Source of the DNA: Shinella zoogloeoides
GTDB lineage: Bacteria; Pseudomonadota; Alphaproteobacteria; Rhizobiales; Rhizobiaceae
Direction: 5' to 3'
Length of the DNA: 64,000 nucleotides
Assembly: GCF_030733845.1 (NCBI RefSeq)
Contig: NZ_CP132313.1
Coordinates: 434,001 to 498,000, forward strand
The position numbers and the translations under genes were made by a program. Below the pieces are notes generated by a model, which made no database searches, was not told the origin of the DNA, and worked only from the letters and a program-made list of their open reading frames with translations. This document shows, piece after piece, positions 1 to 64,000 of this stretch. How positions within the stretch are numbered: position 1 is the stretch's first letter; each line of letters begins with the position of its first letter.

Positions 1-2
1 TG

Positions 3-53
3 GACCTGGAAAATGACCCCGTTCACAAGCCGACGCCGAACGACGCGGACTAA
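3..53 (+). CDS. 3' end of an unidentified gene (partial)
   Basis: An open frame enters from the left edge and ends in TAA at 51-53. It gives a short acidic tail (DLENDPVHKPTPNDAD). The next gene has its own promoter directly downstream, so a gene end here is reasonable. Only about 16 residues are visible and no family can be assigned; it may be a chance frame. Confidence 0.3.
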   Translation, partial: DLENDPVHKPTPNDAD

Positions 54-58
54 TCTAG

Positions 59-83
59 GGAACCAAAAGGACGATTGGAGGTT
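59..83 (+). promoter_or_regulatory. EcfG/RpoE2-type general stress promoter
   Basis: GGAAC at 59-63, a 16-base spacer, then GGTT at 80-83. This fits the alphaproteobacterial general-stress sigma pattern (GGAAC-N16/17-CGTT, or GGAAC-N18/19-TT). The predicted transcript start is near 92, leaving a short leader with an AGAGGT ribosome site before the ATG at 116. The same arrangement occurs at three other places in the window. Confidence 0.6.
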
Positions 84-115
84 CGAAGGACCGGCGAAAC
101 CAGAGAGGTAAAACC

Positions 116-643
116 ATGCAGTATCGCACCTGCAGCCGAGTAACCTCGCACGCAATCGGCCTTGCTGTATGCATCTGGACATCAAGTGCGCTGGCGGAGC
201 CTGCCGCACAATTCGTCGATGCAGCCGCTTCGCTGAACCAGTTTCTCATCCAGTCGGGTACGCTTGCCCAATCGAGGGCCACCAAACCGGCGACGCGAAT
301 CTACGCAAATGAAACCGTCGAGATCATCGCCGCTGCCGAAAAGGAGCTTAAAGCTTACGCAGAAGCTGAGAAAGCGGCGGTCTCGTCCAGCCTGCCAGCC
401 GAGCAGGCTCAAGGCCTCAAGGCGCTTCAAGAGGCCCCAGCAGCCGACTTCGACGCCGCCTACATGTCGGCGCAAATAACGACCCATGCCGAGATCAAGA
501 AACTCTACCTGACATTCATACAGGACGGCATCGCCGGCAAAGTTCGCGCCTATGCCGAAAAGACGTATCCCGAGCTGCACATGCTTGAAGTGAGGGCGCT
601 ATCGCTGGCTTCACCGGCTACCTTGACGGACGGCGAGCAATAG
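116..643 (+). CDS. DUF4142-family secreted protein
   Basis: The 175-residue protein has an N-terminal signal peptide with a hydrophobic core at about residues 13-23 and a likely signal peptidase I site after Ala27 (SALA/EP). The rest is Ala/Glu/Lys-rich and helical, as in DUF4142 (ferritin-like helical bundle, function unknown, often stress-induced in rhizobia). An AGAGGT site precedes the ATG. A GGAAC-N16-GGTT promoter lies just upstream, so induction by the general stress sigma factor is likely. It is probably periplasmic. The family call rests on overall composition and helix pattern, not a catalytic motif. Confidence 0.65.
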   Translation: MQYRTCSRVTSHAIGLAVCIWTSSALAEPAAQFVDAAASLNQFLIQSGTLAQSRATKPATRIYANETVEIIAAAEKELKAYAEAEKAAVSSSLPAEQAQGLKALQEAPAADFDAAYMSAQITTHAEIKKLYLTFIQDGIAGKVRAYAEKTYPELHMLEVRALSLASPATLTDGEQ

Positions 644-672
644 TTCGAAGCGAACGACCCGAGATCTGACCG

Positions 673-2157
673 CTAGGCGTGGCCCGCCGAGGCTGGCGCT
701 GAACCGCCCGTCGACTGGTGCCAAGCCGTCCAAACTGCTTCGAACAATTGGGCATATTGCGCAGCACTCCGTTCCCAGGAAAAATCCGCCTTCATCGCCT
801 GTCGTTGGAGACCGGACCAAGAGCTTCGGTCAGAGTATGCGTCGCATGCGCGCCGAACGGCCTCACGAAGACTGTGTGGCTCAACCGGGTGAAACTGGAA
901 GCCTGTTGCGACTTCCCGCGCCATCGCGGCATCGTTGGCGTCAATTATCGTTTCGGAGAGCCCACCAGTGCGGCCGACGAGAGGTATGGCACCATATCGC
1001 ATGGCGTAAAGCTGTGTCAGGCCACAGGGTTCGAATCGCGAAGGTTGGACAAGGATATCAGATCCCGAAACGATCAGATGAGCCAAGTCCTCGCTGTAGC
1101 CGACGTGCAGGCCGATACGCTCATGATGGCGTTCCGCACAATTCTGCAGAGCTGTTTCAATCGCACGGTCCCCCTGCCCGCAGATTACGAGATGTCCCCC
1201 ATGCGCGACGATCTCTTCCACCGCTTCCGGCAGCATGTCCGCGCCCTTTTGCCATGTTAGGCGCGTCAACGCTGCAAAGAGAGGCCCCCCATGATCAATG
1301 AGGCCGAAACAGCCAAGCAGCGCGGCACGGTTCTGTTGGCGACGTGCCAGTGACCGAACGTCATATGTCTTTGGAAGATGCGGATCCACTGCCGGATTCC
1401 ACACCTCGGTGTCGATTCCATTGACGATTCCGTAGAGCGCCGACCGACGCGTCTGCAAGACGCCATCGAGCCCCATGCCCAGCTCTGGTGAAAGGATTTC
1501 CCTTGCATAGGTGGGGCTGACAGTCGTCACAATGTCCGAACAGGTAAGGCCACCTTTCAAAAAACCGATGCCGCCGTAGTACTCCAGGCAATCGATATCG
1601 AGGGCCGACGACGGCAGTTCAAGTTGCGGTGCGATATGGAAAGCGAATTGCCCTTGAAAAGCGAGATTATGGATCGTGCACACGACGGGCAGTGTGCTTG
1701 CGTACTTGTGTCGAAGATAAACCGGGAGAAGTGCTGCCTGCCAGTCATGGACGTGAACGAGATCGAGCTTCAAATGCGGCAGTTCACCAAGGCCAATCCG
1801 GGCACCTGCAAGAGAAAAAGCAGCAAAGCGCAGCCAGTTATCGGGGTGATCGCGCGCATGTTCATCGAGATAGGGGCCTCCGGCCCGATCGAACAGTTCG
1901 GGGATTTCGAGGACAAGCAGGTCAAGACCTTCGGTTTGCGCACGCGTCACAATCGCGGTGTGGCCGAGCACCCCCTCGAGGCGGCCGGCTTCTTTCCTGT
2001 GAGGGAGTCGTGCGAGAACCTGAGGATAGCCCGGCACGAGCGATAGAACCCTAATGCCTTGGGTAGCCAATGCCTTTGGGAGCGCTCCGGCGACGTCAGC
2101 CAGACCACCGGTTTTAATAAGCGGATAGATCTCGGACACGACAGAAAGAACGTGCAT
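673..2157 (-). CDS. glgA: Glycogen synthase (ADP-glucose, GT5)
   Basis: Transfers glucose from ADP-glucose to the non-reducing end of growing alpha-1,4-glucan in the cytoplasm. The 494-residue length is normal for bacterial GlgA (about 480). The N-terminal ADP-glucose-binding motif KTGGLADV begins at Lys15. The C-terminal Rossmann half carries the GT5 signatures PSRFEPCGLTQLYAMRYG and GRTGGLSET. The ATG is at 2155-2157. It stands without glgB, glgC or glgP and lies 59 bases downstream of a DUF2934 gene on the same strand. It therefore probably shares that gene's GGAAC-type stress promoter, linking glycogen storage to the general stress response. Confidence 0.93.
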   Translation of the reverse strand: MHVLSVVSEIYPLIKTGGLADVAGALPKALATQGIRVLSLVPGYPQVLARLPHRKEAGRLEGVLGHTAIVTRAQTEGLDLLVLEIPELFDRAGGPYLDEHARDHPDNWLRFAAFSLAGARIGLGELPHLKLDLVHVHDWQAALLPVYLRHKYASTLPVVCTIHNLAFQGQFAFHIAPQLELPSSALDIDCLEYYGGIGFLKGGLTCSDIVTTVSPTYAREILSPELGMGLDGVLQTRRSALYGIVNGIDTEVWNPAVDPHLPKTYDVRSLARRQQNRAALLGCFGLIDHGGPLFAALTRLTWQKGADMLPEAVEEIVAHGGHLVICGQGDRAIETALQNCAERHHERIGLHVGYSEDLAHLIVSGSDILVQPSRFEPCGLTQLYAMRYGAIPLVGRTGGLSETIIDANDAAMAREVATGFQFHPVEPHSLREAVRRACDAYSDRSSWSGLQRQAMKADFSWERSAAQYAQLFEAVWTAWHQSTGGSAPASAGHA

Positions 2158-2216
2158 AGCCGGAAGGTGAATCTCTGTTGCTCACAAACGTCGCCGCGGC
2201 GCGGGGGTATGGCCGC

Positions 2217-2459
2217 TCAGGCAGAAGCGATCCGGTTGGTGCTCGCTTCTCGGCGCTTATGTTTCCGGGAGGAAAGAACAACACGCGATACGGCAAGAGG
2301 CACCACCACAGCTGTTTTTCGAGTTCGGGTTTCCTGCAGACGAGAATTCACGCGGGCTAGCGCCATCTGCCAGTGCTCGTGATCCTGACCGTCAGGCCGG
2401 CCCGCCGATTCCCAAATTAGATATGCTTCAGTGCGAACAAGCTCTTCAAAATCGACCAT
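2217..2459 (-). CDS. DUF2934 small protein
   Basis: The 80-residue protein begins MVDFEELVRTEAYLIWESAG. It carries the DUF2934 core of an 'A-x-x-IWE-x-x-GRP-G-x-D-x-x-HW' pattern (IWESAGRPDGQDHEHW). I chose the ATG at 2457-2459 over a longer in-frame extension because the core starts right after it and the predicted promoter lies at 2531-2555. The C-terminal half is basic. Function is unknown; the family is abundant on rhizobial plasmids and often stress-associated. It precedes glgA on the same strand and probably heads that transcript. Confidence 0.75.
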   Translation of the reverse strand: MVDFEELVRTEAYLIWESAGRPDGQDHEHWQMALARVNSRLQETRTRKTAVVVPLAVSRVVLSSRKHKRREASTNRIASA

Positions 2460-2530
2460 GGCACGTCCCTCGCTCGCTGGCGTTCTGCCCGGATCGAGGC
2501 CTTGCCCCTCCACGGACTGGTTTCAGCCCT

Positions 2531-2555
2531 AACCTGACGGAAGCGCGTTTGTTCC
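2531..2555 (-). promoter_or_regulatory. EcfG/RpoE2-type promoter for the DUF2934-glgA unit
   Basis: Read on the minus strand, GGAAC (2555-2551) is followed by 16 bases and GGTT (2534-2531). This is the same spacing and -10 tetramer as the promoter at 59-83. The predicted start lies about 60 bases before the DUF2934 ATG. Confidence 0.55.
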
Positions 2556-3052
2556 TGGCATTTCAGATTTGACCCACCCTTTGTCTCTCCGCCAGAAGCC
2601 TCGTGGCAGGCGGCCGCTTACTCGGAGCACGGGCCGCGCAAGCAGCCACCAAGGCCGGCGATTAACAAAGAGAGAACCGGCCTGCCGGGAGGGACATCAT
2701 GACCGGCGCTTGCTAACCAGGCGAGAGGCGATCTGTGCCACGTAACGTTCAGTAATACAGCCTCCGTACAAATGGGCCTCCCGCACTGCGCTCCTAAGCC
2801 AATGATCGGGCCGCTGGGCTAGTGATCCGATCCCCGTCGCTGGATCAGATTTCCAGTTCTGAATGAGCTTCCAACCGCCGATCAGCCGATCAAACCCGTA
2901 GCCTCACTGAGTACCTGAAATCATCGGCTAACGAACAATCGAAACATCAGGGTCGCTCCCGCTACGCCGTTAGCAGTGCATGCAGGAAACGAAATTCCCC
3001 TCATCAGAAAGCATGCCCGCCAAGGCCGAAAGAACTCGGATTTTTCTGGCCA
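2556..3052. other. Intergenic stretch, no gene recognised
   Basis: About 500 bases with only short, low-quality frames on either strand. I see no RNA gene, repeat or insertion-sequence end. The adjoining 3053-3271 segment holds a coding-like frame with one stop, so part of this stretch may be decayed upstream coding sequence: that frame can be read leftwards without a stop for some distance. Confidence 0.4.
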
Positions 3053-3271
3053 ATGCACACGCCCGAGGGAACGGCGGTCGCTGTCGTTGTCTATGCCAGC
3101 ATCCTATGATCGTTCGTCGGATCGCTGAAGGGCCAGAGGCCGTTGGTCGAAAGCATTGCAAGCGGCAAATATGATCGAGAGAGCGCAGTCGGAGGTTCTT
3201 TCGCGCAGATCACGGAAGACGATTTACCTGCTATTAGGGCCAACGAGACGATCGCCGACGATATGCACTAG
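3053..3271 (+). pseudogene. Possible small membrane-protein remnant with one in-frame stop
   Basis: From ATG 3053 one frame runs to TAG 3269-3271 with a single TGA at 3107-3109. The part before the stop ends in a hydrophobic stretch (GTAVAVVVYASIL). The part after it starts with FVGSLKGQRPLVESIASGKY and ends acidic (DDMH). Reading TGA as Trp would give one coherent 72-residue product. I do not recognise the family. A nonsense mutation in a small membrane protein is the simplest reading; chance is possible. Confidence 0.3.
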
Positions 3272-3328
3272 CATGCGACGCCTGGGTGCCACGCCAGAGC
3301 GGCGCCGACGCGCTGCTTCGCACCCGTC

Positions 3329-5521
3329 CTACAATGCGCGACCGATACCGGCGTCACTCGCCAACATCGCATCGATCGCCGCTGCCGGTACCGGCCTTGA
3401 AAGCAGATAGCCTTGCACATCATCGCAGCCAAGGCGCTGCAGCACTGCGTTTTGCTCGGGGGTCTCGATGCCCTCAGCCGTCGTTCTCAGTCCCTTGGCC
3501 TGCGCGAGTTTGATCATCGCGCGCACGATCTCCTCATTTCCACCGGGTTTGCCGAAGCCGTCGACGAAGCATTTATCAATCTTGATCCTGTCGACGTCGA
3601 GGCTTTGCAGTCTCCCGAATGATGAGAAGCCCGTACCGAAATCGTCGAGGGCAAATCGGATTCCAAGTGCGCGCAGCGCAGCGATGTTCCGTTCGCAGTG
3701 ACCGGAGTTGTCGCCCAGAGCCGATTCTGTGATCTCGATTTCCAGTCGTGTCGGATTAAGGCCCGCGGCATTCAGCGTGGACAGGACGCGCATTGCATAG
3801 GTCTCGTTTCGCAATTCGATGGCAGAGACGTTGACGGCCACCGTCAGATCCGGCCAATGCACTGCGGCAAAGCAGGCCTCGCGCAAGACGAGTTCTCCGA
3901 GAGGCTCGATCAATCGCGTTTCCTCTGCCACCGGAATAAAGACGTCTGGAGGGATCGCCCCCTTTTGCGGATGCCGCCATCGCACGAGCGCTTCGACACC
4001 TTTCAACACCTGATCCTTGGCGGAGTAGACAGGCTGATAATGAACACTGATCTGGTGGCCCTCAAGCGCAATGCGCAGGTCCTGTTCCATCTGCCGGCGC
4101 GCTCTGACCAGTTCATCCATGTGGGATCCGAAGATGGCGTATCGGTTTCGTCCTGCAGCCTTGGCGTGGTAAAGCGCGATGTCGGCCTTTCGTGTCAGTT
4201 CACTTGCATCCCTGCAGTCCTCTGCCGCAATCGCGACGCCGGCGCTCAGTCCAATAGTGATCGGGTGCCCTTGAATAACGAAGGGGCGCCGGACCGCAGC
4301 GACCAGCAACTCGCACAGCCGTTCGATCGACTCGATGTCGGCGGCGGTGACGGCTACGGTGAACTCATCTCCGCCGACACGTGCGGCCATGCCCGCCGAT
4401 TGGCCGATCGTATCTTTCAGACGTGCGGCAACCTCGATCAGCAAGGCATCGCCAACAGGATGGCCCAATGTGTCGTTGACCTCCTTGAAGCGATCCAGAT
4501 CGAGATAAAGCGCGGCAACTGTGTCGGCCGGTCGGCGCGTTGCCAGCACTGATCCCAAGTGGCGCGAAAAGGATGCGCGATTGGGAAGGCCGGTCAATCC
4601 GTCGCTGTGGGCCATATGTTCCAGTTGCCGTCGGCTTCGAATGAGATGGGAGGACCGCCGCCATGCAAGCGCCCCCAGAAACCCCGTCAGCCCCAGAAGC
4701 AAGGCCGCGCCGCCGGCGAGAAATGGCGTCGCATTGCCAAGTACGGCTGTTCCCGGCCGGAACGGCTTCCAGGTCAGGTAGCCGATGAGTTTGCCCGACA
4801 CGGTGCGCAATGGCGCACGGCTCTGGCTGTCGCCGACCGCGCCGATACGCGTGAACTGGAGATTTTCGAAAAGATAGTCCCTTCCGATCGTGTCGAGGAA
4901 ATTCCCGTCGAGAAAACGAACGGCAATATGGATGAATTCTTGTCCCGGCACCTGCTCGATATTCCCGCTATCGGAGATGATCGGCTTAAGGCTGATGATA
5001 GCAGGGCGAGCTCCGATCGATCCGATATCGCTTTCCCCTATGCTCAGCACATGATCATCGACCCCAGTGTCGTCTTGCCGCACCAGACGCGAGCGGAGTT
5101 TCTCGATCAGCGGCCGGGCCACATCCGCGATGCGAGCGTAAGCGGCATGCCGATCCGTTTGCCCGTCGAGAAAACCGAGCAGGATGTCGTCCTTCGGGCT
5201 GACGATGAATGCGCCGTCATGCTGGAAATAGGTTTGCATCCATTGGCCGAGATTGTTTTCCAGCCACTCCCGATCGGGCGTCTGGTTCATCACTACGCGC
5301 ACGGCATCATCCCAGACCGAGGAGCTTTCCTGGTCGTGTGCGATGTCGGCCTGCATGTTGGAGACGATCAGAGTGACGAGCTGGCTCTGACGTTCCTGCG
5401 CCAGATAATCCGACTGTCGCGCCGACCAGGTCAACGCGAGATACAGCGCAAAACTCAGCCCCATAGCAAATGCGAGAGGAACTGCGAAATTCAGGATGAA
5501 GCGGAGTTGACGGGGAGGCAT
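3329..5521 (-). CDS. CHASE4-GGDEF-EAL cyclic-di-GMP enzyme
   Basis: A 730-residue inner-membrane protein that probably both makes and breaks cyclic-di-GMP. A transmembrane helix near residues 10-32 and a second near 260-280 flank a periplasmic CHASE4-like sensor with the family's SSSVWDDAVR motif. The GGDEF domain keeps the synthase motif (RVGGDEFTVAV) and the EAL domain keeps the phosphodiesterase motif (GVEALVRWRHP), so both look catalytically intact. I start at the ATG at 5519-5521, just before the first membrane helix; the frame extends 32 codons further to 5617. It is monocistronic. The ligand of the sensor is unknown. Confidence 0.88.
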   Translation of the reverse strand: MPPRQLRFILNFAVPLAFAMGLSFALYLALTWSARQSDYLAQERQSQLVTLIVSNMQADIAHDQESSSVWDDAVRVVMNQTPDREWLENNLGQWMQTYFQHDGAFIVSPKDDILLGFLDGQTDRHAAYARIADVARPLIEKLRSRLVRQDDTGVDDHVLSIGESDIGSIGARPAIISLKPIISDSGNIEQVPGQEFIHIAVRFLDGNFLDTIGRDYLFENLQFTRIGAVGDSQSRAPLRTVSGKLIGYLTWKPFRPGTAVLGNATPFLAGGAALLLGLTGFLGALAWRRSSHLIRSRRQLEHMAHSDGLTGLPNRASFSRHLGSVLATRRPADTVAALYLDLDRFKEVNDTLGHPVGDALLIEVAARLKDTIGQSAGMAARVGGDEFTVAVTAADIESIERLCELLVAAVRRPFVIQGHPITIGLSAGVAIAAEDCRDASELTRKADIALYHAKAAGRNRYAIFGSHMDELVRARRQMEQDLRIALEGHQISVHYQPVYSAKDQVLKGVEALVRWRHPQKGAIPPDVFIPVAEETRLIEPLGELVLREACFAAVHWPDLTVAVNVSAIELRNETYAMRVLSTLNAAGLNPTRLEIEITESALGDNSGHCERNIAALRALGIRFALDDFGTGFSSFGRLQSLDVDRIKIDKCFVDGFGKPGGNEEIVRAMIKLAQAKGLRTTAEGIETPEQNAVLQRLGCDDVQGYLLSRPVPAAAIDAMLASDAGIGRAL

Positions 5522-5776
5522 GGAGACTCTTGGTTGAAAATTCCAGGCCGAGACTAAAGATAGCTTGATTAACGCTCGGCAAATTTCCTTTGTACGGTGG
5601 CGTACACTTCCGGACACTATTCTCTCTCACAAGGACCGACGCCCTCGGAGGAAGCTCATATCACGGCTGATCGCAGGTCCACGATTTAAATTCTCGCCCA
5701 TGGGGTAGCGATCGCCCCACGAGGCCACGGCCGAAGAATCGCGTCCTGTGAACCCGAGAAACCGGAGGGACGCGCC

Positions 5777-6588
5777 ATGCCGTCATTTCTTGAAATCACG
5801 CCCGAAAAACTCAACCGCATCGTCGGCACGCCGAACGCGTCGGTGATTGTCGACGTTCGCAACGACGAGAATTTCGCTGCCGATCCTCGTCTGCTGCCCG
5901 GATCGATACGGCGCGACTACCGCGCCGTGGCGGATTGGGCGGAACGCCTGGCGGGGCCATCCGTCGTTCTGTGCCAGAAAGGCCAGAAGTTCAGCCACGG
6001 TGTCGCCGCGCATCTTCGCGCCCTTGGCAAGGCTGCCGAGGTTCTCGAAGGCGGCTTCGAGGCCTGGCGCCCGTCGAAGGCCACCCTTGTCCCCGAAGAA
6101 AAGCTGCCGCCTCGCGACAACCGCGGGCGAACGGTCTGGGTGACCCGCGCGCGGCCGAAGATCGACCGTATCGCCTGTCCCTGGCTGATCCGGCGCTTCG
6201 TCGACCCGTCCGCAGTCTTCTTGTTTGTGCCGGCCGCGGAGGTATCGGCGGTCGCCGACCGCTTCAACGCTGCGCCCTTCGACATCGATGAGGCCTACTG
6301 GAGCCATCGTGGCGAGCTTTGTACCTTCGACGTCATGGTCGAGGAATTCGGCCTGGGAACCGATCCCATGCTCCGCCTCGCGACGATCGTCCGGGAGCCG
6401 ACACGTCGAGACCCGATCTTGCCCCCGAAGTGCCGGGACTGCTTGCCGCCTCGCTCGGTCTGTCGCGCATGTTCAACGACGACCTCGAGCAGCTCGCGGC
6501 GGGCATGACGCTCTACGATGCCTTCTATAGATGGTGCCGGGACGCGACCGACGAAACGCACAACTGGCCCAACCCGAGGAAGGCGTGA
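5777..6588 (+). pseudogene. chrB: Rhodanese-ChrB chromate resistance protein, frameshifted
   Basis: The product would have an N-terminal rhodanese domain (active-site Cys66 in VVLCQKGQ) and a ChrB C-terminal domain (TRARPKIDRIACPWLIRRFV). The first frame is good to about position 6392 and then runs into out-of-frame sequence, stopping at 6508. The expected ChrB ending (PGLLAASLGLSRMFNDDLEQ) continues in the next frame to TGA 6586-6588. One base is missing at about 6390-6395: CGGGAGCC where CGGGGAGCC is expected, a G-run. A good Shine-Dalgarno (CCGGAGGGA) precedes the ATG. ChrB is the usual partner or regulator of ChrA, which starts 5 bases downstream. This is either a real lesion or a homopolymer error. 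Confidence 0.8.
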
Positions 6589-6593
6589 ACGCC

Positions 6594-7996
6594 ATGACAG
6601 ACCTTGCAAAGACCAGCGTCCGCCTGGATGCACCTGTCGGAGACATCGTTCCGCTCTCCGAAGCCGTGAAGGTGTGGGCTCGTGTGGCCGCGCTCAGCTT
6701 CGGTGGCCCGGCCGTCCAGATTGCCGTTATGCACCGCATCGTCGTCGACGAGAAGCGCTGGGTGGGCGAGCACCGTTTCCTGCATGCGCTCAACTACTGC
6801 ATGCTGCTGCCGGGGCCGGAGGCCCACCAGCTCGCCATCTATATCGGCTGGCTTCTCAACAAGACCAAGGGCGGCATGATCGCCGGCCTGCTGTTCGTTC
6901 TGCCGGGGTTTCTCGCCATCCTGGCGCTCAGCTACATCTATGTGATTTTCGGCGACATCACTGCGATCGAGGGCATGTTCTTCGGACTGAAATGCGCGGT
7001 GCTCGCCGTCGTGGTCCAGGCTGTCTTCCGGATCGGCAGCAGGGCGCTGAAAAACAACGTCATGGTCGCCATCGCGGCGGCAGCGTTCGTCGCGATCTTT
7101 TTCCTGCACGTGCCCTTTCCGCTGATCATCATCGCGGCCGGGCTTGTCGGCTACATCGGCGGGTGGGCGGGTCTTGCCGCGTTCAAGGCGGGCGGCGGGC
7201 ACGCGTCGGGATCGGGCAGGATACTCGAAGACAGGGATTCCGTTCTCGGCGAGGATATCCCGCTACACGCCAGGCCCAATCTCACCTGGTCGCTCAAGAT
7301 TTCCGGCGCCCTGGCGGCACTTTGGCTCATTCCCGTCGCGGCGCTGATCGTCGCGCTTGGCTGGGACAACGTGTTCTCGAAGATCGCTCTGTTCTTCAGC
7401 CAGATGGCCGTCGTAACCTTCGGCGGCGCCTATGCCGTCCTCGCCTATTGGCTCAGGCTGCCGTGGAAAACTACGGCTGGCTTCGCCCGGGCGAAATGCT
7501 TGACGGCCTTGGCATGGCAGAGACGACGCCCGGTCCGCTCATCATGGTGACGCAGTTCGTCGGCTTTCTCGCAGGCTATCGCGATCCGGGGTCCCTCTCC
7601 CCGCTGGCGGCGGCGACGCTGGGCGCGATCCTCACGACATGGGTAACCTTCCTGCCGAGTTTCCTCTGGATATTCGCCGGCGCGCCCTTCATCGAGAAAA
7701 TGCGTGGCAACGCGGCGCTCGGCGGGGCGATGTCGGCTATCACGGCGGCGGTCGTCGGGGTCATCCTCAACCTTGCGGTCTGGTTCGGTCTGCACGTGCT
7801 ATTCGCCGAGGTCGCACCTGTGGTGCTTGGTCCGATCACCTTGGACGTACCTGTCCTCGGATCATTGCTCGTGCCCTCGCTGGCCCTAGCCCTGCTGGCC
7901 GCATTCGCCATCTTCCGTCTCAAGCTCTCCGTAATCATCACCCTTGCCATTTCGGCGGCGGTCGGGATTGGATGGCGATTGGCCATGCGGGGCTAA
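6594..7996 (+). pseudogene. chrA: ChrA chromate efflux transporter, frameshifted
   Basis: ChrA exports chromate across the inner membrane. From ATG 6594 the frame shows the first ChrA half (ALSFGGPAVQIAVMHRIVVD, LPGPEAHQLAIYIGW, PGFLAILALSYIY) with several membrane helices. It enters the second half (VVTFGGAYAVLAY) and shifts frame near 7449. The rest (AVENYGWLRPGEMLDGLGMA, ETTPGPLIMVTQFVGF, four more helices) reads in the next frame to TAA 7994-7996. One G is missing: TATTGGCTCAG where TATGTGGCTCAG is expected. Corrected, it is about 468 residues, normal for long-chain ChrA. Two adjacent chr genes each with a one-base loss are suspicious for sequencing error. Confidence 0.82.
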
Positions 7997-8123
7997 AAAT
8001 CGTGCGTCCATGGAGGGAGATGACAGGGACGAAAGCGGGCCGGGAAGACCTGCGATATTGCTCACTCTTGACGGCAAATCACGAAATTCCAGCTGTTGCT
8101 GGAAGTGCAGGATGCTTACTTGG

Positions 8124-8156
8124 TTGACAAGGATATAATATCCACTATTCTGGATA
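8124..8156 (+). promoter_or_regulatory. arsR promoter with overlapping ArsR operators
   Basis: TTGACA (8124-8129), 16 bases, TATTCT (8146-8151). Between and across them lie two inverted repeats: GGATAT-A-ATATCC (8131-8143) and TATCCA-N6-TGGATA (8139-8156). The predicted start falls on or next to the arsR ATG at 8158 and there is no room for a Shine-Dalgarno, so the transcript is probably leaderless. Binding of ArsR here would cover the -10 box and repress the whole ars operon. Confidence 0.65.
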
Positions 8157-8157
8157 T

Positions 8158-8511
8158 ATGGATAACGAAAAAGCGATTGCGGCGCTCGGCGCCTTAGCCC
8201 AGACCACGCGGCTGGAGACCTTCCGGCTGCTCGTGCGCCACGAACCCGACGGCATTCCGGCAGGCGAACTCGCCCGTCTCATCGACGTGCCGCAGAACAC
8301 CATGTCGGCGCATCTCGCGACACTTTCGCGGGCCGGGCTCGTCACGAGCGAGCGGCAGAGCCGGTCGATCATCTACCGAGCCGATCTCAATGGTCTGCGC
8401 GAACTGACCCTATTCCTCCTGAAGGATTGCTGCGGCGGCTCGACGGAGCTTTGCGCGCCGCTCATCGCCGAGCTGACGCCCTGCTGCGCGCCGGAGGCGA
8501 AGCTGTCATGA
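8158..8511 (+). CDS. arsR: ArsR-family arsenical repressor
   Basis: A 117-residue winged-helix repressor. The recognition helix region is PAGELARLIDVPQNTMSAHL and the wing is VTSERQSRSIIYRA. C-terminal cysteine pairs (DCCGG, LTPCC) can bind trivalent arsenic and release DNA. The ATG lies 7 bases after the -10 box, so translation is probably leaderless. Its TGA overlaps the ATG of arsN2 (ATGA), starting a tight operon arsR-arsN2-arsC-acr3-arsC/H. Confidence 0.88.
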   Translation: MDNEKAIAALGALAQTTRLETFRLLVRHEPDGIPAGELARLIDVPQNTMSAHLATLSRAGLVTSERQSRSIIYRADLNGLRELTLFLLKDCCGGSTELCAPLIAELTPCCAPEAKLS

Positions 8512-8948
8512 GCACGATCCGGCTGGAGCAGGTTGCAGGCAATGACATCGGTCTCAAAGCAGCTTTGATAGACACCCATCTGCCAACCGGTGACGTCGAG
8601 GATCACGGCCGGGCTTTCTTCAAAGCCGTGTCGGCGGATGACCGGATCGTCGGTTTCTCCGGCGTCGAGCGTTGTGGCGACGATTTTCTCCTCCGGTCGG
8701 TCGTCGTGCTTCCCGATCACCGCGGACAAAACCTGGGTGGGGCATTGGTCGAGCAGACCCTGGCCGGCCTCGGTCGGGATGGTGACGTCTTTCTCGCAAC
8801 GACGAGTGTGGCGCTGTTCTTCGCACGTATCGGATTTTCGGAAGTTCAACGGGACAGCGTGCCCGCAGCCGTGCTGGCGACGCGCCAGCTTTCCTCGATC
8901 TGCCCATCGTCAGCGACCATCATGAGGCTCACCAACCCGCCGACCTAA
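8508..8948 (+). CDS. arsN2: ArsN2-like GNAT N-acetyltransferase
   Basis: A 146-residue GNAT protein starting at the ATGA overlap with arsR. The acetyl-CoA-binding segment is visible (SVVVLPDHRGQNLGGALVEQ), followed by the typical terminal 'ALFFARIGF' element. In arsenic operons this family is named ArsN2 and is thought to acetylate an organic or inorganic arsenical or a related metabolite; its exact substrate is not fixed. Context inside the ars operon supports the call. Cytoplasmic. Confidence 0.75.
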   Translation: MSTIRLEQVAGNDIGLKAALIDTHLPTGDVEDHGRAFFKAVSADDRIVGFSGVERCGDDFLLRSVVVLPDHRGQNLGGALVEQTLAGLGRDGDVFLATTSVALFFARIGFSEVQRDSVPAAVLATRQLSSICPSSATIMRLTNPPT

Positions 8949-8963
8949 CCACGGACCACGACC

Positions 8964-9491
8964 ATGACTGACAAGACCTACAACGTGCTGTTCCTCTGCA
9001 CGGGCAATTCCGCTCGTTCTATTCTCGCCGAATCCATCCTCAACAAGGAGGGTGGCGGACGGTTCAAAGCCTTCTCCGCCGGCAGCCAGCCGAAGGGCGA
9101 GGTCAATTTGCGTGCTCTGAAGGAGCTGGAAGCGTTGGGCTATCCATCGACGGGCTTCTCGTCGAAGAGCTGGGACGTGTTCGCGGAACCCGGTGCGCCG
9201 CAGATGGATTTCATCTTCACCGTCTGTGACAGCGCCGCTGGCGAAGCTTGCCCGATCTGGATCGGCCATCCGATGACCGCCCATTGGGGTATCGAAGACC
9301 CTGCCGCCGTCACGGGCTCGGACGTCGAGATCCAGCGTGCCTTCGCTCAGGCCGCACGTTTCCTCAAGAACCGGATTGCCGCGTTCGTCAGTCTGCCGCT
9401 GGCATCCATCGATCACATGGCGCTCGAAACGAAGCTTCGCCAGATCGGTGCGATGGAAGGTTCGACGTCGCCGCAGGGAAAGTCCGCCTGA
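8964..9491 (+). CDS. arsC: Arsenate reductase, low-molecular-weight phosphatase type
   Basis: A 175-residue protein reducing arsenate to arsenite with thiol relay. The P-loop CTGNSARS provides Cys12-X5-Arg18; two further cysteines at 88 and 96 (CDSAAGEAC) are placed to shuttle the disulfide, as in thioredoxin-coupled enzymes. The start is 15 bases after arsN2. Its TGA overlaps the acr3 ATG by one base. The operon also holds a second, unrelated (glutaredoxin-type) arsenate reductase domain at 10552. Confidence 0.9.
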   Translation: MTDKTYNVLFLCTGNSARSILAESILNKEGGGRFKAFSAGSQPKGEVNLRALKELEALGYPSTGFSSKSWDVFAEPGAPQMDFIFTVCDSAAGEACPIWIGHPMTAHWGIEDPAAVTGSDVEIQRAFAQAARFLKNRIAAFVSLPLASIDHMALETKLRQIGAMEGSTSPQGKSA

Positions 9492-10549
9492 TGTCCACCT
9501 TCGAGCGCTATCTGACCATCTGGGTATTCTTGTGCATTATCGCCGGTGTTGCCCTCGGCCATGTCATGCCCGGTCTCTTTCAGATCATCGGCGCGGCCGA
9601 GGTCGCCAAGGTGAACATCCCCGTCGCGATCCTGATCTGGTTGATGATCATTCCGATGCTGCTCAAGATCGATTTCCGGTCTCTGGCGCAGGTCGGCACC
9701 TACTGGCGCGGCATCGGCGTGACCCTGATCATCAACTGGGCCGTCAAGCCATTCTCGATGGCATTGCTCGGCTGGCTATTCATCGGCTGGTTATTCCGCC
9801 CCTACCTGCCTGCAGACCAGATCGACTCCTACATCGCCGGCCTGATCATCCTGGCCGCGGCTCCCTGCACGGCCATGGTGTTCGTCTGGAGCAACCTGAC
9901 ACGCGGGGAGCCATTGTTCACGCTATCGCAGGTGGCGTTGAACGACGCCATCATGGTCGTCGCCTTTGCTCCGATCGTCGGCCTGCTGCTTGGCCTCTCC
10001 GCCATCACCGTGCCGTGGGATACGCTCGTTCTCTCCGTCGCTCTCTATATCGTCGTGCCCGTCATTATCGCGCAGATCATCCGCCGCCGGCTCACGGCTG
10101 AAGGAACGACGCGGGCACTGGATGGCGTGCTGGCAAGGTTGCAGCCTATTTCAATGGTGGCGCTGCTCGCGACGCTGGTTCTTCTCTTCGCCTTTCAGGG
10201 TGAACAGATCATCGCCCAGCCCGCTGTCATCGGCTTGCTCGCCGTGCCGATCCTGATTCAAGTCTATTTGAACTCCGGCCTCGCTTATCTGCTCAATCGG
10301 ATGGCCGGCGAGCGGCATTGCGTTGCCGGCCCGTCAGCCCTGATCGGCGCCAGCAATTTCTTCGAACTCGCGGTTGCCGCCGCCATCAGCCTGTTCGGCT
10401 TCCAGTCTGGTGCAGCACTCGCCACCGTCGTCGGCGTCTTGATCGAAGTGCCTGTCATGCTCTCGGTCGTCTGGATCGTGAACCGCTCGAAGGACTGGTA
10501 CGAGGCCACCCCTGCCGTTTCCCGAACCGCCGTCACCGAAAGGCATTGA
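9491..10549 (+). CDS. acr3: ACR3-family arsenite efflux transporter
   Basis: A 352-residue, ten-helix inner-membrane protein that extrudes As(III). It starts [20 protein letters not shown]. The functional cysteine is Cys126 in [19 protein letters not shown], the family's signature. The ATG at 9491 overlaps the arsC stop (TGATG), which fixes this start over a longer in-frame extension. ACR3 (arsB-independent) is the usual exporter in rhizobia. Confidence 0.93.
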
Positions 10550-10551
10550 CC

Positions 10552-11673
10552 ATGGACGTCACCATCTACCACAACCCTGCTTGCGGAACGTCCCGCAACA
10601 CGCTGGGACTGATCCGTGCTGCCGGGATGGACCCCGTCGTCATCGAGTATCTGCAGCGCCCGCCGACCCGCGAGCAGCTTGCGACGATGATCACAGATGC
10701 CGGCCTGACTGTCCGGGAAGCCATTCGCGAGAAAGGCACGCCCTATGCCGAACTCGGCCTCCACAACCCGGACTTAAGCGATAACCAGTTGCTCGACGCG
10801 ATGATCGCAACACCGATTCTGATCAATCGCCCCTTTGTCGTGACTCCCCTCGGCACCCGGCTCGCGCGTCCGTCCGAGGTCGCCCTCGACATCCTGCCAG
10901 ATACCTTCAAGGGACCGTTCTTCAAGGAGGACGGTGAACAGATCATCAGGAGGGAAAGCGCATTGCCTGATACATTCCCCGCATTGCAAGGCGATCACCT
11001 GCACTCGACTGATCTCGAAGCCCTGCGTCCCGCATACGCGACGCACAGACCGCGCATCCTGATCCTCTACGGTTCGCTGCGCGAAGTGTCCTATAGCCGC
11101 CTGCTTGCATTCGAGGTTCGCCGGCTGCTCGAACGGCTCGGATGCGAGGTTCGGATCTTCGATCCCAAGGGCTTGCCGCTCCCCGATGAAGCACCCGTCG
11201 GCCACCCGAAGGTGCAGGAACTGCGCGAGCTTTCGCAATGGTCGGAGGGCCAAGTCTGGGTCAGCCCGGAACGCCATGGCGCGATGACCGGCATCATGAA
11301 GTCGCAGATCGACTGGATTCCGCTCTCGGTCGGATCGGTCCGGCCGACGCAGGGCAAGACGCTCGCGGTCATGGAGGTCTCGGGCGGTAGCCAATCCTTC
11401 AACGCCGTGAACCAGATGCGTATCCTCGGCCGCTGGATGCGGATGATCACCATTCCCAACCAGTCCTCGGTCGCCAAAGCCTATCAAGAGTTCGACGCCG
11501 ATGGTCGGATGAAGCCCTCGTCCTATTACGACCGGGTGGTGGACGTCTGCGAAGAACTGGTGAAGTTCACCATCCTCACGCGCGATGCGTCCGCCTATCT
11601 CACCGACCGCTACAGCGAGCGCAAGGAACAGGCGGCGGAGCTTGAGAAGCGCGTTTCGCTGCGATCAGTTTGA
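10552..11673 (+). CDS. ArsC-ArsH fusion: glutaredoxin-type arsenate reductase joined to NADPH:FMN reductase
   Basis: One 373-residue frame contains two proteins that are normally separate. Residues 1 to about 137 are glutaredoxin-coupled ArsC ([11 protein letters not shown] with catalytic Cys11; [18 protein letters not shown]). Residues about 138-373 are ArsH ([37 protein letters not shown]), a flavoprotein that oxidises organic As(III). No stop separates them. A perfect AGGAGG at 10948-10953 lies 9 bases before an in-frame TTG at 10963, so ArsH may also be made alone by internal initiation. The ArsC tail looks slightly short. This may be a true fusion or loss of the arsC stop. Confidence 0.85.
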
Positions 11674-12927
11674 CGGGCTCGGGGTGGCGACAAGCGTCCG
11701 CCTGGTCGCCATCGCAACCGCGCTAAAGGCTGCGATGCCGATGGAGCCGAGGGCTGCGCTCAGGACGAGCGATGCGCCTATGCCGACATGCTCCATCGTC
11801 GCCGCGAAGGCAAAGGGCGCCGCAGCGCCAGCAGCCAGTCTTGCTGCCGCCATCTTGCCGGTGAGCGCGCCATATCCATCCGAGCCGAACAGGTAGAGGG
11901 GCAAGCTGCCCTGTGCGATGCTGTTGATGCCCGATCCGAGGCCGAGGCAAATCGAGAAGGCGATAGCGCCGGGGAGCCAGTTGCCGGACAGGGCCAAGAT
12001 AACGACGCTCAGCACCATCAAGGTCGCGGAGACAACCGCAAGGCCCGGCGGCGCGAGCCGCGTGCCGAAGATCATGTTGATCAGGCGGCTGAGAACCTGC
12101 GCGGGTCCGAACAGCGAGCCGATGACGACGGCGGCACTCCCGAAGCCGAGCGCACCGAGCATCGGCACCATATGCGCCAGCATCGCGCCAAGCGTGAAGC
12201 TCAGCAGCGCGAATGCAGCGGACACGACGATCACTGCGCCGCGTCGGCGCTCGCGCGGAATAGCTCCGACGACAGGCTCGCGCATGGGTCTTTGCCTGCC
12301 GGCCGCGGCAACCTTTCCCTTCCGCATGATCCAGACGTGAAACGGCATGCAGACGAGAAGATTGAGCCCGGCATAGACCAGATAGATTTCCCGCCACGAG
12401 AGATAGCCGAGCAGCGCCGTGGCGATCGGCCAGAAGATCGTGGAGGCGAAGCCGGCGATCAGCGTGAGACAGGTGATGCTCCGCGACGCGGATCGGGGAT
12501 CGGCTTCCACCAGCGCCGCGAACGCGGCCTGGTACTGGACCATGCCGGACGATATCTCCAGGAGGACGATGGCAAGGGCGAAGATCGCCACCGAAGGCGA
12601 CCAGGCGCAGAGGATCAAGGTCAAGGCGGACAGCGCCGAGCCGATTGCCATCACGGTCGCCGCGCCGATACGGTCCATCTGGCGGCCGATATAGGGCGCC
12701 GACAGGCCGCCAACGAAGAGCGACGCCGAGAACACGGCAAAGACCTGCGCGACGGTGATGCCGAGGTCAGCCGCCATGCCGGGGGCCAGAATGCTGAAGC
12801 TGTAGTAGAGGGTGCCGTAGCCGATGATCTGGGTCAGGCCGAGCGCGGCGACGATGCCGACAGGAACCTTCGCACTACGCACGGACGCCGCCCTCGCTGC
12901 GCGCGGTATCGGTGCTGCAGCAGCCAT
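11665..12927 (-). CDS. MFS transporter in ars cluster (possibly ArsK-like)
   Basis: A 420-residue major facilitator protein with about 12 membrane helices ([36 protein letters not shown] as the loop 2-3 motif). It lies convergent to arsC/H, overlapping its 3' end by 9 bases, and directly downstream of arsR2 on the same strand. Position makes arsenical or antimonial efflux likely; MFS exporters called ArsK or ArsJ occur in such clusters, but substrate cannot be read from sequence. The ATG overlaps arsR2 by 53 bases; a GTG at 12882 overlapping the arsR2 stop is an alternative start. Confidence 0.75.
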
Positions 12928-13243
12928 CGGATCGCCCGACGCTCTCGCGGATTGTCGGATGCCCGGCGCAGCAATCCTCCATGAGGAATTTCACGAGATC
13001 GGCCAGCGCATCGTAGTTGGCGCTATAGACAATCGAGCGGGATTCGCGCCGCTGCGCGATAAGGCCTGAGCGCTCCAGCTCCTTCAGATGGAAGGACACA
13101 TTCGAGGGCGAGACGCCCATCCGTTCGGCGATCACGCCGGCGGCAAGCCCGTCCGGTCCTGCGACGACCAGCGTGCGGACGATGGCGAGGCGCGTTTCCT
13201 GCGACAGGGCCGCGAATGATGTGAGGGCTTGACGCTCGTCCAT
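12875..13243 (-). CDS. arsR: Second ArsR-family repressor
   Basis: A 122-residue winged-helix protein (FAALSQETRLAIVRTLVVAG; GVSPSNVSFHLKELERSGLI; ESRSIVYSA). C-terminal cysteines in EDCCAGH and DGCCS probably bind As(III). It is divergent from the DUF6428 gene and leads the MFS gene. The 37-base intergenic gap carries TTCAA/TTGAA operators. It is not a copy of the first ArsR at 8158, so the two halves of the island probably have separate control. Confidence 0.87.
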   Translation of the reverse strand: MDERQALTSFAALSQETRLAIVRTLVVAGPDGLAAGVIAERMGVSPSNVSFHLKELERSGLIAQRRESRSIVYSANYDALADLVKFLMEDCCAGHPTIRESVGRSDGCCSTDTARSEGGVRA

Positions 13244-13245
13244 AT

Positions 13246-13269
13246 TTCAATAATCCTTGAATAATTGAA
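13246..13269. promoter_or_regulatory. ArsR2 operator between divergent genes
   Basis: TTCAA-N6-TTGAA (13246-13250 and 13257-13261), extended by ATTGAA at 13264-13269, which pairs with TTCAAT at 13246-13251. It sits 2 bases from the arsR2 start and 11 bases before the DUF6428 start, so one bound repressor could shut both directions. Confidence 0.6.
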
Positions 13270-13280
13270 GAGTAGCGCGA

Positions 13281-13796
13281 ATGAATGCGATCGACAAGGC
13301 CGTTTTGCCCGATATCACGCTCGGCCAGCTTCTCGACGGTCTCGCGGCCTCGCCCGAAGCGCCGCTGGTGTTCGTCTATGACGGGCACCCAGTGAAGACG
13401 GGCTACCATGTGACAGAGGTCAAGGCGGGCGCGTTCTCGGCGCTCGACTGCGGCGCCAATCCCGAAGCGTGGTCGGAGATGTTCGTCCAGCTCTGGGATG
13501 TCGACGAGGACGGCCGGAGCCACATGCCGGCGGGTAAGTTCTCGGCGATCATCCGCAAGGTTTCCGATCACGTTCGGCTCGATCCGGCGGTCAAGCTGAC
13601 CTTTGAAGTCAGCGACGGAAATCGACCGATGGCGCTCTACTGCGCATCGTCGCCGCGCATGGCCGAGGACAAAATCGAGGTGGCGCTGACCGCAAGACCG
13701 GCGAGCTGCAAGCCGCGGGATCGTTGGTTAGCCGAGAACAAGGGCGCAAAAATCTCCTGCTGCAATCCGGCCGATGCTTCGCAATGTTGCGTATGA
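13281..13796 (+). CDS. DUF6428-family protein, ars-associated
   Basis: The 171-residue cytoplasmic protein starts MNAIDKAVLPDITLGQLLDG. The middle has a conserved acidic block (VQLWDVDEDGRSHMPAGKFS). The C-terminus is cysteine-rich (ISCCNPADASQCCV), suggesting thiol binding of arsenic or another soft metal. The family is of unknown function and is found beside arsR genes. It is divergent from arsR2 with a shared operator, and has a GAAGAG site upstream. Role is inferred from context only. Confidence 0.7.
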   Translation: MNAIDKAVLPDITLGQLLDGLAASPEAPLVFVYDGHPVKTGYHVTEVKAGAFSALDCGANPEAWSEMFVQLWDVDEDGRSHMPAGKFSAIIRKVSDHVRLDPAVKLTFEVSDGNRPMALYCASSPRMAEDKIEVALTARPASCKPRDRWLAENKGAKISCCNPADASQCCV

Positions 13797-13878
13797 GAGT
13801 ACCGTACCGTATGAAATCGCAAACTGGGTCAGAACCTGTCGATAGCCAAAACAGCGCTGGCAAGCTGGATACCGTCTC

Positions 13879-15045
13879 TCAACTGGACGCCATTCCAGCG
13901 CGCAGATTTTTGCCAACGGGTCGAACACAATCGCGTCCATCTGCTTTGGCCTGGTAAAGTGCGCGATCAGCACGATCCATAAGAGCCTCGAGGCCTTCAC
14001 CCTCCTGCGCAATTGCAATTCCGAAACTGGCCGTCGGGTAGGCCTCTTCCGAAACGACGGACGGCGCGACCTCTTTGAATGCCTTCCGAGCCTCTTCGGC
14101 TAACAGGTGCGCGGTTGTGGCCTTGCCGGGTGGGAGAACTACCGCAAATTCCTCGCCGCCAAGGCGGGTTATAATCGCGTCACGCGGGGCTTTTTCTTTG
14201 AGAACTTCTGAAAAACGTCGGATAATCCTGTCGCCGCCGACATGCCCAAAGCGATCGTTAATCGACTTAAAGTGATCGAGGTCGCTCAGGATCACCGCAA
14301 CCGGGGCGTTGCTTGTCTGTCGCGCCAACGCATCGCGCGCACGGGGTTCAAAACCCCTGCGATTGAATAGCCCGGACAGAGCGTCGACTTGAGCCTCCGA
14401 TTTCATGCCCTCCATAACGTCGCTTGCGATCACCGCGAATATGCCCACCGCCGTCATTGCGCAAATAAGAGCATCCGAGATCGAGACGACCAGCCAATAA
14501 CTTCCTTCGAACTGTCCGACCTCGGCGCCTGACGCGAGTAAATAAAGAGGCCTGAGCAAGAAACCCGCACACGAAATGATGATAAGGCCAAACAGCACTT
14601 GCTCAACCGGAGTTCGATATGAGGCCTTTGCAACGTCCAGCAGCATGATGAAACCGACCGCAGCGAGCCCGCAGTTTAGGTAAATAACTCGCGCCAGCAG
14701 GCTAAGCGCTACGAACTGATGGTAATAGAGCGCTCCCAACGCAACCGCAGCGATACTGACGAGGAACTCATAGCGCGGCCTTCGTCCGCGCCGGTTGGAC
14801 AACCCGACGGACAACAATATCATTGCCAGCATTAGGAATACATTAGCCGACAACCGCAATACGGGGTTCTCGAACGCAAAGGCAAAATAGAATATGCCGA
14901 AGCAGAGAACCCTTATGGCATATGAAAGAACTAGGATACCAATATATCTAAGGTGTTTATGATGAAGCCAAAGAACAAACAGGGACACACAAAAGATCGC
15001 CGACATACTGGTATTCAGCAGACCAATGACGCTCTGATAGCTCAT
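13879..15045 (-). CDS. Membrane diguanylate cyclase (GGDEF)
   Basis: A 388-residue protein with an N-terminal membrane region of about six or seven helices (residues about 5-205) and a C-terminal GGDEF domain. The domain motifs are LSGLFNRRGFEPRA, SDLDHFKSINDRFGHVGGDR and the active-site LGGEEFAVV. It should make cyclic-di-GMP in response to a membrane signal. No EAL domain. The ATG is at 15043-15045; a GTG at 15057 is an alternative. It is monocistronic and unlinked by strand or spacing to the autotransporter, though control of adhesion by cyclic-di-GMP would make biological sense. Confidence 0.88.
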   Translation of the reverse strand: MSYQSVIGLLNTSMSAIFCVSLFVLWLHHKHLRYIGILVLSYAIRVLCFGIFYFAFAFENPVLRLSANVFLMLAMILLSVGLSNRRGRRPRYEFLVSIAAVALGALYYHQFVALSLLARVIYLNCGLAAVGFIMLLDVAKASYRTPVEQVLFGLIIISCAGFLLRPLYLLASGAEVGQFEGSYWLVVSISDALICAMTAVGIFAVIASDVMEGMKSEAQVDALSGLFNRRGFEPRARDALARQTSNAPVAVILSDLDHFKSINDRFGHVGGDRIIRRFSEVLKEKAPRDAIITRLGGEEFAVVLPPGKATTAHLLAEEARKAFKEVAPSVVSEEAYPTASFGIAIAQEGEGLEALMDRADRALYQAKADGRDCVRPVGKNLRAGMASS

Positions 15046-15057
15046 ACCGTACCGCAC

Positions 15058-15431
15058 ACCAAGATCAACTCTTGCCCCTCGTCCACATGGCTAAGACTGT
15101 GATTACCCCTGTGTCCGTAAATATCGGGTGAAGCTGGTCCGAACATGGCCAAGTTACCTCCCGTTTCACAACGCCCTCCTAAATACTGTATCATTTGTTA
15201 CCATGATCACGAAACCCGATAGCGGTAAAGCGATGCCCCGTTGAACAGGTGGCTACGCTTCCTCCTTGGTGCTTCCGGCTTGATTGAGGCTGACGGTGGC
15301 GGGAGTTGCTTGGCGGGTGGTTAAATCTTTTGAAGATAGGCGCCAGGTAACGGCGATATCACCGCTTTTCCCTGGCGGCGACGTCGCTGAGACAAGGCTA
15401 TTTGAGCGTTTTCAGATGGTTGTTTGCCGCT
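15058..15431. other. Intergenic stretch, no gene recognised
   Basis: About 375 bases between the diguanylate cyclase start and the autotransporter terminator. On the minus strand a short open frame ends at TAG near 15257 with a Thr/Ala-rich tail, but it lacks a good start and I recognise no family. No repeat or RNA gene is evident. Confidence 0.35.
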
Positions 15432-15457
15432 AAAAAGAGCTTGTGTGGGCTACAAGC
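15432..15457 (-). terminator. Rho-independent terminator of the autotransporter gene
   Basis: On the minus strand, GCTTGT - seven-base loop - ACAAGC is followed by TCTTTTT. It starts 12 bases after the autotransporter stop codon. Confidence 0.6.
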
Positions 15458-15468
15458 ATATTTGCATC

Positions 15469-18400
15469 CTAGAATTTAACATTCAGGCCCATGCTCCCTG
15501 TCAGAGCATGGTTATGCCCGAAGTTGTTTAGACTCGTGTTGATCGTGGCTTCTCCATAAATGGCGTACTTATCATTGCCCCACCTGTAGGTGCCCCCTAG
15601 ACCGAGGCCACCCCAGAGTGCTTCTTGCTCGGTCATGAACTTGACGCCGGAAACCCGGACACCCGAGTTCGAGTGTAAGTCGTAGTCGAGGTTTGCGATG
15701 CCATAGGCGTGGACACGGCGTGTCTGGCCGCTGCTGTCGGCCCAGCTGTTCTCGTAGTCCGCAGAAATGCCAAGGCGCCCTCTGAGCTTATGCGCGTCCT
15801 TCAGCGAAACCGCGGCGCCGAGGGAATCGGTAAAGTCGTTGTAGTCGATTTTCGAATAGGTCAGCTGTGCCTGCGGGGTCACTGACCAATTGGCGCCGAG
15901 CGCAATCTGCCGTCCAGCCTCCAGTCCGAATGCATAGCCGAAGCCGTCATTGCCCGAAATCCGGCCGGTAGCCACAGCGGAAGAGGAAAGGTCGCTGTCG
16001 TACCAGGTGGCGTTCGCCTGGGCATCAAGATAAAGTCCGGATGTCCCGTACCAGGTCATCGACCCATCCAGGCCAAAACCGGTACTTGTGATCGAGCCGT
16101 CGCCGAAAGTCGAAGACACATCGGCGGAGATTGTGCCGTAGCGCCCGGAAACACCGACGACCAGATCACCTGCATCTCCAGAGTAGAGCTCGCCATCGAC
16201 CCCGCCCTGCAATTGCCAGATGTCGACGTTATAGTTCGCGCCTGTAGTCGACTGCTTGGGGTCGATGCTTACCTGTCGGCCAAGGATCCGCCCCCACATG
16301 CCGCTTCCCGCACTGTCGGCATCGACCGCCGAGTTCGCCACGGCCGCGCCGTTCGACCATGAGCGGTTGCCAAGGCGCTGTTGCAGCGTATCAAGTTGGT
16401 TGAAACTCTGCAGCACGTCTGCATAGACTTCGTAGATCGGAGTGAGCGGCTGGTAGAGGGGCGTTTCGACATTCAGGACCGAGCGCAGATACCAATCGCC
16501 GTCGGTGGTTGTGCTCCCGCCGCCCTGATAGAGGCGATACGCGTAAGCACCTGCTATCACCGCCTGGTCGCCCTCGAACACATAGTTCCCGAGAAGCGTG
16601 AAGCTGCCATCAGAGGCGCCGGCGACATCGATGATCTTGATGCCTTCGACGGTTTGTGCGCCGGCACCGGCGAGGTTGATCACGTGCACATTCGTATTGC
16701 CCGACGTGTTGCCGGTAACGATCAGTTTGTCGGTGGCAGAACTGTCATCGCCAAGCACGGTCTCGATTTCCAGCGTGCCTCCACTGCCGACATAGTCGCC
16801 GGCGACGGTGAGCATGCCGATCGAATCTCCGGGTGCAATCGTGCCGCCTGCAAAGTTAGTGGTTTCCCCCACCTGTCCAATGCCCTGAAGTCGCCCGCCT
16901 CTGACCGCCATCGATCCGCCCAGAATACCGTTGACCGCGAGAATTCCCTTCTTGACCTGGGAACTGCCCGTCAGGGCGGAACTGTCGCCCGTGAGAATGG
17001 TGGTTCCCATTCCAATCTGGTCGATGCCGCCGGTTCCGGTAATTGCACCGTCGAATGTCACCACATCCGTGCGGTTGAAGGCCAGAGTGCCATTGTTGGT
17101 CACGTCGCCCAGAAGCGAGCCCGTCGTGCCACCGTCTCCGAGTTCCAAGGTGCCGTCGGCAATCGTGGTGCCGCCAGTATAAGTGTTGTCGGCAGTGAGA
17201 ATGGTCTTCCCGCTACCGATCTGATGGACACCCCCCGTCCCCGAAATGGCGCCGTCGAATGTCACGACATCCGCGCGGTTGAACGCCAGGATGCCGTTGT
17301 TGGTGACGTCGCCGTCGCCCAGGATCGAGCCGGATGTGCCGCCGTTGCCGAGTTCTAAGGTGCCGTCGGCAATTGTGGTGCCGGCGCTATAGCGGCTGTC
17401 GCCGGTCAGAGTAGTTGTACCCGAACCAAGCTTGTTGAAAGAACCGCTACCAATGATCGTGCCATTGAAGGTAATGTCGTCGGAGCGGTTGAACGCCAGG
17501 ATGCTGTTGTTCGTAACATTACCCTCGAGGCTGCCCGAGGTGGCACCATTGCCCACCTGCAGCGTTCCGGCGGTGATCGTGGTGCCGCCGGTCTGAGTTG
17601 CATTGCCGGAGATGACGAGGTTTCCCGCTCCATCCTTGATCAGGGAACCGACGCCGCTCACACTGCCTGTAAGCGTCGCCGTCGTGCCTGCTTCGGTCAG
17701 GAATGTGCCTGCACCAGCCAGATCCACGCTGCGGCCGGAGGTGATATCGGCGGTGGTATTGAGCGTACCGCCATCGAACGACAATCCACCCGTGGCGTCA
17801 CCGAGATTGGCGCCGGAGGCGATCCGCACCGTACCGCCATTAAGCGCCGTGCCGCCGGTATACGTGTTCGTGCCGGTCAGCACGAGCGTGCCGAGATCGG
17901 TCTTGACGAGTTGGCTGGTGCCGGTCAGTTCCGCGTCGACGGTGGCGGTATACCCTGCGCCTGTCGCCGTGCCGTCGCCGACGCGGACCGTCACCTGCGG
18001 CCCGACGAGCGTCAGCGCATCGCCAGTGATCGCATAGCCATCGGTGGCAAACTGCATGCCCGCAACCTTCACAGCACCGTCGCTATTGTCCACCATCACC
18101 GTGCCGGACGCGCCGGCAAAGACGGCGAAGCTGCCGTTCTGGTATGGGGCGTTGATTGCTCCGGTCGCCTCGGTCCAGTTGTCGTCGGCGCCGCCAACAT
18201 GCCAGACGCCGTCGCCACCATTGATCGTCCCGTCATTCTTGAGGCCGGCACCACCGTCCCAGAAACTCAGGTCCAGCCCTGCCGTATTGATCAGGTTTAC
18301 CTGGTGGTTCACCGCCGTCTGCACGATGGTGTCGCTGCCGAACGGCATCGTACCGAGTTCGAGTCCGTTGTCGGTCAAGGTGCCGTCGTAATTGAACACG

Positions 18401-20784
18401 CGGTAGATGCCGCTGCCGAAGGGGCCGCCGGACGACACGGACACATTGAGCGTCCCGTCCAGGATCAGGTCACCGCCGACATTGACCAAATCGTTGAGGG
18501 CGCCGCCGACCACGCCTGCTTCGCCGAACTGGTAGTCCAATGTCGCGCCGCTGGCGAGCGACAGGTCGCCGTTGATCGTCAGGGTGCCGGGACTGTTGCC
18601 CGGCGCCAGGACAGCACCGTCGGCGATCGTTACGTCGCCGCCCAGCGTGCCCCTGCCGCCGAGCGTGGCGCCGCTGTTCACCGTGGTCAATCCGGTCGCC
18701 GCACTCTGGTCGCCGTTGACCAACAGCGTACCGGTATTCACCGTGGTGGCGGCGAGATAGCTGTTGTCCGCAGTCAGTTCCAGCACCCCGGCACCGTTCT
18801 TGACCATCGTTCCGCTGCCCGAGATGACGCCGTCAAACACTAAGGTGTTGGACCGATCAAAGACCAGAGTACCAGCGTTTGTAACATTCCCGGCGACGGA
18901 GCCCGTGGTGCCGCCATTTCCCAGTTGTAACGTGCCGTCGGCAATCGTGGTGGCGCCTGCAAAGGTATTGTCAGCGGTCAGCGTTGTCTTGCCGGTGCCG
19001 CCCTGTTCAACCCCGCCGTTACCCGAGATCAGGCCGGAAAAATTGACATTGTCCGAGCGGTTGAACGCCAGCACACCCTCATTGGTGACGTCTCCGAGAA
19101 TGCTGCCGGTCGTGTTGCCGTCGCCCAGCTGGAGCGTGCCGGCCGTGATTTTGGTGCCCCCGGTATAGCTGTTGTTTGCGGTCAGGATCGTCGCACCCGA
19201 ACCGGCCTTCTCGACCGCACCGTTGCCCGAGATGACGCCGTCGAATGTCACTGAACCCGCGCGATTGAAGGCCAGAATACCGTTATTGGTAACGTCGCCA
19301 AAGATCCAACCCGTCGTTCCCCCGTCGCCAAGCTGCAGGATGCCTTCGACGATTGTGGTGCCGCCGCTGAAAGTGTTCTCACCGGTCAGGGACAACGTAC
19401 CCAAGCCGTCCTTGGTCAAACCGCCCACGCCGGCAATCACAGGAGTGATGCGGATATCGTGACCATTCGTGTCGATGATTCCACCGCCGGCGCCAAGGTT
19501 CACCTGCTGACCGCCGTAGTTGGAAAAGAACGAGGCGTTATCGTCGATAGCGCGCACAATACCGCCATCGATTGTCAGGTCAGCGGTTCCCAGGCCGCCC
19601 CGGAATCCACGCGTTTCCAGAGTCCCCCGAGCCCCAGGCGTGCCGTTGACACTCAACGTCCCGCTAGCATTTGTCCCTGAAATGCCGAGGTGGACGCCCG
19701 TCTTGGCAAAAACACGCGCCCCATCTTCGATGGTCATCGAGCCGACGCCGAAATTTCCTAGGACGAGGTTGAAGTCCGTCACCTCCCAGCTCGAGTTGCT
19801 CCCCGTCACTGTAACGATCCCGACACTGCTGGCACCGGCTCCTACATAGCCCTGGGAACTGGTGACGGTGGCGCCGTCTTCGATGCGCATGGTACCTGTA
19901 CCAAAGCTGCCAACCGTAAGCTGCCCGGAATTGACCCATGTCGAGACTCCGCCGGTGACGACCACATCTGCGGTGCTGGTGTCGCCAATAATAGCCAGCG
20001 TATTTGTGATACGCCCGCCATCCTCAATCCGCAAACTTGCCTTATCGATCGTCAGCCGTCCGGTATTTTCCCAGGATGAACCGTTTCCAGAAACCAGCGC
20101 GTCGCCGTGGAACAATTGCCCAAGATACGCATCCGTGTTTACGAGAACCTTGCCGCCATTGAGGATGTTCAGTGAGCCAGTGGCGCTTTCACCGACCAAG
20201 AAATAGCCGTTGTTGATCCAGGTTGAGGCATTTCCGCCACCATCCTCCCCGGACACAGTGACAACACCGTCGACAATGCCACTGCTGTTGGTGACCAGGC
20301 CGCCGTTTTCGATATTGAACGCCCCGCCATCCGCACGGGTTTCCGTGGTCGTCAATGTGGACCCCGCCCCCGTCACGGTCACCGTGCCGCCAGATCGTAT
20401 GGTGACCGTGTCGCCTTCGGCATCGTTGCCGGAAATGATGGCATTGCCGGGGTTCACTTCGATAGACGTGGACGCATCCGGTACGGCCGAAGTGTCCCAG
20501 TTTCCTGCGTCGAACCAGTCGTCGTTCCCCGAAGCTCCGGTCCAGGCGGTCTGCGCCAATACAGGGTATGCGGTGCCAGCCATTAAGCAACCAAGCAACA
20601 CAGCGCTTGAAAGCAACAAATTACGCCGTCTGGCGGCTGAATTGGCTGTGGGTCGCACAAGCGTCGATGAGGACGAGAACGGTGTGCCAGCCTCCCATAT
20701 CGGCGATGCATGAAAAGCAACTTCGCAAGTCGGGGCAACTAGGGTTAGGTTTGGGCTTGTTCTCGACCCCAGCAATTTGCGCAC
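15469..20784 (-). CDS. Large autotransporter adhesin (type Va), PATR repeats
   Basis: A 1771-residue surface or secreted protein. The N-terminus is long before the signal helix (LLLSSAVLLGCLMAGTAY, about residues 56-74, cleavage near VLAQ/TAW). The passenger (about 78-1490) is Gly/Thr/Asn-rich beta-helix sequence. It includes at least six passenger-associated repeats of the type 'GTLQLGxGxTTGSxxGxVTNxGxLAFNRSxxxxFxGxISGxGxxxxxGxGxTxLT', in two blocks. The last roughly 275 residues form an autotransporter beta-barrel that ends in Phe (GLNVKF), the usual outer-membrane signature. The frame starts with GTG at 20784; a later start nearer the signal helix is possible. Likely role is adhesion or biofilm; no protease motif seen. 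Confidence 0.9.
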   Translation of the reverse strand: MRKLLGSRTSPNLTLVAPTCEVAFHASPIWEAGTPFSSSSTLVRPTANSAARRRNLLLSSAVLLGCLMAGTAYPVLAQTAWTGASGNDDWFDAGNWDTSAVPDASTSIEVNPGNAIISGNDAEGDTVTIRSGGTVTVTGAGSTLTTTETRADGGAFNIENGGLVTNSSGIVDGVVTVSGEDGGGNASTWINNGYFLVGESATGSLNILNGGKVLVNTDAYLGQLFHGDALVSGNGSSWENTGRLTIDKASLRIEDGGRITNTLAIIGDTSTADVVVTGGVSTWVNSGQLTVGSFGTGTMRIEDGATVTSSQGYVGAGASSVGIVTVTGSNSSWEVTDFNLVLGNFGVGSMTIEDGARVFAKTGVHLGISGTNASGTLSVNGTPGARGTLETRGFRGGLGTADLTIDGGIVRAIDDNASFFSNYGGQQVNLGAGGGIIDTNGHDIRITPVIAGVGGLTKDGLGTLSLTGENTFSGGTTIVEGILQLGDGGTTGWIFGDVTNNGILAFNRAGSVTFDGVISGNGAVEKAGSGATILTANNSYTGGTKITAGTLQLGDGNTTGSILGDVTNEGVLAFNRSDNVNFSGLISGNGGVEQGGTGKTTLTADNTFAGATTIADGTLQLGNGGTTGSVAGNVTNAGTLVFDRSNTLVFDGVISGSGTMVKNGAGVLELTADNSYLAATTVNTGTLLVNGDQSAATGLTTVNSGATLGGRGTLGGDVTIADGAVLAPGNSPGTLTINGDLSLASGATLDYQFGEAGVVGGALNDLVNVGGDLILDGTLNVSVSSGGPFGSGIYRVFNYDGTLTDNGLELGTMPFGSDTIVQTAVNHQVNLINTAGLDLSFWDGGAGLKNDGTINGGDGVWHVGGADDNWTEATGAINAPYQNGSFAVFAGASGTVMVDNSDGAVKVAGMQFATDGYAITGDALTLVGPQVTVRVGDGTATGAGYTATVDAELTGTSQLVKTDLGTLVLTGTNTYTGGTALNGGTVRIASGANLGDATGGLSFDGGTLNTTADITSGRSVDLAGAGTFLTEAGTTATLTGSVSGVGSLIKDGAGNLVISGNATQTGGTTITAGTLQVGNGATSGSLEGNVTNNSILAFNRSDDITFNGTIIGSGSFNKLGSGTTTLTGDSRYSAGTTIADGTLELGNGGTSGSILGDGDVTNNGILAFNRADVVTFDGAISGTGGVHQIGSGKTILTADNTYTGGTTIADGTLELGDGGTTGSLLGDVTNNGTLAFNRTDVVTFDGAITGTGGIDQIGMGTTILTGDSSALTGSSQVKKGILAVNGILGGSMAVRGGRLQGIGQVGETTNFAGGTIAPGDSIGMLTVAGDYVGSGGTLEIETVLGDDSSATDKLIVTGNTSGNTNVHVINLAGAGAQTVEGIKIIDVAGASDGSFTLLGNYVFEGDQAVIAGAYAYRLYQGGGSTTTDGDWYLRSVLNVETPLYQPLTPIYEVYADVLQSFNQLDTLQQRLGNRSWSNGAAVANSAVDADSAGSGMWGRILGRQVSIDPKQSTTGANYNVDIWQLQGGVDGELYSGDAGDLVVGVSGRYGTISADVSSTFGDGSITSTGFGLDGSMTWYGTSGLYLDAQANATWYDSDLSSSAVATGRISGNDGFGYAFGLEAGRQIALGANWSVTPQAQLTYSKIDYNDFTDSLGAAVSLKDAHKLRGRLGISADYENSWADSSGQTRRVHAYGIANLDYDLHSNSGVRVSGVKFMTEQEALWGGLGLGGTYRWGNDKYAIYGEATINTSLNNFGHNHALTGSMGLNVKF
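17000..19400 (-). repeat. Diverged intragenic repeats encoding PATR units
   Basis: Two blocks, at about 17000-17590 and 18770-19400, each hold three imperfect copies of a unit of about 180-200 bases. Shared phrases include TTGAACGCCAG and CGTTGTTGGT. They encode the passenger-associated repeats and could recombine to change adhesin length. Boundaries are approximate. Confidence 0.6.
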
Positions 20785-21936
20785 CGTCCTTGTCCGTAAA
20801 AGCAGGCTAAAAAGGACGCAAAACTAAACCTCACCTATTGAGAGCATTTTGTGGTTAATTATCAGTGAATAGAAGGTGCTGTTGCAGCATTACCGCTGGC
20901 TGCATTCCGGTATCGAACAGTCTCTCTAACCCAAAGCACGGCCTCGGGAGCGTACGTGCAAAAGCCCTATCGCCGACAAAGGGCGTTCTCTACCTTTTTG
21001 TTTGAGTGCCCGAGGCACCTCGCTGGCAGCGCGTCTTCAGCCTAGATCGAATGCGGCGGAGCCTTGAACCAACCGGGAAGAGGATCTACTGCTCCATTGA
21101 GGCTAGTTTTGCGGTGGGGAGTACCGGAAACTATCAATGCAGCATTGAACGGGCCGACGGGCGTCGGGGTAAAAATAGGCTCGGTCTAGTGACCTTGAGC
21201 CGAGCAAAAAGCCTTTACCGAGATTAGTTTCCAGCTCTTGATGGGATCAGGATCGCCGACCCCAACCATTGCAACTACTTTTTGAACCAGCTCCACTAGC
21301 GAGGCCGACGACTTAGCTTACTCGGGCAATCGGATCGCTTAGGGAAGTGTGAGGCATCCGCCTCTCGGCATTGCCCCGTTCAAGGTAAGTTGATGATGAT
21401 CCGGAGTTCGCACCTCCTGGAACAGGGTCCCGTCGAAACTGGCTTGAAAGCCGGTTCAACTTGGAAACTGGTGGGCATGAAGAGCGCTGCATCCTTCCGT
21501 GAAGTCGTTGTCTTGGGTTCGTCTTTCGGCGCGCGCCGCATACGACTGCCGACCTTACCGGCCGAATGGCGCAGGGTGGTATCCCGGCTGAGCGGCACCC
21601 TTCCTTGCATCCCGTCCCGTCCCGTCACCCGTCTCGCGCGCCACGTGTCACCCGACCGAACGACATTGGTACCTGCCCTAGTGGGCGTCGACCCGGCGCA
21701 TCGAGGCCACGGTCGGCGATACCTTGATGGTGTACGCGCTCGCTCGATGCGATAGCGATCATACTTTGCGGCGCACGGATGGCATGGCCCATACTTGTAG
21801 CTGCCCAGCTTGGTACCGCGATCAAGTACTGGAAGCAGGCAGCACCGGTGGCACGGACGTGGTAAAATCGAGCTAAGCCTTCATTTTGCCCCCTTCTTCA
21901 GAACTTGTTAAGAACTCAACTCCGTCGGAGATTTTT
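20785..21936. other. Long intergenic region, no gene recognised
   Basis: About 1150 bases between the autotransporter start and the next gene. Short frames occur on both strands but none has coding-like composition, a good ribosome site or a recognisable motif. The part nearest 20785 should hold the autotransporter promoter (AT-rich at 20815-20880). The GTCGGAG ribosome site of the next gene is at the other end. Confidence 0.4.
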
Positions 21937-23244
21937 ATGGCGCTTGGCGCATCGCATCGCTTGCAGGACAGCGTCCTCGCCGTCGAAACCATGACGCGCT
22001 TTGCGCTTGCTGTCCTCGCTTTGGCATCCGGCGTCTATACCTATCTCGGGGTTCGCAGCCTTCTCGACGGTTCTGCGACCGCTGTCTTTTTTGCCGCCAT
22101 CATCTACTCGGCTTCGGTTTCTGTGGCGATCTATGCCTTCTGGTCCTACATGGCGCGCTTTTATCCGCATGTCACCGGAGCGGCATCCCGCGGCGCCATG
22201 ATCGGGGTGATGGCACTCGGCTGCGCCATGATCATCGCCATGTCGAGCTGGCTGAACGCGGCAGCCCTTGCCGGATCCGCGGCGTTAGAACAGCATCTTG
22301 CCGAGACGGTGCAGGATTATACGGCCGACCTCGACCAGGCACATCAGAACGCACTGGCAGCACAAAGCTTGCTGCCGGACATCCAGCGGACATCGGAACG
22401 CTTTTCGAAGCTTGCAGAGGACGAACGCAAGAACGGAGCATTAACGGGAACAACGGGTTCCGGCAGCGTCGTCCAGCTTCTGTCGCAGATGTCCTCGCAA
22501 TTGAGCGAGCTTGAGACCGGCATCATCGCCTCCCGTGAACGGGTCGCCACGCTCTTCGACCAGGGGCGGAGCCACCTAGCGACCATGCGCACATTAGTTT
22601 CGGCGCGAGGGGCCGTGGAGCCGCGCAGCGATGAATTCTCTGCCGAGGTCGTAGCGCTCTCTGGCGTCATAACCTCGCTGGAACAGACTTCGATCGCGCC
22701 CTCCGTCAAGCGGGCCGCCGAGGACCTGTCGCTCGGTTTCATCGCGCCCGTTGCCGATGGCCAGGCTGCCGACCTTGCGGACCGGCAGGACCAAGTCATG
22801 CAAACGATCCGTGCTTCTGTATCCGCTCAGTCGCTGGTGCTATCGCAGGCCGCAAACGATATATTGGCACGGGAGCCTGTGGCGGAGCGCCGCTTCGTGC
22901 CGCTGTCTTCTGCCGAAGCCGTTCTGCGCTATGCCGACGATTTCATTCCTGCTTGGGCAGGCGCAATCTCCATCGACCTCCTTCCGGCCGTCCTCGTATT
23001 CATCCTCGCAGTCGTTCACGGTGCAATCCGCCGGCAGGAGGAGCGGCTACCCTTTGCGCAGCGGATTACCGCCGCAGAACTTCTGGAAGCTATCGAGGTG
23101 CAGCGAGCGCTCGGCCGACAGGGGATGGACGTGGAACAAGCGTTACAGTCGGCGGAAACCGAGGACGAGCGCGGGCGGGCCGAGTCCAACATCACCAGCC
23201 TCGACGTGTCTGCGAAGACGCCTCGCAAAGGGCCGCCCGCGTGA
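21937..23244 (+). CDS. Membrane protein with central coiled coil, unknown function
   Basis: A 435-residue protein. Three membrane helices lie near residues 20-42, 50-75 and 85-112. A long charged and Gln/Ser-rich region (about 115-330) looks coiled-coil. A fourth helix lies near 345-370 (SIDLLPAVLVFILAVVHGAI), with a cytoplasmic tail. The ATG at 21937 has a GTCGGAG site and is preferred over an upstream in-frame start. Its TGA overlaps the GTG start of the next gene, so the two are translationally coupled. I do not recognise the family; the layout recalls a scaffold or signal-relay protein. Confidence 0.6.
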   Translation: MALGASHRLQDSVLAVETMTRFALAVLALASGVYTYLGVRSLLDGSATAVFFAAIIYSASVSVAIYAFWSYMARFYPHVTGAASRGAMIGVMALGCAMIIAMSSWLNAAALAGSAALEQHLAETVQDYTADLDQAHQNALAAQSLLPDIQRTSERFSKLAEDERKNGALTGTTGSGSVVQLLSQMSSQLSELETGIIASRERVATLFDQGRSHLATMRTLVSARGAVEPRSDEFSAEVVALSGVITSLEQTSIAPSVKRAAEDLSLGFIAPVADGQAADLADRQDQVMQTIRASVSAQSLVLSQAANDILAREPVAERRFVPLSSAEAVLRYADDFIPAWAGAISIDLLPAVLVFILAVVHGAIRRQEERLPFAQRITAAELLEAIEVQRALGRQGMDVEQALQSAETEDERGRAESNITSLDVSAKTPRKGPPA

Positions 23245-24038
23245 AACACCCGCCACTCGTCCCACGCTTGAGGGCAGCCCTTCTGCGCGCCGACGACGGC
23301 CCGCTGATGCGCGGCGCTTTCTTCGGGCTTCTGGTGGCAGCGGGCGCCTTCCTCGTCGTGGACTTGCGGGAGATGAGCCTGGTGAATACCTCGCTCCCGG
23401 GCCATGATCCGATGAGGACAGAAGACCCCGTGCTTCCGCCTGCGCTGACGGATGGCGTTCCCCGGTCGTCGCCGGTTGAACCCGAGAGTTCACCCGAGGT
23501 CCTACGCCAGCCGATGCGCTTCGAACTCCTCGCCAGCGGCATGCTCAAGGCGGAGGGGTCGATCGATGTAGGCGCAGCCGAACGCTTCGCCAAAGAGATC
23601 GCAGCACGCGGCGAGTATGTGAAAGCAGTGTTGCTGAATTCGCCGGGCGGCTCCGTCGAGGATGCGCTGGCGATGTCGACGCTGATCCGCGAGAAGGGCC
23701 TGAATACCAAAGTGGCGACGAAGGCGATCTGCGCGTCCTCCTGCCCCCTTGTCTTTGCCGGCGGGGTCGGGCGCGAGGCGGAAAAGGACGCCATCCTCGG
23801 CGTCCATCAGGTTTTCAACGCCGGCCAAGGACAGCCTTCTCCCGAGCAAGCCATGTCGGGCGCCCAAAGCATGACGGCGCGCATCGCCCGACATCTGGAC
23901 GAGATGGGCATCAGCAACGGGCTCTGGATCAACGCACTGGAAACGCCCCCGGACCGACTTTACTACCTGACGTCGGAGGAGATGGTGGAGTACAGGCTGA
24001 CAACCACACCGGGGGCGACGGCGAAGCACGTGGACTAG
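23241..24038 (+). CDS. Membrane-anchored ClpP-like (COG3904-type) putative serine peptidase
   Basis: A 265-residue protein with a GTG start overlapping the previous stop (GTGA). One N-terminal helix (GAFFGLLVAAGAFLVVDL) anchors a periplasmic ClpP/crotonase-fold domain. LLNSPGGSVEDALAMSTLIR is the oxyanion-loop strand and ICASSCPLVFAGGVGR holds the probable nucleophile Ser. A downstream His (GVHQVFN) would complete the catalytic set. Such proteins resemble SppA/ClpP but have no known substrate. Coupling to the coiled-coil membrane protein suggests the pair work together. Confidence 0.7.
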   Translation: MKHPPLVPRLRAALLRADDGPLMRGAFFGLLVAAGAFLVVDLREMSLVNTSLPGHDPMRTEDPVLPPALTDGVPRSSPVEPESSPEVLRQPMRFELLASGMLKAEGSIDVGAAERFAKEIAARGEYVKAVLLNSPGGSVEDALAMSTLIREKGLNTKVATKAICASSCPLVFAGGVGREAEKDAILGVHQVFNAGQGQPSPEQAMSGAQSMTARIARHLDEMGISNGLWINALETPPDRLYYLTSEEMVEYRLTTTPGATAKHVD

Positions 24039-24169
24039 GTTTCGTTCAGGTCTACTCACTGCATGACCCTGTTCGAACATTCCGGCGCGCCTTTAGCCAC
24101 GTCCTTGACCGCGTCCCGGTGCACCCTTAGCAGCATACCCGTAGTTCGCGCGATGGAGTGGCCATCGGT

Positions 24170-24491
24170 GGTGGATGATGACGGCCAATCACTTGCCGGC
24201 CGAGAAGTATGGGATCCTTCTGGAACTCGCCGTGTTCGCACCGCCCGCAGATCGACGGACGGCTCAACGCGTTTCTGAAAGGGCTCGGCGTCGATACGCT
24301 GGTCATCACCGGTGCGGAAATCGACGTCTGCGTTCTCGCCACTTGGATATAGCGCGATTATCCTGATCGATGCCGTCTGTAGCGGCACGGACGAAACGCA
24401 TGACGCATCGCTGAAGCTGCTCGAAAGCCGCTTTACAGCTCAGATGGAGGCGATGTTGACCGAGGCGTTCCTGTCGTCGGTTGCCGGCTAG
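24170..24491 (+). pseudogene. Isochorismatase-family cysteine hydrolase remnant
   Basis: One frame gives GRLNAFLKGLGVDTLVITGA and EIDVCVLATWI then stops at TAG near 24351. The next frame continues with the expected family ending (IILIDAVCSGTDETHDASLK, LLESRFTAQMEAML) to TAG 24489-24491. The catalytic Cys segment (DVCVLAT) is present but the bases between VLAT and GYxxI are lost, and an ELAVFAPPA block further upstream lies in another frame. The N-terminal half is missing. This is a decayed gene, not a sequencing slip. Confidence 0.7.
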
Positions 24492-24509
24492 CCGCCTGCC
24501 GAGACGCTA

Positions 24510-24965
24510 TCAGAGTTCCGTGATTAGACGAAGGGCTCGCAGATACTTCTCACCATCCTCGCCGATCGTCTGCACTTGAGAAAGGTTGTCCTCAAGGTCT
24601 GCCAGCTTCACGGGCTTTGCGACAGAGTTCGAAGCAGCCCGACGGACAAATGCCTCCCACCCTTCATCCTCTCGCCGCGTCATCGCATCCACCGCGCTGA
24701 TGACGTCGGGCGGGAAACCCTCCTCCCGCAGCCGATCCAGCGTCCATCCTTTGCCCTTCTCGACCACGTCATGCAGATAGGCGACGATTTTTCCGGTTTC
24801 ATCTGTGACGAGGGAGGCGACGCGACGGCAGTGCTCGAAATAGGATCGTCCGGTCTTGTCGGCCTGGCCTTCATGTGCCGACTGGGCGACCTGGATTGCG
24901 TGAGCGAGGTGGTTCACGGGTTCAAGGCCCTTCGGTACTTTTGATTTTCTTGCGAGCCGGCTCAT
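24510..24965 (-). CDS. Small HD hydrolase (SpoT/MESH1-like domain)
   Basis: A 151-residue cytoplasmic protein, one HD domain only. Conserved metal and nucleotide elements are AHEGQADKTGRSYFEHCRRV, YLHDVVEKG and KLADLEDNLSQVQ. This pattern is shared by the hydrolase half of RelA/SpoT and by small stand-alone (p)ppGpp hydrolases. No synthetase or regulatory domain is present. The ATG at 24965 overlaps the end of the upstream DUF2934 gene by 44 bases, so the two form an operon. Hydrolysis of (p)ppGpp or a related nucleotide is plausible but not proven by sequence. Confidence 0.7.
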   Translation of the reverse strand: MSRLARKSKVPKGLEPVNHLAHAIQVAQSAHEGQADKTGRSYFEHCRRVASLVTDETGKIVAYLHDVVEKGKGWTLDRLREEGFPPDVISAVDAMTRREDEGWEAFVRRAASNSVAKPVKLADLEDNLSQVQTIGEDGEKYLRALRLITEL

Positions 24966-25155
24966 CTCCGGTCGAGATTTCCACGGTGGGTACCTCAGTC
25001 GTAGCGGCGTCTCCGCTGGAACCCTTCTTTGAAGCCTCGAACTCCGCTTCCGCCATTGACCAATGGCGCAAATCCTCACCGGCCGGACATCCCTCCTCCT
25101 CCCAGATCCAGTACGCACGCCGGCGAATTTGTTCGTCACGATCAGTATCTGTCAT
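24922..25155 (-). CDS. DUF2934 protein
   Basis: A 77-residue protein beginning MTDTDRDEQIRRRAYWIWEE. The family core reads RAYWIWEEEGCPAGEDLRHW. The C-terminal tail is Thr/Glu/Lys-rich. The ATG at 25155 has a CGAGGAGAAA ribosome site; longer in-frame starts up to 25242 are less likely. The 3' end overlaps the HD hydrolase gene. Unknown function. Confidence 0.75.
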   Translation of the reverse strand: MTDTDRDEQIRRRAYWIWEEEGCPAGEDLRHWSMAEAEFEASKKGSSGDAATTEVPTVEISTGDEPARKKIKSTEGP

Positions 25156-25344
25156 CGGTTTCTCCTCGCTTTTGACTTTTGCTCGCATACCGCCATCTGA
25201 CGGCCTTAATGCATGACAATGGGGCTGGTTTTCGCGATTCAAATGTCCGGAGCGCCCAGTGTCCGATTTCGTCCGAAAGGAAACGCCGCTCGGCCTGGCG
25301 AAGGTGGAGCGGGGTTCATCGAGAGTACGGCTCCAGTCTCAGCA

Positions 25345-25452
25345 TCAAGCTCTTCCGCGCTTGATCCAGTGACCAAACGTGACCCGCCTTCGAAGACTTC
25401 CGCCAATTGGAATGGCACGGGCGCGAATCTTGTCTTCATGGTCGTTGGTCAT
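25345..25452 (-). pseudogene. Degenerate DUF2934 gene
   Basis: ATG at 25452 with a GCAGGAG site gives MTNDHEDKIRARAIPIGG and then GHWIKRGRA before TGA (35 residues). Start and end match the DUF2934 pattern (KIRxRAxxIW ... HWxxA) but the IWExEGRP centre is replaced, as after compensating or nearby indels. It has its own GGAAC-N16-GGTT promoter at 25481-25505. It could still make a short peptide. Confidence 0.4.
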
Positions 25453-25480
25453 CGGGAACTCCTGCCGGTCGTGAAAACCA

Positions 25481-25505
25481 AACCGGCGGCACGCGCGTAT
25501 GTTCC
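25481..25505 (-). promoter_or_regulatory. EcfG/RpoE2-type promoter
   Basis: Minus strand GGAAC (25505-25501), 16 bases, GGTT (25484-25481). Same form as the sites at 59-83 and 2531-2555. The predicted start is about 20 bases before the degenerate DUF2934 ATG. Confidence 0.55.
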
Positions 25506-25528
25506 AACCGACGTCTAGCGAACAACCG

Positions 25529-25831
25529 CTAAGCGCTCATCCGCGGCGGCGATGAAGGGCCAGACCGATGCCAGGCCGGCGGGAGACCTTGGACGGGAAG
25601 GCCGGCCTCAAGGCACGCGGCGACGAACGCCTCGCGCGCAACAGCGACGGGCGCCATCCGGAAGAGCGCAGCCCTGCATTTCTCGCAGGCGCGTTTGTAA
25701 CGCTCGCCATGCCGGAGAGGCCATTCATTCGCGAGAAAATCGACGGTGTCGTGGACGCTTTCGAACGAGCGCGTCACCCCGTTGGGAAATGACACCTGAA
25801 GGGGAACAGAGAAATAGACATCGGCCAGCAT
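25529..25831 (-). CDS. DUF982 protein
   Basis: A 100-residue protein with the family pattern: FSVPLQVSFPNGVTRSFESV, then FLANEWPLRHGERYKRACEK and AREAFVAACLEAGLPVQG. A GGAGGATTGCG site lies before the ATG. Function unknown; DUF982 genes are common and multi-copy in rhizobia. A second, diverged member is at 50760. Confidence 0.8.
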   Translation of the reverse strand: MLADVYFSVPLQVSFPNGVTRSFESVHDTVDFLANEWPLRHGERYKRACEKCRAALFRMAPVAVAREAFVAACLEAGLPVQGLPPAWHRSGPSSPPRMSA

Positions 25832-25996
25832 CGCAATCCTCCTTTCAATGACAATTCTGGCACTATCAATTTGATTTCCGCTGCTGTGTTTTCAAGACGA
25901 TGCCGATGCTGGCGCACTTCGCCCGGACATAGGGGCGCTACACCAACCACTAACCCGCATTGAACTTGCCGAAACACGGACCATCCGCCGCGAGCA

Positions 25997-26021
25997 GGAA
26001 CAATGGAGGCTGCCTCTCGTT
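25997..26021 (+). promoter_or_regulatory. EcfG/RpoE2-type promoter of the aldehyde oxidoreductase-catalase operon
   Basis: GGAAC (25997-26001), 16 bases, CGTT (26018-26021): a perfect match to the alphaproteobacterial general stress consensus. The predicted transcript start is near 26030. This places the true start of the first subunit at ATG 26056 and excludes the longer in-frame start at 25960. Confidence 0.7.
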
Positions 26022-26055
26022 AGCGAACAGTTCCCGCAATGAAAAGGCAGAAGAT

Positions 26056-26580
26056 ATGGACACTCCGCGCGCTCAATCGAGCCTCCCCACCTCTTCGCTC
26101 ATCCTCGATATCAATGGCGTGGCTCACACCCTGGATGTCCATCCCTGGACAACCCTGCTCGACCTGCTGCGCAGCGAGCTCGAACTGACCGGCACCAAGA
26201 AAGGCTGCGACCACGGGCAGTGCGGCGCCTGCACGGTGCTGATCGATGGCGAACGGATGAATTCCTGTCTCAAGCTCGCCATCACGCTTGACGGCGCCGA
26301 GATTACCACGATCGAGGGTCTCGGCACACACGGCGACATGCACCCTTTGCAGAGAGCCTTCCTCGAGCACGATGCCTTTCAGTGCGGATATTGCACACCC
26401 GGGCAAATCTGTTCGGCCGTCGGCCTCATCAACGAAGGCCATCCGCAAGGCCGCGAAGAGATCCGCGAACTGATGAGCGGCAACCTCTGTCGCTGCGGCG
26501 CCTACACGAACATTGCGGACGCCATTGAGACGGTACTCGCGGACCAGGCTGGAAACCGCCATCGGGAGGCCGCGGAATGA
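26056..26580 (+). CDS. paoA: Aldehyde oxidoreductase, [2Fe-2S] subunit (PaoA/YagT-like)
   Basis: A 174-residue electron-transfer subunit of a xanthine-oxidase-family enzyme. The plant-type ferredoxin cluster ligands are in KKGCDHGQCGACTVLIDG plus a later Cys (NSC). The second cluster ligands are in CGYCTPGQIC and GNLCRCGAY. No Tat or other signal peptide is evident, so the complex is probably cytoplasmic, unlike E. coli PaoABC. Its TGA overlaps the next ATG (ATGA). First gene of a four-gene stress-promoter operon. Confidence 0.88.
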   Translation: MDTPRAQSSLPTSSLILDINGVAHTLDVHPWTTLLDLLRSELELTGTKKGCDHGQCGACTVLIDGERMNSCLKLAITLDGAEITTIEGLGTHGDMHPLQRAFLEHDAFQCGYCTPGQICSAVGLINEGHPQGREEIRELMSGNLCRCGAYTNIADAIETVLADQAGNRHREAAE

Positions 26581-27593
26581 AACCCTTTTCCTACACGCGC
26601 GCCGAATCCGTCGGCGATGCGGTTGCCGCGCTGATGGCCAATCCGCAGGCACAATTGCTGGCCGGCGGAACCAATCTCATCGACCTGATCAAATATGACA
26701 TCGCTCAGCCGGAGGCCGTTGTCGATATCAATCGTCTGCCGTTGAAGGAGATCGTCGAACTGCCCGACGGCGGCCTGCGGATCGGCGCACTGGCCAGCAA
26801 TTCGGCTGTCGCCTACGATCCGCGAATCAAACAACACTTTCCGCTTTTGTCGAGCGCCATCCTCGCCGGCGCCTCGCCGCAACTGCGCAATGCAGCGACG
26901 ACCGGCGGCAATCTGCTCCAGCGTACCCGCTGTTATTATTTCTATGACCCGGCATCGCCGTGCAACAAGCGTGAGCCTGGCAGCGGCTGTCAGGCTATCG
27001 GCGGCCTCAACCGCATCCATGCCATCCTCGGTGCGAGCGATGCATGTATCGCCGTGCATCCCTCCGACATGTGCGTGGCGCTGGCTGCGCTGGACGCCAC
27101 GGTGGAGGTCGAGGGGCCGGATGGCACGCGCGAGATCGCCTTCGCCGATTTCCACCGCCTGCCCGGCGACACACCGGAGAGGGACAACACGCTCGGCCGT
27201 GGCGAGATCGTCACTGGCGTCCGGCTCGAAGCCAACCATTTCGCCGGGCATCACACCTATCTGAAGCTGCGCGACCGCCTCTCTTATGCCTTCGCGCTCG
27301 TCTCAGTCGCCGCGGCCGTGCAGGTTGCCGACGGACGTTTCGTCGAACTGCGTGTCGCGCTCGGCGGGGTTGCTCACAAACCATGGCGCGATCCACTGGC
27401 CGAGGCGGAATTTGCCGGCGCGCCAGCCGGAGAAGAGACCTTCGTCCGCCTCGCCGATCGCTTGCTGGCGGGAGCGGAAGGCCGGGGCGATAACGCCTTC
27501 AAGATCTCTCTCGCCCACCGCGCCATCGTGCGCGCGCTGCGGCAGGCCGTTGGCGGCCGTCCGCAGAATCAGACGGTCAAAGCGATCCAGTAG
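26577..27593 (+). CDS. paoB: Aldehyde oxidoreductase, FAD subunit (PaoB/YagS-like)
   Basis: A 338-residue FAD-binding subunit. FAD contacts are in LLAGGTNLIDLIKYD and ATTGGNLLQRTRC. The cysteine-rich loop after that motif (CYYFYDPASPCNKREPGSGC) matches the extra [4Fe-4S] site described for E. coli PaoB, which separates this subfamily from ordinary xanthine dehydrogenases. Coupled to paoA by ATGA; the next gene follows after 9 bases with AGGAGG. Confidence 0.88.
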   Translation: MKPFSYTRAESVGDAVAALMANPQAQLLAGGTNLIDLIKYDIAQPEAVVDINRLPLKEIVELPDGGLRIGALASNSAVAYDPRIKQHFPLLSSAILAGASPQLRNAATTGGNLLQRTRCYYFYDPASPCNKREPGSGCQAIGGLNRIHAILGASDACIAVHPSDMCVALAALDATVEVEGPDGTREIAFADFHRLPGDTPERDNTLGRGEIVTGVRLEANHFAGHHTYLKLRDRLSYAFALVSVAAAVQVADGRFVELRVALGGVAHKPWRDPLAEAEFAGAPAGEETFVRLADRLLAGAEGRGDNAFKISLAHRAIVRALRQAVGGRPQNQTVKAIQ

Positions 27594-27602
27594 GAGGCGA
27601 AC

Positions 27603-29855
27603 ATGCTCAATCAATCCAGAACCGTCGGCCTGCCGGTTTCGCGCATTGACGGCCCGTTGAAGGTGACGGGCCGGGCACGATATGCGGCAGAGCATTTCGG
27701 GCCGGGCATGCTCTACGGGCATGTGGTGCCTGCGACCATCGCCACCGGCCGCATCCGCGCCATCCATACGGCAGCAGCCGAACATTTCCCCGGCGTCGTC
27801 AAGATCTACACACACGAGAACCGACCCAAAGCGGCCTACCGGGACAGCAAGTGGAAGGACGCCGTCGCACTGCCCGGTCATCCGTTCCGCCCGCTCGAAA
27901 ACGATCGCGTGCTCTTCGACGGACAGCCCGTCGCGTTCGTGGTCGCCGAAAGCCCGGAAGCGGCGCGCGACGCCGCCGGTCTGGTGCAGGTCGAGTATGC
28001 GGCCGAGGAGCCGCACACCGATCTTGCGGCCCAGATGCACGAAAGCTACGAGCCGCCGGTGCCGCGCATGAAACAGTTCATGCCGCCACCGCCAAGGGGG
28101 GATGCGGAAGGAGCGTTTACTGCCGCCGCACACAAGGTCTCTGCGGACTATGTTCTTTCCGGCGAGCACCACAACCCGATGGAACTCTTCGCCGCCACCG
28201 TTCTCCTGGAGAAGGACGGCACGCTGACCATCCACGACAAGACGCAGGGCTCGCAGAACAGCCGCGACTATGTCTGCGGTGTCTTCGGCCTCGATCCGGA
28301 GAAGGTGGTCGTGAAGAACACTTTCGTCGGCGGCGCCTTCGGCCAGGCGCTGCGGCCCAAGCATCAACTGTTCTTCGCCGTCATGGCGAGCCTCGATCTC
28401 AACCGGTCGATGAAGGTTGAGATGACGCGACAGGAAATGTTCTACCTGACATGGCGCCCGTCCTGCATTCAGACCGTCTCGCTCGCGGCCGACACCGAAG
28501 GGCATCTGCAGGCGGTCATGCACCATGCCGTTCATGCCACGTCGCGCCATGAGGATTATCAGGAGAACGTGGCGAACTGGTCGGGCCTCGCCTACAAATG
28601 CGACAATGTCAAAATCTCCTACGAGATCGCCAAGCTCGATCTCGCGACGCCGGGCGACATGCGCGCGCCCGGCGCGGCGACCGGTATCACCGCATTGGAA
28701 ACGGCCATGGACGAGCTGGCCTATGCGGTCGGCATTGATCCGTTGGAACTGCGCATCCGCAATTTCATCCATCGCGACCAGAACCAGGACAAGGCGATCA
28801 CCTCCAAGGCGCTGCACGCCTGCTATCGTGAAGGCGCGGCACGGTTCGGTTGGCCGGAGCGCACTGCCGCGCCGCGCTCCATGCGCGAGGGCAACGATCT
28901 CGTCGGTTGGGGCATGGCAGGCGGCATCTGGGAAGCGATGATGTCGAAGGGCGAGGCAAAGGTCCAACTATCGATCGATGGCAGCGTAACCGTCAGCGCC
29001 GCAGCGTCCGATATCGGCACCGGCACCTATACGATCCTCGGCCAGCTCGCGGCGGAAGCCTTCGACTGTCCGGTCGACGCCGTGAGGGTCGAGATCGGCG
29101 CATCCGATCTTCCCAAAACTGGCGTCGAGGGTGGCTCTTGGACGGCTGCGACCACAGGATCGGCCGTGCAGGCCGCCGCGAAGGCGGTTATCAAGACGCT
29201 TCTCACGCACGCTCAGTCGATGGAGAATTCGCCGTTTGAGGACGCGAAGGAGCAGCAGGTCGAAATTGCCGAAGGCCGCCTCGTCCTGGAAAGCAATCAC
29301 CAGATCGGCGTTTCAACGGCTGACATCATGCAGGCGGCGGGGCTCGAAGCGATCGAGGAACATGCCAAGGTCGGCCCGGACATGCTGACCATGAAGCAAT
29401 ATGCCTCCTATACCCATTCGGCGGTCTTCGTCGAAGTGAAGGTGGACGAGGAGCTTGGCATCGTGCGGGTCACCCGCGTCGTCAGCGCTATCGGCGCCGG
29501 GCGCATCCTCAATCCCAAGACCGCCCGCAGCCAGATCCTCGGCGGCATCGTGATGGGGATCGGCATGGCGCTTCACGAGGAGGGCATGATCGACCACCGC
29601 ACCGGCCGGATCATGAACCACAATCTCGCCGAATATCATGTGCCCGCCCATGCGGACATCCACGACATCGAGGTGATTTTCGTGGAGGAGGACGACAACA
29701 TGGCAAGCCCGATCGGCGTCAAGGGCCTGGGCGAGATCGGCATCGTCGGCGTCGCCGCCGCCGTGTCGAATGCAATTTTTCACGCCACAGGGAAACGCAT
29801 CCGTAACCTGCCGATCACTGTAGACAAGATGCTCCAGAGCGAGGCCGTTCAATGA
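27603..29855 (+). CDS. paoC: Aldehyde oxidoreductase, molybdenum-cofactor subunit (PaoC/YagR-like)
   Basis: A 750-residue catalytic subunit carrying the molybdopterin cofactor. It begins with GLPVSRIDGPLKVTGRARYA, the family's N-terminal signature. The middle holds NTFVGGAFGQALRPKHQ, and the end holds the catalytic-Glu motif GVKGLGEIGIVG. Oxidises aldehydes to acids; natural substrates unknown (aromatic aldehydes in E. coli). The electron acceptor may be oxygen, giving H2O2. No cofactor-maturation gene (paoD/mocA) follows; instead a catalase-family gene is coupled by ATGA. Confidence 0.88.
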   Translation: MLNQSRTVGLPVSRIDGPLKVTGRARYAAEHFGPGMLYGHVVPATIATGRIRAIHTAAAEHFPGVVKIYTHENRPKAAYRDSKWKDAVALPGHPFRPLENDRVLFDGQPVAFVVAESPEAARDAAGLVQVEYAAEEPHTDLAAQMHESYEPPVPRMKQFMPPPPRGDAEGAFTAAAHKVSADYVLSGEHHNPMELFAATVLLEKDGTLTIHDKTQGSQNSRDYVCGVFGLDPEKVVVKNTFVGGAFGQALRPKHQLFFAVMASLDLNRSMKVEMTRQEMFYLTWRPSCIQTVSLAADTEGHLQAVMHHAVHATSRHEDYQENVANWSGLAYKCDNVKISYEIAKLDLATPGDMRAPGAATGITALETAMDELAYAVGIDPLELRIRNFIHRDQNQDKAITSKALHACYREGAARFGWPERTAAPRSMREGNDLVGWGMAGGIWEAMMSKGEAKVQLSIDGSVTVSAAASDIGTGTYTILGQLAAEAFDCPVDAVRVEIGASDLPKTGVEGGSWTAATTGSAVQAAAKAVIKTLLTHAQSMENSPFEDAKEQQVEIAEGRLVLESNHQIGVSTADIMQAAGLEAIEEHAKVGPDMLTMKQYASYTHSAVFVEVKVDEELGIVRVTRVVSAIGAGRILNPKTARSQILGGIVMGIGMALHEEGMIDHRTGRIMNHNLAEYHVPAHADIHDIEVIFVEEDDNMASPIGVKGLGEIGIVGVAAAVSNAIFHATGKRIRNLPITVDKMLQSEAVQ

Positions 29856-31003
29856 CCGAGCGCCTCGCCATCACCCCGCTCCGCTACCGCCCTAACCTGG
29901 AGCAGATCGAACCCGATGAGCCGCAGATCGCTCGCGACCTTGCCGAAACAATGCTGTCCATCGCGCAGAAGACCTATGCCGATAACGGCCACGCCATGCG
30001 ATGCGTCCATGCCAAGAGCCACGGCCTCCTTGCGGCGCGCCTGGAAGTGCTTGCCGATCTTCCGCCGGAACTCGCGCAGGGCATCTTCGCCGGTGTGCAG
30101 AGCTATGAAGCCGTCATCCGTCTCTCGACGACCCCTGGCGACCTGCTGCATGACAGCGTCTCGACACCGCGCGGCATGGCCCTGAAAATCCTGGATGTCG
30201 AAGGTGCGCGGCTGCCTGGCGCCGAGGGGTCGGCGAACCAGGACTTCGTGCTGGTGAATGGCAGAGAGTTCAACTCGTCGAGCGGCAAGGCCTTCCTCAG
30301 GAGCCTGAAAATGCTCGCGCTGACGACGGATCGGTTGGAAGGTATGAAGGAGCTGCTCTCCAAGGCGTTGAAGAGCCTGGAGGCCGTCGTCGAGACGGTG
30401 GGCGGCCAGAGCACGATGCTGAAATCCCTCGGCGGCCATCCGCAAACCCATATCCTCGGCGAAAGCTTCTTCTCGCAATTGCCTGTCCGCTACGGCAACT
30501 ACATCGCGAAGGTCGCCATCGTGCCCGCATCTGACAATCTCCGTGCGCTCTCTGATGTGCGGCTGGATACCGACGAGGACCCCGACGTCATCCGCCACGA
30601 AGTCGAGCAGTTCTTCGCCGAGGAGACGGCGGTCTGGCACCTGCAGGTCCAGCTCTGTACCGATCTCGACGACATGCCGGTCGAAGGGGTCGCGCCTTGG
30701 GACGAGAAGATCAGTCCTTTCGTCACGGTCGCCCGGCTCGTCGCGAATCCCCAGAGGGCCTGGAGCGAAGAGCGTTCGGAAACCCTCGACGACGGCGTGC
30801 GGTTCAGTCCTTGGAACGGTCTTGAGGCCCACCAGCCGCTCGGCTCGATCATGCGGCTGCGCAAGCTGGCTTATGAAAAATCAGCGGCCTTTCGGGCTCA
30901 GCGCAATGCCACGCCGGTCACCGAACCGCAGTCTAATCCGTTGACGCGAGGCGTGCCGGGATCAGGAGCCAGCGAAGAGACAACGCGTTTCGGACAACCG
31001 TAG
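29852..31003 (+). CDS. Catalase-family heme protein coupled to paoABC
   Basis: A 383-residue member of the short 'catalase family protein' group (classical catalases are about 480 or more). N-terminal helices precede the heme-fold segment (HGLLAARLEVLADLPPELAQ; STTPGDLLHDSVSTPRGMAL, like the catalase 'distal' strand; DFVLVNGREF). Residue-level heme ligands are not obvious to me, so activity as true catalase is uncertain; peroxidase or lipid hydroperoxide roles are possible. The ATG overlaps paoC's stop, implying fixed stoichiometry. It may remove H2O2 made by the oxidase. Confidence 0.75.
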   Translation: MTERLAITPLRYRPNLEQIEPDEPQIARDLAETMLSIAQKTYADNGHAMRCVHAKSHGLLAARLEVLADLPPELAQGIFAGVQSYEAVIRLSTTPGDLLHDSVSTPRGMALKILDVEGARLPGAEGSANQDFVLVNGREFNSSSGKAFLRSLKMLALTTDRLEGMKELLSKALKSLEAVVETVGGQSTMLKSLGGHPQTHILGESFFSQLPVRYGNYIAKVAIVPASDNLRALSDVRLDTDEDPDVIRHEVEQFFAEETAVWHLQVQLCTDLDDMPVEGVAPWDEKISPFVTVARLVANPQRAWSEERSETLDDGVRFSPWNGLEAHQPLGSIMRLRKLAYEKSAAFRAQRNATPVTEPQSNPLTRGVPGSGASEETTRFGQP

Positions 31004-31298
31004 CGCGCGTCTGCTCAAGTGATATGACATCGGCCACACATTGCAGCCGGAGTGGAAAGTGATAGAGCGGCCAGCGATCATCAAGGCTCTCGGCCTTCAA
31101 CCCGATTTCGACGCCGCGCATGCAATCGAAACGCCATGCCGACGAACCACCATTCCGGGGTGCACATGGTTCGAATTGGCGCAGACAATCCCCTGTAGCC
31201 CTCGAGCAGAAAGAATCGTTTGACTGTCCCATGCCTGCGCCCCACGCGTTTGGCAGCCGGTCCTTGCATGGGGCAACACGCCCGCTACTTTCCCTCGT

Positions 31299-32554
31299 AT
31301 GGATGTTGTGCAAACCAATATCGCTGCGAAGTTGAGAGACACGCAGCCGCTCATCGCAGGGCGGTTGAGCCCCAGCATTGGGGCCGACGTCGAGCGCCTG
31401 CTCGCGGGTCGTACGCGCGACATCCGGCTAAGCCGGGAATTGACCGCGCTGTTTCGGGAGCGGTCCTGGCCGCAAGCCGCCAAAATCATCCGCGCGTGGA
31501 TGGCTTGGGTCATTATTCTCGATGTGCTGACACTGGCGGTCAACGCTGTCCTTCTTCCGGCCGAAACGGTCGTACGAATGCTTGAACCCGCATCGATCCT
31601 TCCGCCCGCGGCTCTTGCCGTTGCGCTCGTTTACGTGCGGCCGCGCGCACTGTGGCTGGAGGGCGCCGCCATGCATGTAGGGCTGTTCCTGATCCTTCTG
31701 TCGGTTGCCCTGGTTGGCGTGAGCGCAGGCGGCGAGTTCTAACAACGGCATCTGACGATCATGCTGTTCGTCGCCGTGACGGCTGTCATCATCTTTCCGA
31801 TCCCCCTTCCATGGGCGATGGCCATTGGGCTTTACGCCCTTTGCCTCTATCTCCTTTTTCAATTGCAAAACCCGGATATCGGAACGGGAAGCGTCTTAGC
31901 GGGAACGCTGTTCTTCGTGAGCGGCGTGGCCGCCACCGTCGTTGCTCGAAGGACCGCGACCCTTCTCGCGCACAAGACCTTTCTCCTGGAGTTGCGCGAT
32001 CGCATGCGCGTCGCGGAGCTTACGGACGCAAACGGGCGGCTCGAACTGCTCGCACGCACCAACCCGCTCACCGGCATCGCCAATCGGCGCTGGATGATCG
32101 AGACGCTAGACCGCCTGTGGAATGCGGGAGATAGCGTGAACCTTGCTTCGATCCTCATGTGCGACGTCGACCACTTCAAACACCTCAACGACTGCCTGGG
32201 CCACGCCGAGGGAGATCGCTGCCTCGTGAAGGTTGCCGGCATCATCCAGAGCTGCATGCGGGATGAACGCGACCAGGTTGCGCGGTACGGTGGCGAGGAG
32301 TTTCTGGTCCTCCTTCCGGGCGCGGATGCATCGCAGGCCAAGCCGTCGCCGAACGCATTCGCAGCCGGGTGGAGGCGGCGTCGCTGCCCAACCCGGCCTG
32401 GCCTGTCTCGTCGTTTGTTACCGTCAGCATCGGCATGGCCACGTTCGACCGAAATGCCGAACGCCTTTCAGCCGAGGAATTGCAGCGCCGGGCTGACGAA
32501 GCCCTGTACCGTGCGAAGAGCGAGGGGCGAAACCGGACAATAGCCTATTCGTGA
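31299..32554 (+). pseudogene. Membrane diguanylate cyclase, broken by a stop and a frameshift
   Basis: The intended product of about 418 residues has a membrane N-terminus (helices at 31480-31850) and a GGDEF domain (NPLTGIANRRWMIETLDRLW; DVDHFKHLNDCLGHAEGD; RYGGEEFLVLLPG). An in-frame TAA at 31740-31742 splits it. Near 32343 the frame slips by one base (GCCAAGCCGTCGCC), and the domain end (SFVTVSIGMATFDRNAERLS, DEALYRAKSEGRNRTI) reads in the next frame to 32554. A shorter product could start at ATG 31761 but would still hit the slip. The TAA argues for real decay. Confidence 0.75.
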
Positions 32555-32597
32555 CCTGCACATCCGGTCGCGTCATTTCCGTGACCAGCGACTCCGG

Positions 32598-32840
32598 CTA
32601 CGCCTCTCCATTCAGGTGTGGTGGATCGGGTTCCGCGACGGAGCGGTAGTTGTCGTGCAGACGCCACCAGATGCAGGGATCGCCTTGCGGGCGCCCGTTC
32701 GGCACGTCCTGCCAGGTTTCCTGCCGACCGAGCGGAGTCATGTCCAGAAAGGACCAGACCGGACCTATATCCTCGATGCCGCGGCCGTTCAGGAAGTAGG
32801 CGCGGAAAACACGGTCACTGCGTCGGATGAAGACGTTGAT
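32598..32840 (-). pseudogene. DUF899-family C-terminal remnant
   Basis: A minus-strand frame ending at TAG 32598-32600 reads INVFIRRSDRVFRAYFLNGR, then DMTPLGRQETWQDVPNGRP and WWRLHDNY. This is the typical ending of the thioredoxin-like DUF899 family. The N-terminal two thirds are absent and a stop lies just upstream, so it is a truncated relic. Confidence 0.6.
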
Positions 32841-32949
32841 GCCAGATTTGCGATTTCACGCGATATCGCTTGCCTCAGCGTATTGAGACATTGACGGACA
32901 GTTTCGCGCTCCTAGTTAGGTGGGTATTGGCAGAGACGTTCAGAGTATC

Positions 32950-33336
32950 ATGGTAAAAAGTAGCCTAGAAAACAAACGTATCCTCATTTTGGAGGACGAC
33001 CCTCTCCTCGCCCTCGACCTGGAAGATTTCTTCACGGAAGTCGGCGCCAAGGTGATCGGCCCCGTCTCAAGCGTCGAGCAAGCCCTTGAGGCGGTTTCTT
33101 CCGGCATCGACGGGGCGGTTCTCGACCTCAATCTAAGAGGCGTTTACTCCTATCCCGTTATCGAAATACTCGCCAAGGCCGGGACACCCCTCGTCGTCTG
33201 TTCTGGATATGCTGAACTGCCTGACACCCGGACAGAACTAACCGACATCGTGCTGCTGCCGAAACCTTGTGACCTCAGGGTTTTGCAGGCCCGGCTCGCG
33301 GAGCAGATTGCCGCAACGCCCCAGACGGCCTTCTAG
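32950..33336 (+). CDS. Stand-alone receiver-domain response regulator
   Basis: A 128-residue single CheY-like receiver. The acidic pocket is ILEDD, the phosphoacceptor is Asp59 (GAVLDLNLRG), and the switch Lys is in LLPKPCD. No output domain. ATG 32950 is preferred; a GTG at 32920 is in frame. It opens the light/two-component block and is convergent with the HWE kinase at 33379. It may be a phosphate sink or partner for that kinase. Confidence 0.85.
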   Translation: MVKSSLENKRILILEDDPLLALDLEDFFTEVGAKVIGPVSSVEQALEAVSSGIDGAVLDLNLRGVYSYPVIEILAKAGTPLVVCSGYAELPDTRTELTDIVLLPKPCDLRVLQARLAEQIAATPQTAF

Positions 33337-33378
33337 ACGCGCTAGATCCGAGCCGGCGAAGTATCGAAACAGGACTCC

Positions 33379-34401
33379 CTAGGCAGATACGGTCCTTACC
33401 GCTTCACTCTCGGGGATAGGCACGTCGATCTCTGCCTTGAAGCCTTCCGGCGGGTAATGGAGGCTCGCCTGCCCTCCCAACTCATATTCGATATTGGCCT
33501 TTATGAGCCGGGTGCCGAACCCTTCGTCACCCGGCACCTTGATGGCCGGCCCGCCATGCTCCGTCCAGCTGAGGCGCACGGATCGCCCTAGATTCGTCTT
33601 GTCGACTGCCCACGCTATGGAGATCCGCCCCTGCTCATTGGCCAGCGCCCCGTATTTCGAGGCATTCGTCACGAGCTCGTTGAAGACCATTCCAATGGAA
33701 AGCGCGGTCTTGGGGTCTAGCCGAACGAGATCGTGCCGTCCGATGTCGAAGCGCGCCAAATCCTTGTTATGTGGCCGAACCGCGCGCTGGAAAACACTCA
33801 GAAGTTCGGTCTCGTCCCAGTTGCCCTCGAACAACAGCTCGTGGGCATCCGCCAGCGCGGAAATGCGGGCAAGGAGTTTCTCCTCGAACTCCGCGACCGA
33901 TCTGCAACTGCGGCCGGTTCGACGAATGAGCGAAAGCACGACCGCGAGATTGTTTTTCACGCGATGGCTGAGTTCGCGGACAAGCAAATCCTTCTGCTGC
34001 TCGATCCGCCGGCGCTCCGCCCGCTCGCGCGCTTCGTTCAGCGCGCGCGTCACGGCAGCGGGCAACCGAGCCAGGCGCGGCTTGAGAACATAGTCCGTCG
34101 CGCCCTTGCGGAACGCTTCAATGGCGGCGTCCTCTCCAAGAACACCGGAGACGAAGATAAAAGGCGCATAGGGAGCCGAGGCGACCGCCAGCTCAAGCGC
34201 GGCCATTCCATCGAAATCCGGGAGCGAGAAATCCGAAAGGATCACGTCGAACGTGTCGTCTGCCAGCGCAGCCTGATAAGCCGCGCGCGTAGCGACGCGC
34301 TTCACGGCGAAGGCTTCGTCCAGGCTTTCGAGCTGCGCCTCAATGAGTTCAGCATCGATAGTGCTGTCTTCCAGCAACAGGATACGCAGCATTCCGGCCA
34401 T
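33379..34401 (-). CDS. Receiver-HWE/HisKA_2 histidine kinase
   Basis: A 340-residue cytoplasmic protein. Residues 5-120 are a receiver (phosphoacceptor Asp57 in VILSDFSLPDFDG). Residues about 140-330 are an HWE/HisKA_2-type kinase: phospho-His146 in RELSHRVKNNLAVVLSLI and ATP-binding NELVTNASKYGAL. These kinases often act in light and general stress pathways in alphaproteobacteria. The ATG at 34401 lies one base from the stop of the upstream response regulator, so bphP, the response regulator and this kinase form one minus-strand operon. The receiver may be fed by the phytochrome branch. Confidence 0.85.
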   Translation of the reverse strand: MAGMLRILLLEDSTIDAELIEAQLESLDEAFAVKRVATRAAYQAALADDTFDVILSDFSLPDFDGMAALELAVASAPYAPFIFVSGVLGEDAAIEAFRKGATDYVLKPRLARLPAAVTRALNEARERAERRRIEQQKDLLVRELSHRVKNNLAVVLSLIRRTGRSCRSVAEFEEKLLARISALADAHELLFEGNWDETELLSVFQRAVRPHNKDLARFDIGRHDLVRLDPKTALSIGMVFNELVTNASKYGALANEQGRISIAWAVDKTNLGRSVRLSWTEHGGPAIKVPGDEGFGTRLIKANIEYELGGQASLHYPPEGFKAEIDVPIPESEAVRTVSA

Positions 34402-34402
34402 A

Positions 34403-34861
34403 TCAGTTGCCACCAACCTGCCGGAGCTTCGGCGGGGCCTCGTTGACAAGCGCCCAGAAAACACCGAGGTCCTGAATCGCTTTGAAGAACTGGTTGAACT
34501 CGACCGGTTTGACCACGAATGCGTTGACCCCGAGCTCGTAGCTTTTCACCAGATCCTGCTCTTCACGGGAAGAGGTGAGCATGACAACCGGAACGTGGCG
34601 CAGGCTCTCGTCACGCTTCACCTTTTCGAGCACCTCCAGTCCGTCGACTTTGGGAAGCTTGAGGTCGAGTAGCACCACGGCGGGATCGCCGGGATCGCGG
34701 CCCGCGTGGGAACCGCTGAGATAGAGGAAATCCAACGCCTCGGCACCATCGCGGGCAACCACGATGTCATTGGCGATCTGACACTTTTCAAGTGCCGTCA
34801 GGGTCAGTTCGAGATCCCGGGGATTGTCTTCAACGAGCAAGATAGGCCTCAGTTCTGGCAC
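34403..34861 (-). CDS. Phytochrome-linked response regulator (Rcp1-like)
   Basis: A 152-residue single-domain receiver of the Rcp1 type that commonly partners bacteriophytochromes. The acidic pair is in LLVEDNPRDLELT, the phosphoacceptor is Asp66 (VVLLDLKLPKVDG), the conserved Thr is in VVMLTSS and Lys in FVVKPVEF. It lies 3 bases downstream of bphP and directly upstream of the HWE kinase. It probably receives phosphate from the phytochrome. Confidence 0.88.
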   Translation of the reverse strand: MPELRPILLVEDNPRDLELTLTALEKCQIANDIVVARDGAEALDFLYLSGSHAGRDPGDPAVVLLDLKLPKVDGLEVLEKVKRDESLRHVPVVMLTSSREEQDLVKSYELGVNAFVVKPVEFNQFFKAIQDLGVFWALVNEAPPKLRQVGGN

Positions 34862-34864
34862 GGA

Positions 34865-37033
34865 TCACTCCTCAGGTAGCGCCGGTAGGGAAAAAGTGAA
34901 GCATGAGCCCTCGTCAACCGTGCCCATGGCGTCCACGCTGCCGCCATGCCGCTCGACGATACGCTTGATGAGGGCAAGGCCGATACCTGTGCCCTCGAAA
35001 TCCTCGCTTCGCTGCAGCCGCTGGAATACACCGAACAGCTTGGACTTGTAAGCCATGTCGAAGCCGACGCCGTTGTCCGCTATCCGGTACAGCACGCCGT
35101 CGTCGGTCAGGGCAGCGGATATCTCGATATGCGCCTCCTCACGCAGCCGCGTATATTTGACCGCGTTGTCGATGAGATTGTACCAGACCTGCCGAAGGAG
35201 GGTGGCGTCCCCCGTCGCAGCGGGCAGATCTTCGACCTGCCAAACGATCGAGCGGCCCGCCGTTTCCTCCGCCAGTCCCCGCCGCACCTCCGCGACGAGC
35301 TTGTTCATATCCACCTTGTCCGTGGAGAGCGTTGCTCGACCGAGATGGGAAAACGTCAGGAGATCGTCGACGAGCTCCCCCGCGGCCAGCGCCGAATCCG
35401 AAATCATCTGGAGATAATGGCGCGAGCGCTCGCCGAGGTCCTTCTCCCGCTCCGTCAGAAGCTGGGAGAAGCCGACGATATGGCGGAACGGCGCCCGCAG
35501 GTCGTGCGAGATCGAATAGGAGAAGGCCTCCAGTTCCCTGTTGGACTTCTGAAGGTCGGCGGCAAGCCTGGCCAATTGTTCCGCCTTCTTCAGCACGATC
35601 TCCACGATAGAGGCGCGCAGGTCTCGGGCGGCGGCGATCTCTGCCGGATGCCACGGCGCGCTCCTGCCGCGCACCATCTCGCGCCATGCTTCGAAAGACT
35701 TGCGGGGATGGATCCGGCCGCTCTCCCGCACTACCTTGTGCGGATCTCCCCCCCAGGTGACCGTCTTGACGACTTCCTGGCGGAACCAGATAAGCCAGCT
35801 ATCTTCCACTTGGGAAATGCGCACGGCGAGGACACCGCAGGTCCCGTCGGCGAATCCATCGTCCTGCGGGAAATCCGAGGCAACGGAGGCCGTGATGTAG
35901 AAATCGGCCACCGCACCGGGCTCTGAGAGACGGCCGATCAGACGCCTCACCTCCGGTTCTTCCGGTGCCGCACCGAGAGGCAGGAAGCTGTCTTGCGACA
36001 GGATCGCGGCGCCATCCGCCCGGGTGAGTTCCAGCAGCGTTGCTGGCGCGCCGGCCAGCCCTTCTTCCCATCGGTCGGCCTGCGCCATTGCGGCCAAGAG
36101 CTTGCCATGCACACGTGCGAGCTCGACGCCGAGTGCTGCCGTCTCGGCCCGGCTGTCAGAACTTATTCGCATGGCAAGACTCTGGACCACGAAATCGCAG
36201 GCCTCGCGTATGTCACCTGCTACATGGTGGGGATTGCGGCTGTGGCAGGACAGGAGGCCCCAGAGCTTGCCCTCCACCATGACCGATATCGACATGGATG
36301 AAAGCGTGCCCATGTTGCGCATATATTCGAGATGGACCGGCGACACGCTACGAAGCTGCGTGAAGGTCATGTCGATGGCGCCCGCATCCTGCTCTTTACC
36401 AAATGCAATCAGCGGGACCGGCTTGTAATTCGCATCGGGGATCAGGCGTATGCGGTTGAGGCTGTAGAGATTGCGGGCCTGTGCCGGAATATCGGCAGCG
36501 GGGAAACGAAGGTCGAGATAGGAAGGCAGGGTACCGTTGCCGGCTTCGGCCACGACATGCCCGTTCCAGTCGGGATCGAACCGGTACACGAGAGCCCGGT
36601 CGAAGCCGGTCAGGTTGGCGATCAGGTGCGCGGTCGCGGAAAGCGCCTCCGCCAGCACCTCGGTGGCCGTCATTTGCTGTGCGAAGCCCGTCAGGCGAAA
36701 AAGAAGCTGGTTGTGAACTGCGGGCGTGCTGCGTTCGAACTCGACGATAACGCGGCCTTGATGGACATGCGCGGACATGTCGACGTCCGGATCCTCTAGA
36801 CGGGCGCGATATACATTGGCTCCGCTTGCTTGCCAGGTCTGCAGAGTAGGCTCGATCAACCGGCGTAACCCGATCGGCGTCCGGCCCGTGATTTCCTCGA
36901 AATTTGCCGATGCCCAAAGGATATCCAGATTTGCGGGATCAAGAACAAGCAGAGATCCATGGGGCTGGATAGCACCGGGAACATGAATCGGCTCGCGTGC
37001 GCAAGCATCAAGATCGGTTTGCCTCCCTGACAT
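34865..37033 (-). CDS. bphP: Bacteriophytochrome histidine kinase
   Basis: A 722-residue red/far-red light sensor. Domains in order are PAS (about 5-110), GAF (120-300), PHY (310-470), HisKA (490-560) and HATPase (600-720). The biliverdin-binding cysteine is Cys11 (DACAREPIHVPGAIQPHG). GAF has DIPAQAR at 181-187, with FPAADIP where PASDIP is usual, plus His234 (SPVHLEYMRNMG) and His264. The PHY tongue has PRKSF at 443-447. The phospho-His is His510 in SYSISHDLRAPF. The ATG at 37033 has a GAGAGGA site. Its chromophore can come from the heme oxygenase at 40382. Confidence 0.93.
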   Translation of the reverse strand: MSGRQTDLDACAREPIHVPGAIQPHGSLLVLDPANLDILWASANFEEITGRTPIGLRRLIEPTLQTWQASGANVYRARLEDPDVDMSAHVHQGRVIVEFERSTPAVHNQLLFRLTGFAQQMTATEVLAEALSATAHLIANLTGFDRALVYRFDPDWNGHVVAEAGNGTLPSYLDLRFPAADIPAQARNLYSLNRIRLIPDANYKPVPLIAFGKEQDAGAIDMTFTQLRSVSPVHLEYMRNMGTLSSMSISVMVEGKLWGLLSCHSRNPHHVAGDIREACDFVVQSLAMRISSDSRAETAALGVELARVHGKLLAAMAQADRWEEGLAGAPATLLELTRADGAAILSQDSFLPLGAAPEEPEVRRLIGRLSEPGAVADFYITASVASDFPQDDGFADGTCGVLAVRISQVEDSWLIWFRQEVVKTVTWGGDPHKVVRESGRIHPRKSFEAWREMVRGRSAPWHPAEIAAARDLRASIVEIVLKKAEQLARLAADLQKSNRELEAFSYSISHDLRAPFRHIVGFSQLLTEREKDLGERSRHYLQMISDSALAAGELVDDLLTFSHLGRATLSTDKVDMNKLVAEVRRGLAEETAGRSIVWQVEDLPAATGDATLLRQVWYNLIDNAVKYTRLREEAHIEISAALTDDGVLYRIADNGVGFDMAYKSKLFGVFQRLQRSEDFEGTGIGLALIKRIVERHGGSVDAMGTVDEGSCFTFSLPALPEE

Positions 37034-37340
37034 AGAATCCTCTCTCCTGGCGCGCCAATCACAGGCCAACCTTAGTGATAGTCTGGATCGTGTAAACCGA
37101 TCGCGACAAGGTTAGAAGGCCGTCTACTATCTAAGATTGGGTTGGAACTTTGGTAGCCCTCTGCCAGGTCGGTATCCGGACAAATTAAAGATAAGTGGCT
37201 CCGAATATCGCAAGCGCATGACCCGCGCCCGCAGCATGTCCTTTGCATTTTATTAAGATTGTTCACAAAGACTGCCCTCGGGGACGGGCGAAATTCCAGG
37301 GGATGCGCGTTGTGTCAAGACCAACGAACTGGAGATACCG
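37034..37340. other. Divergent intergenic region between bphP and a receiver gene
   Basis: About 307 bases holding both promoters. I found no convincing GGAAC-N16-CGTT or TGATCC-N18-TA element; the GGAAC near 37145 lacks a -10 at the right distance. No RNA gene seen. Confidence 0.4.
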
Positions 37341-37745
37341 ATGGCCGCATCGCAGTCCACCATTCTCGTCGTCGAGGACGAACCGCTCATCAGCCTCATA
37401 CTGATCGAGGCGTTGCAGGATGAGGGCTACCGGGTTCTGGCGGCATCCAATGTCCTGGAAGCCATCGGCCATATAGCAAGACACGCCGAAATCGACGGCC
37501 TGGTCACGGATGTCGATCTGCCCGGCGGGCTGAGTGGCATCGATCTGCTGAAACTGTTCAGCAATTGCAGGCCGGACGCGGCCAGGATCGTTGTTTCGGG
37601 AAGAGGCGATCTGCAGGAGGCGACATTGCCGGCGACGTGCCGAACCTTCGCAAAGCCCTACAGACTGGGCGACGTGATCGCCGAATTAGACAACCAGATC
37701 AAGGCGAAAGACGCCGGCCTGTCTGCCCGGAGCGTGCGTTCGTAG
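37341..37745 (+). CDS. Stand-alone receiver-domain response regulator
   Basis: A 134-residue CheY-like protein (ILVVEDEPLISLILIEAL). The phosphoacceptor is Asp57 in GLVTDVDLPGGLSG and the switch Lys is in TFAKPYRLGDV. A CTGGAG site precedes the ATG. It sits upstream of the hybrid kinase at 37901 on the same strand with a 155-base gap that includes a GC-rich hairpin. No output domain. Confidence 0.85.
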   Translation: MAASQSTILVVEDEPLISLILIEALQDEGYRVLAASNVLEAIGHIARHAEIDGLVTDVDLPGGLSGIDLLKLFSNCRPDAARIVVSGRGDLQEATLPATCRTFAKPYRLGDVIAELDNQIKAKDAGLSARSVRS

Positions 37746-37900
37746 CGTCACGGCGCGACGGCCGGCAGTTGGCCGCGCCGGCGCAACATCACTTCTCTTA
37801 TATTCCTCTCAATTTTTTTAAAAATTTTCACAGCGTTACGGTGCTTTTCAATTCTTCGGACTGATCCATATAAGCCCGCGACACATCGAGAAACGGCAAA

Positions 37901-40363
37901 ATGACCCTCACTCCAAACGCAGTCAGCGAGATGAACCAGCGCATTCGGGCGATCGACTGGGAGAAAACATCCTTTGGTGCCGAAGCCGACTGGCCGCAGG
38001 AACTACGGATGGCGCTGAGCCTGTGTCTCGCCACTACGCTTCCTACGGCGCTCTATTGGGGAGACGATCTTCGTCTTCTGTATAACGACGCCTGGGCGCC
38101 GATTGCGGGAGAAAAACACCCTTGGGCACTGGGGCGCCCGGCCCGCGAGGTCTGGGCCGATATCTGGCACGTGATCGAGCCCCAACTCCACGCCGTGCTG
38201 CAGACCGGCCAGGGATTTTCGGTCACCGATCAGATGCTGCCCATGCAGCGCGGCGGTCGCATACAGCTAACCCACTGGGACTACAGCTTCGCGCCGATCT
38301 TCGGACAGAACGGCAAGGTCCTCGGCATATTCAACCAAGGCAACGAGACGACGGCGCGCCTGTCGGCCGAGCGGGCGCTGCGCGCCAGTGAGGAGAGGCT
38401 GGAATATGCTCTTGGCGCATCGGATACGGTGGGCACATGGGATTGGGACATCCCCAATGACCGGGTGATTGCCGATGCGCGCTTTGCCAAACTCTACGGC
38501 GTAACGCGCGAAAAGGCCGCCGCCGGGGCGCCGATTGCCGATTTCTTCAATGCCATCCACCCGGACGATCTTCCCCATGTGGAAAAGGCCATTGCGGCGG
38601 CCTTGAAGGATGGCAGCGTTTTTTCCCAGGAATACCGTCTCCTCCAGCCGGACGGCGCGCACAGATGGGTCATCGCCGAAGGCCGGCCGACGCTTGCGCC
38701 CGATGGGACGCCTCTGCGCTTCCCCGGCATCAGCTTCGATATAACCGACCGTAAAGATGCAGAAGCCGCTCTCCGCGACAGCGAGGAGCGCCTCCGGGCG
38801 ATCACGAACTCCATCGACCAGATGATCTGGTCGACGACGCCGGATGGATACCACGACTACTATAACCAGCGCTGGTACGATTTCACTGGGGTCCCGCCAG
38901 GTTCGACCGATGGCGAGGGCTGGGCCGGCATGTTCCATCCCGAGGATCAGGACCGTGCCTGGTCCGTCTGGCGGCGTAGCCTGGAGACGGGCGAGCCCTA
39001 TCACATCGAATATCGGCTTCGGCACCGTAGCGGAAAATACCGCTGGGTGCTGGGCCGCGCGCAGCCTGTGCGCAATGAGGATGGTGCAATCACCCGCTGG
39101 TTCGGCTCCTGTACGGACATCCAGGACATTGTCGATGCGCGAGAGGTGCTCGCCCGGTCTCGCGAGGAGCTTGAAAAGGAAGTGCAGGAACGAACCGCCA
39201 GGCTCATCGACGCCGAAGCGCAGCTTCGGCAGGCGCAAAAAATGGAAGCCGTCGGCCAACTCACCGGAGGCGTGGCCCATGACTTCAATAACATGCTGGC
39301 CGTCATTCTCGGCGCGATGAACCTCCTTGAAAGACGCCTGGCCCGCGGGGAAACAGATCTAGCGCGTTACATCGAGGCCGCCAAGGACGGGGCAAACCGT
39401 GCCGCCGCCCTCACCCAGCGCCTGCTTGCCTTCTCCCGTCGCCAGCCGCTTCAGCCTGAAATCATCGAACCGAACCGCATGGTCACGGGCATGAGTGATC
39501 TGCTGGCGAGAGCCCTCGGAGAGCAGGTCCAGGTCGAAACCGTGCTCGCCGCGGGGCTATGGCGCATTAATGCGGATGTCAGCCAACTTGAGAACGCGAT
39601 CCTCAATCTTGCCGTCAACGGCCGCGATGCCATGCCGAACGGCGGCCGGCTGACGGTCGAAACCGCCAACACATTCGTCTCAGAGGACTATGCCCAAGAA
39701 CATTCGATGTCGCCCGGCCAATATGTGATGATTGCCGTCACCGATACGGGCACGGGAATGAGCAGCGACACGCTCGCGAAAGCGTTCGATCCCTTTTTCA
39801 CGACAAAAGAGGTCGGCAAAGGGTCCGGCCTCGGCCTGAGCCAAGTTTTCGGCTTCGTACGCCAGTCGGGCGGACACGTAAAGATCTATTCCGAACCGGG
39901 CCACGGAACCACCGTGAAGCTCTACCTCCCACGTCATTACGGCGAGGCGGAAACCAGAGACATAACACCGCAGAATGTCGAGCCTGCTCGTGGCGCACAT
40001 GGCGAACTCGTACTGGTGGTGGAAGATGACGAGCGGGTGCGCAACTTCTCCGTCGAGGCGCTACGCGAACTCGGTTACACGGTGGCGGAAGCCAATAGCG
40101 GGGCGGCAGCGCTAGCCCTGTTGGGAGAGGGCCTGAAGCCCACGCTCCTCTTTACCGATATCGTTATGCCGGAGATGACGGGCCGCGAGCTCGCCACGCT
40201 GGCATCGAAAGATCTAGGTGAACTGAAGGTACTTTACACGACCGGCTACACCCGGAACGCCGTCGTTCACAACGGCATCCTGGATCCAGGAACCCATCTG
40301 CTTCAAAAGCCTTTCAGTCTGGAGCAACTGGCTGAAAAGGTTCGACGCGTGATCGATGGCTAG
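37901..40363 (+). CDS. PAS-containing hybrid histidine kinase
   Basis: An 820-residue cytoplasmic sensor kinase with no membrane helix. An N-terminal PAS-like domain (about 20-155; [20 protein letters not shown]) is followed by two PAS/PAC modules (about 160-290 and 290-420). A HisKA domain has phospho-His460 ([18 protein letters not shown]), an HATPase follows ([27 protein letters not shown]), and a C-terminal receiver has Asp753 ([13 protein letters not shown]). The ligand is unknown; the second PAS type ([10 protein letters not shown]) is common in blue-light or redox sensors but no LOV cysteine motif is seen. It lies between bphP and its chromophore enzyme, so it likely belongs to the same circuit. 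Confidence 0.88.
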
Positions 40364-40381
40364 TCGGCATCCAGTTTGACG

Positions 40382-40939
40382 TCAGGATACGGCGACCCGC
40401 TCTGTCTCGACGCACCGCAAGGCGAGGTCGAAGACCGCATTGGCGGCCCGGTCGGCGCATTCGATGTCGAAGTCTTCAGCGTCGTCCAGTTGACGAAGAA
40501 AGGACTGCCAGTGCGAGATGTCGCGCGTCATCACCGCCAGATGCCGTGCACCGAAACTATCAGTCATTCCCAGCGCAGCGGCTCGTGATTTTAGAACCCG
40601 CGCGCCTAGGGTGGATCCTTCCAGAACGTAAAGCGCACCCAGCAGTGCACTGTGATTATCAAATGGAGCGATAGAAGTGTGGGCGTCCGTTAGCCGGATA
40701 CCTAGATCCGAGGCGTCCTGCGCAATCGAATCGTACACGGCCTGCGGGCGCCAGGACCAATCCCTCGGCCAGATGACATTGTGCATAACGCGATCCATCG
40801 CAAAGCGAAATCTGCCGATAAAGGCAACATATCCGCGATACTCTTCAACGCTTTGAAATACGCCGATCAAGGCATCGAGCTTCTCGTGCTTGTATCGTGT
40901 TCGATCCCGAAGCCCGAACCTCCTTTCACTATGCCTCAT
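40382..40939 (-). CDS. bphO: Biliverdin-producing heme oxygenase (BphO-like)
   Basis: A 185-residue heme oxygenase. The proximal heme ligand is probably His18 (RTRYKHEKLDALIG). The distal helix segment GALYVLEGSTLGARVL is the family signature with the flexible glycines. It cleaves heme to biliverdin IX-alpha, the phytochrome chromophore. The ATG at 40939 has a GGGAG site. It is transcribed convergently with the hybrid kinase rather than in the bphP operon. Confidence 0.87.
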   Translation of the reverse strand: MRHSERRFGLRDRTRYKHEKLDALIGVFQSVEEYRGYVAFIGRFRFAMDRVMHNVIWPRDWSWRPQAVYDSIAQDASDLGIRLTDAHTSIAPFDNHSALLGALYVLEGSTLGARVLKSRAAALGMTDSFGARHLAVMTRDISHWQSFLRQLDDAEDFDIECADRAANAVFDLALRCVETERVAVS

Positions 40940-41046
40940 GTGCTCCCGTCAAGAAGCGTATCGTCGTGCAACCACGCGGAAGAGATTTCCCCATACAACG
41001 ATCGTACCAGAGTTAAGGACCGGAAGCACCTGAGAAGCTTAGATGT

Positions 41047-42378
41047 TTAAGCGCCCTGCAAGTTTTGGAATATTCGATCGGATTCTCCTCGGACCGACCA
41101 TGGCCGCATAACTCCACCCAGGTTCTCACCAACAGCCAAGCCCGCTTGGATTGCATCTTCATGAAAGCCGGATCCGAAATAGGACCCACAGAACCAAGTG
41201 TTCGCTTCACCCTGCAGCGACCATAGTTGCCGTTGGGCGGTTAGAGTCGCCGCATTGAAGAGCGGATGCTGGTAGAGCCCGCGCCAGATTACCTTGTCTT
41301 CGGCCGGGGCATGTAAGGGGCTAAGCGTGACGAAGTACGGACGAGGATCGGAAATCCCCTGCAACCGGTTCATCCAGTAGGTGACACAGGGCTTGCGCAT
41401 CGCCGCGCCGTCACGTCCGGATTGCGCGAGGTAGTTCCAGCTTGCCCAGACACGCCTGCGACTTGGCATCAAAGTTTCGTCCCGATGAAGCACCGTCTCG
41501 TTGTCGCCATAGGCGAACACGTTCAACAGTTCATCTTCGCGTGGGGAGCGGTCGGCAAGCATCGCCAGTGCCTGGTCGGCATGGGCGCCGATCACGACGT
41601 GATCGAACCATTCGGCCTCGCCGCCACCCACGGAAATCTCAACCGCGCCGTTGACGCGACGGATTGACCTCACCGGCGCATTTGTCCGGATCCTGTCGCG
41701 GAATGACGCGGTAAGACGCTCGACATAGGCGCGACTTCCGCCATCGACCGTTCGCCAGATTGGTCGGCGCACGAATTTCAGCAAGCCGTGGTTCTCGCAG
41801 AAGCGCACGAAGGAAAGCGCCGGATAATTCCCGATCTCAAGTGCCGGTGTCGACCAGATCGCAGCCGCCATTGGATAAAGGTGGTCTTCGCGAAACGCCC
41901 GCCCGAAGCCGGCGCTATCGAGATAGTCGTTGAGGCTAGCGGAAGGATCGAGATTGCGCACGCCGCTTGGCGCCTGACGGTAGAAACGCATGAGGTCTCG
42001 CAGCATCGACCAGAAGCGCGGGCTGGCGAGGTTGCTGCGCTGGGCGAAAAGACCGCCAAGGTTCGCGCCGGCATATTCCAGCTTCCCACCGTCCATCGAA
42101 ACGGCGAAGGACATGTCCGACGCCTTGGTCGGCACGTCGAGATGTGCGAACAAAGCCGTGAGGTTGGGATAGGTCGCCTCGTTGTAGACGATGAAGCCTG
42201 TATCGACCGGCGCGCCGCCGGCATCCACCGTGTGCGAATGGCCGCCAATACGATTGTCGGCCTCGAAAACCGTCACGTCGTGGCGTTGCGACAGCAACCA
42301 CGCCGCTGAAAGACCGGCAACGCCCGTGCCGACGATCGCGATTTTGAGTGGCCGATCCGATTGAGGAAAATGGCGCAT
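41047..42378 (-). CDS. FAD-dependent amine-oxidase-family protein of the RpoE-ChrR regulon
   Basis: A 443-residue flavoprotein. The dinucleotide-binding motif is KIAIVGTGVAGLSAAWLLS with the acidic end of strand 2 in VFEADNRIGGHSHTV. The C-terminal FAD motif is WFCGSYFGSGFHEDAIQAG. Similarity is to the flavoproteins linked to unusual fatty acids and to the singlet-oxygen response in Rhodobacter sphaeroides. ATG 42378 has an AAGGGT site; upstream in-frame starts would lie inside the promoter region. It is divergent from rpoE and has its own TGATCC-N18-TAAAGG promoter. Confidence 0.85.
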   Translation of the reverse strand: MRHFPQSDRPLKIAIVGTGVAGLSAAWLLSQRHDVTVFEADNRIGGHSHTVDAGGAPVDTGFIVYNEATYPNLTALFAHLDVPTKASDMSFAVSMDGGKLEYAGANLGGLFAQRSNLASPRFWSMLRDLMRFYRQAPSGVRNLDPSASLNDYLDSAGFGRAFREDHLYPMAAAIWSTPALEIGNYPALSFVRFCENHGLLKFVRRPIWRTVDGGSRAYVERLTASFRDRIRTNAPVRSIRRVNGAVEISVGGGEAEWFDHVVIGAHADQALAMLADRSPREDELLNVFAYGDNETVLHRDETLMPSRRRVWASWNYLAQSGRDGAAMRKPCVTYWMNRLQGISDPRPYFVTLSPLHAPAEDKVIWRGLYQHPLFNAATLTAQRQLWSLQGEANTWFCGSYFGSGFHEDAIQAGLAVGENLGGVMRPWSVRGESDRIFQNLQGA

Positions 42379-42422
42379 GGTGACCCTTTTGCGGCTTTCG
42401 AAGTCTGGATAACTATCTGTAT

Positions 42423-42452
42423 CCTTTACGAGCGGAGACTTCTGACGGATCA
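42423..42452 (-). promoter_or_regulatory. RpoE (ChrR-type ECF) promoter for the amine oxidase gene
   Basis: Minus strand TGATCC (42452-42447), 18 bases, TAAAGG (42428-42423). Predicted start near 42416, about 38 bases before the ATG. It shares TGATCCGTCAG with the site at 46651-46680. Confidence 0.7.
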
Positions 42453-42478
42453 CTGCGAAGAAACTATATTGCATGGTG

Positions 42479-42508
42479 TGATCCGCTTTGAAGAGCACCG
42501 CGTAGAAG
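42479..42508 (+). promoter_or_regulatory. RpoE (ChrR-type ECF) autoregulated promoter
   Basis: TGATCC (42479-42484), 18 bases, TAGAAG (42503-42508). The predicted start falls at the chosen rpoE ATG (42514), so the RpoE-driven transcript may be leaderless or use a later start, while a second upstream promoter would supply the GAAGGA ribosome site. Confidence 0.65.
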
Positions 42509-42513
42509 GATGC

Positions 42514-43152
42514 ATGAATGAAGCTTCGAACCCCGTTGAGCGTGATCACAAACCCGGTTTCCAGACCGGCCGGCGGCTTGCTGTGGTAAGTTCAAGGGAC
42601 AAACAACAAACGCCCTCGCCCGATGCACTTGTCGACATGATGAGACAGGTCTCGCAGGATAGGGACCGTCAAGCTTTTGCCCTCCTCTTCCGCCATTTCG
42701 GGCCGAAGCTGAAAACCTTCTTCCTGCGCTGGACGATGTCGTCCGTCGCGGCGGAGGATCTCGTACAGGAGACGATGCTGACCGTTTGGCGCAAGGCATC
42801 GTATTTCGATGCGGATCGCGCGGGGGTCGCCACCTGGATCTTTACGGTCGCGCGCAACATTCGCATTGATCACCTGCGACGGCAGAAGGACCCCTCGGCT
42901 CTGCCGCCAGATCCTGAAAACGCAGCCGATACGGTCGAGGACGGAATGCTCGGCGCCGAGCGGGATGCGGCGGTGCGCGACGCGCTAACCGCGCTCTCGC
43001 CCGAGCAACAGACGATCATTCGCCTCTCGTATTTCAGCGAGAAATCGCAGACTGAAATCGCCGATGAGCTGGGCATCCCGCTCGGCACCGTGAAATCTAG
43101 AACACGCCTGGCCATGAACCGGCTTCGCGGGCTGCTGGAAGACAGATCATGA
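42514..43152 (+). CDS. rpoE: ECF sigma factor, RpoE of the RpoE-ChrR type
   Basis: A 212-residue group-4 sigma factor. Region 2 is AFALLFRHFGPKLKTFFLRW through AEDLVQETMLTVWRKA. Region 4 is LSPEQQTIIRLSYFSEKSQT, then IADELGIPLGTVKSRTRLAM. Pairing with a ChrR-type zinc anti-sigma (stop and start overlap ATGA) puts it in the ECF11 group that answers singlet oxygen and organic hydroperoxides. It should drive the TGATCC promoters in this block. ATG 42514 has a GAAGGA site; longer in-frame starts would pre-date the autoregulated promoter. Confidence 0.92.
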   Translation: MNEASNPVERDHKPGFQTGRRLAVVSSRDKQQTPSPDALVDMMRQVSQDRDRQAFALLFRHFGPKLKTFFLRWTMSSVAAEDLVQETMLTVWRKASYFDADRAGVATWIFTVARNIRIDHLRRQKDPSALPPDPENAADTVEDGMLGAERDAAVRDALTALSPEQQTIIRLSYFSEKSQTEIADELGIPLGTVKSRTRLAMNRLRGLLEDRS

Positions 43153-43805
43153 CCACCACACATCACGCAACCGACGAGACCCTGATGCGTTATGCGGCCG
43201 GCACGCTTGCCGCCGCGCCCGCCATCGTCGTCAGGGCGCATCTGGCGAGCTGCCCGGCCTGCCGCGCCCGCGTCGGCGAATATGAAGCGCTGGGCGGCGC
43301 GCTCCTGGAAGAAACGGAACCGACGCAGATGTCGGCAACTGCACTGAACGACGTCCTCGCCATGCTCGATGACGAGGATGCCGCCCCCGCCCTCCTCGCA
43401 CCGCCGCCGCTGGCGCCGGTAGAGATTGAAGGCATTCGCCTGCCGGACGCCTTGCGCGGCTGCGATATCGGACGCTGGCGCTGGATCGGCCCCGGTATGA
43501 AGATGAGCCGGGTCGGCGTGCCGCAGGATCCGGATGCCAATCTCATCTTGCTCAAGGTCGCCCCCGGCCGCGCGCTTCCCGACCACGGGCATGTCGGCAC
43601 CGAGTTCACCTACATCGTATCGGGATCGTTTTCCGACCGTTTCGGCCGGTTCCTCCCCGGGGACCTTGCTGAAATGGATGAGGATGTCGAGCACCAGCCG
43701 ATCGTCGACAAAGATGGCGAGTGCATCTGCCTCGCCGCCCTAGAAGGCAAGATGCGCTTCAAGAACGTCATCGGCCGCATGCTGCAGCCGATCTTCGGGA
43801 TCTGA
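43149..43805 (+). CDS. chrR: ChrR zinc-binding anti-sigma factor
   Basis: A 218-residue cytoplasmic anti-sigma factor. The N-terminal anti-sigma domain has zinc ligands His6, His31, Cys35 and Cys38 (HLASCPACRARV), the same residue numbers as in Rhodobacter sphaeroides ChrR. The C-terminal cupin has His146, His148, Glu152 and His182 (PDHGHVGTEFTYIVSG; EHQPI), matching the second zinc site. The full ligand set suggests a working singlet-oxygen-responsive switch. Translationally coupled to rpoE. Not related to chromate transport despite the name. Confidence 0.93.
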   Translation: MTTTHHATDETLMRYAAGTLAAAPAIVVRAHLASCPACRARVGEYEALGGALLEETEPTQMSATALNDVLAMLDDEDAAPALLAPPPLAPVEIEGIRLPDALRGCDIGRWRWIGPGMKMSRVGVPQDPDANLILLKVAPGRALPDHGHVGTEFTYIVSGSFSDRFGRFLPGDLAEMDEDVEHQPIVDKDGECICLAALEGKMRFKNVIGRMLQPIFGI

Positions 43806-43808
43806 ACC

Positions 43809-44624
43809 ATGTCGGCGGCGGCGCTCTTCCTTTTTCTGGCCGCCGCTATCTCGCTGGGCATGGCAGCCGTTTGGCTCGCGGTCGTGAAGGGGGCGGGATC
43901 CGGCTGGGTCGATACCGTCTGGTCCTTTCTCGTGGGCGGGGCCGGTGTCGCCGCCGCGCTTGTTCCGGTTTCGGGCTGGGAGGGCGATGGGCAGCGACGG
44001 CTTCTCATGGCAGCGGTGGCCGCGCTCTGGTCTTGTCGTCTTGGCCTGCATATCCTGCGGCGCACACTGAAAGGCGGTGAGGATCCTCGCTACGCGAAAC
44101 TTCAGGAGGAATGGGGCGAACGCTGGCGCTGGCGTCTCTTCCTGTTTCTGCAGATCCAGGCCGCCGCCGCGCTTCTCCTGACCACCACGATCTTCGCCAC
44201 AGCACGCAACCCGGCCTTGGGCTGGCAGTGGAGCGATATTGCCGGCATCGCGATCATCGTCATCGCCGTCGTGGGGGAAGGCATTGCCGATGCGCAGCTG
44301 GCGCGGTTTCGCGACGACGACACCAACGGGGGTAAGGTCTGCGATGTCGGGCTCTGGGGCCTGTCGCGCCATCCCAACTATTTCTTCCAGTGGTTCGGAT
44401 GGGTTGGTTATGCAGTCGTGGCTGTTGGTCCTGCCGGAGATTGGGGCTGGGGTTGGCTGGCGCTTGCAGGCCCCGCCCTGATGTATTGGCTGCTTGTGCA
44501 CGTTTCAGGGATTCCGCCGCTTGAAGCGCACATGATGCGTTCGCGTGGCGCTGCCTTCACCGCCTATGCCAGGCGCGTCAATGCCTTCTGGCCGGGCCCA
44601 CAAAAACGGGAGCAGACGACATGA
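43809..44624 (+). CDS. DUF1295-family membrane protein
   Basis: A 271-residue inner-membrane protein with about seven helices. The C-terminal signature CDVGLWGLSRHPNYFFQWFG (steroid-reductase/isoprenylcysteine-methyltransferase-like NADPH or SAM pocket) and the ending EAHMMRSRGAAFTAYARRVN identify DUF1295. Lies 3 bases after chrR and overlaps the next gene (ATGA). Operon position beside fatty-acid-modifying enzymes suggests a lipid substrate, perhaps reduction of an unsaturated lipid; this is inference. Confidence 0.82.
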   Translation: MSAAALFLFLAAAISLGMAAVWLAVVKGAGSGWVDTVWSFLVGGAGVAAALVPVSGWEGDGQRRLLMAAVAALWSCRLGLHILRRTLKGGEDPRYAKLQEEWGERWRWRLFLFLQIQAAAALLLTTTIFATARNPALGWQWSDIAGIAIIVIAVVGEGIADAQLARFRDDDTNGGKVCDVGLWGLSRHPNYFFQWFGWVGYAVVAVGPAGDWGWGWLALAGPALMYWLLVHVSGIPPLEAHMMRSRGAAFTAYARRVNAFWPGPQKREQTT

Positions 44625-45658
44625 ACCTTGCCGTTACCGCCATCACCGCCGCCGAGCGGCTACCGTTACCCGATCATGCCCTGCGCTTCGGTATCAGCCG
44701 GCTCGTTGGCCGCACGCGCCGGCTACTGGCGGAAGGGAGCGGTCCGACGGACCGGGACTTTGCGCGCTCCATGAGCGAATGGCCCATCGCCGTGCATACC
44801 GATGATGCCAATGCCCAGCACTATGAGCTTCCCGCGGCATTCTTCTCGCTGGTGCTCGGCCCGCGCCGCAAATATTCATCCTGTTTCTATGCCTCGCCCG
44901 CCACGACACTCGCGGAAGCGGAAATCGCGGCGTTGGAAGAGACATGCCGTCACGCGGACCTCGCCGACGGGCAGGACATCCTCGAGCTCGGTTGCGGCTG
45001 GGGATCCCTCTCGCTGTTCATGGCAGAGCGCTTTCTGTCCGGTCGCATCGTCTCCGTTTCGAATTCATCCTCGCAGCGGACTTATATCGAGGCGGAGGCC
45101 AAGCGCCGCGGCCTTCGCAATCTCACCGTGATCACCGCGGATATGAACACCTTCTCGCCGGATGGCACCTTCGACCGCATCGTGTCGGTGGAAATGTTCG
45201 AGCACATGTCCAACTGGCATTGCCTGCTCCAGCGTGCACGCAGCTGGATCCGTGACGAGGGGCGGCTTTTCCTGCACGTCTTCTCGCATCGCAAGACGGC
45301 CTATCGCTTCGACCATGCCGACAAGGCGGACTGGATTGCGCAGTATTTCTTTACCGGCGGCGTCATGCCCAGCCATGGACTGGTTCGCGCGTTCGACGAC
45401 AGTTTCACCGTCGAGCGGGACTGGCGTTGGAACGGCAAACATTACGAGCGCACCGCGCGGGACTGGCTCGACAATTTCGACCGAAACCGCGACGCGGTCC
45501 GAGCCATCTTCGAGGCGACCTACGGCAAGGACGCATCCGTCTGGATGCGGCGCTGGCGAATGTTTTTCCTCGCCACGGCCGGGCTCTTCGGCCATGCCAA
45601 TGGAGAAGAATGGGGCGTGAGCCACTATCGCCTCAGCCCCGCCGGCGCAGGCCGGTGA
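44621..45658 (+). CDS. Cyclopropane-fatty-acid-synthase-family methyltransferase (short form)
   Basis: A 345-residue SAM-dependent methyltransferase. SAM motif I is ILELGCGWGSLSLFMAERF; the region FDRIVSVEMFEHMSNW is the family's second motif. It lacks the roughly 80-residue N-terminal domain of true Cfa and differs from the second family member at 48039. In Rhodobacter the RpoE regulon includes a related methyltransferase needed for furan fatty acids, so methylation of an unsaturated phospholipid chain is a good guess. Coupled to neighbours on both sides. Confidence 0.82.
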   Translation: MNLAVTAITAAERLPLPDHALRFGISRLVGRTRRLLAEGSGPTDRDFARSMSEWPIAVHTDDANAQHYELPAAFFSLVLGPRRKYSSCFYASPATTLAEAEIAALEETCRHADLADGQDILELGCGWGSLSLFMAERFLSGRIVSVSNSSSQRTYIEAEAKRRGLRNLTVITADMNTFSPDGTFDRIVSVEMFEHMSNWHCLLQRARSWIRDEGRLFLHVFSHRKTAYRFDHADKADWIAQYFFTGGVMPSHGLVRAFDDSFTVERDWRWNGKHYERTARDWLDNFDRNRDAVRAIFEATYGKDASVWMRRWRMFFLATAGLFGHANGEEWGVSHYRLSPAGAGR

Positions 45659-46254
45659 TCTTCTTTGTGAAACGCCTCACCGCGATGGTACGGGCCTACG
45701 CGCACCATCGCAACCCGCGTGTCGCTGCGGCGAACGTGATTTCCTTGCTGGTCGCGTCGAACCAGCCCTTTTACCCGCTCTATCTCTTCTGGTTGGTGAG
45801 TGCCGACATCACCGCCGCCTGGTTCACGTTCCTGTCGACACCGTTCTTTCTCTCCGTGCCGGCCGTGGCGCGCCGGAATGATGTTGCAGGGCGGGCTCTG
45901 CTGCCGCTGGCGGGGATCTGCAACACCGTGCTTTCGGCATGGCTCTTCGGCACGGCTTCGGCAGTTGAAATCTTCCTTGTTCCATGCGGAGTCATCGCGC
46001 TTCTCCTGTTTCGGCCGCGGGAGCGCGTCGTCGCCCTTGCGCTTGCCGCGCTCGCCTTCGGCGTTTTCCTTCTCTTGCACGATGCCTATGGTCTGCCGCT
46101 CGCACGGTACGACGCGGCGCAATACGCCGCGTTGGCGCGGCTCAACCTTGTGAGCGCATGCGTGCTCACCGCCTTCGTCACCATCCTGTTCTCAGGCATC
46201 CTTGCTGAGGCCGAACAATCAGCCGACGCGGCTCGCCGCGAGAAAGCCGGCTGA
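45655..46254 (+). CDS. Multi-pass membrane protein of the rpoE operon, unknown function
   Basis: A 199-residue protein with six predicted helices (VISLLVASNQPFYPLYLFWL; AGICNTVLSAWLFGTASAVE; ALALAALAFGVFLLLHDAYG among them). A GTG start at 45655 overlaps the preceding TGA (GTGA). It ends the rpoE-chrR operon and overlaps the convergent DUF2177 gene by 36 bases. I do not recognise the family. It could hold lipid-modifying partners at the membrane. Confidence 0.65.
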   Translation: MIFFVKRLTAMVRAYAHHRNPRVAAANVISLLVASNQPFYPLYLFWLVSADITAAWFTFLSTPFFLSVPAVARRNDVAGRALLPLAGICNTVLSAWLFGTASAVEIFLVPCGVIALLLFRPRERVVALALAALAFGVFLLLHDAYGLPLARYDAAQYAALARLNLVSACVLTAFVTILFSGILAEAEQSADAARREKAG

Positions 46255-46620
46255 TGCGCCGACCGCGGTCACGAAAGCACCCCAGGGAATATCGGCGAGC
46301 GTAACGGAAAGCGGCCAGTCCTTGAGCGTCGCCTGGTTGGTGAGATCGTAGGTCGCATATGCCACGAGACCGAGGACCGCACCGTTCAGCGCCGCCTTGC
46401 CGAGCCCACCCCCATCGAGCGCAGGCATCACGGCGAAAAACACGATGCCGACAACATAGATCAGATAGAACACAACGGCCGGTGCCAGATGAAACTGCGG
46501 CGCCAGCTTGTCGCCCAGGAGCGGCCGGTACAGCATATCCGCCATCGTCGAAAGCCAGATGGCATCGACGATCAGAAAGGCGATGCCGGTCGCCAGATAG
46601 GCGATGACGATGGTTTTCAT
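46219..46620 (-). CDS. DUF2177-family membrane protein
   Basis: A 133-residue protein with four helices (MKTIVIAYLATGIAFLIVDA; LAPAVVFYLIYVVGIVFFAV) and the family motif GLVAYATYDLTNQATLKDWP. The ATG at 46620 follows a TGATCC-N18-TAGAAA promoter on the same strand. Members of this family recur in RpoE-ChrR regulons. Molecular function unknown. Confidence 0.8.
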   Translation of the reverse strand: MKTIVIAYLATGIAFLIVDAIWLSTMADMLYRPLLGDKLAPQFHLAPAVVFYLIYVVGIVFFAVMPALDGGGLGKAALNGAVLGLVAYATYDLTNQATLKDWPLSVTLADIPWGAFVTAVGASAGFLAASRVG

Positions 46621-46650
46621 ACCGATGTCTCCCACGACGTTTTATCGACA

Positions 46651-46680
46651 TTTCTACGTCTTTGTCGTCCTGACGGATCA
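46651..46680 (-). promoter_or_regulatory. RpoE (ChrR-type ECF) promoter for DUF2177
   Basis: Minus strand TGATCC (46680-46675), 18 bases, TAGAAA (46656-46651). Same spacing as the sites at 42423-42452 and 42479-42508. Confidence 0.7.
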
Positions 46681-46687
46681 CCTCGGG

Positions 46688-46717
46688 TGAACCGATCCGC
46701 CCGCGCGTGCGTATTCA
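46688..46717 (+). promoter_or_regulatory. Probable RpoE promoter for DUF2147-DUF1365
   Basis: TGAACC (46688-46693), 18 bases, TATTCA (46712-46717). One mismatch to TGATCC in the -35. It is back-to-back with the DUF2177 promoter, 7 bases apart. A predicted start near 46724 leaves an 18-base leader to the ATG at 46742. Confidence 0.45.
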
Positions 46718-46741
46718 AGGAAAAGCAACGAGGATTGGCCG

Positions 46742-47122
46742 ATGAGGATAGCCGTTCTGACTGCACTTTCCGCTCTGACACTGACTGCCGCGGCCTCCCA
46801 GGCGCAGCAATCCGCCGATCCAAGCGGTGTCTGGCTGCGCGACGACGGGAACGCGCGTGTGCGCATCGCACCATGCGGCCGCAATATCTGCGCGACCAAT
46901 CTCTGGATCCGGGATACCAGCAAAGGCGAAGAGGCCGGCGACCGCCTGATCATGTCGCTTCAGCCCAAATCGCCGGATACATTGTCCGGCACCGCCTTTG
47001 ATGAGAAACGCGATCGCACTTATTCGATCACGGTGCAGGTATCCGACAAATCGCTTTTAACGCGTGGCTGTATCCTCGGCGGCGTGCTTTGCAAGAATGT
47101 GCGCTGGCGGCCTGCTCGATGA
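46742..47122 (+). CDS. DUF2147-family secreted protein
   Basis: A 126-residue protein with a signal peptide (hydrophobic core residues 4-17, cleavage likely after Ala21). The mature part has the DUF2147 opening DPSGVWLRDDGNARVRIAPC followed by a small beta-barrel. Cysteines at 45 and 50 and near the end (CILGGVLCKNVRW) may form periplasmic disulfides. The stop overlaps the DUF1365 start (ATGA). Function unknown. Confidence 0.8.
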   Translation: MRIAVLTALSALTLTAAASQAQQSADPSGVWLRDDGNARVRIAPCGRNICATNLWIRDTSKGEEAGDRLIMSLQPKSPDTLSGTAFDEKRDRTYSITVQVSDKSLLTRGCILGGVLCKNVRWRPAR

Positions 47123-47967
47123 TGAACGGAAAGAAGCAGGGCATGAAGCAGATCCGGGTCACCAGCATGGCAGACAACGGCCCACCGCCCTCTGCGGCCG
47201 GTACGCTTTATCCGGGAAAAGTGATGCACCAGAGGCTCCATCCCTTCTGCCATCGCTTCAGCTATAGCGTCTTTTCTCTTCTGATCGATGTCGACCGGCT
47301 TGTCGCTCTTGCCGGACAGACCCGCTTGCTTGCCGTGAACCGCGCGGGAATTCTGTCGTTCCACGAGCGCGATCACGTCGAAGAGGACGGCGAGACGTTG
47401 CGACAGTTCGCCGACCGCCTGCTGGCGCCCGCCGGTCTCGAAAGGCCCGCGGCCCGTATACTGCTCCTCGCCTACCCGCGCATGTTCGGTTATGTCTTCA
47501 ACCCGCTCTCGACCTATTTCGCCTATGACGACGAAGACCGGCTGATTGCCATCATCTATGCAGTCAGGAACACCTTCGGCGAACGCCACAGCTACGTGGC
47601 ACCGGTCCTTGCGGGCGACATCAGCGCCGCCGGCATCAGGCAGACGCGAACGAAGGTTTTTCATGTTTCCCCCTTCATGGACATGGGGCTGCGCTACCAT
47701 TTCCGCATTCTCCCGCCCGGCAGGACCGTACGGGTGCGAATTCATGAGACCGCCGGCAAGGACCCCGTCATGGCCGCCACGTTCAATGCGGACGCGGCGC
47801 TGCTGACGGACGCCGTGCTGGCGCGCTGCCTGATCCGGTTCCCCTTCATGACGATGAAGGTGATGGCCGGCATCCATTGGGAAGCCTTCAAGCTGTGGCT
47901 GAAAGGGGCGCGCTTCCGCACAAGTCCGCCACCGCCGGAAACCGCGAGTTACACAGACGCCGCGTGA
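47119..47967 (+). CDS. DUF1365-family protein of the RpoE-ChrR regulon
   Basis: A 282-residue cytoplasmic protein. The family opening is VMHQRLHPFCHRFSYSVFSL and later motifs are YPRMFGYVFNPLSTYFAYD and FMDMGLRYHFRI. In Rhodobacter sphaeroides a DUF1365 protein, an amine-oxidase-like flavoprotein and CfaA are needed for normal ChrR turnover in singlet oxygen; all three types are present here. ATG 47119 overlaps the previous stop; ATG 47122 is an alternative. Confidence 0.83.
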   Translation: MMNGKKQGMKQIRVTSMADNGPPPSAAGTLYPGKVMHQRLHPFCHRFSYSVFSLLIDVDRLVALAGQTRLLAVNRAGILSFHERDHVEEDGETLRQFADRLLAPAGLERPAARILLLAYPRMFGYVFNPLSTYFAYDDEDRLIAIIYAVRNTFGERHSYVAPVLAGDISAAGIRQTRTKVFHVSPFMDMGLRYHFRILPPGRTVRVRIHETAGKDPVMAATFNADAALLTDAVLARCLIRFPFMTMKVMAGIHWEAFKLWLKGARFRTSPPPPETASYTDAA

Positions 47968-48038
47968 ACCGGTTTCGAACACACGGCGTCTGAAGCGCCT
48001 GCACCCATAGTTTTATCGAATTTTTTCAGGAAGACATC

Positions 48039-49322
48039 GTGCTCGCATTAGCAAGAATATTCAGACGTGGTCTTAGAGAGAACAGAGCGGGGACCGGACT
48101 TTTCGCGCGTGCAATGGACGCCGTCATTTCATCAGTCGATATCGGGAAAATCACGGTCGTCCTGCCCTCCGGCGAACGTATTGAACATGTCGGAACACGC
48201 CCGGGGCCTTCGGCGGCGATCACTATTCACAAATGGCGGGCCGTCCGCCGGCTCGCGACAGGCGGTGATCTCGGCTTCGCTGAAGCCTATGTCGACGGGG
48301 ACTGGTCGACGCCGAATCTGGAAGCCACCCTGGAACTGGCCGCACGCAACATCGATATGCTCGATGGGAAGATTTCAGGTCACTTGGCGATCAGGCTGCT
48401 GCAGCGGTTTCGCCATGTTCTGCGCGCGAACAACAAGACCGGCAGCCGGAAGAACATCGCCTATCACTACGACCTCGGCAATGCCTTCTACAGGGAGTGG
48501 CTCGATCCGAGCATGACCTATTCCTCCGCACTCTACACGGAACCGACCCTCAGCCTGGAAGAGGCCCAAAGGGCAAAGATAGAGCGAGTCAAACAGCTCC
48601 TGATGATCGAAGGTGGAGATCGCGTTCTGGAGATCGGCTGCGGTTGGGGAGCGCTCGCCGCAAGTCTCGGCCACGCAGGCGTCGAGGTGGAAGGGGTCAC
48701 GCTCTCCCCCGCGCAACTGGACTACGCGACGGAACACATCCGGGCCAGCGGTCTGGAGGACGCGGTACGTCTGCAGTTGAAAGACTATAGGGATGTTACA
48801 GGGACCTATGATCGGATCGTCTCCATCGAGATGCTGGAAGCGGTAGGCGAGGCCTATTGGCCCCTGTTCTTCAAAACGCTGCAGCAAAGGCTTCGCGCGG
48901 GCGGACACGCCGTGCTTCAGGTCATCACGATCGACGAGAGCCGTTTTGCCGCATATCGAGGCGGTGCAGATTTCATTCAGCGACATGTCTTCCCTGGCGG
49001 CATGCTTCCGACCAAAGGCATAATTCAGGAGCAGGCCGCGCGCGCAGGACTTCAATTGGTGCAATCCGAGTACTTTGGATTGGATTATGCTCGAACGCTC
49101 CTCGAATGGCGGCGACGCTTCCATGCTGCTTGGCCCAGGATTAGCGCATTAGGTTACTCCAAACAGTTCCACCGGTTGTGGGACTATTATCTTTGTTACT
49201 GCGCGGCCGGTTTTAAGGCCGGAACCATAGATGTCGGCCTTTACGTCCTCGAACGGCCTGCCGACCCGACTCGCCCAAGGCGGGAAACTGCCGCGCTTAT
49301 TCCCACGCTTCCTGGTAACTGA
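48039..49322 (+). CDS. cfa: Cyclopropane-fatty-acyl-phospholipid synthase
   Basis: A 427-residue full-length CFA synthase with the N-terminal lipid-binding domain (about 1-115) and the SAM domain (VLEIGCGWGALAASLGHAG; VEGVTLSPAQLDYA; YDRIVSIEMLEAVGEAYW). HVFPGGMLPTKGII and the C-terminal YYLCYCAAGFKAGTIDVG are family landmarks. It methylenates unsaturated phospholipid chains in the membrane, protecting against oxidation. A GTG start follows CAGGAAGAC. It lies 71 bases after DUF1365 with no convincing promoter of its own, so it may be co-transcribed. Confidence 0.92.
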   Translation: MLALARIFRRGLRENRAGTGLFARAMDAVISSVDIGKITVVLPSGERIEHVGTRPGPSAAITIHKWRAVRRLATGGDLGFAEAYVDGDWSTPNLEATLELAARNIDMLDGKISGHLAIRLLQRFRHVLRANNKTGSRKNIAYHYDLGNAFYREWLDPSMTYSSALYTEPTLSLEEAQRAKIERVKQLLMIEGGDRVLEIGCGWGALAASLGHAGVEVEGVTLSPAQLDYATEHIRASGLEDAVRLQLKDYRDVTGTYDRIVSIEMLEAVGEAYWPLFFKTLQQRLRAGGHAVLQVITIDESRFAAYRGGADFIQRHVFPGGMLPTKGIIQEQAARAGLQLVQSEYFGLDYARTLLEWRRRFHAAWPRISALGYSKQFHRLWDYYLCYCAAGFKAGTIDVGLYVLERPADPTRPRRETAALIPTLPGN

Positions 49323-49339
49323 GATTGGCATACCAAAGA

Positions 49340-50074
49340 ATGCGAATGACATCTGCAAGAATCGAACACAGCCATCCGCCTGTCAAACACGGCAAGGTCG
49401 GCGTGTTGCTCGTCAATCTCGGCACGCCTGACGGTACGGACTACGCGTCGATGCGGCGCTACCTGAAGGAGTTCCTGACCGACAAGCGCGTGATCGAGTG
49501 GCCGAGGATCGCTTGGTACCCGATCCTCTTCGGCATCGTGCTCAACACCCGCCCCGGCAAGGTCGGCAAGGCCTACGAGACTATCTGGAACAAGGACAGG
49601 AACGAGAGCTACCTGCGCACCTATACGCGCAGCCAGGCCGAACTGATGGCGGCCTCGCTCAGCGAGCACAGCCATGTCGTTGTCGACTGGGCCATGCGCT
49701 ACGGCCAGCCCTCCATCGCCTCGCGCATGGAAGCCCTTCAAAAGCAGGGTTGCGAACGCATCCTCGTCTTCCCGCTCTATCCGCAATATGCCGCCGCGAC
49801 CACGGCGACGGTCAACGACAAGGCCTTCGAGACGCTTCTGAAGATGCGCTGGCAGCCGGCGCTGCGCACCGTGCCGCCCTATCACGACGACCCCGCCTAT
49901 ATCGACGCGCTCGCCATCTCCATCGAAAAACACCTCGCGACGCTCGACTGGGAGCCGGAACGGCTGCTGACCTCCTTCCACGGCATTCCCAAGAGCTATT
50001 TCGAGAAGGGCGACCCCTATTACTGCCAGTGCCAGAAGACGCTTTCCGGTTGGGTAAAGCCCAAGGCGCCGTAG
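49340..50074 (+). pseudogene. hemH: Ferrochelatase, C-terminally truncated
   Basis: The first 235 or so residues are good ferrochelatase (VGVLLVNLGTPDGTDYASMR; IAWYPILFGIVLNTRPG; SFHGIPKSYFEKGDPYYCQC, with the catalytic His of the HGIP loop). The frame then switches to LSGWVKPKAP and stops at about 244 residues. Normal HemH is about 340-350 residues. The lost part includes the conserved Glu near 'PGFxSDCLETLEE'. The break is near 50040. It is likely inactive, a second copy beside a chromosomal hemH; interesting next to heme-dependent genes. ATG 49340 or 49346. Confidence 0.8.
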
Positions 50075-50547
50075 TAGGCGTTAGTTTCTGCCTACCGGGA
50101 ATTCCTTTGGAGTAAACCCAGTATCGCTCCGCTTCTTTCGGTCTAAGCGGCAATACGAACGTAGAACGATCGCGTGCCAATCACTGTCCAGAGACGAAAA
50201 TTTGCTCGTCTCAGTCGCGCCTTGATTTCAACCTCTGAGACTATGGGATTAGCAAGGCTTCACGAACAACAAGGGTAAGCACAATGTGACTATATAGCCC
50301 GCCCACATGCAAGCTTGCCAATCACCCCGGCCATCTTTCCGCCAGGACAAACATGCCGTTTCGGATGTCTCTAATCTCAATTGCACGGCGCATACCCAGA
50401 AGAAGAACGGCGGGAGCGCGATCCCAAGTCGCAGACAGCATTTTCGTATTTCCCTGCCAAATCGGGACCAGGAATGCAAATTGTATGCGGATGGCTCCAT
50501 GTTAGTTCGATGAATTTTGTGTGAGAAGCGCGGTATGACAGCGGCCC
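50075..50547. other. Intergenic stretch, no gene recognised
   Basis: About 470 bases after the hemH break with only short frames on both strands. No insertion-sequence end, RNA gene or promoter motif recognised. It probably marks the joint of the hemH-truncating rearrangement. Confidence 0.4.
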
Positions 50548-50670
50548 ATGTTCTCAACGAGAAAGTCGCCAAATGCGCGAACCAAGCAAGACTTGAACCG
50601 CACCGACAATGAGCTGGAGATTAACAAGCTAGACATCATAAGCCGTCTTCGCGACCGATGCGCCGGCTAA
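50548..50670 (+). CDS. Possible 40-residue hydrophilic protein
   Basis: ATG 50548 to TAA 50668-50670. The product is strongly hydrophilic and helix-prone (QDLNRTDNELEINKLDIISR), with composition unlike the surrounding non-coding frames. No clear ribosome site and no family known to me, so it may be chance. Confidence 0.25.
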   Translation: MFSTRKSPNARTKQDLNRTDNELEINKLDIISRLRDRCAG

Positions 50671-50719
50671 CTTACAGCGCTCGCGGCATACGGCAGCGGC
50701 ATGACGGGGCTGTTAGCAA

Positions 50720-50743
50720 GAGAGGCTGCATCGGCAGCCTCTC
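50720..50743 (-). terminator. Strong hairpin, probable terminator of the DUF982 gene
   Basis: A perfect 10-base stem GAGAGGCTGC (50720-50729) and GCAGCCTCTC (50734-50743) with a 4-base loop, 17 bases past the DUF982 stop on the minus strand. The T-run after it is short, so termination strength is uncertain. Confidence 0.5.
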
Positions 50744-50759
50744 CCTTCTGCAATAACTC

Positions 50760-51062
50760 TTACGCGGACAGGCGTCCGCCGCCGGAGCGCGACCGGATCA
50801 TCCACGGCATGACGCTGGGTGTTTTCACCAGAATGCCCTTCTTCTCTCCAAAAGAGCGAATGGCATTGCGTCCAATCTTTACGGGTTTACGGCCGTCGAA
50901 GGCCATGTAGCAGGTCTTCAATGCTGCGTCGTGAACGATGTCACGATCTCTCTCAGGCCATTCTTCCAGAAAATCGATGGCGTCTTCCAGGCACGTTATC
51001 TCTCGGATCAGCTCCCTGCGCTCCCTCAGATATACGGGTCTATCAAATACCTTAGAGTTCAT
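50760..51062 (-). CDS. DUF982 protein
   Basis: A 100-residue protein starting MNSKVFDRPVYLRERRELIR. It has the family pattern of an early strand, EDAIDFLEEWPERDRD and an AALKTCYMAFDG helix, with a basic tail. GAGGTAG precedes the ATG. More diverged than the DUF982 gene at 25529. Unknown function. Confidence 0.7.
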   Translation of the reverse strand: MNSKVFDRPVYLRERRELIREITCLEDAIDFLEEWPERDRDIVHDAALKTCYMAFDGRKPVKIGRNAIRSFGEKKGILVKTPSVMPWMIRSRSGGGRLSA

Positions 51063-51266
51063 CTCTACCTCACTGAAAACGTTGGTGATCAACAAGGGTG
51101 GTGTCGGGATCGAGCACCGACCGAAGATGTATTTCCACGGGTTTTCGGTTTCAAGATCAATCTCGGGAGAGCCGGCGAAAATATGGCGAGATGGCGCTGT
51201 GAGTCTATGAAGGCCACCCCCATACCTCAATCTTCGATGACGGCGCGTTATCGACGAGCCACGCAC

Positions 51267-51512
51267 CTAACTCACTGTGATCGCCCCAGTGGACACAAGG
51301 GCGGTAACGTCGAGGTCGAACCGTTCTGCGAACTTTGACGTCCTCTCAGGAACCTGCTCGACTATATGCAGAAAAAAGGAATGTTCCCGGCGGTGCAGTC
51401 GCTCAATCTCAGTGTCCGAAATCTTCTGTCCGACGTAGATCCCGTCATCGACTTTGTGTCCCTCGACCAGAACAGAATGCCTTACCGTGAATTTCACTGG
51501 GGTAATGGTCAT
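51267..51512 (-). CDS. Hypothetical 81-residue protein
   Basis: Starts MTITPVKFTVRHSVLVEGHK after a strong GGAGGA site. The first half looks like short beta strands (VDDGIYVGQKIS) and the second half is charged (EIERLHRREHSFFLHIVEQV). It lies 204 bases upstream of the DUF982 gene on the same strand. I do not recognise the family; the good ribosome site is the main support. Confidence 0.5.
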   Translation of the reverse strand: MTITPVKFTVRHSVLVEGHKVDDGIYVGQKISDTEIERLHRREHSFFLHIVEQVPERTSKFAERFDLDVTALVSTGAITVS

Positions 51513-51980
51513 TGGTTTCCTCCATATCGCAGCACTTTGACACGGACCTGGCGGAAGAAAAACTCGATTACGTGGTAAAGACCTCGTCATAAGCGCTGGC
51601 ACGCGTCGACACCGCTCGTCGATCCCTGACTTGCCGCCCATCTCGCGGCCTTCGCCGAGCACTTTTCCCGATCCTGCTGGTGCCGCCTTGCCAGCCGATT
51701 GTCCGCGTTGCGCTTCTAGCAACAACGCCGGTGATCGAGATCTTCGTCCATCCCACCGCCTGGCCGACCCACGACACCTGCGCCGCCTGCCTGCTGTCAT
51801 CGCGGTGCGCGGACCGGGACGGGTTTCGCTTAATGCGGTTGTCGCACGTCGAGTTTAGCGATCAGCGTGGACTGCATAGTCGAGGTTTCTTTGGAAGTTC
51901 TTAGTGGGATGCGAACTGGCGGCCCCGCTGTTGCAGAATGCGCAAGGACTCGAGATGCTAATCGCGGATCCAATGGCCGA
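51513..51980. other. Intergenic stretch, no gene recognised
   Basis: About 470 bases with short overlapping frames on both strands and no motif, repeat or RNA structure that I recognise. It must hold the promoter of the 51512 gene. Confidence 0.4.
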
Positions 51981-53798
51981 CTAAGCGCCTCTGCGATAGC
52001 TGACTTTGCCGCCACAAACCGTGATCGCAGGCTCCGCTTCCTGCAGAACATCCGCCTGCATCGCCCCGATATCTTTGGAAAGCACGACGATATCGGCGAG
52101 ATAACCGCATTTCAGGCGGCCCTTGCGGTGTTCCATGAATTGGGCATAGGCGCCCTCGACCGTATAGGCTGCGAGTGCCTCCATCAGCGTGCAGCTCTGG
52201 TCGGGATAGCCCGGTGCGAAGGGTTTGCGGCGGATGGCGGCCTGGATGCCGAGGAGGGGCGAGATCGGCGAGACGGGCCAGTCAGAGGCGAACGGGATGT
52301 GGGCGCCAGCTTCACGCAGGGTGCGCGAGGCCCAGGCATAGGGCCAGCGTGCCCGGCCGACGCGTGACAGCGTCGGTTCCAGCGGCAGGTTCATCGCCCC
52401 CGGCGGATGCTGCGGCTGCATGGCGGCAATGACGCCGAGGTCGACGAGCCGCCTGATATCGGCGGGGCGGATGACTTCGACATGTTCGATGCGATGGCGG
52501 CTGTCCCGCGGGCCGTTCATTCGGCGCGCATGCTCGTAGCCATCGAGGATGGAGCGCACGGATCCGTCACCGCAGGCATGCACCGCTATCTGCAGGCCGC
52601 GCCGGTCGGCCTCGGCGGCGAAGGCGTTGAAATGCTCCTGCGTGAACAGCGGTTCGCCATGCCAATCGGTGCGATCGGCATAGGGTTCGTGCATGTAGGC
52701 GGTCCAGCTATCCAGAACGCCGTCCATGAAGGCCTTCACCATGCCCGAGGACAACCATTCGGACCGGTAGCGCTCGGCCATGACGGAGGCCTTCTCCAGC
52801 ACATCGGGCGTCATGAAATTCTTGTAGTGGAAGGGAATCTGGGCCCGCACGGAGAGCGCGCCTTCGGCTTCGATCTCCGCCAGCAGTTCGAGCTGATAGA
52901 GATTGCCGTCCATGTTGTGCAGCGAGGTGATGCCCTGGCTCGCGCAATAGGCAAGGCCCCGTTTCGTCATCTCCCTGTCGGCCGTGCGCTCGGCCTCCGT
53001 CGGGGGACGCGCCGGCTCGCCGCCGGTGATGAGACCGAGCGACAGGCGCAGCTCACCGCTCAGTTCCAGCACGGGCTCGAAGGCGCCCCATTCCCGCAGC
53101 TCGCCGCCGGCAAGCCCGTCCGCGCCCATGAGGATTTCGTTGCCGGGCGGAAGGTCCCTGCCATGCAGCAGGCCGGCGGCCTCCAGGGCCCGCGTGTTGA
53201 CCCACATCGTATGGCCTTCCGCCGCGGTCATGGCGAAGGGACGGTCGGCGACGATGCGGTCGAGATGATGCCGCGTGATCCGCTCGCCGCCAGGCAATAT
53301 CTCGTGGTCGGCACCCGTGGCGCGCAGCACCGCAGCCTGCGGATTGGCCTTCGCATGGTCGCCGATCTTCCGCGCCAGCGCATCGAAGCCGCGCACGCCG
53401 CCGAGATCGAGGCCGCCCAGCCGCGTGATGTCGGCGGGAATGGCGGCACTTGGCTGCTGCAGTCCGCCATAGACACCGGTGACATCGCCGATGTTTCCGG
53501 CCTCGTCGAAACTGAACGCGACGATACCAATCTCGATGATTTCGTCCTTGCGGGCGTTGAGGCCGGTGGTCTCCGTATCGACGACGACGCCCTGTAACGG
53601 AAAGCCGGGCCGCGGCGCATCCGCGATGGCGCGGGCCTCCAGTTTCCGCAGAACGCGATAGCGGCCGGTTTCTTCGAGCCGGCGGACCATCTCGATTTCG
53701 TCTGCGAGGCCTCGCACATCGTGTGCGGACGGAGATTGGGCCTTCACTTCCGGCTCTCTCGCCTCCCCCGTTCCGAACAAGTCGAACTGCTGCTTCAT
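51981..53798 (-). CDS. Chimeric ORF: DEDDh exonuclease N-terminus joined to amidohydrolase C-terminus
   Basis: One 605-residue frame made of two unrelated partial proteins. Residues 1 to about 126 match the start of a DNA polymerase III epsilon-like 3'-5' exonuclease (VVVDTETTGLNARKDEIIEI, Asp74 and Glu76; IPADITR). From about 128 it is a YtcJ-type amidohydrolase (ALEAAGLLHGRDLPPGNEIL; VHACGDGSVRSILDGYEHAR; HRIEHVEVIRPADIRRLVDL; PFASDWPVSPISPLLGIQAA). The exonuclease lacks its later Asp and His-Asp motifs. The amidohydrolase lacks its first roughly 130 residues with the HxH metal motif. Neither half should be active. The junction is near 53418. It looks like an in-frame deletion or rearrangement scar. 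Confidence 0.8.
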   Translation of the reverse strand: MKQQFDLFGTGEAREPEVKAQSPSAHDVRGLADEIEMVRRLEETGRYRVLRKLEARAIADAPRPGFPLQGVVVDTETTGLNARKDEIIEIGIVAFSFDEAGNIGDVTGVYGGLQQPSAAIPADITRLGGLDLGGVRGFDALARKIGDHAKANPQAAVLRATGADHEILPGGERITRHHLDRIVADRPFAMTAAEGHTMWVNTRALEAAGLLHGRDLPPGNEILMGADGLAGGELREWGAFEPVLELSGELRLSLGLITGGEPARPPTEAERTADREMTKRGLAYCASQGITSLHNMDGNLYQLELLAEIEAEGALSVRAQIPFHYKNFMTPDVLEKASVMAERYRSEWLSSGMVKAFMDGVLDSWTAYMHEPYADRTDWHGEPLFTQEHFNAFAAEADRRGLQIAVHACGDGSVRSILDGYEHARRMNGPRDSRHRIEHVEVIRPADIRRLVDLGVIAAMQPQHPPGAMNLPLEPTLSRVGRARWPYAWASRTLREAGAHIPFASDWPVSPISPLLGIQAAIRRKPFAPGYPDQSCTLMEALAAYTVEGAYAQFMEHRKGRLKCGYLADIVVLSKDIGAMQADVLQEAEPAITVCGGKVSYRRGA

Positions 53799-53968
53799 GC
53801 CACCTATCTCGCATTGGCGAGCGCGTAACGCCGCGCGCTTGAGGGCTTCTTATAGAGCCTGCATTGAACATTCGAAACTAGAGGATGTCGAAGCCGCAAA
53901 ACAGGGCGCACTTGCTGCCCGAATTCTGAATCAGGTATGGGAGGCGCCATAGCTCTCCTATTAAAATA

Positions 53969-53997
53969 TTGATGGATGTAGCACTTAGTGCTATATA
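53969..53997 (+). promoter_or_regulatory. Toxin-antitoxin promoter with embedded palindrome
   Basis: TTGATG (53969-53974), 17 bases, TATATA (53992-53997). A perfect palindrome TAGCACT-T-AGTGCTA (53979-53993) fills the spacer and touches the -10, a good autorepression site for the Xre antitoxin. The predicted start is at or beside the toxin ATG (54003), giving a leaderless or near-leaderless transcript. Confidence 0.65.
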
Positions 53998-54002
53998 GAC
54001 CG

Positions 54003-54362
54003 ATGTCAGAACGAGTGTTCAAAACGGCGTGGTTTGCCAAGGCAGCAAAGAAGGCGCGCATCTCCGACGAGGCGTTGTCGAAGGCAATCGTTCAGGTTGC
54101 CCTTGGACAGGCCGACGATCTCGGCGGTGGCGTCTTCAAGAAGCGCCTCAACGACAACATGCATCGTTCAATTGTTTTGGCGAAGGCCGGGGAGTTCTGG
54201 GTGTTCGCCTATCTCTTCGCCAAGAAGGATCGGGCGAACATCGATGACGACGAGCTTCTGGCGTTCCGGAAACTCGCAGATCTCTACCGAGGCAAGGCGA
54301 AAGCCGACCTCGAAGCGGAACTCAAGATCGGCGCCTTATTGGAGATTGATCATGGCAACTAA
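54003..54362 (+). CDS. RelE/HigB-type toxin
   Basis: A 119-residue type II toxin of the RelE superfamily, probably a translation-dependent mRNA endonuclease. It begins MSERVFKTAWFAKAAKKARI and has the family segment GGVFKKRLNDNMHRSIVLAK, then FWVFAYLFAKKDRANIDDDE. Toxin-first order is typical of HigBA-like pairs. Its 3' end overlaps the antitoxin start by 11 bases. A GTG at 53988 is an alternative start but would overlap the -10. Confidence 0.83.
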   Translation: MSERVFKTAWFAKAAKKARISDEALSKAIVQVALGQADDLGGGVFKKRLNDNMHRSIVLAKAGEFWVFAYLFAKKDRANIDDDELLAFRKLADLYRGKAKADLEAELKIGALLEIDHGN

Positions 54363-54675
54363 ACGCAAGTTCAAGAGCGATGCGTTCGAGGCAATCCATA
54401 GCGCTGTCGAAGGCATGTTCGCGGCTGGGACCATCGACAAGGAAACGATGCGGACCTTCGATGAGGATTGCCTTGTGATCCCGCAGGAACTGTCGCCTGG
54501 TGAGATCAAGGCGCTCCGCGAGGACAACCATGTCAGCCAGCCGGTCTTTGCCCGTTATCTGAACACGAGCCAATCGACGGTCCAAAAGTGGGAAACCGGT
54601 GCCAAGCGCCCGAGCGGGCCAGCGCTCAAGCTCCTCTCGCTCGTGCAAAAGCACGGGCTGCAGATGCTTGCGTAG
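54352..54675 (+). CDS. Xre-family antitoxin
   Basis: A 107-residue protein. A helix-turn-helix of the Cro/C1 type lies at about residues 50-100 (SPGEIKALREDNHVSQPVFA, then RYLNTSQSTVQKWETGAKRP). It should neutralise the RelE-type toxin and bind the palindrome at 53979-53993. Start ATG 54352 lies inside the end of the toxin gene. Confidence 0.85.
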   Translation: MATKRKFKSDAFEAIHSAVEGMFAAGTIDKETMRTFDEDCLVIPQELSPGEIKALREDNHVSQPVFARYLNTSQSTVQKWETGAKRPSGPALKLLSLVQKHGLQMLA

Positions 54676-54913
54676 CTGAATCCCCACTGGCGCACGACAG
54701 GCGCGCGCTGCGCTTTCGAATTTCAGGGGCTTCCTGATGACGAATCGCCGCCATAGTGAAGCCGCATGTTTCCAGAGCCTTGCAACCGTCTAATGCCGAT
54801 CTGCGTGTGCAAGATTGCTCATGACGGCCATGATGATAGCCATGGTTTGAAGCGACCATTTTGCCGGTCCTACTGAACCCCTACGTCAAAACACTCAACA
54901 TGCAGATTTGCCG

Positions 54914-55646
54914 TCAATGGATGCATCCTATCCAAACCTTGCCCAGACGCTTTCTAACCGCCTGAGCAACCGCCACGTCGCAGCCGTCAGAAAAAACCAT
55001 GCCAAAAGGCTTCCTCAACGGCTCGTAATCCCCATAGTCATCCAACGTGCCAGCTGGTTCCGGCCCAGCCAGTGCATATCGGATTGAGGCCCAAAGCTCC
55101 CATGCCAGCTCCAGTTCGCCGGGATCACCAGGATAAACGCGGCTCGCTGGCACCATTTTTTTGAAGAGACCCATTTCTCCCAAAATGATGGATGAAACGA
55201 AATGAGCGCAGCAATCGGCCAGTTGGATACCGATAACGGACTTTGAATCGCAGCCCATCTTCAGCAAAGCCGTCAGGCAGCTTGACCGAATTCGATTTCA
55301 TGCCCTGATCAAGATAGACGGTCTGTTCGGCATACGATCCATGATGCGTGATCGCTTCGATTATTCTCCCTGCCAGTGACATAAGGTGATCCCGCTCATC
55401 AACGGAGCACACACCGAATGCGATCTGGCATTTTCCGATAATCTCTTGGAAACGATCGCGCAGCTGTTGCGCACCGGGGTTTCCGGCCATTTTCATGCTG
55501 CTTTTGAACTCGTCCTGACAGGGGACGAAACCACAGGAGGACAACGCTTTCTCAGCCTGTTGGGTTTGTTCTTCGCTCGCCACTACAGCAGCCAGAACAA
55601 TAAAGTTCGCCCTAGCGTGGATGCTTTCATCGATATAGATGCTCAT
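54914..55646 (-). pseudogene. DUF3800 protein, frameshifted
   Basis: From ATG 55646 the frame gives the DUF3800 opening (MSIYIDESIHARANFIVLAA, with the Asp of the RNase-H-like fold). It runs well to SVKLPDGF and then goes out of frame near 55268. The expected continuation (LKMGCDSKSVIGIQLADCCA) reads in the next frame to TGA 54914-54916. One extra T (GGCTTTGCTG instead of GGCTTGCTG) explains it. Total would be about 243 residues. DUF3800 proteins are often in defence or mobile islands; here it follows the toxin-antitoxin pair. Confidence 0.75.
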
Positions 55647-55783
55647 AGCATCACTGCGCCAAACGGCCCATTGTTTGTCAAGGAGACATGGCATAGGTTG
55701 CCAGCCTGCGTCGGCACTTCAAGCATCCGGTAGCGTGAATGGGTCTCCCGGTCTGCCCGACGCCGCGACGAGCCTGAAGAGAT

Positions 55784-56479
55784 CTATTCCTCCTCGCCCT
55801 CAGCCGCATCTAGCGCTTCATCCTGCATACCCTTCCGGCTGAGCATCCCGGCATCCTCGAGCGCCTCGATGTCGGGCAGATCGCGCAGCGTCTCCAAGCC
55901 GAAGGCGGCGAGAAAGTGCTTCGTGGTGACATAGGTGTACGGCGCGCCCGGCGTCGGGCTGCGCGGGCCGGAGGCGAGGAAGCCGGCGCTGCGCAGGCTG
56001 GCGATCGTGTCGCGGCTGACCTCCTTGCCAAAGATTTTTGACAGGTCGCCGCGGGTGATCGGCTGGAAATACGCAATCGCCATCAGCACCATGGCCTCGA
56101 AGTCGGACAGCGCCGGAGCCCCTCCCCGCGTCGAGGCCTGCGACGCCCTAATCGAAACGGCGAAACGCGAACGCGTTCGGTACTGCCAGCCGCCGGCGAC
56201 GACGACGACCTCATAGGGCCGGTCCCGCAATTCCGCGCGCAGGTCGTCGATCAGCAGGTCGATGCTGCAGTCCTTGCCGAGGACACGGGCCAGCGTCTCC
56301 CGACCGACCGGCTCGGCCGCGGCAAAGATCACCGCCTCGACGCGCAGCATCCATTCGCGCCAGCGCAGCTCCGGTGGCAGATCCACCAGTTCCCGATCAA
56401 AGAGATGTTCATCTCCAGCGTTCGCTTGCTTGGTGCGTCCTTTGCCCTGTGGTGCCTTGGCTGCGATGGATCCGTTCAT
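55784..56479 (-). CDS. scpB: ScpB-family chromosome-segregation protein (plasmid copy)
   Basis: A 231-residue protein with two winged-helix domains typical of ScpB: VEAVIFAAAEPVGRETLARV (residues about 47-66), then LSDFEAMVLMAIAYFQPITR and YVTTKHFLAAFGLETLRDLP. Chromosomal ScpB works with ScpA and SMC kleisin complexes; no scpA lies nearby. The ATG at 56479 lies just past the stop of the DUF1403 gene; an ATG at 56491 would overlap it. The trio integrase - DUF1403 - scpB suggests a plasmid-specific module. Confidence 0.82.
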   Translation of the reverse strand: MNGSIAAKAPQGKGRTKQANAGDEHLFDRELVDLPPELRWREWMLRVEAVIFAAAEPVGRETLARVLGKDCSIDLLIDDLRAELRDRPYEVVVVAGGWQYRTRSRFAVSIRASQASTRGGAPALSDFEAMVLMAIAYFQPITRGDLSKIFGKEVSRDTIASLRSAGFLASGPRSPTPGAPYTYVTTKHFLAAFGLETLRDLPDIEALEDAGMLSRKGMQDEALDAAEGEEE

Positions 56480-56480
56480 G

Positions 56481-57433
56481 TCACAACCCATAAATCCTGA
56501 ACGCGCTGCGGCCGGACAGTTCGCGCACGGCGCCAAAGCCTTCCAGACGATCGAACATCCGCGTTGCCGCCCAGCGCGACAAATGACTACCCGGGGCCGA
56601 CGCGGCCACGGCATCCTCGTCGAGCAGTTTTGCAATGACCAGGCCGGCGCCCTTCGTGCGAACCTTTGGCGCGGCGGCGCGCAGCGTCTCGGCGCGCCGC
56701 GCGATGTCGCCGGCGGTGCGCAGGGCAGCACCGGTTGCCTCGAAAAGGGCGAGGCAGACGGCCCGGGCAAAGGCAGGCTCGCCCGGGCGCACGCGGCCCC
56801 TGCCCCCAAGCGTCTTGAAGGCGGGCCCATAGCGCTCGGCCATCAGCAGCGGCAGGGCAAAATCCCACTTCAGCAGCGCGGCGATCAGCATGTCGGCCAG
56901 CATCCAGGCGAGCGGTTCGGCATCCGGACGCGTGGCATGAACAGAACTCACCAGATTCGCCGCCGCAAACGGCGCTGGACGGCCGGATTGCAGTGCATCG
57001 TCGGCATGGTCGACCGCCGCGGCCAGCCGATCGTCCCAAACGAGCCCCAACAAGTCGGCAAGCTCTGCCACCGCCTTCGTCGAGAAGGCGGGTTTTCGGG
57101 TGGAAAGCCTTTTGTAGGCTAAAACACCCGGCCGGCCGGGCCGGGATCGTCGCCGGCGGTCGTCAGCAAAAGCGCATCCCGCAATGCATGCTCGTCCTCG
57201 CTGCGGCCCATCAGGCGGACCGCGACGGCGGCACATTTGAGGGCGTGGCGCGCGCGCCAGCAGCCGGCCCAAACGGGCTCGGAACGAACGATATCGTCCA
57301 GCGATTTCAAAGCGATGCCGGCGGCGAAGGCGGCTGAAAGATCGCCCGGCTCGCGACCATGTGGCAGGGCCCAGCCGGGCAGCGTGGCGGCGGGCGTCGG
57401 GGAGGCGACGGGTGCGATGACGGGCGAATCCAT
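56481..57433 (-). pseudogene. DUF1403 protein, frameshifted
   Basis: The first frame starts at ATG 57433 ([40 protein letters not shown]) and stops at 57119. The second part ([60 protein letters not shown]) reads one frame over to 56481. Loss of one T from a T-run near 57121 accounts for it (GTGTTTTAGCC, where GTGTTTTTAGCC restores the frame). The corrected length is about 317 residues. Function unknown; it directly precedes scpB. Confidence 0.75.
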
Positions 57434-57453
57434 GGCAGTCAGCCTACACCGGT

Positions 57454-57492
57454 TGTGCGGTTTACGCCATACTATTGATTATATACCGCACA
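57454..57492. promoter_or_regulatory. Inverted repeat upstream of DUF1403
   Basis: TGTGCGGT (57454-57461) and ACCGCACA (57485-57492) form perfect 8-base arms 23 bases apart. The arms flank an AT-rich core with TATTGATTATAT. The site lies between the DUF1403 start and the decayed integrase start, a plausible operator for either. Confidence 0.5.
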
Positions 57493-57558
57493 GCATGTCG
57501 CTCCTACATAATGATGGATAAGATTGCCTTACCGCTCATTATTCTCTTCATATAGGAG

Positions 57559-58675
57559 ATGGCTCGACGAAAACAGCGAAATTCACCCTCTGGAGCGTTC
57601 TGCGCTGCCGCGCAGCACGGTGGTTTTCACTGTTGTTTCCGTGGCGGTGTTGGCCGACCTCCCTGTCTTCCCGAGGCCAACGCCGACCGGCCTGCCCACC
57701 TGCAATATCTCACCGAGCGCGCCCGTGGCTATGTCGCGGCTGCGTCGTCGGCCAGTACTCGGCGGGCGTACGCAGCGAACTGGAAGCACGTTTCCGCCTG
57801 GTCCGACTCCAAATTTTCGCCCCTCCCCCCGGATCCGCAGATCGTCGGCCTCTATATCACCGCCTGCGCATCCGGCAGTGCTGTTGGCACGCCGCCGTGG
57901 CGGCAAGCCGAACAGCTTTTCGACCATTGAGCGCCGCCCTCCGCTGGAACGATGCCCAGCGCGGCGAGCAAAAACACGATCGCAAGGACCGGGCAATCGC
58001 CACCGTGCTCGTCGGAATCCGCAACAAGCACGCCGTCCCGCCCTGGCAGAAGGAGGCTATCCTGCCGGAAGAACTGATCGCGATGCTGGAAACCCTCAAA
58101 ATGGGGACGCTGCGGGGCACACGGGACTGCGCGATGCTGCTTGTGGGTTTCGCCGGCAGGCTCAGGCGCTCGGAAATCATCTGGCTCGACCTCGGTCGCG
58201 ACCAGACGGGCGACGCGCGGTTGGATTGAGCTATTCGACAATGGCGTGCTGATGAAATTGCGCGGCAAGACGGGCTGATGCGAGGTGGAGATCGGCCGGG
58301 GATAGTCCGACTCACCTGCCCCGTTGCGGCGCTGGAAACCTGGATTCGGTTTGCGCGACTCGCTAGGGGACCGCTCTTTCGCCGCGTCACGGGTGAGGGC
58401 AAGGCGATCGGGCTGGAGCGTCTCAACGACCAGGGGGTGGCACGCCTCGTCAAGAAGACGGCGCTGGCGGCGGCGTGCAGGGCAATCTTTCCGAGCAGAA
58501 GCGAGGCTAGAAATTTTCCCGGCATTCGCTGCGCGCCGGTCTCGCCTCTTCCGCCGAGGTCGATGAACGCCATGTACAAAAGCAACTTGGCCATGCCTCA
58601 GCCGAGATGACCCGCCGCTACCAGCGGCGGCGTGATCGCTTCCGGGTCAACCTAACGAAAGTCGCCGGCCTGTAG
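57559..58675 (+). pseudogene. Tyrosine recombinase (phage-type integrase), decayed
   Basis: Parts of one integrase occur in three frames. These are the core-binding domain (LTERARGYVAAASSASTRRA) to about 57900, the start of the catalytic domain (GTRDCAMLLVGFAGRLRRSE, containing the first catalytic Arg region) to 58229, then CPVAALETWIRFARLARGPL, and finally SAEMTRRYQRRRDRFRVNLT to TAG 58673-58675. The HxLR and HxxY elements are spread over broken frames. Several indels mean real decay. Confidence 0.75.
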
Positions 58676-58781
58676 GCGCCCCTCCCCTCTCGGGCCTGAG
58701 GTGGAGATACGAGGATTAAAACTCCCCCTTTAAAATGAGGTACAGTCCTATCGTCTTTCACATCGATGACATGAGGAAGAG

Positions 58782-59717
58782 ATGTGGCACGCACGGCGGA
58801 GATGGTACGGGAGAAGACTTGCCTTGCTGGCTGCAGGAGGGTTGATCGTCGGCATATCGACCGATGCCGCGTTTGCCCAGATTGAATGGCGTGCGCCGCC
58901 CTGTACTTACTCATTGGCCACCAGCACCGGAACGCTCTGCGTCCGCGCGGGCAGCTTCAATCGCGACATATGCACGGCGCTTGCCCATTTCGCCGGCGAG
59001 AACGATCTACCGCCAGATTTCTTTGCCCGGCTGATCTGGACGGAAAGCCGGTTCCGTCCAGATGCGGTCAGCCCGAAGGGGGCTGAAGGAATAGCCCAGT
59101 TCATTCCCTCCACCGCAAGACTGCGCGGCCTGGCGAACAGTTTCGACGCTTTGGAAGCACTGAAGAAATCTGCGGAATATCTCGATGACCTACGTGATCG
59201 CTTCGGCAATATCGGTCTCGCCGCCGCCGCCTACAATGCCGGCGAAGGCGGGCTGCGGGCGTTCCTGAAAACCGGAAGTCTGCCGCAAGAGACCCGCAAC
59301 TACGTCCTTGATATCACGGCTCATGCGGCCGAGGACTGGCGCGATAACCCGCCTGCAACCGTTGATCTGCGCTTAGACGAGCAGAAGTCTTTCGAAGACG
59401 CCTGCATCGCGCTTGCCGACACGCGACGCCTCAAGGCCCCGGAATTCGAAGTGGAAGGCGCATGGGCACCCTGGGGCGCGCAACTGGCGGGACATTTCCA
59501 GAAGCGGGTGGCAGTCAGACTCTTTCTGTCGACCGTCCGCTCCCTGCCTGCACCGCTGAACAAGGAAAAACCGCTGATCCAAAAGGAACGCAACCCCGCT
59601 TTCGGGACAAGGCTGCGATACACGGCCCGCATTGGCCGGCCGACCCGAAAGGAGGCCGAGGCCGTGTGCCTTGAAGTCCGCAAGAGCGGAAGCGCCTGCA
59701 TCGTCTTCAGGAACTGA
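58782..59717 (+). CDS. Lytic transglycosylase (SLT) with C-terminal cysteine-containing domain
   Basis: A 311-residue periplasmic enzyme cutting the peptidoglycan glycan strand. The signal peptide has a core at residues 12-30 and cleavage near FAQ/IEW. The SLT domain (about 60-180) has catalytic Glu88 in LIWTESRFRPDAVSPKGAEG and the motifs IAQFIPSTA and AAAYNAGEGG. The last about 80 residues end GSACIVFRN and look like a SPOR-type peptidoglycan-binding fold; that is a guess. ATG 58782 follows GAGGAAGAG. No conjugation genes are nearby. Confidence 0.82.
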   Translation: MWHARRRWYGRRLALLAAGGLIVGISTDAAFAQIEWRAPPCTYSLATSTGTLCVRAGSFNRDICTALAHFAGENDLPPDFFARLIWTESRFRPDAVSPKGAEGIAQFIPSTARLRGLANSFDALEALKKSAEYLDDLRDRFGNIGLAAAAYNAGEGGLRAFLKTGSLPQETRNYVLDITAHAAEDWRDNPPATVDLRLDEQKSFEDACIALADTRRLKAPEFEVEGAWAPWGAQLAGHFQKRVAVRLFLSTVRSLPAPLNKEKPLIQKERNPAFGTRLRYTARIGRPTRKEAEAVCLEVRKSGSACIVFRN

Positions 59718-60181
59718 CCGCGACAAGCGCTTGGCCAAATCGCGCACCGCTGGGCCCGACAAGAATGCTGCGACTTCGAAATACTGCCCCCTCCCCTTCC
59801 AAGCGCTTATGAATGAAGCCACGTAAGGTCTCAGAGCTCCCACGGGGACGCGGGTTCTAATCCTGTTATCTCAAAATCCTTGAGATTGCGCCGGTCGCGG
59901 TTTACCTGAACAGTTGCCGCTATCATTCCGCCCCAAGCGACATATCCGCCCTTTTCGGGGCCGCGGCATCTATGACTCGCCAGAAGCCAGCATGGCTTCC
60001 TCAGCAGTCCGAAAAATCGATCTGCAAATCGGTGACGCTTCTCGCGCAATCCCTTTTCAAATCGATCCGTCCGTTGATCCGGCCTGATCTTCTGGATGTC
60101 GAAGGAATCTCACCGATCATCTGCTGCCAGTATTGCCCTGGTCCAGGTCCCGACCGGACATGATCTCCACAGTTGGGGAAT
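59718..60181. other. Intergenic stretch, no gene recognised
   Basis: About 460 bases between the transglycosylase and the convergent regulator gene. Short frames occur on both strands; one on the minus strand ends near 59831 but has no recognisable family. No RNA gene found: a GGGTTCTAATCC string at about 59855 recalls a tRNA T-arm but has no acceptor or other arms. Confidence 0.4.
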
Positions 60182-60871
60182 CTAGGCTGTCATTCGAGGC
60201 GTTTTGGCGAAGACGCTCAGACCGAGCCATTCCTGGATGTCGCGCGCGAGTCTCTTGTCGCCTTCCAACCTCAGCGTCTCCGCCTCGACTTCCTGACGTA
60301 TGGTCGACAGACCCATCCAGATTGCGGTCATCGAGCGAAGCGCGGCCTCGACAAGAAGGTCGACGTCATAACCTGGATCGAAGTTGCACAGATCGACTTT
60401 TCCGTTCTCGATAACGATCCACCAGCACTTCTGCTTGGCCGAAAGCTCCGGGTACAGAAACTGTATCGTACAACGACGCGGCGGAAGCCTTCGCGTATCG
60501 AGGTTGCGCCGCATGTCCCACATGAGCAGGGAAGGGTCGAGGTTCTTCAGGGAGAGGCGCGACTCCATCCACCGTTGCGCCCAGTTTCCAAGGCCGATGA
60601 TCAGCGGCCTCAGTTCTTCGCCCGCTGACGTCAGTTGGTAGTCGGTTATGCCGTTTACGCTCCTCGTCGCGATGATGCCCGACTGTTCCAGTTCTTTCAG
60701 GCGCTTGGACAGAAGAGCTGGCGACATTTTCGGCAAACCGCGGCGCAATTCGTTGAAACGCGTCGATCCGCACAGGAACTCGCGGACGACGAGAGTCGTC
60801 CAACGCGAGCATAGGACTTCCGACGCCATCGAGACGGGGCAGAACTGCCCATAGCCGTCGCGCTCTCCCAT
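60182..60871 (-). CDS. HxlR-family transcriptional regulator with C-terminal sterol-carrier-like domain
   Basis: A 229-residue regulator. The HxlR winged helix is at about residues 10-105 (CPVSMASEVLCSRWTTLVVR; GLPKMSPALLSKRLKELEQS, then GIIATRSVNGITDYQLTSAG). The extra about 120 residues (WIVIENGKVDLCNFDPGYDV) look like an SCP2-type ligand domain. ATG 60871 has a GGAGGT site. Divergent from the acyl-CoA dehydrogenase gene, with a palindrome between them, so it probably controls that gene in response to a small hydrophobic ligand. Confidence 0.82.
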   Translation of the reverse strand: MGERDGYGQFCPVSMASEVLCSRWTTLVVREFLCGSTRFNELRRGLPKMSPALLSKRLKELEQSGIIATRSVNGITDYQLTSAGEELRPLIIGLGNWAQRWMESRLSLKNLDPSLLMWDMRRNLDTRRLPPRRCTIQFLYPELSAKQKCWWIVIENGKVDLCNFDPGYDVDLLVEAALRSMTAIWMGLSTIRQEVEAETLRLEGDKRLARDIQEWLGLSVFAKTPRMTA

Positions 60872-60950
60872 AGGGACCTCCAAAGGTCTGGATCGACCAA
60901 GATACGACAAAGCGGCCATTCCGCCAATCGCCCCTGCCCCCGCAGCTTGC

Positions 60951-60967
60951 AGTACAGTTCGTGTACT
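60951..60967. promoter_or_regulatory. Palindromic operator between regulator and acyl-CoA dehydrogenase
   Basis: AGTACA (60951-60956), GTTCG, TGTACT (60962-60967): perfect 6-base arms with a 5-base centre, midway between the divergent starts. It is the best candidate HxlR binding site. Confidence 0.55.
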
Positions 60968-61025
60968 AGCCGGATTTGCGAAAGGCGCGCACAGTTTCCA
61001 TCCTCATCAGAGAGGAGGCATTGAC

Positions 61026-62183
61026 ATGCTCGAGCTTGCAGAAACAACGCAAAATCCTGGCGACGGTCCATCGATCGTCGAGCTGACCAATTCAATCCTG
61101 CCGATCCTGGCCCAACGCGCTGGGTCGATCGACGAGAGCGACACCTTCGTCGGCGCGAACTACGCGCTGCTCAAGGATACCGGCCTCGTACGAGCGGGCG
61201 TTCCCACCGAACTGGGCGGACTGGGCGCGGAGGTGCCGGAACTTTGCGAGATGCTCAAATCCATCGCGCGGGTCTGCGGTTCCACAGCACTCGCCTTTTC
61301 CATGCACACCCACCAGGTCGCGATCCCCGCCTGGCGCTGGCGAAACCAGAAAGTGACCGCGGTTGAGCCGCTGCTGAGGCGTGTCGCGTCGGAGCAAATC
61401 ATCTTGCTCTCGAGCGGCGGATCGGACTGGATCGGCGGATCCGGGACAGCCACGAAAGTCGACGGCGGATATCGGATCACCGCACGCAAGCGTTTCACAT
61501 CAGGCGCAGCGGCAGGCAACGTCCTGATGACCGGCGCCGTCCTCGAAGACGAGAGCGGGGCACGCTCGGTCCTTCATTTCGGCGTTCCCATGGCATCGCC
61601 GGAGGTTTCGATCGAGGATACCTGGCGAACCCTCGGCATGCGGGGAACCGGCTCGAACGACGTCATGATCGAAAACCTCTTCGTGCCGGATGGAAGCGTT
61701 GCATTTTCCAGGACTGCGGGGCAATGGCACCCCGTCTTTCAAATCATCGGCACCATCGCCTTTCCGCTGATCTACGCTGTCTATCTTGGTGTCGCGGAGA
61801 GCGCTCGCGACATTGCCGTTGAGATGGTCCGTGGCAAATCCGCCAGCGACCATGTGATCGGGCTGGTCGGGCGCATGGAGACGTCGCTGAGAGCTGCGCA
61901 GATCGCCCATCGCTGGATGCTGGAGGTGGTTGGCCGAAACGAACCGTCTGCCGAAACCATCAACGAGGTCATGATCGGCCGTTCTCTCGTCGCACGCCAC
62001 TCAATCGAAGTGACGGAACTTGCCATGGAGGTCGCAGGTGGTGCGGCGTTCTATCGAAGCAACGGGCTTGAGCGGTGCTTCCGCGACATTCAGGGGGCGC
62101 GCTATCATCCGATGCAGCCGGGGCCGCAGTCACACTATGCGGGCTCGTTCGCGCTCGGGCTATCCATTGAGAACATCTTTTGA
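61026..62183 (+). CDS. Acyl-CoA-dehydrogenase-family flavoprotein
   Basis: A 385-residue FAD enzyme of the acyl-CoA dehydrogenase fold. N-terminal helices (DESDTFVGANYALLKDTGLV) are followed by the middle beta domain (SGAAAGNVLMTGAVLEDESG; TWRTLGMRGTGSNDVMIENL) and C-terminal four-helix region (LAMEVAGGAAFYRSNGLERC; RDIQGARYHPMQPG). The subgroup is close to the DszC/SfnC-like oxidases and monooxygenases as much as to true dehydrogenases, so the substrate is open. AGAGAGGAGG precedes the ATG. Probably regulated by the divergent HxlR protein. Confidence 0.82.
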   Translation: MLELAETTQNPGDGPSIVELTNSILPILAQRAGSIDESDTFVGANYALLKDTGLVRAGVPTELGGLGAEVPELCEMLKSIARVCGSTALAFSMHTHQVAIPAWRWRNQKVTAVEPLLRRVASEQIILLSSGGSDWIGGSGTATKVDGGYRITARKRFTSGAAAGNVLMTGAVLEDESGARSVLHFGVPMASPEVSIEDTWRTLGMRGTGSNDVMIENLFVPDGSVAFSRTAGQWHPVFQIIGTIAFPLIYAVYLGVAESARDIAVEMVRGKSASDHVIGLVGRMETSLRAAQIAHRWMLEVVGRNEPSAETINEVMIGRSLVARHSIEVTELAMEVAGGAAFYRSNGLERCFRDIQGARYHPMQPGPQSHYAGSFALGLSIENIF

Positions 62184-62202
62184 CGCCGTCACGGTCACTT
62201 TC

Positions 62203-62248
62203 ACGAGGCCGAACGTATGGAAAGACTGTTCCACCCGTTCGGCCTCGT
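62203..62248. terminator. Long stem-loop after the acyl-CoA dehydrogenase gene
   Basis: ACGAGGCCGAACG (62203-62215) and CGTTCGGCCTCGT (62236-62248), a perfect 13-base stem with a 20-base loop. It lies 20 bases past the stop codon. Neither side has a proper T-run, so it may be a weak or factor-dependent bidirectional terminator separating this gene from the repABC operon. Confidence 0.5.
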
Positions 62249-62325
62249 CGCTAAAAATAACCGGACTTCCTCTGCCCTCCGTCACGGCCCTCAAAGAAAG
62301 CGTTATTTTTCAGATGTTTAGATCA

Positions 62326-62341
62326 GTGGTCAGTTGACCAC
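62326..62341. other. parS: parS-like palindrome, copy 1
   Basis: GTGGTCAGTTGACCAC: 7-base arms around a 2-base centre, downstream of repC. Form and length match the 16-base palindromic centromeres of repABC replicons (GTT-N2-C-N-GC-N-G-N2-AAC type), with changes at positions 3, 9 and 14. In Rhizobium etli p42d the parS also lies downstream of repC. It would bind RepB. Confidence 0.65.
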
Positions 62342-62421
62342 CGAAAACGTGCTGTAAGGCCTACCGATTCGGCTGCAGCAGAGGTGCCTTAAAACATCCA
62401 TATTTTCAATAACTTACATCG

Positions 62422-62437
62422 GTGGTCAGGTGACCAC
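62422..62437. other. parS: parS-like palindrome, copy 2
   Basis: GTGGTCAGGTGACCAC, the same palindrome as copy 1 except one central base, 96 bases away and in a similar flanking context (ATCRGTGGTCAG). Repetition outside any gene makes a functional partition site much more likely. Confidence 0.65.
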
Positions 62438-62489
62438 CCCGAATCTCAGATGGCTGCGGGCACGTCTCGCCTTCAGGGTGGCGGCCATT

Positions 62490-63704
62490 CTATCCGACCT
62501 TCAAGCGTCCCGCCGTGTTGGCCTTGAACAGGGCCATGAGCATCGGGCCGAGCGAGAATTCGCCGCGCTCCGTCCGCCGTGTCAGGTCTCGCAAATATCC
62601 TCCGGGGGAATTGATGAAGTTCGCGCGCTCCAGAATACAGGCAACCGCAACCGCCGCATTTTCCTGCCCCATCGCCTCGCACGCCTCCTGATAGGCCGAA
62701 GGGCTTATGCCAAGCATGGATCTTGCCACGACGGAAGCGGACATCAAATCGCGCCAGCTCCCGATACAACCGCCCGGACCGTAATCTCCAATCGACGGGC
62801 AGGCCTTGAGTACCAAGTCTAACGGAAACGCCTTTAGCCGTTCAACGCCGGGGGTTTGGTTTTTATTCGGCTTCGCGCCCTGCTCTCTTTCAGAGCGAGG
62901 TTCAAATTCAATTGTGGAGTCGGGTTTTGAATTCTGTATGTGGCGCTCGAATTGAGCATCATTGGTGCTAATATTTTCAGATTTTCCTTGGGTTTCCAGT
63001 CTATTGACGATTTCCTCGCGGAGCATTTGCATGCCCTCGAGTGAAGTTGCCAAGTCGGTCGGCGCCGGTGTCCGCGGGATGGCCCGCACAAGAGAAATAT
63101 ACATGTCTTCGACCGCGGTCCAATCGCCGTCCGCGCCCTCTTCCATCGCTGCTGTGATGAGTTTCCGCACATCACGGCGGCAAATCGTCAGGTTTTCCTT
63201 CGCCTTCCTGAAAGCGGCTCGATCGGCCATTACCTGCTGGGCCATCGCGGCCAGTTCCTCAGACCTAGCGAGAAGCGGCGACAAGTCGAAACCGAATGCG
63301 CTCTCGATCTGACCGGCGTCGTCCTTTCGTGCATAGCGTTTGCCGTTGGCGCTGTCCTTTCGTACGATCAGGCCTGCCTCGACGAGAATGGCTATATGCC
63401 GGCGCAAAGTGGCGCCCGCCATTCCGTGCGCACGCAGCGCAAGCTGCGTGTTGGACGGGAAGACGATCAACTGGGCGTCCTGGCGCAATTCATTGCTTGG
63501 ATAAAAGCTCAACAGCGCATCGAGAACAGCAAGGCTGTTGGACTGGATTCCGAGCAGCGCCATGGCCGCCGAAGCGTCCCTAAAGACCTTCCACTTGTCG
63601 GCAGTCTTGCCTTCCCTGATATCCGCCAGCGCCGTCTGGCGTCGCACCAGCGCAAGCGTCATCGGCCGCCGCCCGAAGGGCGTCGTGACATTTCCCGTCT
63701 CCAT
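62490..63704 (-). CDS. repC: RepC replication initiator (repABC)
   Basis: A 404-residue plasmid initiator. It has the family opening TTPFGRRPMTLALVRRQTAL, the winged-helix region (PSNTQLALRAHGMAGATLRR) and C-terminal motifs (PSIGDYGPGGCIGSWRDLMS; RANFINSPGGYLRDLTRRTE). In this family the origin of replication lies inside the repC coding sequence. GGTGAGG precedes the ATG at 63704. Third gene of repABC, separated from repB by 153 bases that hold the antisense RNA. It sets copy number and incompatibility of this replicon. Confidence 0.95.
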   Translation of the reverse strand: METGNVTTPFGRRPMTLALVRRQTALADIREGKTADKWKVFRDASAAMALLGIQSNSLAVLDALLSFYPSNELRQDAQLIVFPSNTQLALRAHGMAGATLRRHIAILVEAGLIVRKDSANGKRYARKDDAGQIESAFGFDLSPLLARSEELAAMAQQVMADRAAFRKAKENLTICRRDVRKLITAAMEEGADGDWTAVEDMYISLVRAIPRTPAPTDLATSLEGMQMLREEIVNRLETQGKSENISTNDAQFERHIQNSKPDSTIEFEPRSEREQGAKPNKNQTPGVERLKAFPLDLVLKACPSIGDYGPGGCIGSWRDLMSASVVARSMLGISPSAYQEACEAMGQENAAVAVACILERANFINSPGGYLRDLTRRTERGEFSLGPMLMALFKANTAGRLKVG

Positions 63705-63761
63705 TGCCTCACCTTTCAGCAGGCAAAAGAAATGAACTCACCAAAACGGTGCCAAAGACTC

Positions 63762-63790
63762 TTGACGAGGATTCGAGGAAATGCGATTCT
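63762..63790 (+). promoter_or_regulatory. Promoter of the repABC antisense RNA
   Basis: TTGACG (63762-63767), 17 bases, GATTCT (63785-63790), pointing against repC. The predicted start is near 63797. Confidence 0.65.
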
Positions 63791-63796
63791 GTTCTT

Positions 63797-63850
63797 GCTA
63801 CAGAGACAAAAGGGCTTCCGCGACGGCGACGTTGTGGGGGCTCTTTTCTT
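63797..63850 (+). ncRNA. ctRNA: repABC counter-transcribed RNA (incompatibility RNA)
   Basis: A small antisense RNA in the repB-repC gap, transcribed opposite to repABC, as in all repABC plasmids. Its intrinsic terminator is plain: AAAAGGGCTTCC (63808-63819) pairs over 12 positions, with three G-U pairs, to GGGGGCTCTTTT (63836-63847), ending in a U-run. It base-pairs with the repC leader to hold down RepC synthesis and defines incompatibility. The ends are predicted from the promoter and terminator. Confidence 0.75.
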
Positions 63851-63857
63851 TTGCTGG

Positions 63858-64000
63858 TTACTCTCCCTGTTTGCGTTGATTGCCGTCGCGATACGCTTGA
63901 TAGAGCGCCGGCACATGCTCGAGCACGAAGGCCGCAAAGTCCGGCGTCGCCTTCTTGTCGATCACGATCTCCAGTTTGGTCTTGCTCTGGCTCACCTGGG
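63858..64000 (-). CDS. repB: RepB partition protein, 3' end (partial)
   Basis: The C-terminal 47 residues end in TAA at 63858-63860 and read SQSKTKLEIVIDKKATPDFA, then LEHVPALYQAYRDGNQR. This is the typical RepB ending. RepB is the ParB-like, parS-binding protein of repABC; the rest lies beyond the right edge. Its location just upstream of the antisense RNA and repC fixes the identity. Confidence 0.88.
   Translation of the reverse strand, partial: QVSQSKTKLEIVIDKKATPDFAAFVLEHVPALYQAYRDGNQRKQGE

Follow-up and report, generated by a model that had tools for sequence, protein, structure and literature searches.

The 64,000-nucleotide stretch of Shinella DNA analysed here (the window) carries a contiguous plasmid block of about 17 kb, in which light-sensor genes are followed by a heme oxygenase gene (HO) and then by an RpoE-ChrR pair with lipid genes. 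The best explanation as a whole, which is probably right, is that two independently conserved modules were juxtaposed on a repABC megaplasmid of the Shinella group, with HO as a possible link. Module 1 (32.9-40.4 kb) holds the light genes and module 2 (41.0-50.0 kb) the RpoE-ChrR and lipid genes; HO lies between them. The replicon, a ~585-kb megaplasmid (C4 of the genome, 585,062 bp), is counted as repABC type because RepC is encoded at 63147-63668 of the window, which confirms the plasmid location given in the original prediction. The genes listed there also held: the bacteriophytochrome BphP with Cys11, an Rcp1-like regulator, an RR-HWE kinase, two receivers, a hybrid PAS kinase, HO, RpoE-ChrR and the lipid genes all have Pfam or NCBIfam profile matches, with RRa scoring just below its Pfam cut-off. 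Genome-wide there is one PHY match, one heme oxygenase detected by protein search and one ChrR match, all three within this block. The features of the block are as follows.

32950..33336, plus strand: free receiver RRa (Response_reg 28.4 bits, cut-off 30.2; kept beside HWE in other genera)
33379..34401, minus strand: receiver fused to HWE histidine kinase (HWE_HK E 8e-20, Response_reg E 3e-13)
34403..34861, minus strand: Rcp1-like single-domain response regulator (Response_reg E 5e-20)
34865..37033, minus strand: bacteriophytochrome BphP (PAS-GAF-PHY-HK), Cys11 (Pfam PHY E 4e-52; best solved match 5hsq)
37341..37745, plus strand: free receiver RRb (Response_reg)
37901..40363, plus strand: hybrid PAS histidine kinase with receiver (two PAS_3, HisKA, HATPase_c, Response_reg)
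40382..40939, minus strand: heme oxygenase HO (Pfam Heme_oxygenase; solved-structure match)
41047..42378, minus strand: FAD amine-oxidase-like protein, UfaD-like (Amino_oxidase; start by comparison with Ensifer sp. PDNC004)
42427..42452, minus strand: RpoE-type promoter TGATCC-N16-CGTA of the FAD gene (perfect; kept in relatives)
42479..42504, plus strand: RpoE-type promoter TGATCC-N16-CGTA of rpoE-chrR (perfect; kept in relatives; putative autoregulation)
42514..43152, plus strand: RpoE, ECF sigma factor paired with ChrR (Sigma70_r2 and r4)
43149..43805, plus strand: ChrR anti-sigma factor (TIGR02451 above cut-off; solved ChrR 2z2s; sole Cupin_7 match in the genome)
43809..44624, plus strand: DUF1295 membrane protein (Pfam)
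44621..45658, plus strand: cyclopropane-synthase-like methyltransferase CMAS1 (Pfam CMAS E 5e-43)
45658..46254, plus strand: MASE7-like membrane protein, start uncertain (Pfam MASE7 E 1e-7 on the longer ORF)
46219..46635, minus strand: DUF2177 membrane protein (Pfam)
46655..46680, minus strand: RpoE-type promoter of DUF2177 (perfect; kept in relatives)
46742..47122, plus strand: DUF2147 protein (Pfam)
47140..47967, plus strand: DUF1365 protein (Pfam E 7e-76; putatively UfaO-like from gene order)
48039..49322, plus strand: cyclopropane fatty acid synthase-like CMAS2 (Pfam CMAS E 1e-80)
49325..50074, plus strand: hemH, 3' end lost (ferrochelatase profile 1-214 of 317 matched)

The domain order of BphP is PAS_2-GAF-PHY-HisKA-HATPase (Pfam). 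The protein has 722 aa counted from the ATG at 37033, and in the alignment with the solved chain 5hsq_A its Cys11 falls on a Cys. As judged by sequence, it combines the PAS-GAF-PHY core, the N-terminal Cys and the kinase output by which a bacteriophytochrome is recognized. The Rcp1-like regulator is 65-97% identical to genes adjoining BphP at loci L036-L037, L042-L049 and L054-L055. Together with the RR-HWE kinase and the accessory receiver and PAS-kinase genes, BphP and this regulator would form a red/far-red phosphorelay. The target of such a relay may, tentatively, be the general stress response, reached from the HWE kinase through PhyR/EcfG, and not RpoE, with the two blocks working in parallel in sunlight, which would be compatible with the juxtaposition of two modules. 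Kinases of the LOV-HWE/PhyK sort feed PhyR, and the kinase half of the RR-HWE protein scores 130 bits with the NCBIfam model for LOV blue-light kinases (cut-off 450) and, weakly, 35 bits with the PhyK model (cut-off 750). However, a loose pattern for EcfG-like sites gave no excess in the window (5 found against 3.9 expected) and no site between 32 and 41 kb.

In the second module rpoE and chrR overlap by 4 bp, and ChrR consists of a zf-HC2 domain and the ChrR cupin. It scores 228.7 against the NCBIfam ChrR-family cut-off of 124.5 and aligns with the solved ChrR 2z2s. With an overlapping sigma factor, a zinc-finger/cupin anti-sigma factor and a promoter before rpoE, the pair is predicted to be of the ECF11 type. 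The long ORFs of rpoE and the FAD gene overlap, and their starts (~42514 and ~42378) were chosen from the PDNC004 annotation. Only the lipid block has perfect TGATCC-N16-CGTA sites, and they stand before DUF2177, rpoE and the ufaD-like FAD gene; a one-mismatch site starts at 46688 (+) before DUF2147-DUF1365. Among 20 fetched CMAS1 loci (L016-L035), all ten with ChrR have two or three perfect sites, against one site at one of the ten without ChrR. The module would thus be an RpoE-ChrR regulon for modified membrane fatty acids with three such promoters, in which, by analogy with Rhodobacter, singlet oxygen would cause loss of ChrR and release of RpoE. The core ECF11 regulon described for Rhodobacter sphaeroides and Rhodopseudomonas palustris also contains RpoE-ChrR, an FAD amine oxidase and CFA-synthase-like methyltransferases (PMC7380195, PMC6852236). 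The window differs from that description in having all genes in one plasmid block, in the added DUF1295, DUF2177 and DUF2147 genes, and in the absence of a photolyase and a short-chain dehydrogenase among the block's own genes.

The light genes carry no promoter of this type. Between 31000 and 41000 no perfect or one-mismatch RpoE-type site with a spacer of 16 was found; the BphP block was therefore rejected as an RpoE target, and HO is left reachable only by possible read-through. Immediately ahead of the Rcp gene, at 34867 on the minus strand, there is a loose match (TGATCC, 15 bases, CCTA) that may yet be functional, although sites of that sort occur in the window at the chance rate (13 found against 10.8 expected). 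Nothing here indicates that BphP controls RpoE directly or that RpoE controls BphP directly.

HO is the only visible link between the blocks, and a plausible coupling. Its Pfam match is weak (E 5e-5), but it matches the solved pa-HO (1sk7) with E 1e-11, and a His of HO aligns with the His of that protein. A survey with PF01126 over 385 class-level genomes overlooked the window's own HO and was hence discarded. A gap of 107 bp separates HO from the end of the FAD gene, which precedes it on the same strand. A scan that is insensitive in such genomes gave no sigma-70-like promoter in 40300-41200, and the FAD-HO gap has no terminator-like site; the sole terminator-like site of the scan (40827-40812) is inside HO, a number equal to the chance rate. 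HO would supply biliverdin to BphP, and its transcription may, at least in part, be read-through from the RpoE-driven FAD gene; in that case singlet oxygen could increase the supply of chromophore. In Shinella H4-D48, HO overlaps the start of a second phytochrome; the HO of the window may be what remains of a bphO-bphP2 operon after this genome lost the phytochrome belonging to it.

Only a few Shinella-group replicons showed the modules closely linked; in relatives the linkage has been broken or has disappeared. In Ensifer sp. PDNC004 a plasmid carries the same block in the same order at 88% identity, with dN/dS of 0.05-0.35 in 14 genes across both blocks. Within the family, the two markers lie at most 15 kb apart in two of 35 genomes that have both, namely the window's genome and PDNC004 (three of the 35 are undecidable). 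Two of ten genomes with PHY and ChrR seen at the CMAS1 locus are linked, as is one of eight plasmid records listed for both genes. The RRa-HWE-Rcp-BphP order recurs in other Rhizobiaceae (L042-L049, 44-82% identity), but, unlike the window, their fetched stretches hold no RpoE-block gene, and HO is absent from them at E 1e-8; beside BphP in L047 there is a weak match (25%, E 0.004). Conversely, Shinella, Rhizobium and Mesorhizobium have FAD-RpoE-ChrR-lipid blocks with no BphP. The boundary is clean: the light block (32889-40367) matches contig C26 of Shinella WSJ-2, ending 4 bp beyond the PAS-kinase stop, and lipid-block matches start at 41024-41067 in relatives without HO. In S. curvata most of the light block is gone, and a cut-down HO and fragments of BphP persist beside the FAD gene, which suggests that the join is older and decaying; in S. 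kummerowiae CCBAU 25048 two contig ends face each other across a gap. The comparison made fits a join gained once and then lost as well as one gained more than once. Caballeronia plasmids were set aside uncounted, since BphP is 15-17 kb from an RpoE-like/CMAS/FAD block with many ORFs between and no ChrR match, and the 'BphP' match of Roseateles L116 is a CHASE/MASE1 kinase.

RpoE-type promoters at BphP or HO genes were rejected as an order-wide rule. No perfect site precedes either gene at 119 other BphP loci (100 order-level and 19 family loci); the family loci (L037-L055) have a perfect site in 0 of 19. The 100 order-level loci (1.2 Mb), a batch without 17 weaker matches from beyond the family and 7 from within it, one of these being the window's, gave a single perfect site, inside a BphP gene, against none in the reversed control. 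In the 600 bp ahead of 120 BphP and 46 HO genes (98 kb in all), one-mismatch sites numbered two against one in the reversed control, no excess, and both precede HO genes (L162, L217). Two exceptions stand out. In Methylocapsa palsarum (L134) a perfect site heads a DUF2177-HO-BphP-LuxR run beside FAD-DUF1365-CFA, so that a phytochrome adjoins lipid genes as in the window; this phytochrome is of a different kind (HisKA_3) with a LuxR-type regulator, and the ECF sigma gene overlapping a ChrR gene, again with a perfect site, is on another contig. In P. syringae DC3000 the RpoE-ChrR homologue PSPTO_1043/1042 is described as activating PSPTO_1900-bphO-bphP, with the same promoter pattern and a heme oxygenase in the candidate regulon (PMC5507510). 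There the promoter stands directly before the bphO-bphP unit and is described as not responding to singlet oxygen, whereas in the window BphP is in a separate unit. The original prediction knew of no description of the combination as a unit; in view of this report the pairing is not wholly new. The heme oxygenase of PMC3597554 was rejected as an ECF11 parallel, belonging, as described there, to an iron-type ECF gene.

Plasmid rearrangement alone may have made the blocks neighbours, with HO under its own promoter and no functional link. The separate conservation of the modules, the clean boundary and the lack of RpoE-type sites at other loci are consistent with this, as is the damage to HO outside the window: besides the cut-down copy in S. 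curvata, the PDNC004 gene is split by a frameshift, so that either that replicon has not preserved the link between the FAD gene and HO or the sequence record is in error. Yet the HO gene of the window is an unbroken single copy that directly follows a gene with an RpoE-type promoter, and HO-BphP operons stand behind the same pattern in Methylocapsa and P. syringae. We consider mere hitch-hiking rather unlikely.

The original prediction of one mobile light-response module stood as regards a contiguous plasmid block shared with PDNC004, but not as a single regulatory unit. That signals from BphP activate or prime the RpoE-ChrR regulon, protecting membranes before singlet oxygen forms, is very improbable: although the genes are contiguous in one order in two genera, the S. 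curvata fragments and the S. kummerowiae contig ends suggest that the join was not a one-off, and Azospirillum brasilense BphP is cited as making cells tolerant of photodynamic stress in red light and of singlet oxygen (PMC4618731, PMC5654926), the promoters are confined to the lipid block, gene order is not conserved across replicons, close relatives have the light module elsewhere or no detected copy, and among 66 GTDB loci of the FAD gene phytochrome genes were detectable, within the flanks examined, only in S. curvata (fragments) and Methylocapsa. Homologous blocks do not always occur apart, but nearly always.

For the preferred reading of two juxtaposed modules, the interest lies in HO. 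If it is RpoE-driven, the pigment of the light sensor BphP would be under the control of ChrR, a sensor of damage, and photo-oxidative stress would feed back, in a testable way, on how non-phototrophic soil bacteria perceive light. A wider proposal, which we regard as doubtful, is that ChrR-RpoE-type sigma factors more than once took control of biliverdin supply and hence of phytochrome competence, through promoters in Methylocapsa and P. syringae and through read-through from a ufaD-like gene into an orphan HO in Shinella; light damage would then set the cell's red-light sensitivity. Even without coupling, megaplasmid adjacency is here not by itself evidence for a pathway, since each block is conserved on its own and only a few replicons join the two.

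The lipid genes would make modified membrane fatty acids, probably furan or methylated ones, as far as gene families and gene order indicate. The FAD gene, DUF1365 and the two CMAS genes are candidates for UfaM, UfaD and UfaO of the furan fatty acid pathway, assigned by family and gene order; UfaD is described as RSP1091 (PMC7380195, PMC6852236). DUF1365 stands directly 3' of the FAD gene in many relatives. The lipid genes of the block also take in the MASE7-like membrane protein, DUF2177 and DUF2147. The block runs past 49322, where the original prediction had truncated it, to 50074 through hemH. This gene has lost its 3' third (~315 bp found in three relatives are absent in the window), and a full-profile ferrochelatase match lies on contig C2 of the same genome.

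By tblastn, 18 island proteins were compared with the fetched loci and 66 GTDB loci. In these loci RRa-HWE-Rcp-BphP forms a conserved set, with RpoE absent from the fetched stretches, and FAD-RpoE-ChrR-DUF1295-CMAS-MASE7-DUF2177-DUF2147-DUF1365 forms a conserved set without BphP. The block edges were sharp by blastn: the light block matched contig C26 of Shinella WSJ-2 over 32889-40367, and in lipid-block relatives lacking the heme oxygenase (HO) the match started at 41024-41067. HO is placed between the two edges, next to the UfaD-like amine-oxidase (FAD) gene:

40382..40939, minus strand, HO
41047..42378, minus strand, FAD gene

Further along the same WSJ-2 contig an HO gene (71% DNA identity over 240 bp) and a second phytochrome were found.

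All genes named in the original prediction were found in the island. The replicon is a 585-kb contig with repC located within the window. The genome gave one phytochrome (PHY) match, one ChrR-cupin match and one heme oxygenase match (counted by protein search, as the Pfam model misses the island HO), all inside the island. The island is genuine; its components are known ones and their neighbourhood is rare. The lipid block ends with hemH (49325-50074), which has lost its 3′ third, with ca. 315 bp missing at 50040/50041 that are retained in Ensifer sp. PDNC004, Shinella SUS2 and S. kummerowiae; contig C2 carries a second ferrochelatase matching the whole profile.

Among 394 Rhizobiaceae genomes PHY occurred in 155 and CMAS1, the lipid-block marker, in 49; comparing the two tables by eye gave 35 genomes with both. 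The proposal that the plasmid carries a single light-response module is weak. The markers lay within 15 kb in 2 of these 35 (the window and PDNC004), a count that leaves out three genomes (G131, G151, G267) whose PHY position is absent from the matches listed. In draft genomes, contig ends may hide linkage. The next closest pair among the matches listed was ca. 118 kb apart (G061). The CMAS1 loci of G153 and G356 (L035 and L029, with flanks of ca. 14.6 and 3.8 kb) gave no BphP match; both genomes have further PHY positions beyond the matches listed. CMAS1 overcounts the RpoE block, as ChrR was present in 10 of 20 fetched CMAS1 loci (window and PDNC004 excluded). PHY was present in 8 of the 10 genomes with such a ChrR-bearing locus; with the window and PDNC004 this makes 10 genomes, linked in 2, and with fragments in one more, S. 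curvata. In PLSDB, BphP was found in 95 records (60 listed) and CMAS1 in 42 (all listed). At least 8 records held both among the matches listed, with listed positions within 15 kb in 1 of 8; some records have second BphP positions beyond these matches. On Caballeronia plasmids of two species (L144, L145), BphP lies 15-17 kb from an RpoE-like/CMAS/FAD block, with many ORFs without identification between them and no ChrR match. No description of the island as a unit was found in a search of open-licence papers, PMC5507510, PMC3597554 and PMC5654926 among them, which is not proof of absence, and the same search yielded no paper on a Shinella bacteriophytochrome.

Relatives of the island bear on the history of the join. 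On contig C3 of S. curvata, the 5′ stretch of HO and 87 residues from the kinase region of BphP stand beside the FAD gene, collinear with the window; these remnants indicate that the join once existed there and was then reduced by deletions. The HO fragment is fused directly to the BphP fragment (L017:10513-10933), a deletion scar of the island. In S. kummerowiae one contig opens with the light block (85%) at base 1, and a second contig carries the lipid block, which ends 80 bp beyond the FAD gene; these contig ends face each other over the HO gap, an arrangement compatible with linkage. The two blocks are on separate contigs in WSJ-2, the sole phytochrome of Shinella sp. SUS2 is a 34% match located elsewhere, and the PSBB067 plasmid record, searched alone, gave no match at E 1e-60. 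In a tree built from seven proteins at 17 loci and read by itself, the window, PDNC004, S. kummerowiae, WSJ-2, S. curvata, PSBB067 and SUS2 copy a were separated by a branch with support 1.00; within this group supports were 0.78-0.98 and linked and unlinked members were intermixed.

The part worth testing is the idea that connects RpoE to heme oxygenase. Perfect RpoE-type sites (TGATCC-N16-CGTA), identical in pattern to the published PSPTO_1043 motif (PMC5507510), numbered 8 genome-wide. The island holds 3, upstream of rpoE, of DUF2177 and of the FAD gene. Allowing up to one mismatch gave 213 sites in the genome vs 96 with the reversed pattern. Three sites each were found in 12 of 13 loci (L002-L005, L016-L024) and two in L023. 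Perfect sites outside the island are at C2:660979, C2:3896232, C3:69125, C4:169073 and C4:398102. Between 31 and 41 kb of the window no site with spacer 16 and fewer than two mismatches was found; looser patterns match there at chance rate, e.g. at 34867 (minus) before the Rcp gene. HO has the same direction as the FAD gene, 107 bp downstream of it, and the gap showed no recognised terminator, no significant fold (z −1.5) and, in its surroundings, no detectable sigma-70-like promoter. Since HO and the start of a second phytochrome gene overlap in Shinella H4-D48 and no second PHY protein was found in the window's genome, the island HO looks like an orphan. It is the only biliverdin source detected in the genome.

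In Methylocapsa palsarum (L134) DUF2177, HO, BphP and a LuxR-type regulator follow one another on one strand behind a perfect site (9879, minus). An ECF sigma gene and a ChrR gene overlap in the same genome, and a perfect site lies close to where the sigma gene starts. The run (L134:5561-9879) is divergent from FAD-DUF1365-CFA. For P. syringae DC3000, PMC5507510 reports three results that favour control of bphO-bphP by the sigma factor: a ChIP-seq peak, a 12.85-fold increase of bphO under sigma overexpression, and promoter-lux activity that was reduced when sigma and anti-sigma genes were both mutated. The ChIP signal was small, however, and the promoter gave no response to singlet oxygen or tBOOH. 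The evidence is against an RpoE-type promoter before BphP/HO genes as a general rule: in 100 BphP loci at order level, 39 of which had a detectable HO, the single perfect site fell within a BphP gene, 19 family-level loci had none, and one-mismatch sites upstream of BphP/HO genes were not in excess.

Two further observations concern the flanks of the island. The GGDEF gene at 31299-32543 looks frameshifted, its membrane and GGDEF parts apparently lying in separate ORFs and the profile being covered to 97/161. In a single ORF at 51981-53798 an exonuclease-like N-terminus seems to be fused with a remainder resembling an amidohydrolase, possibly marking a rearrangement junction.
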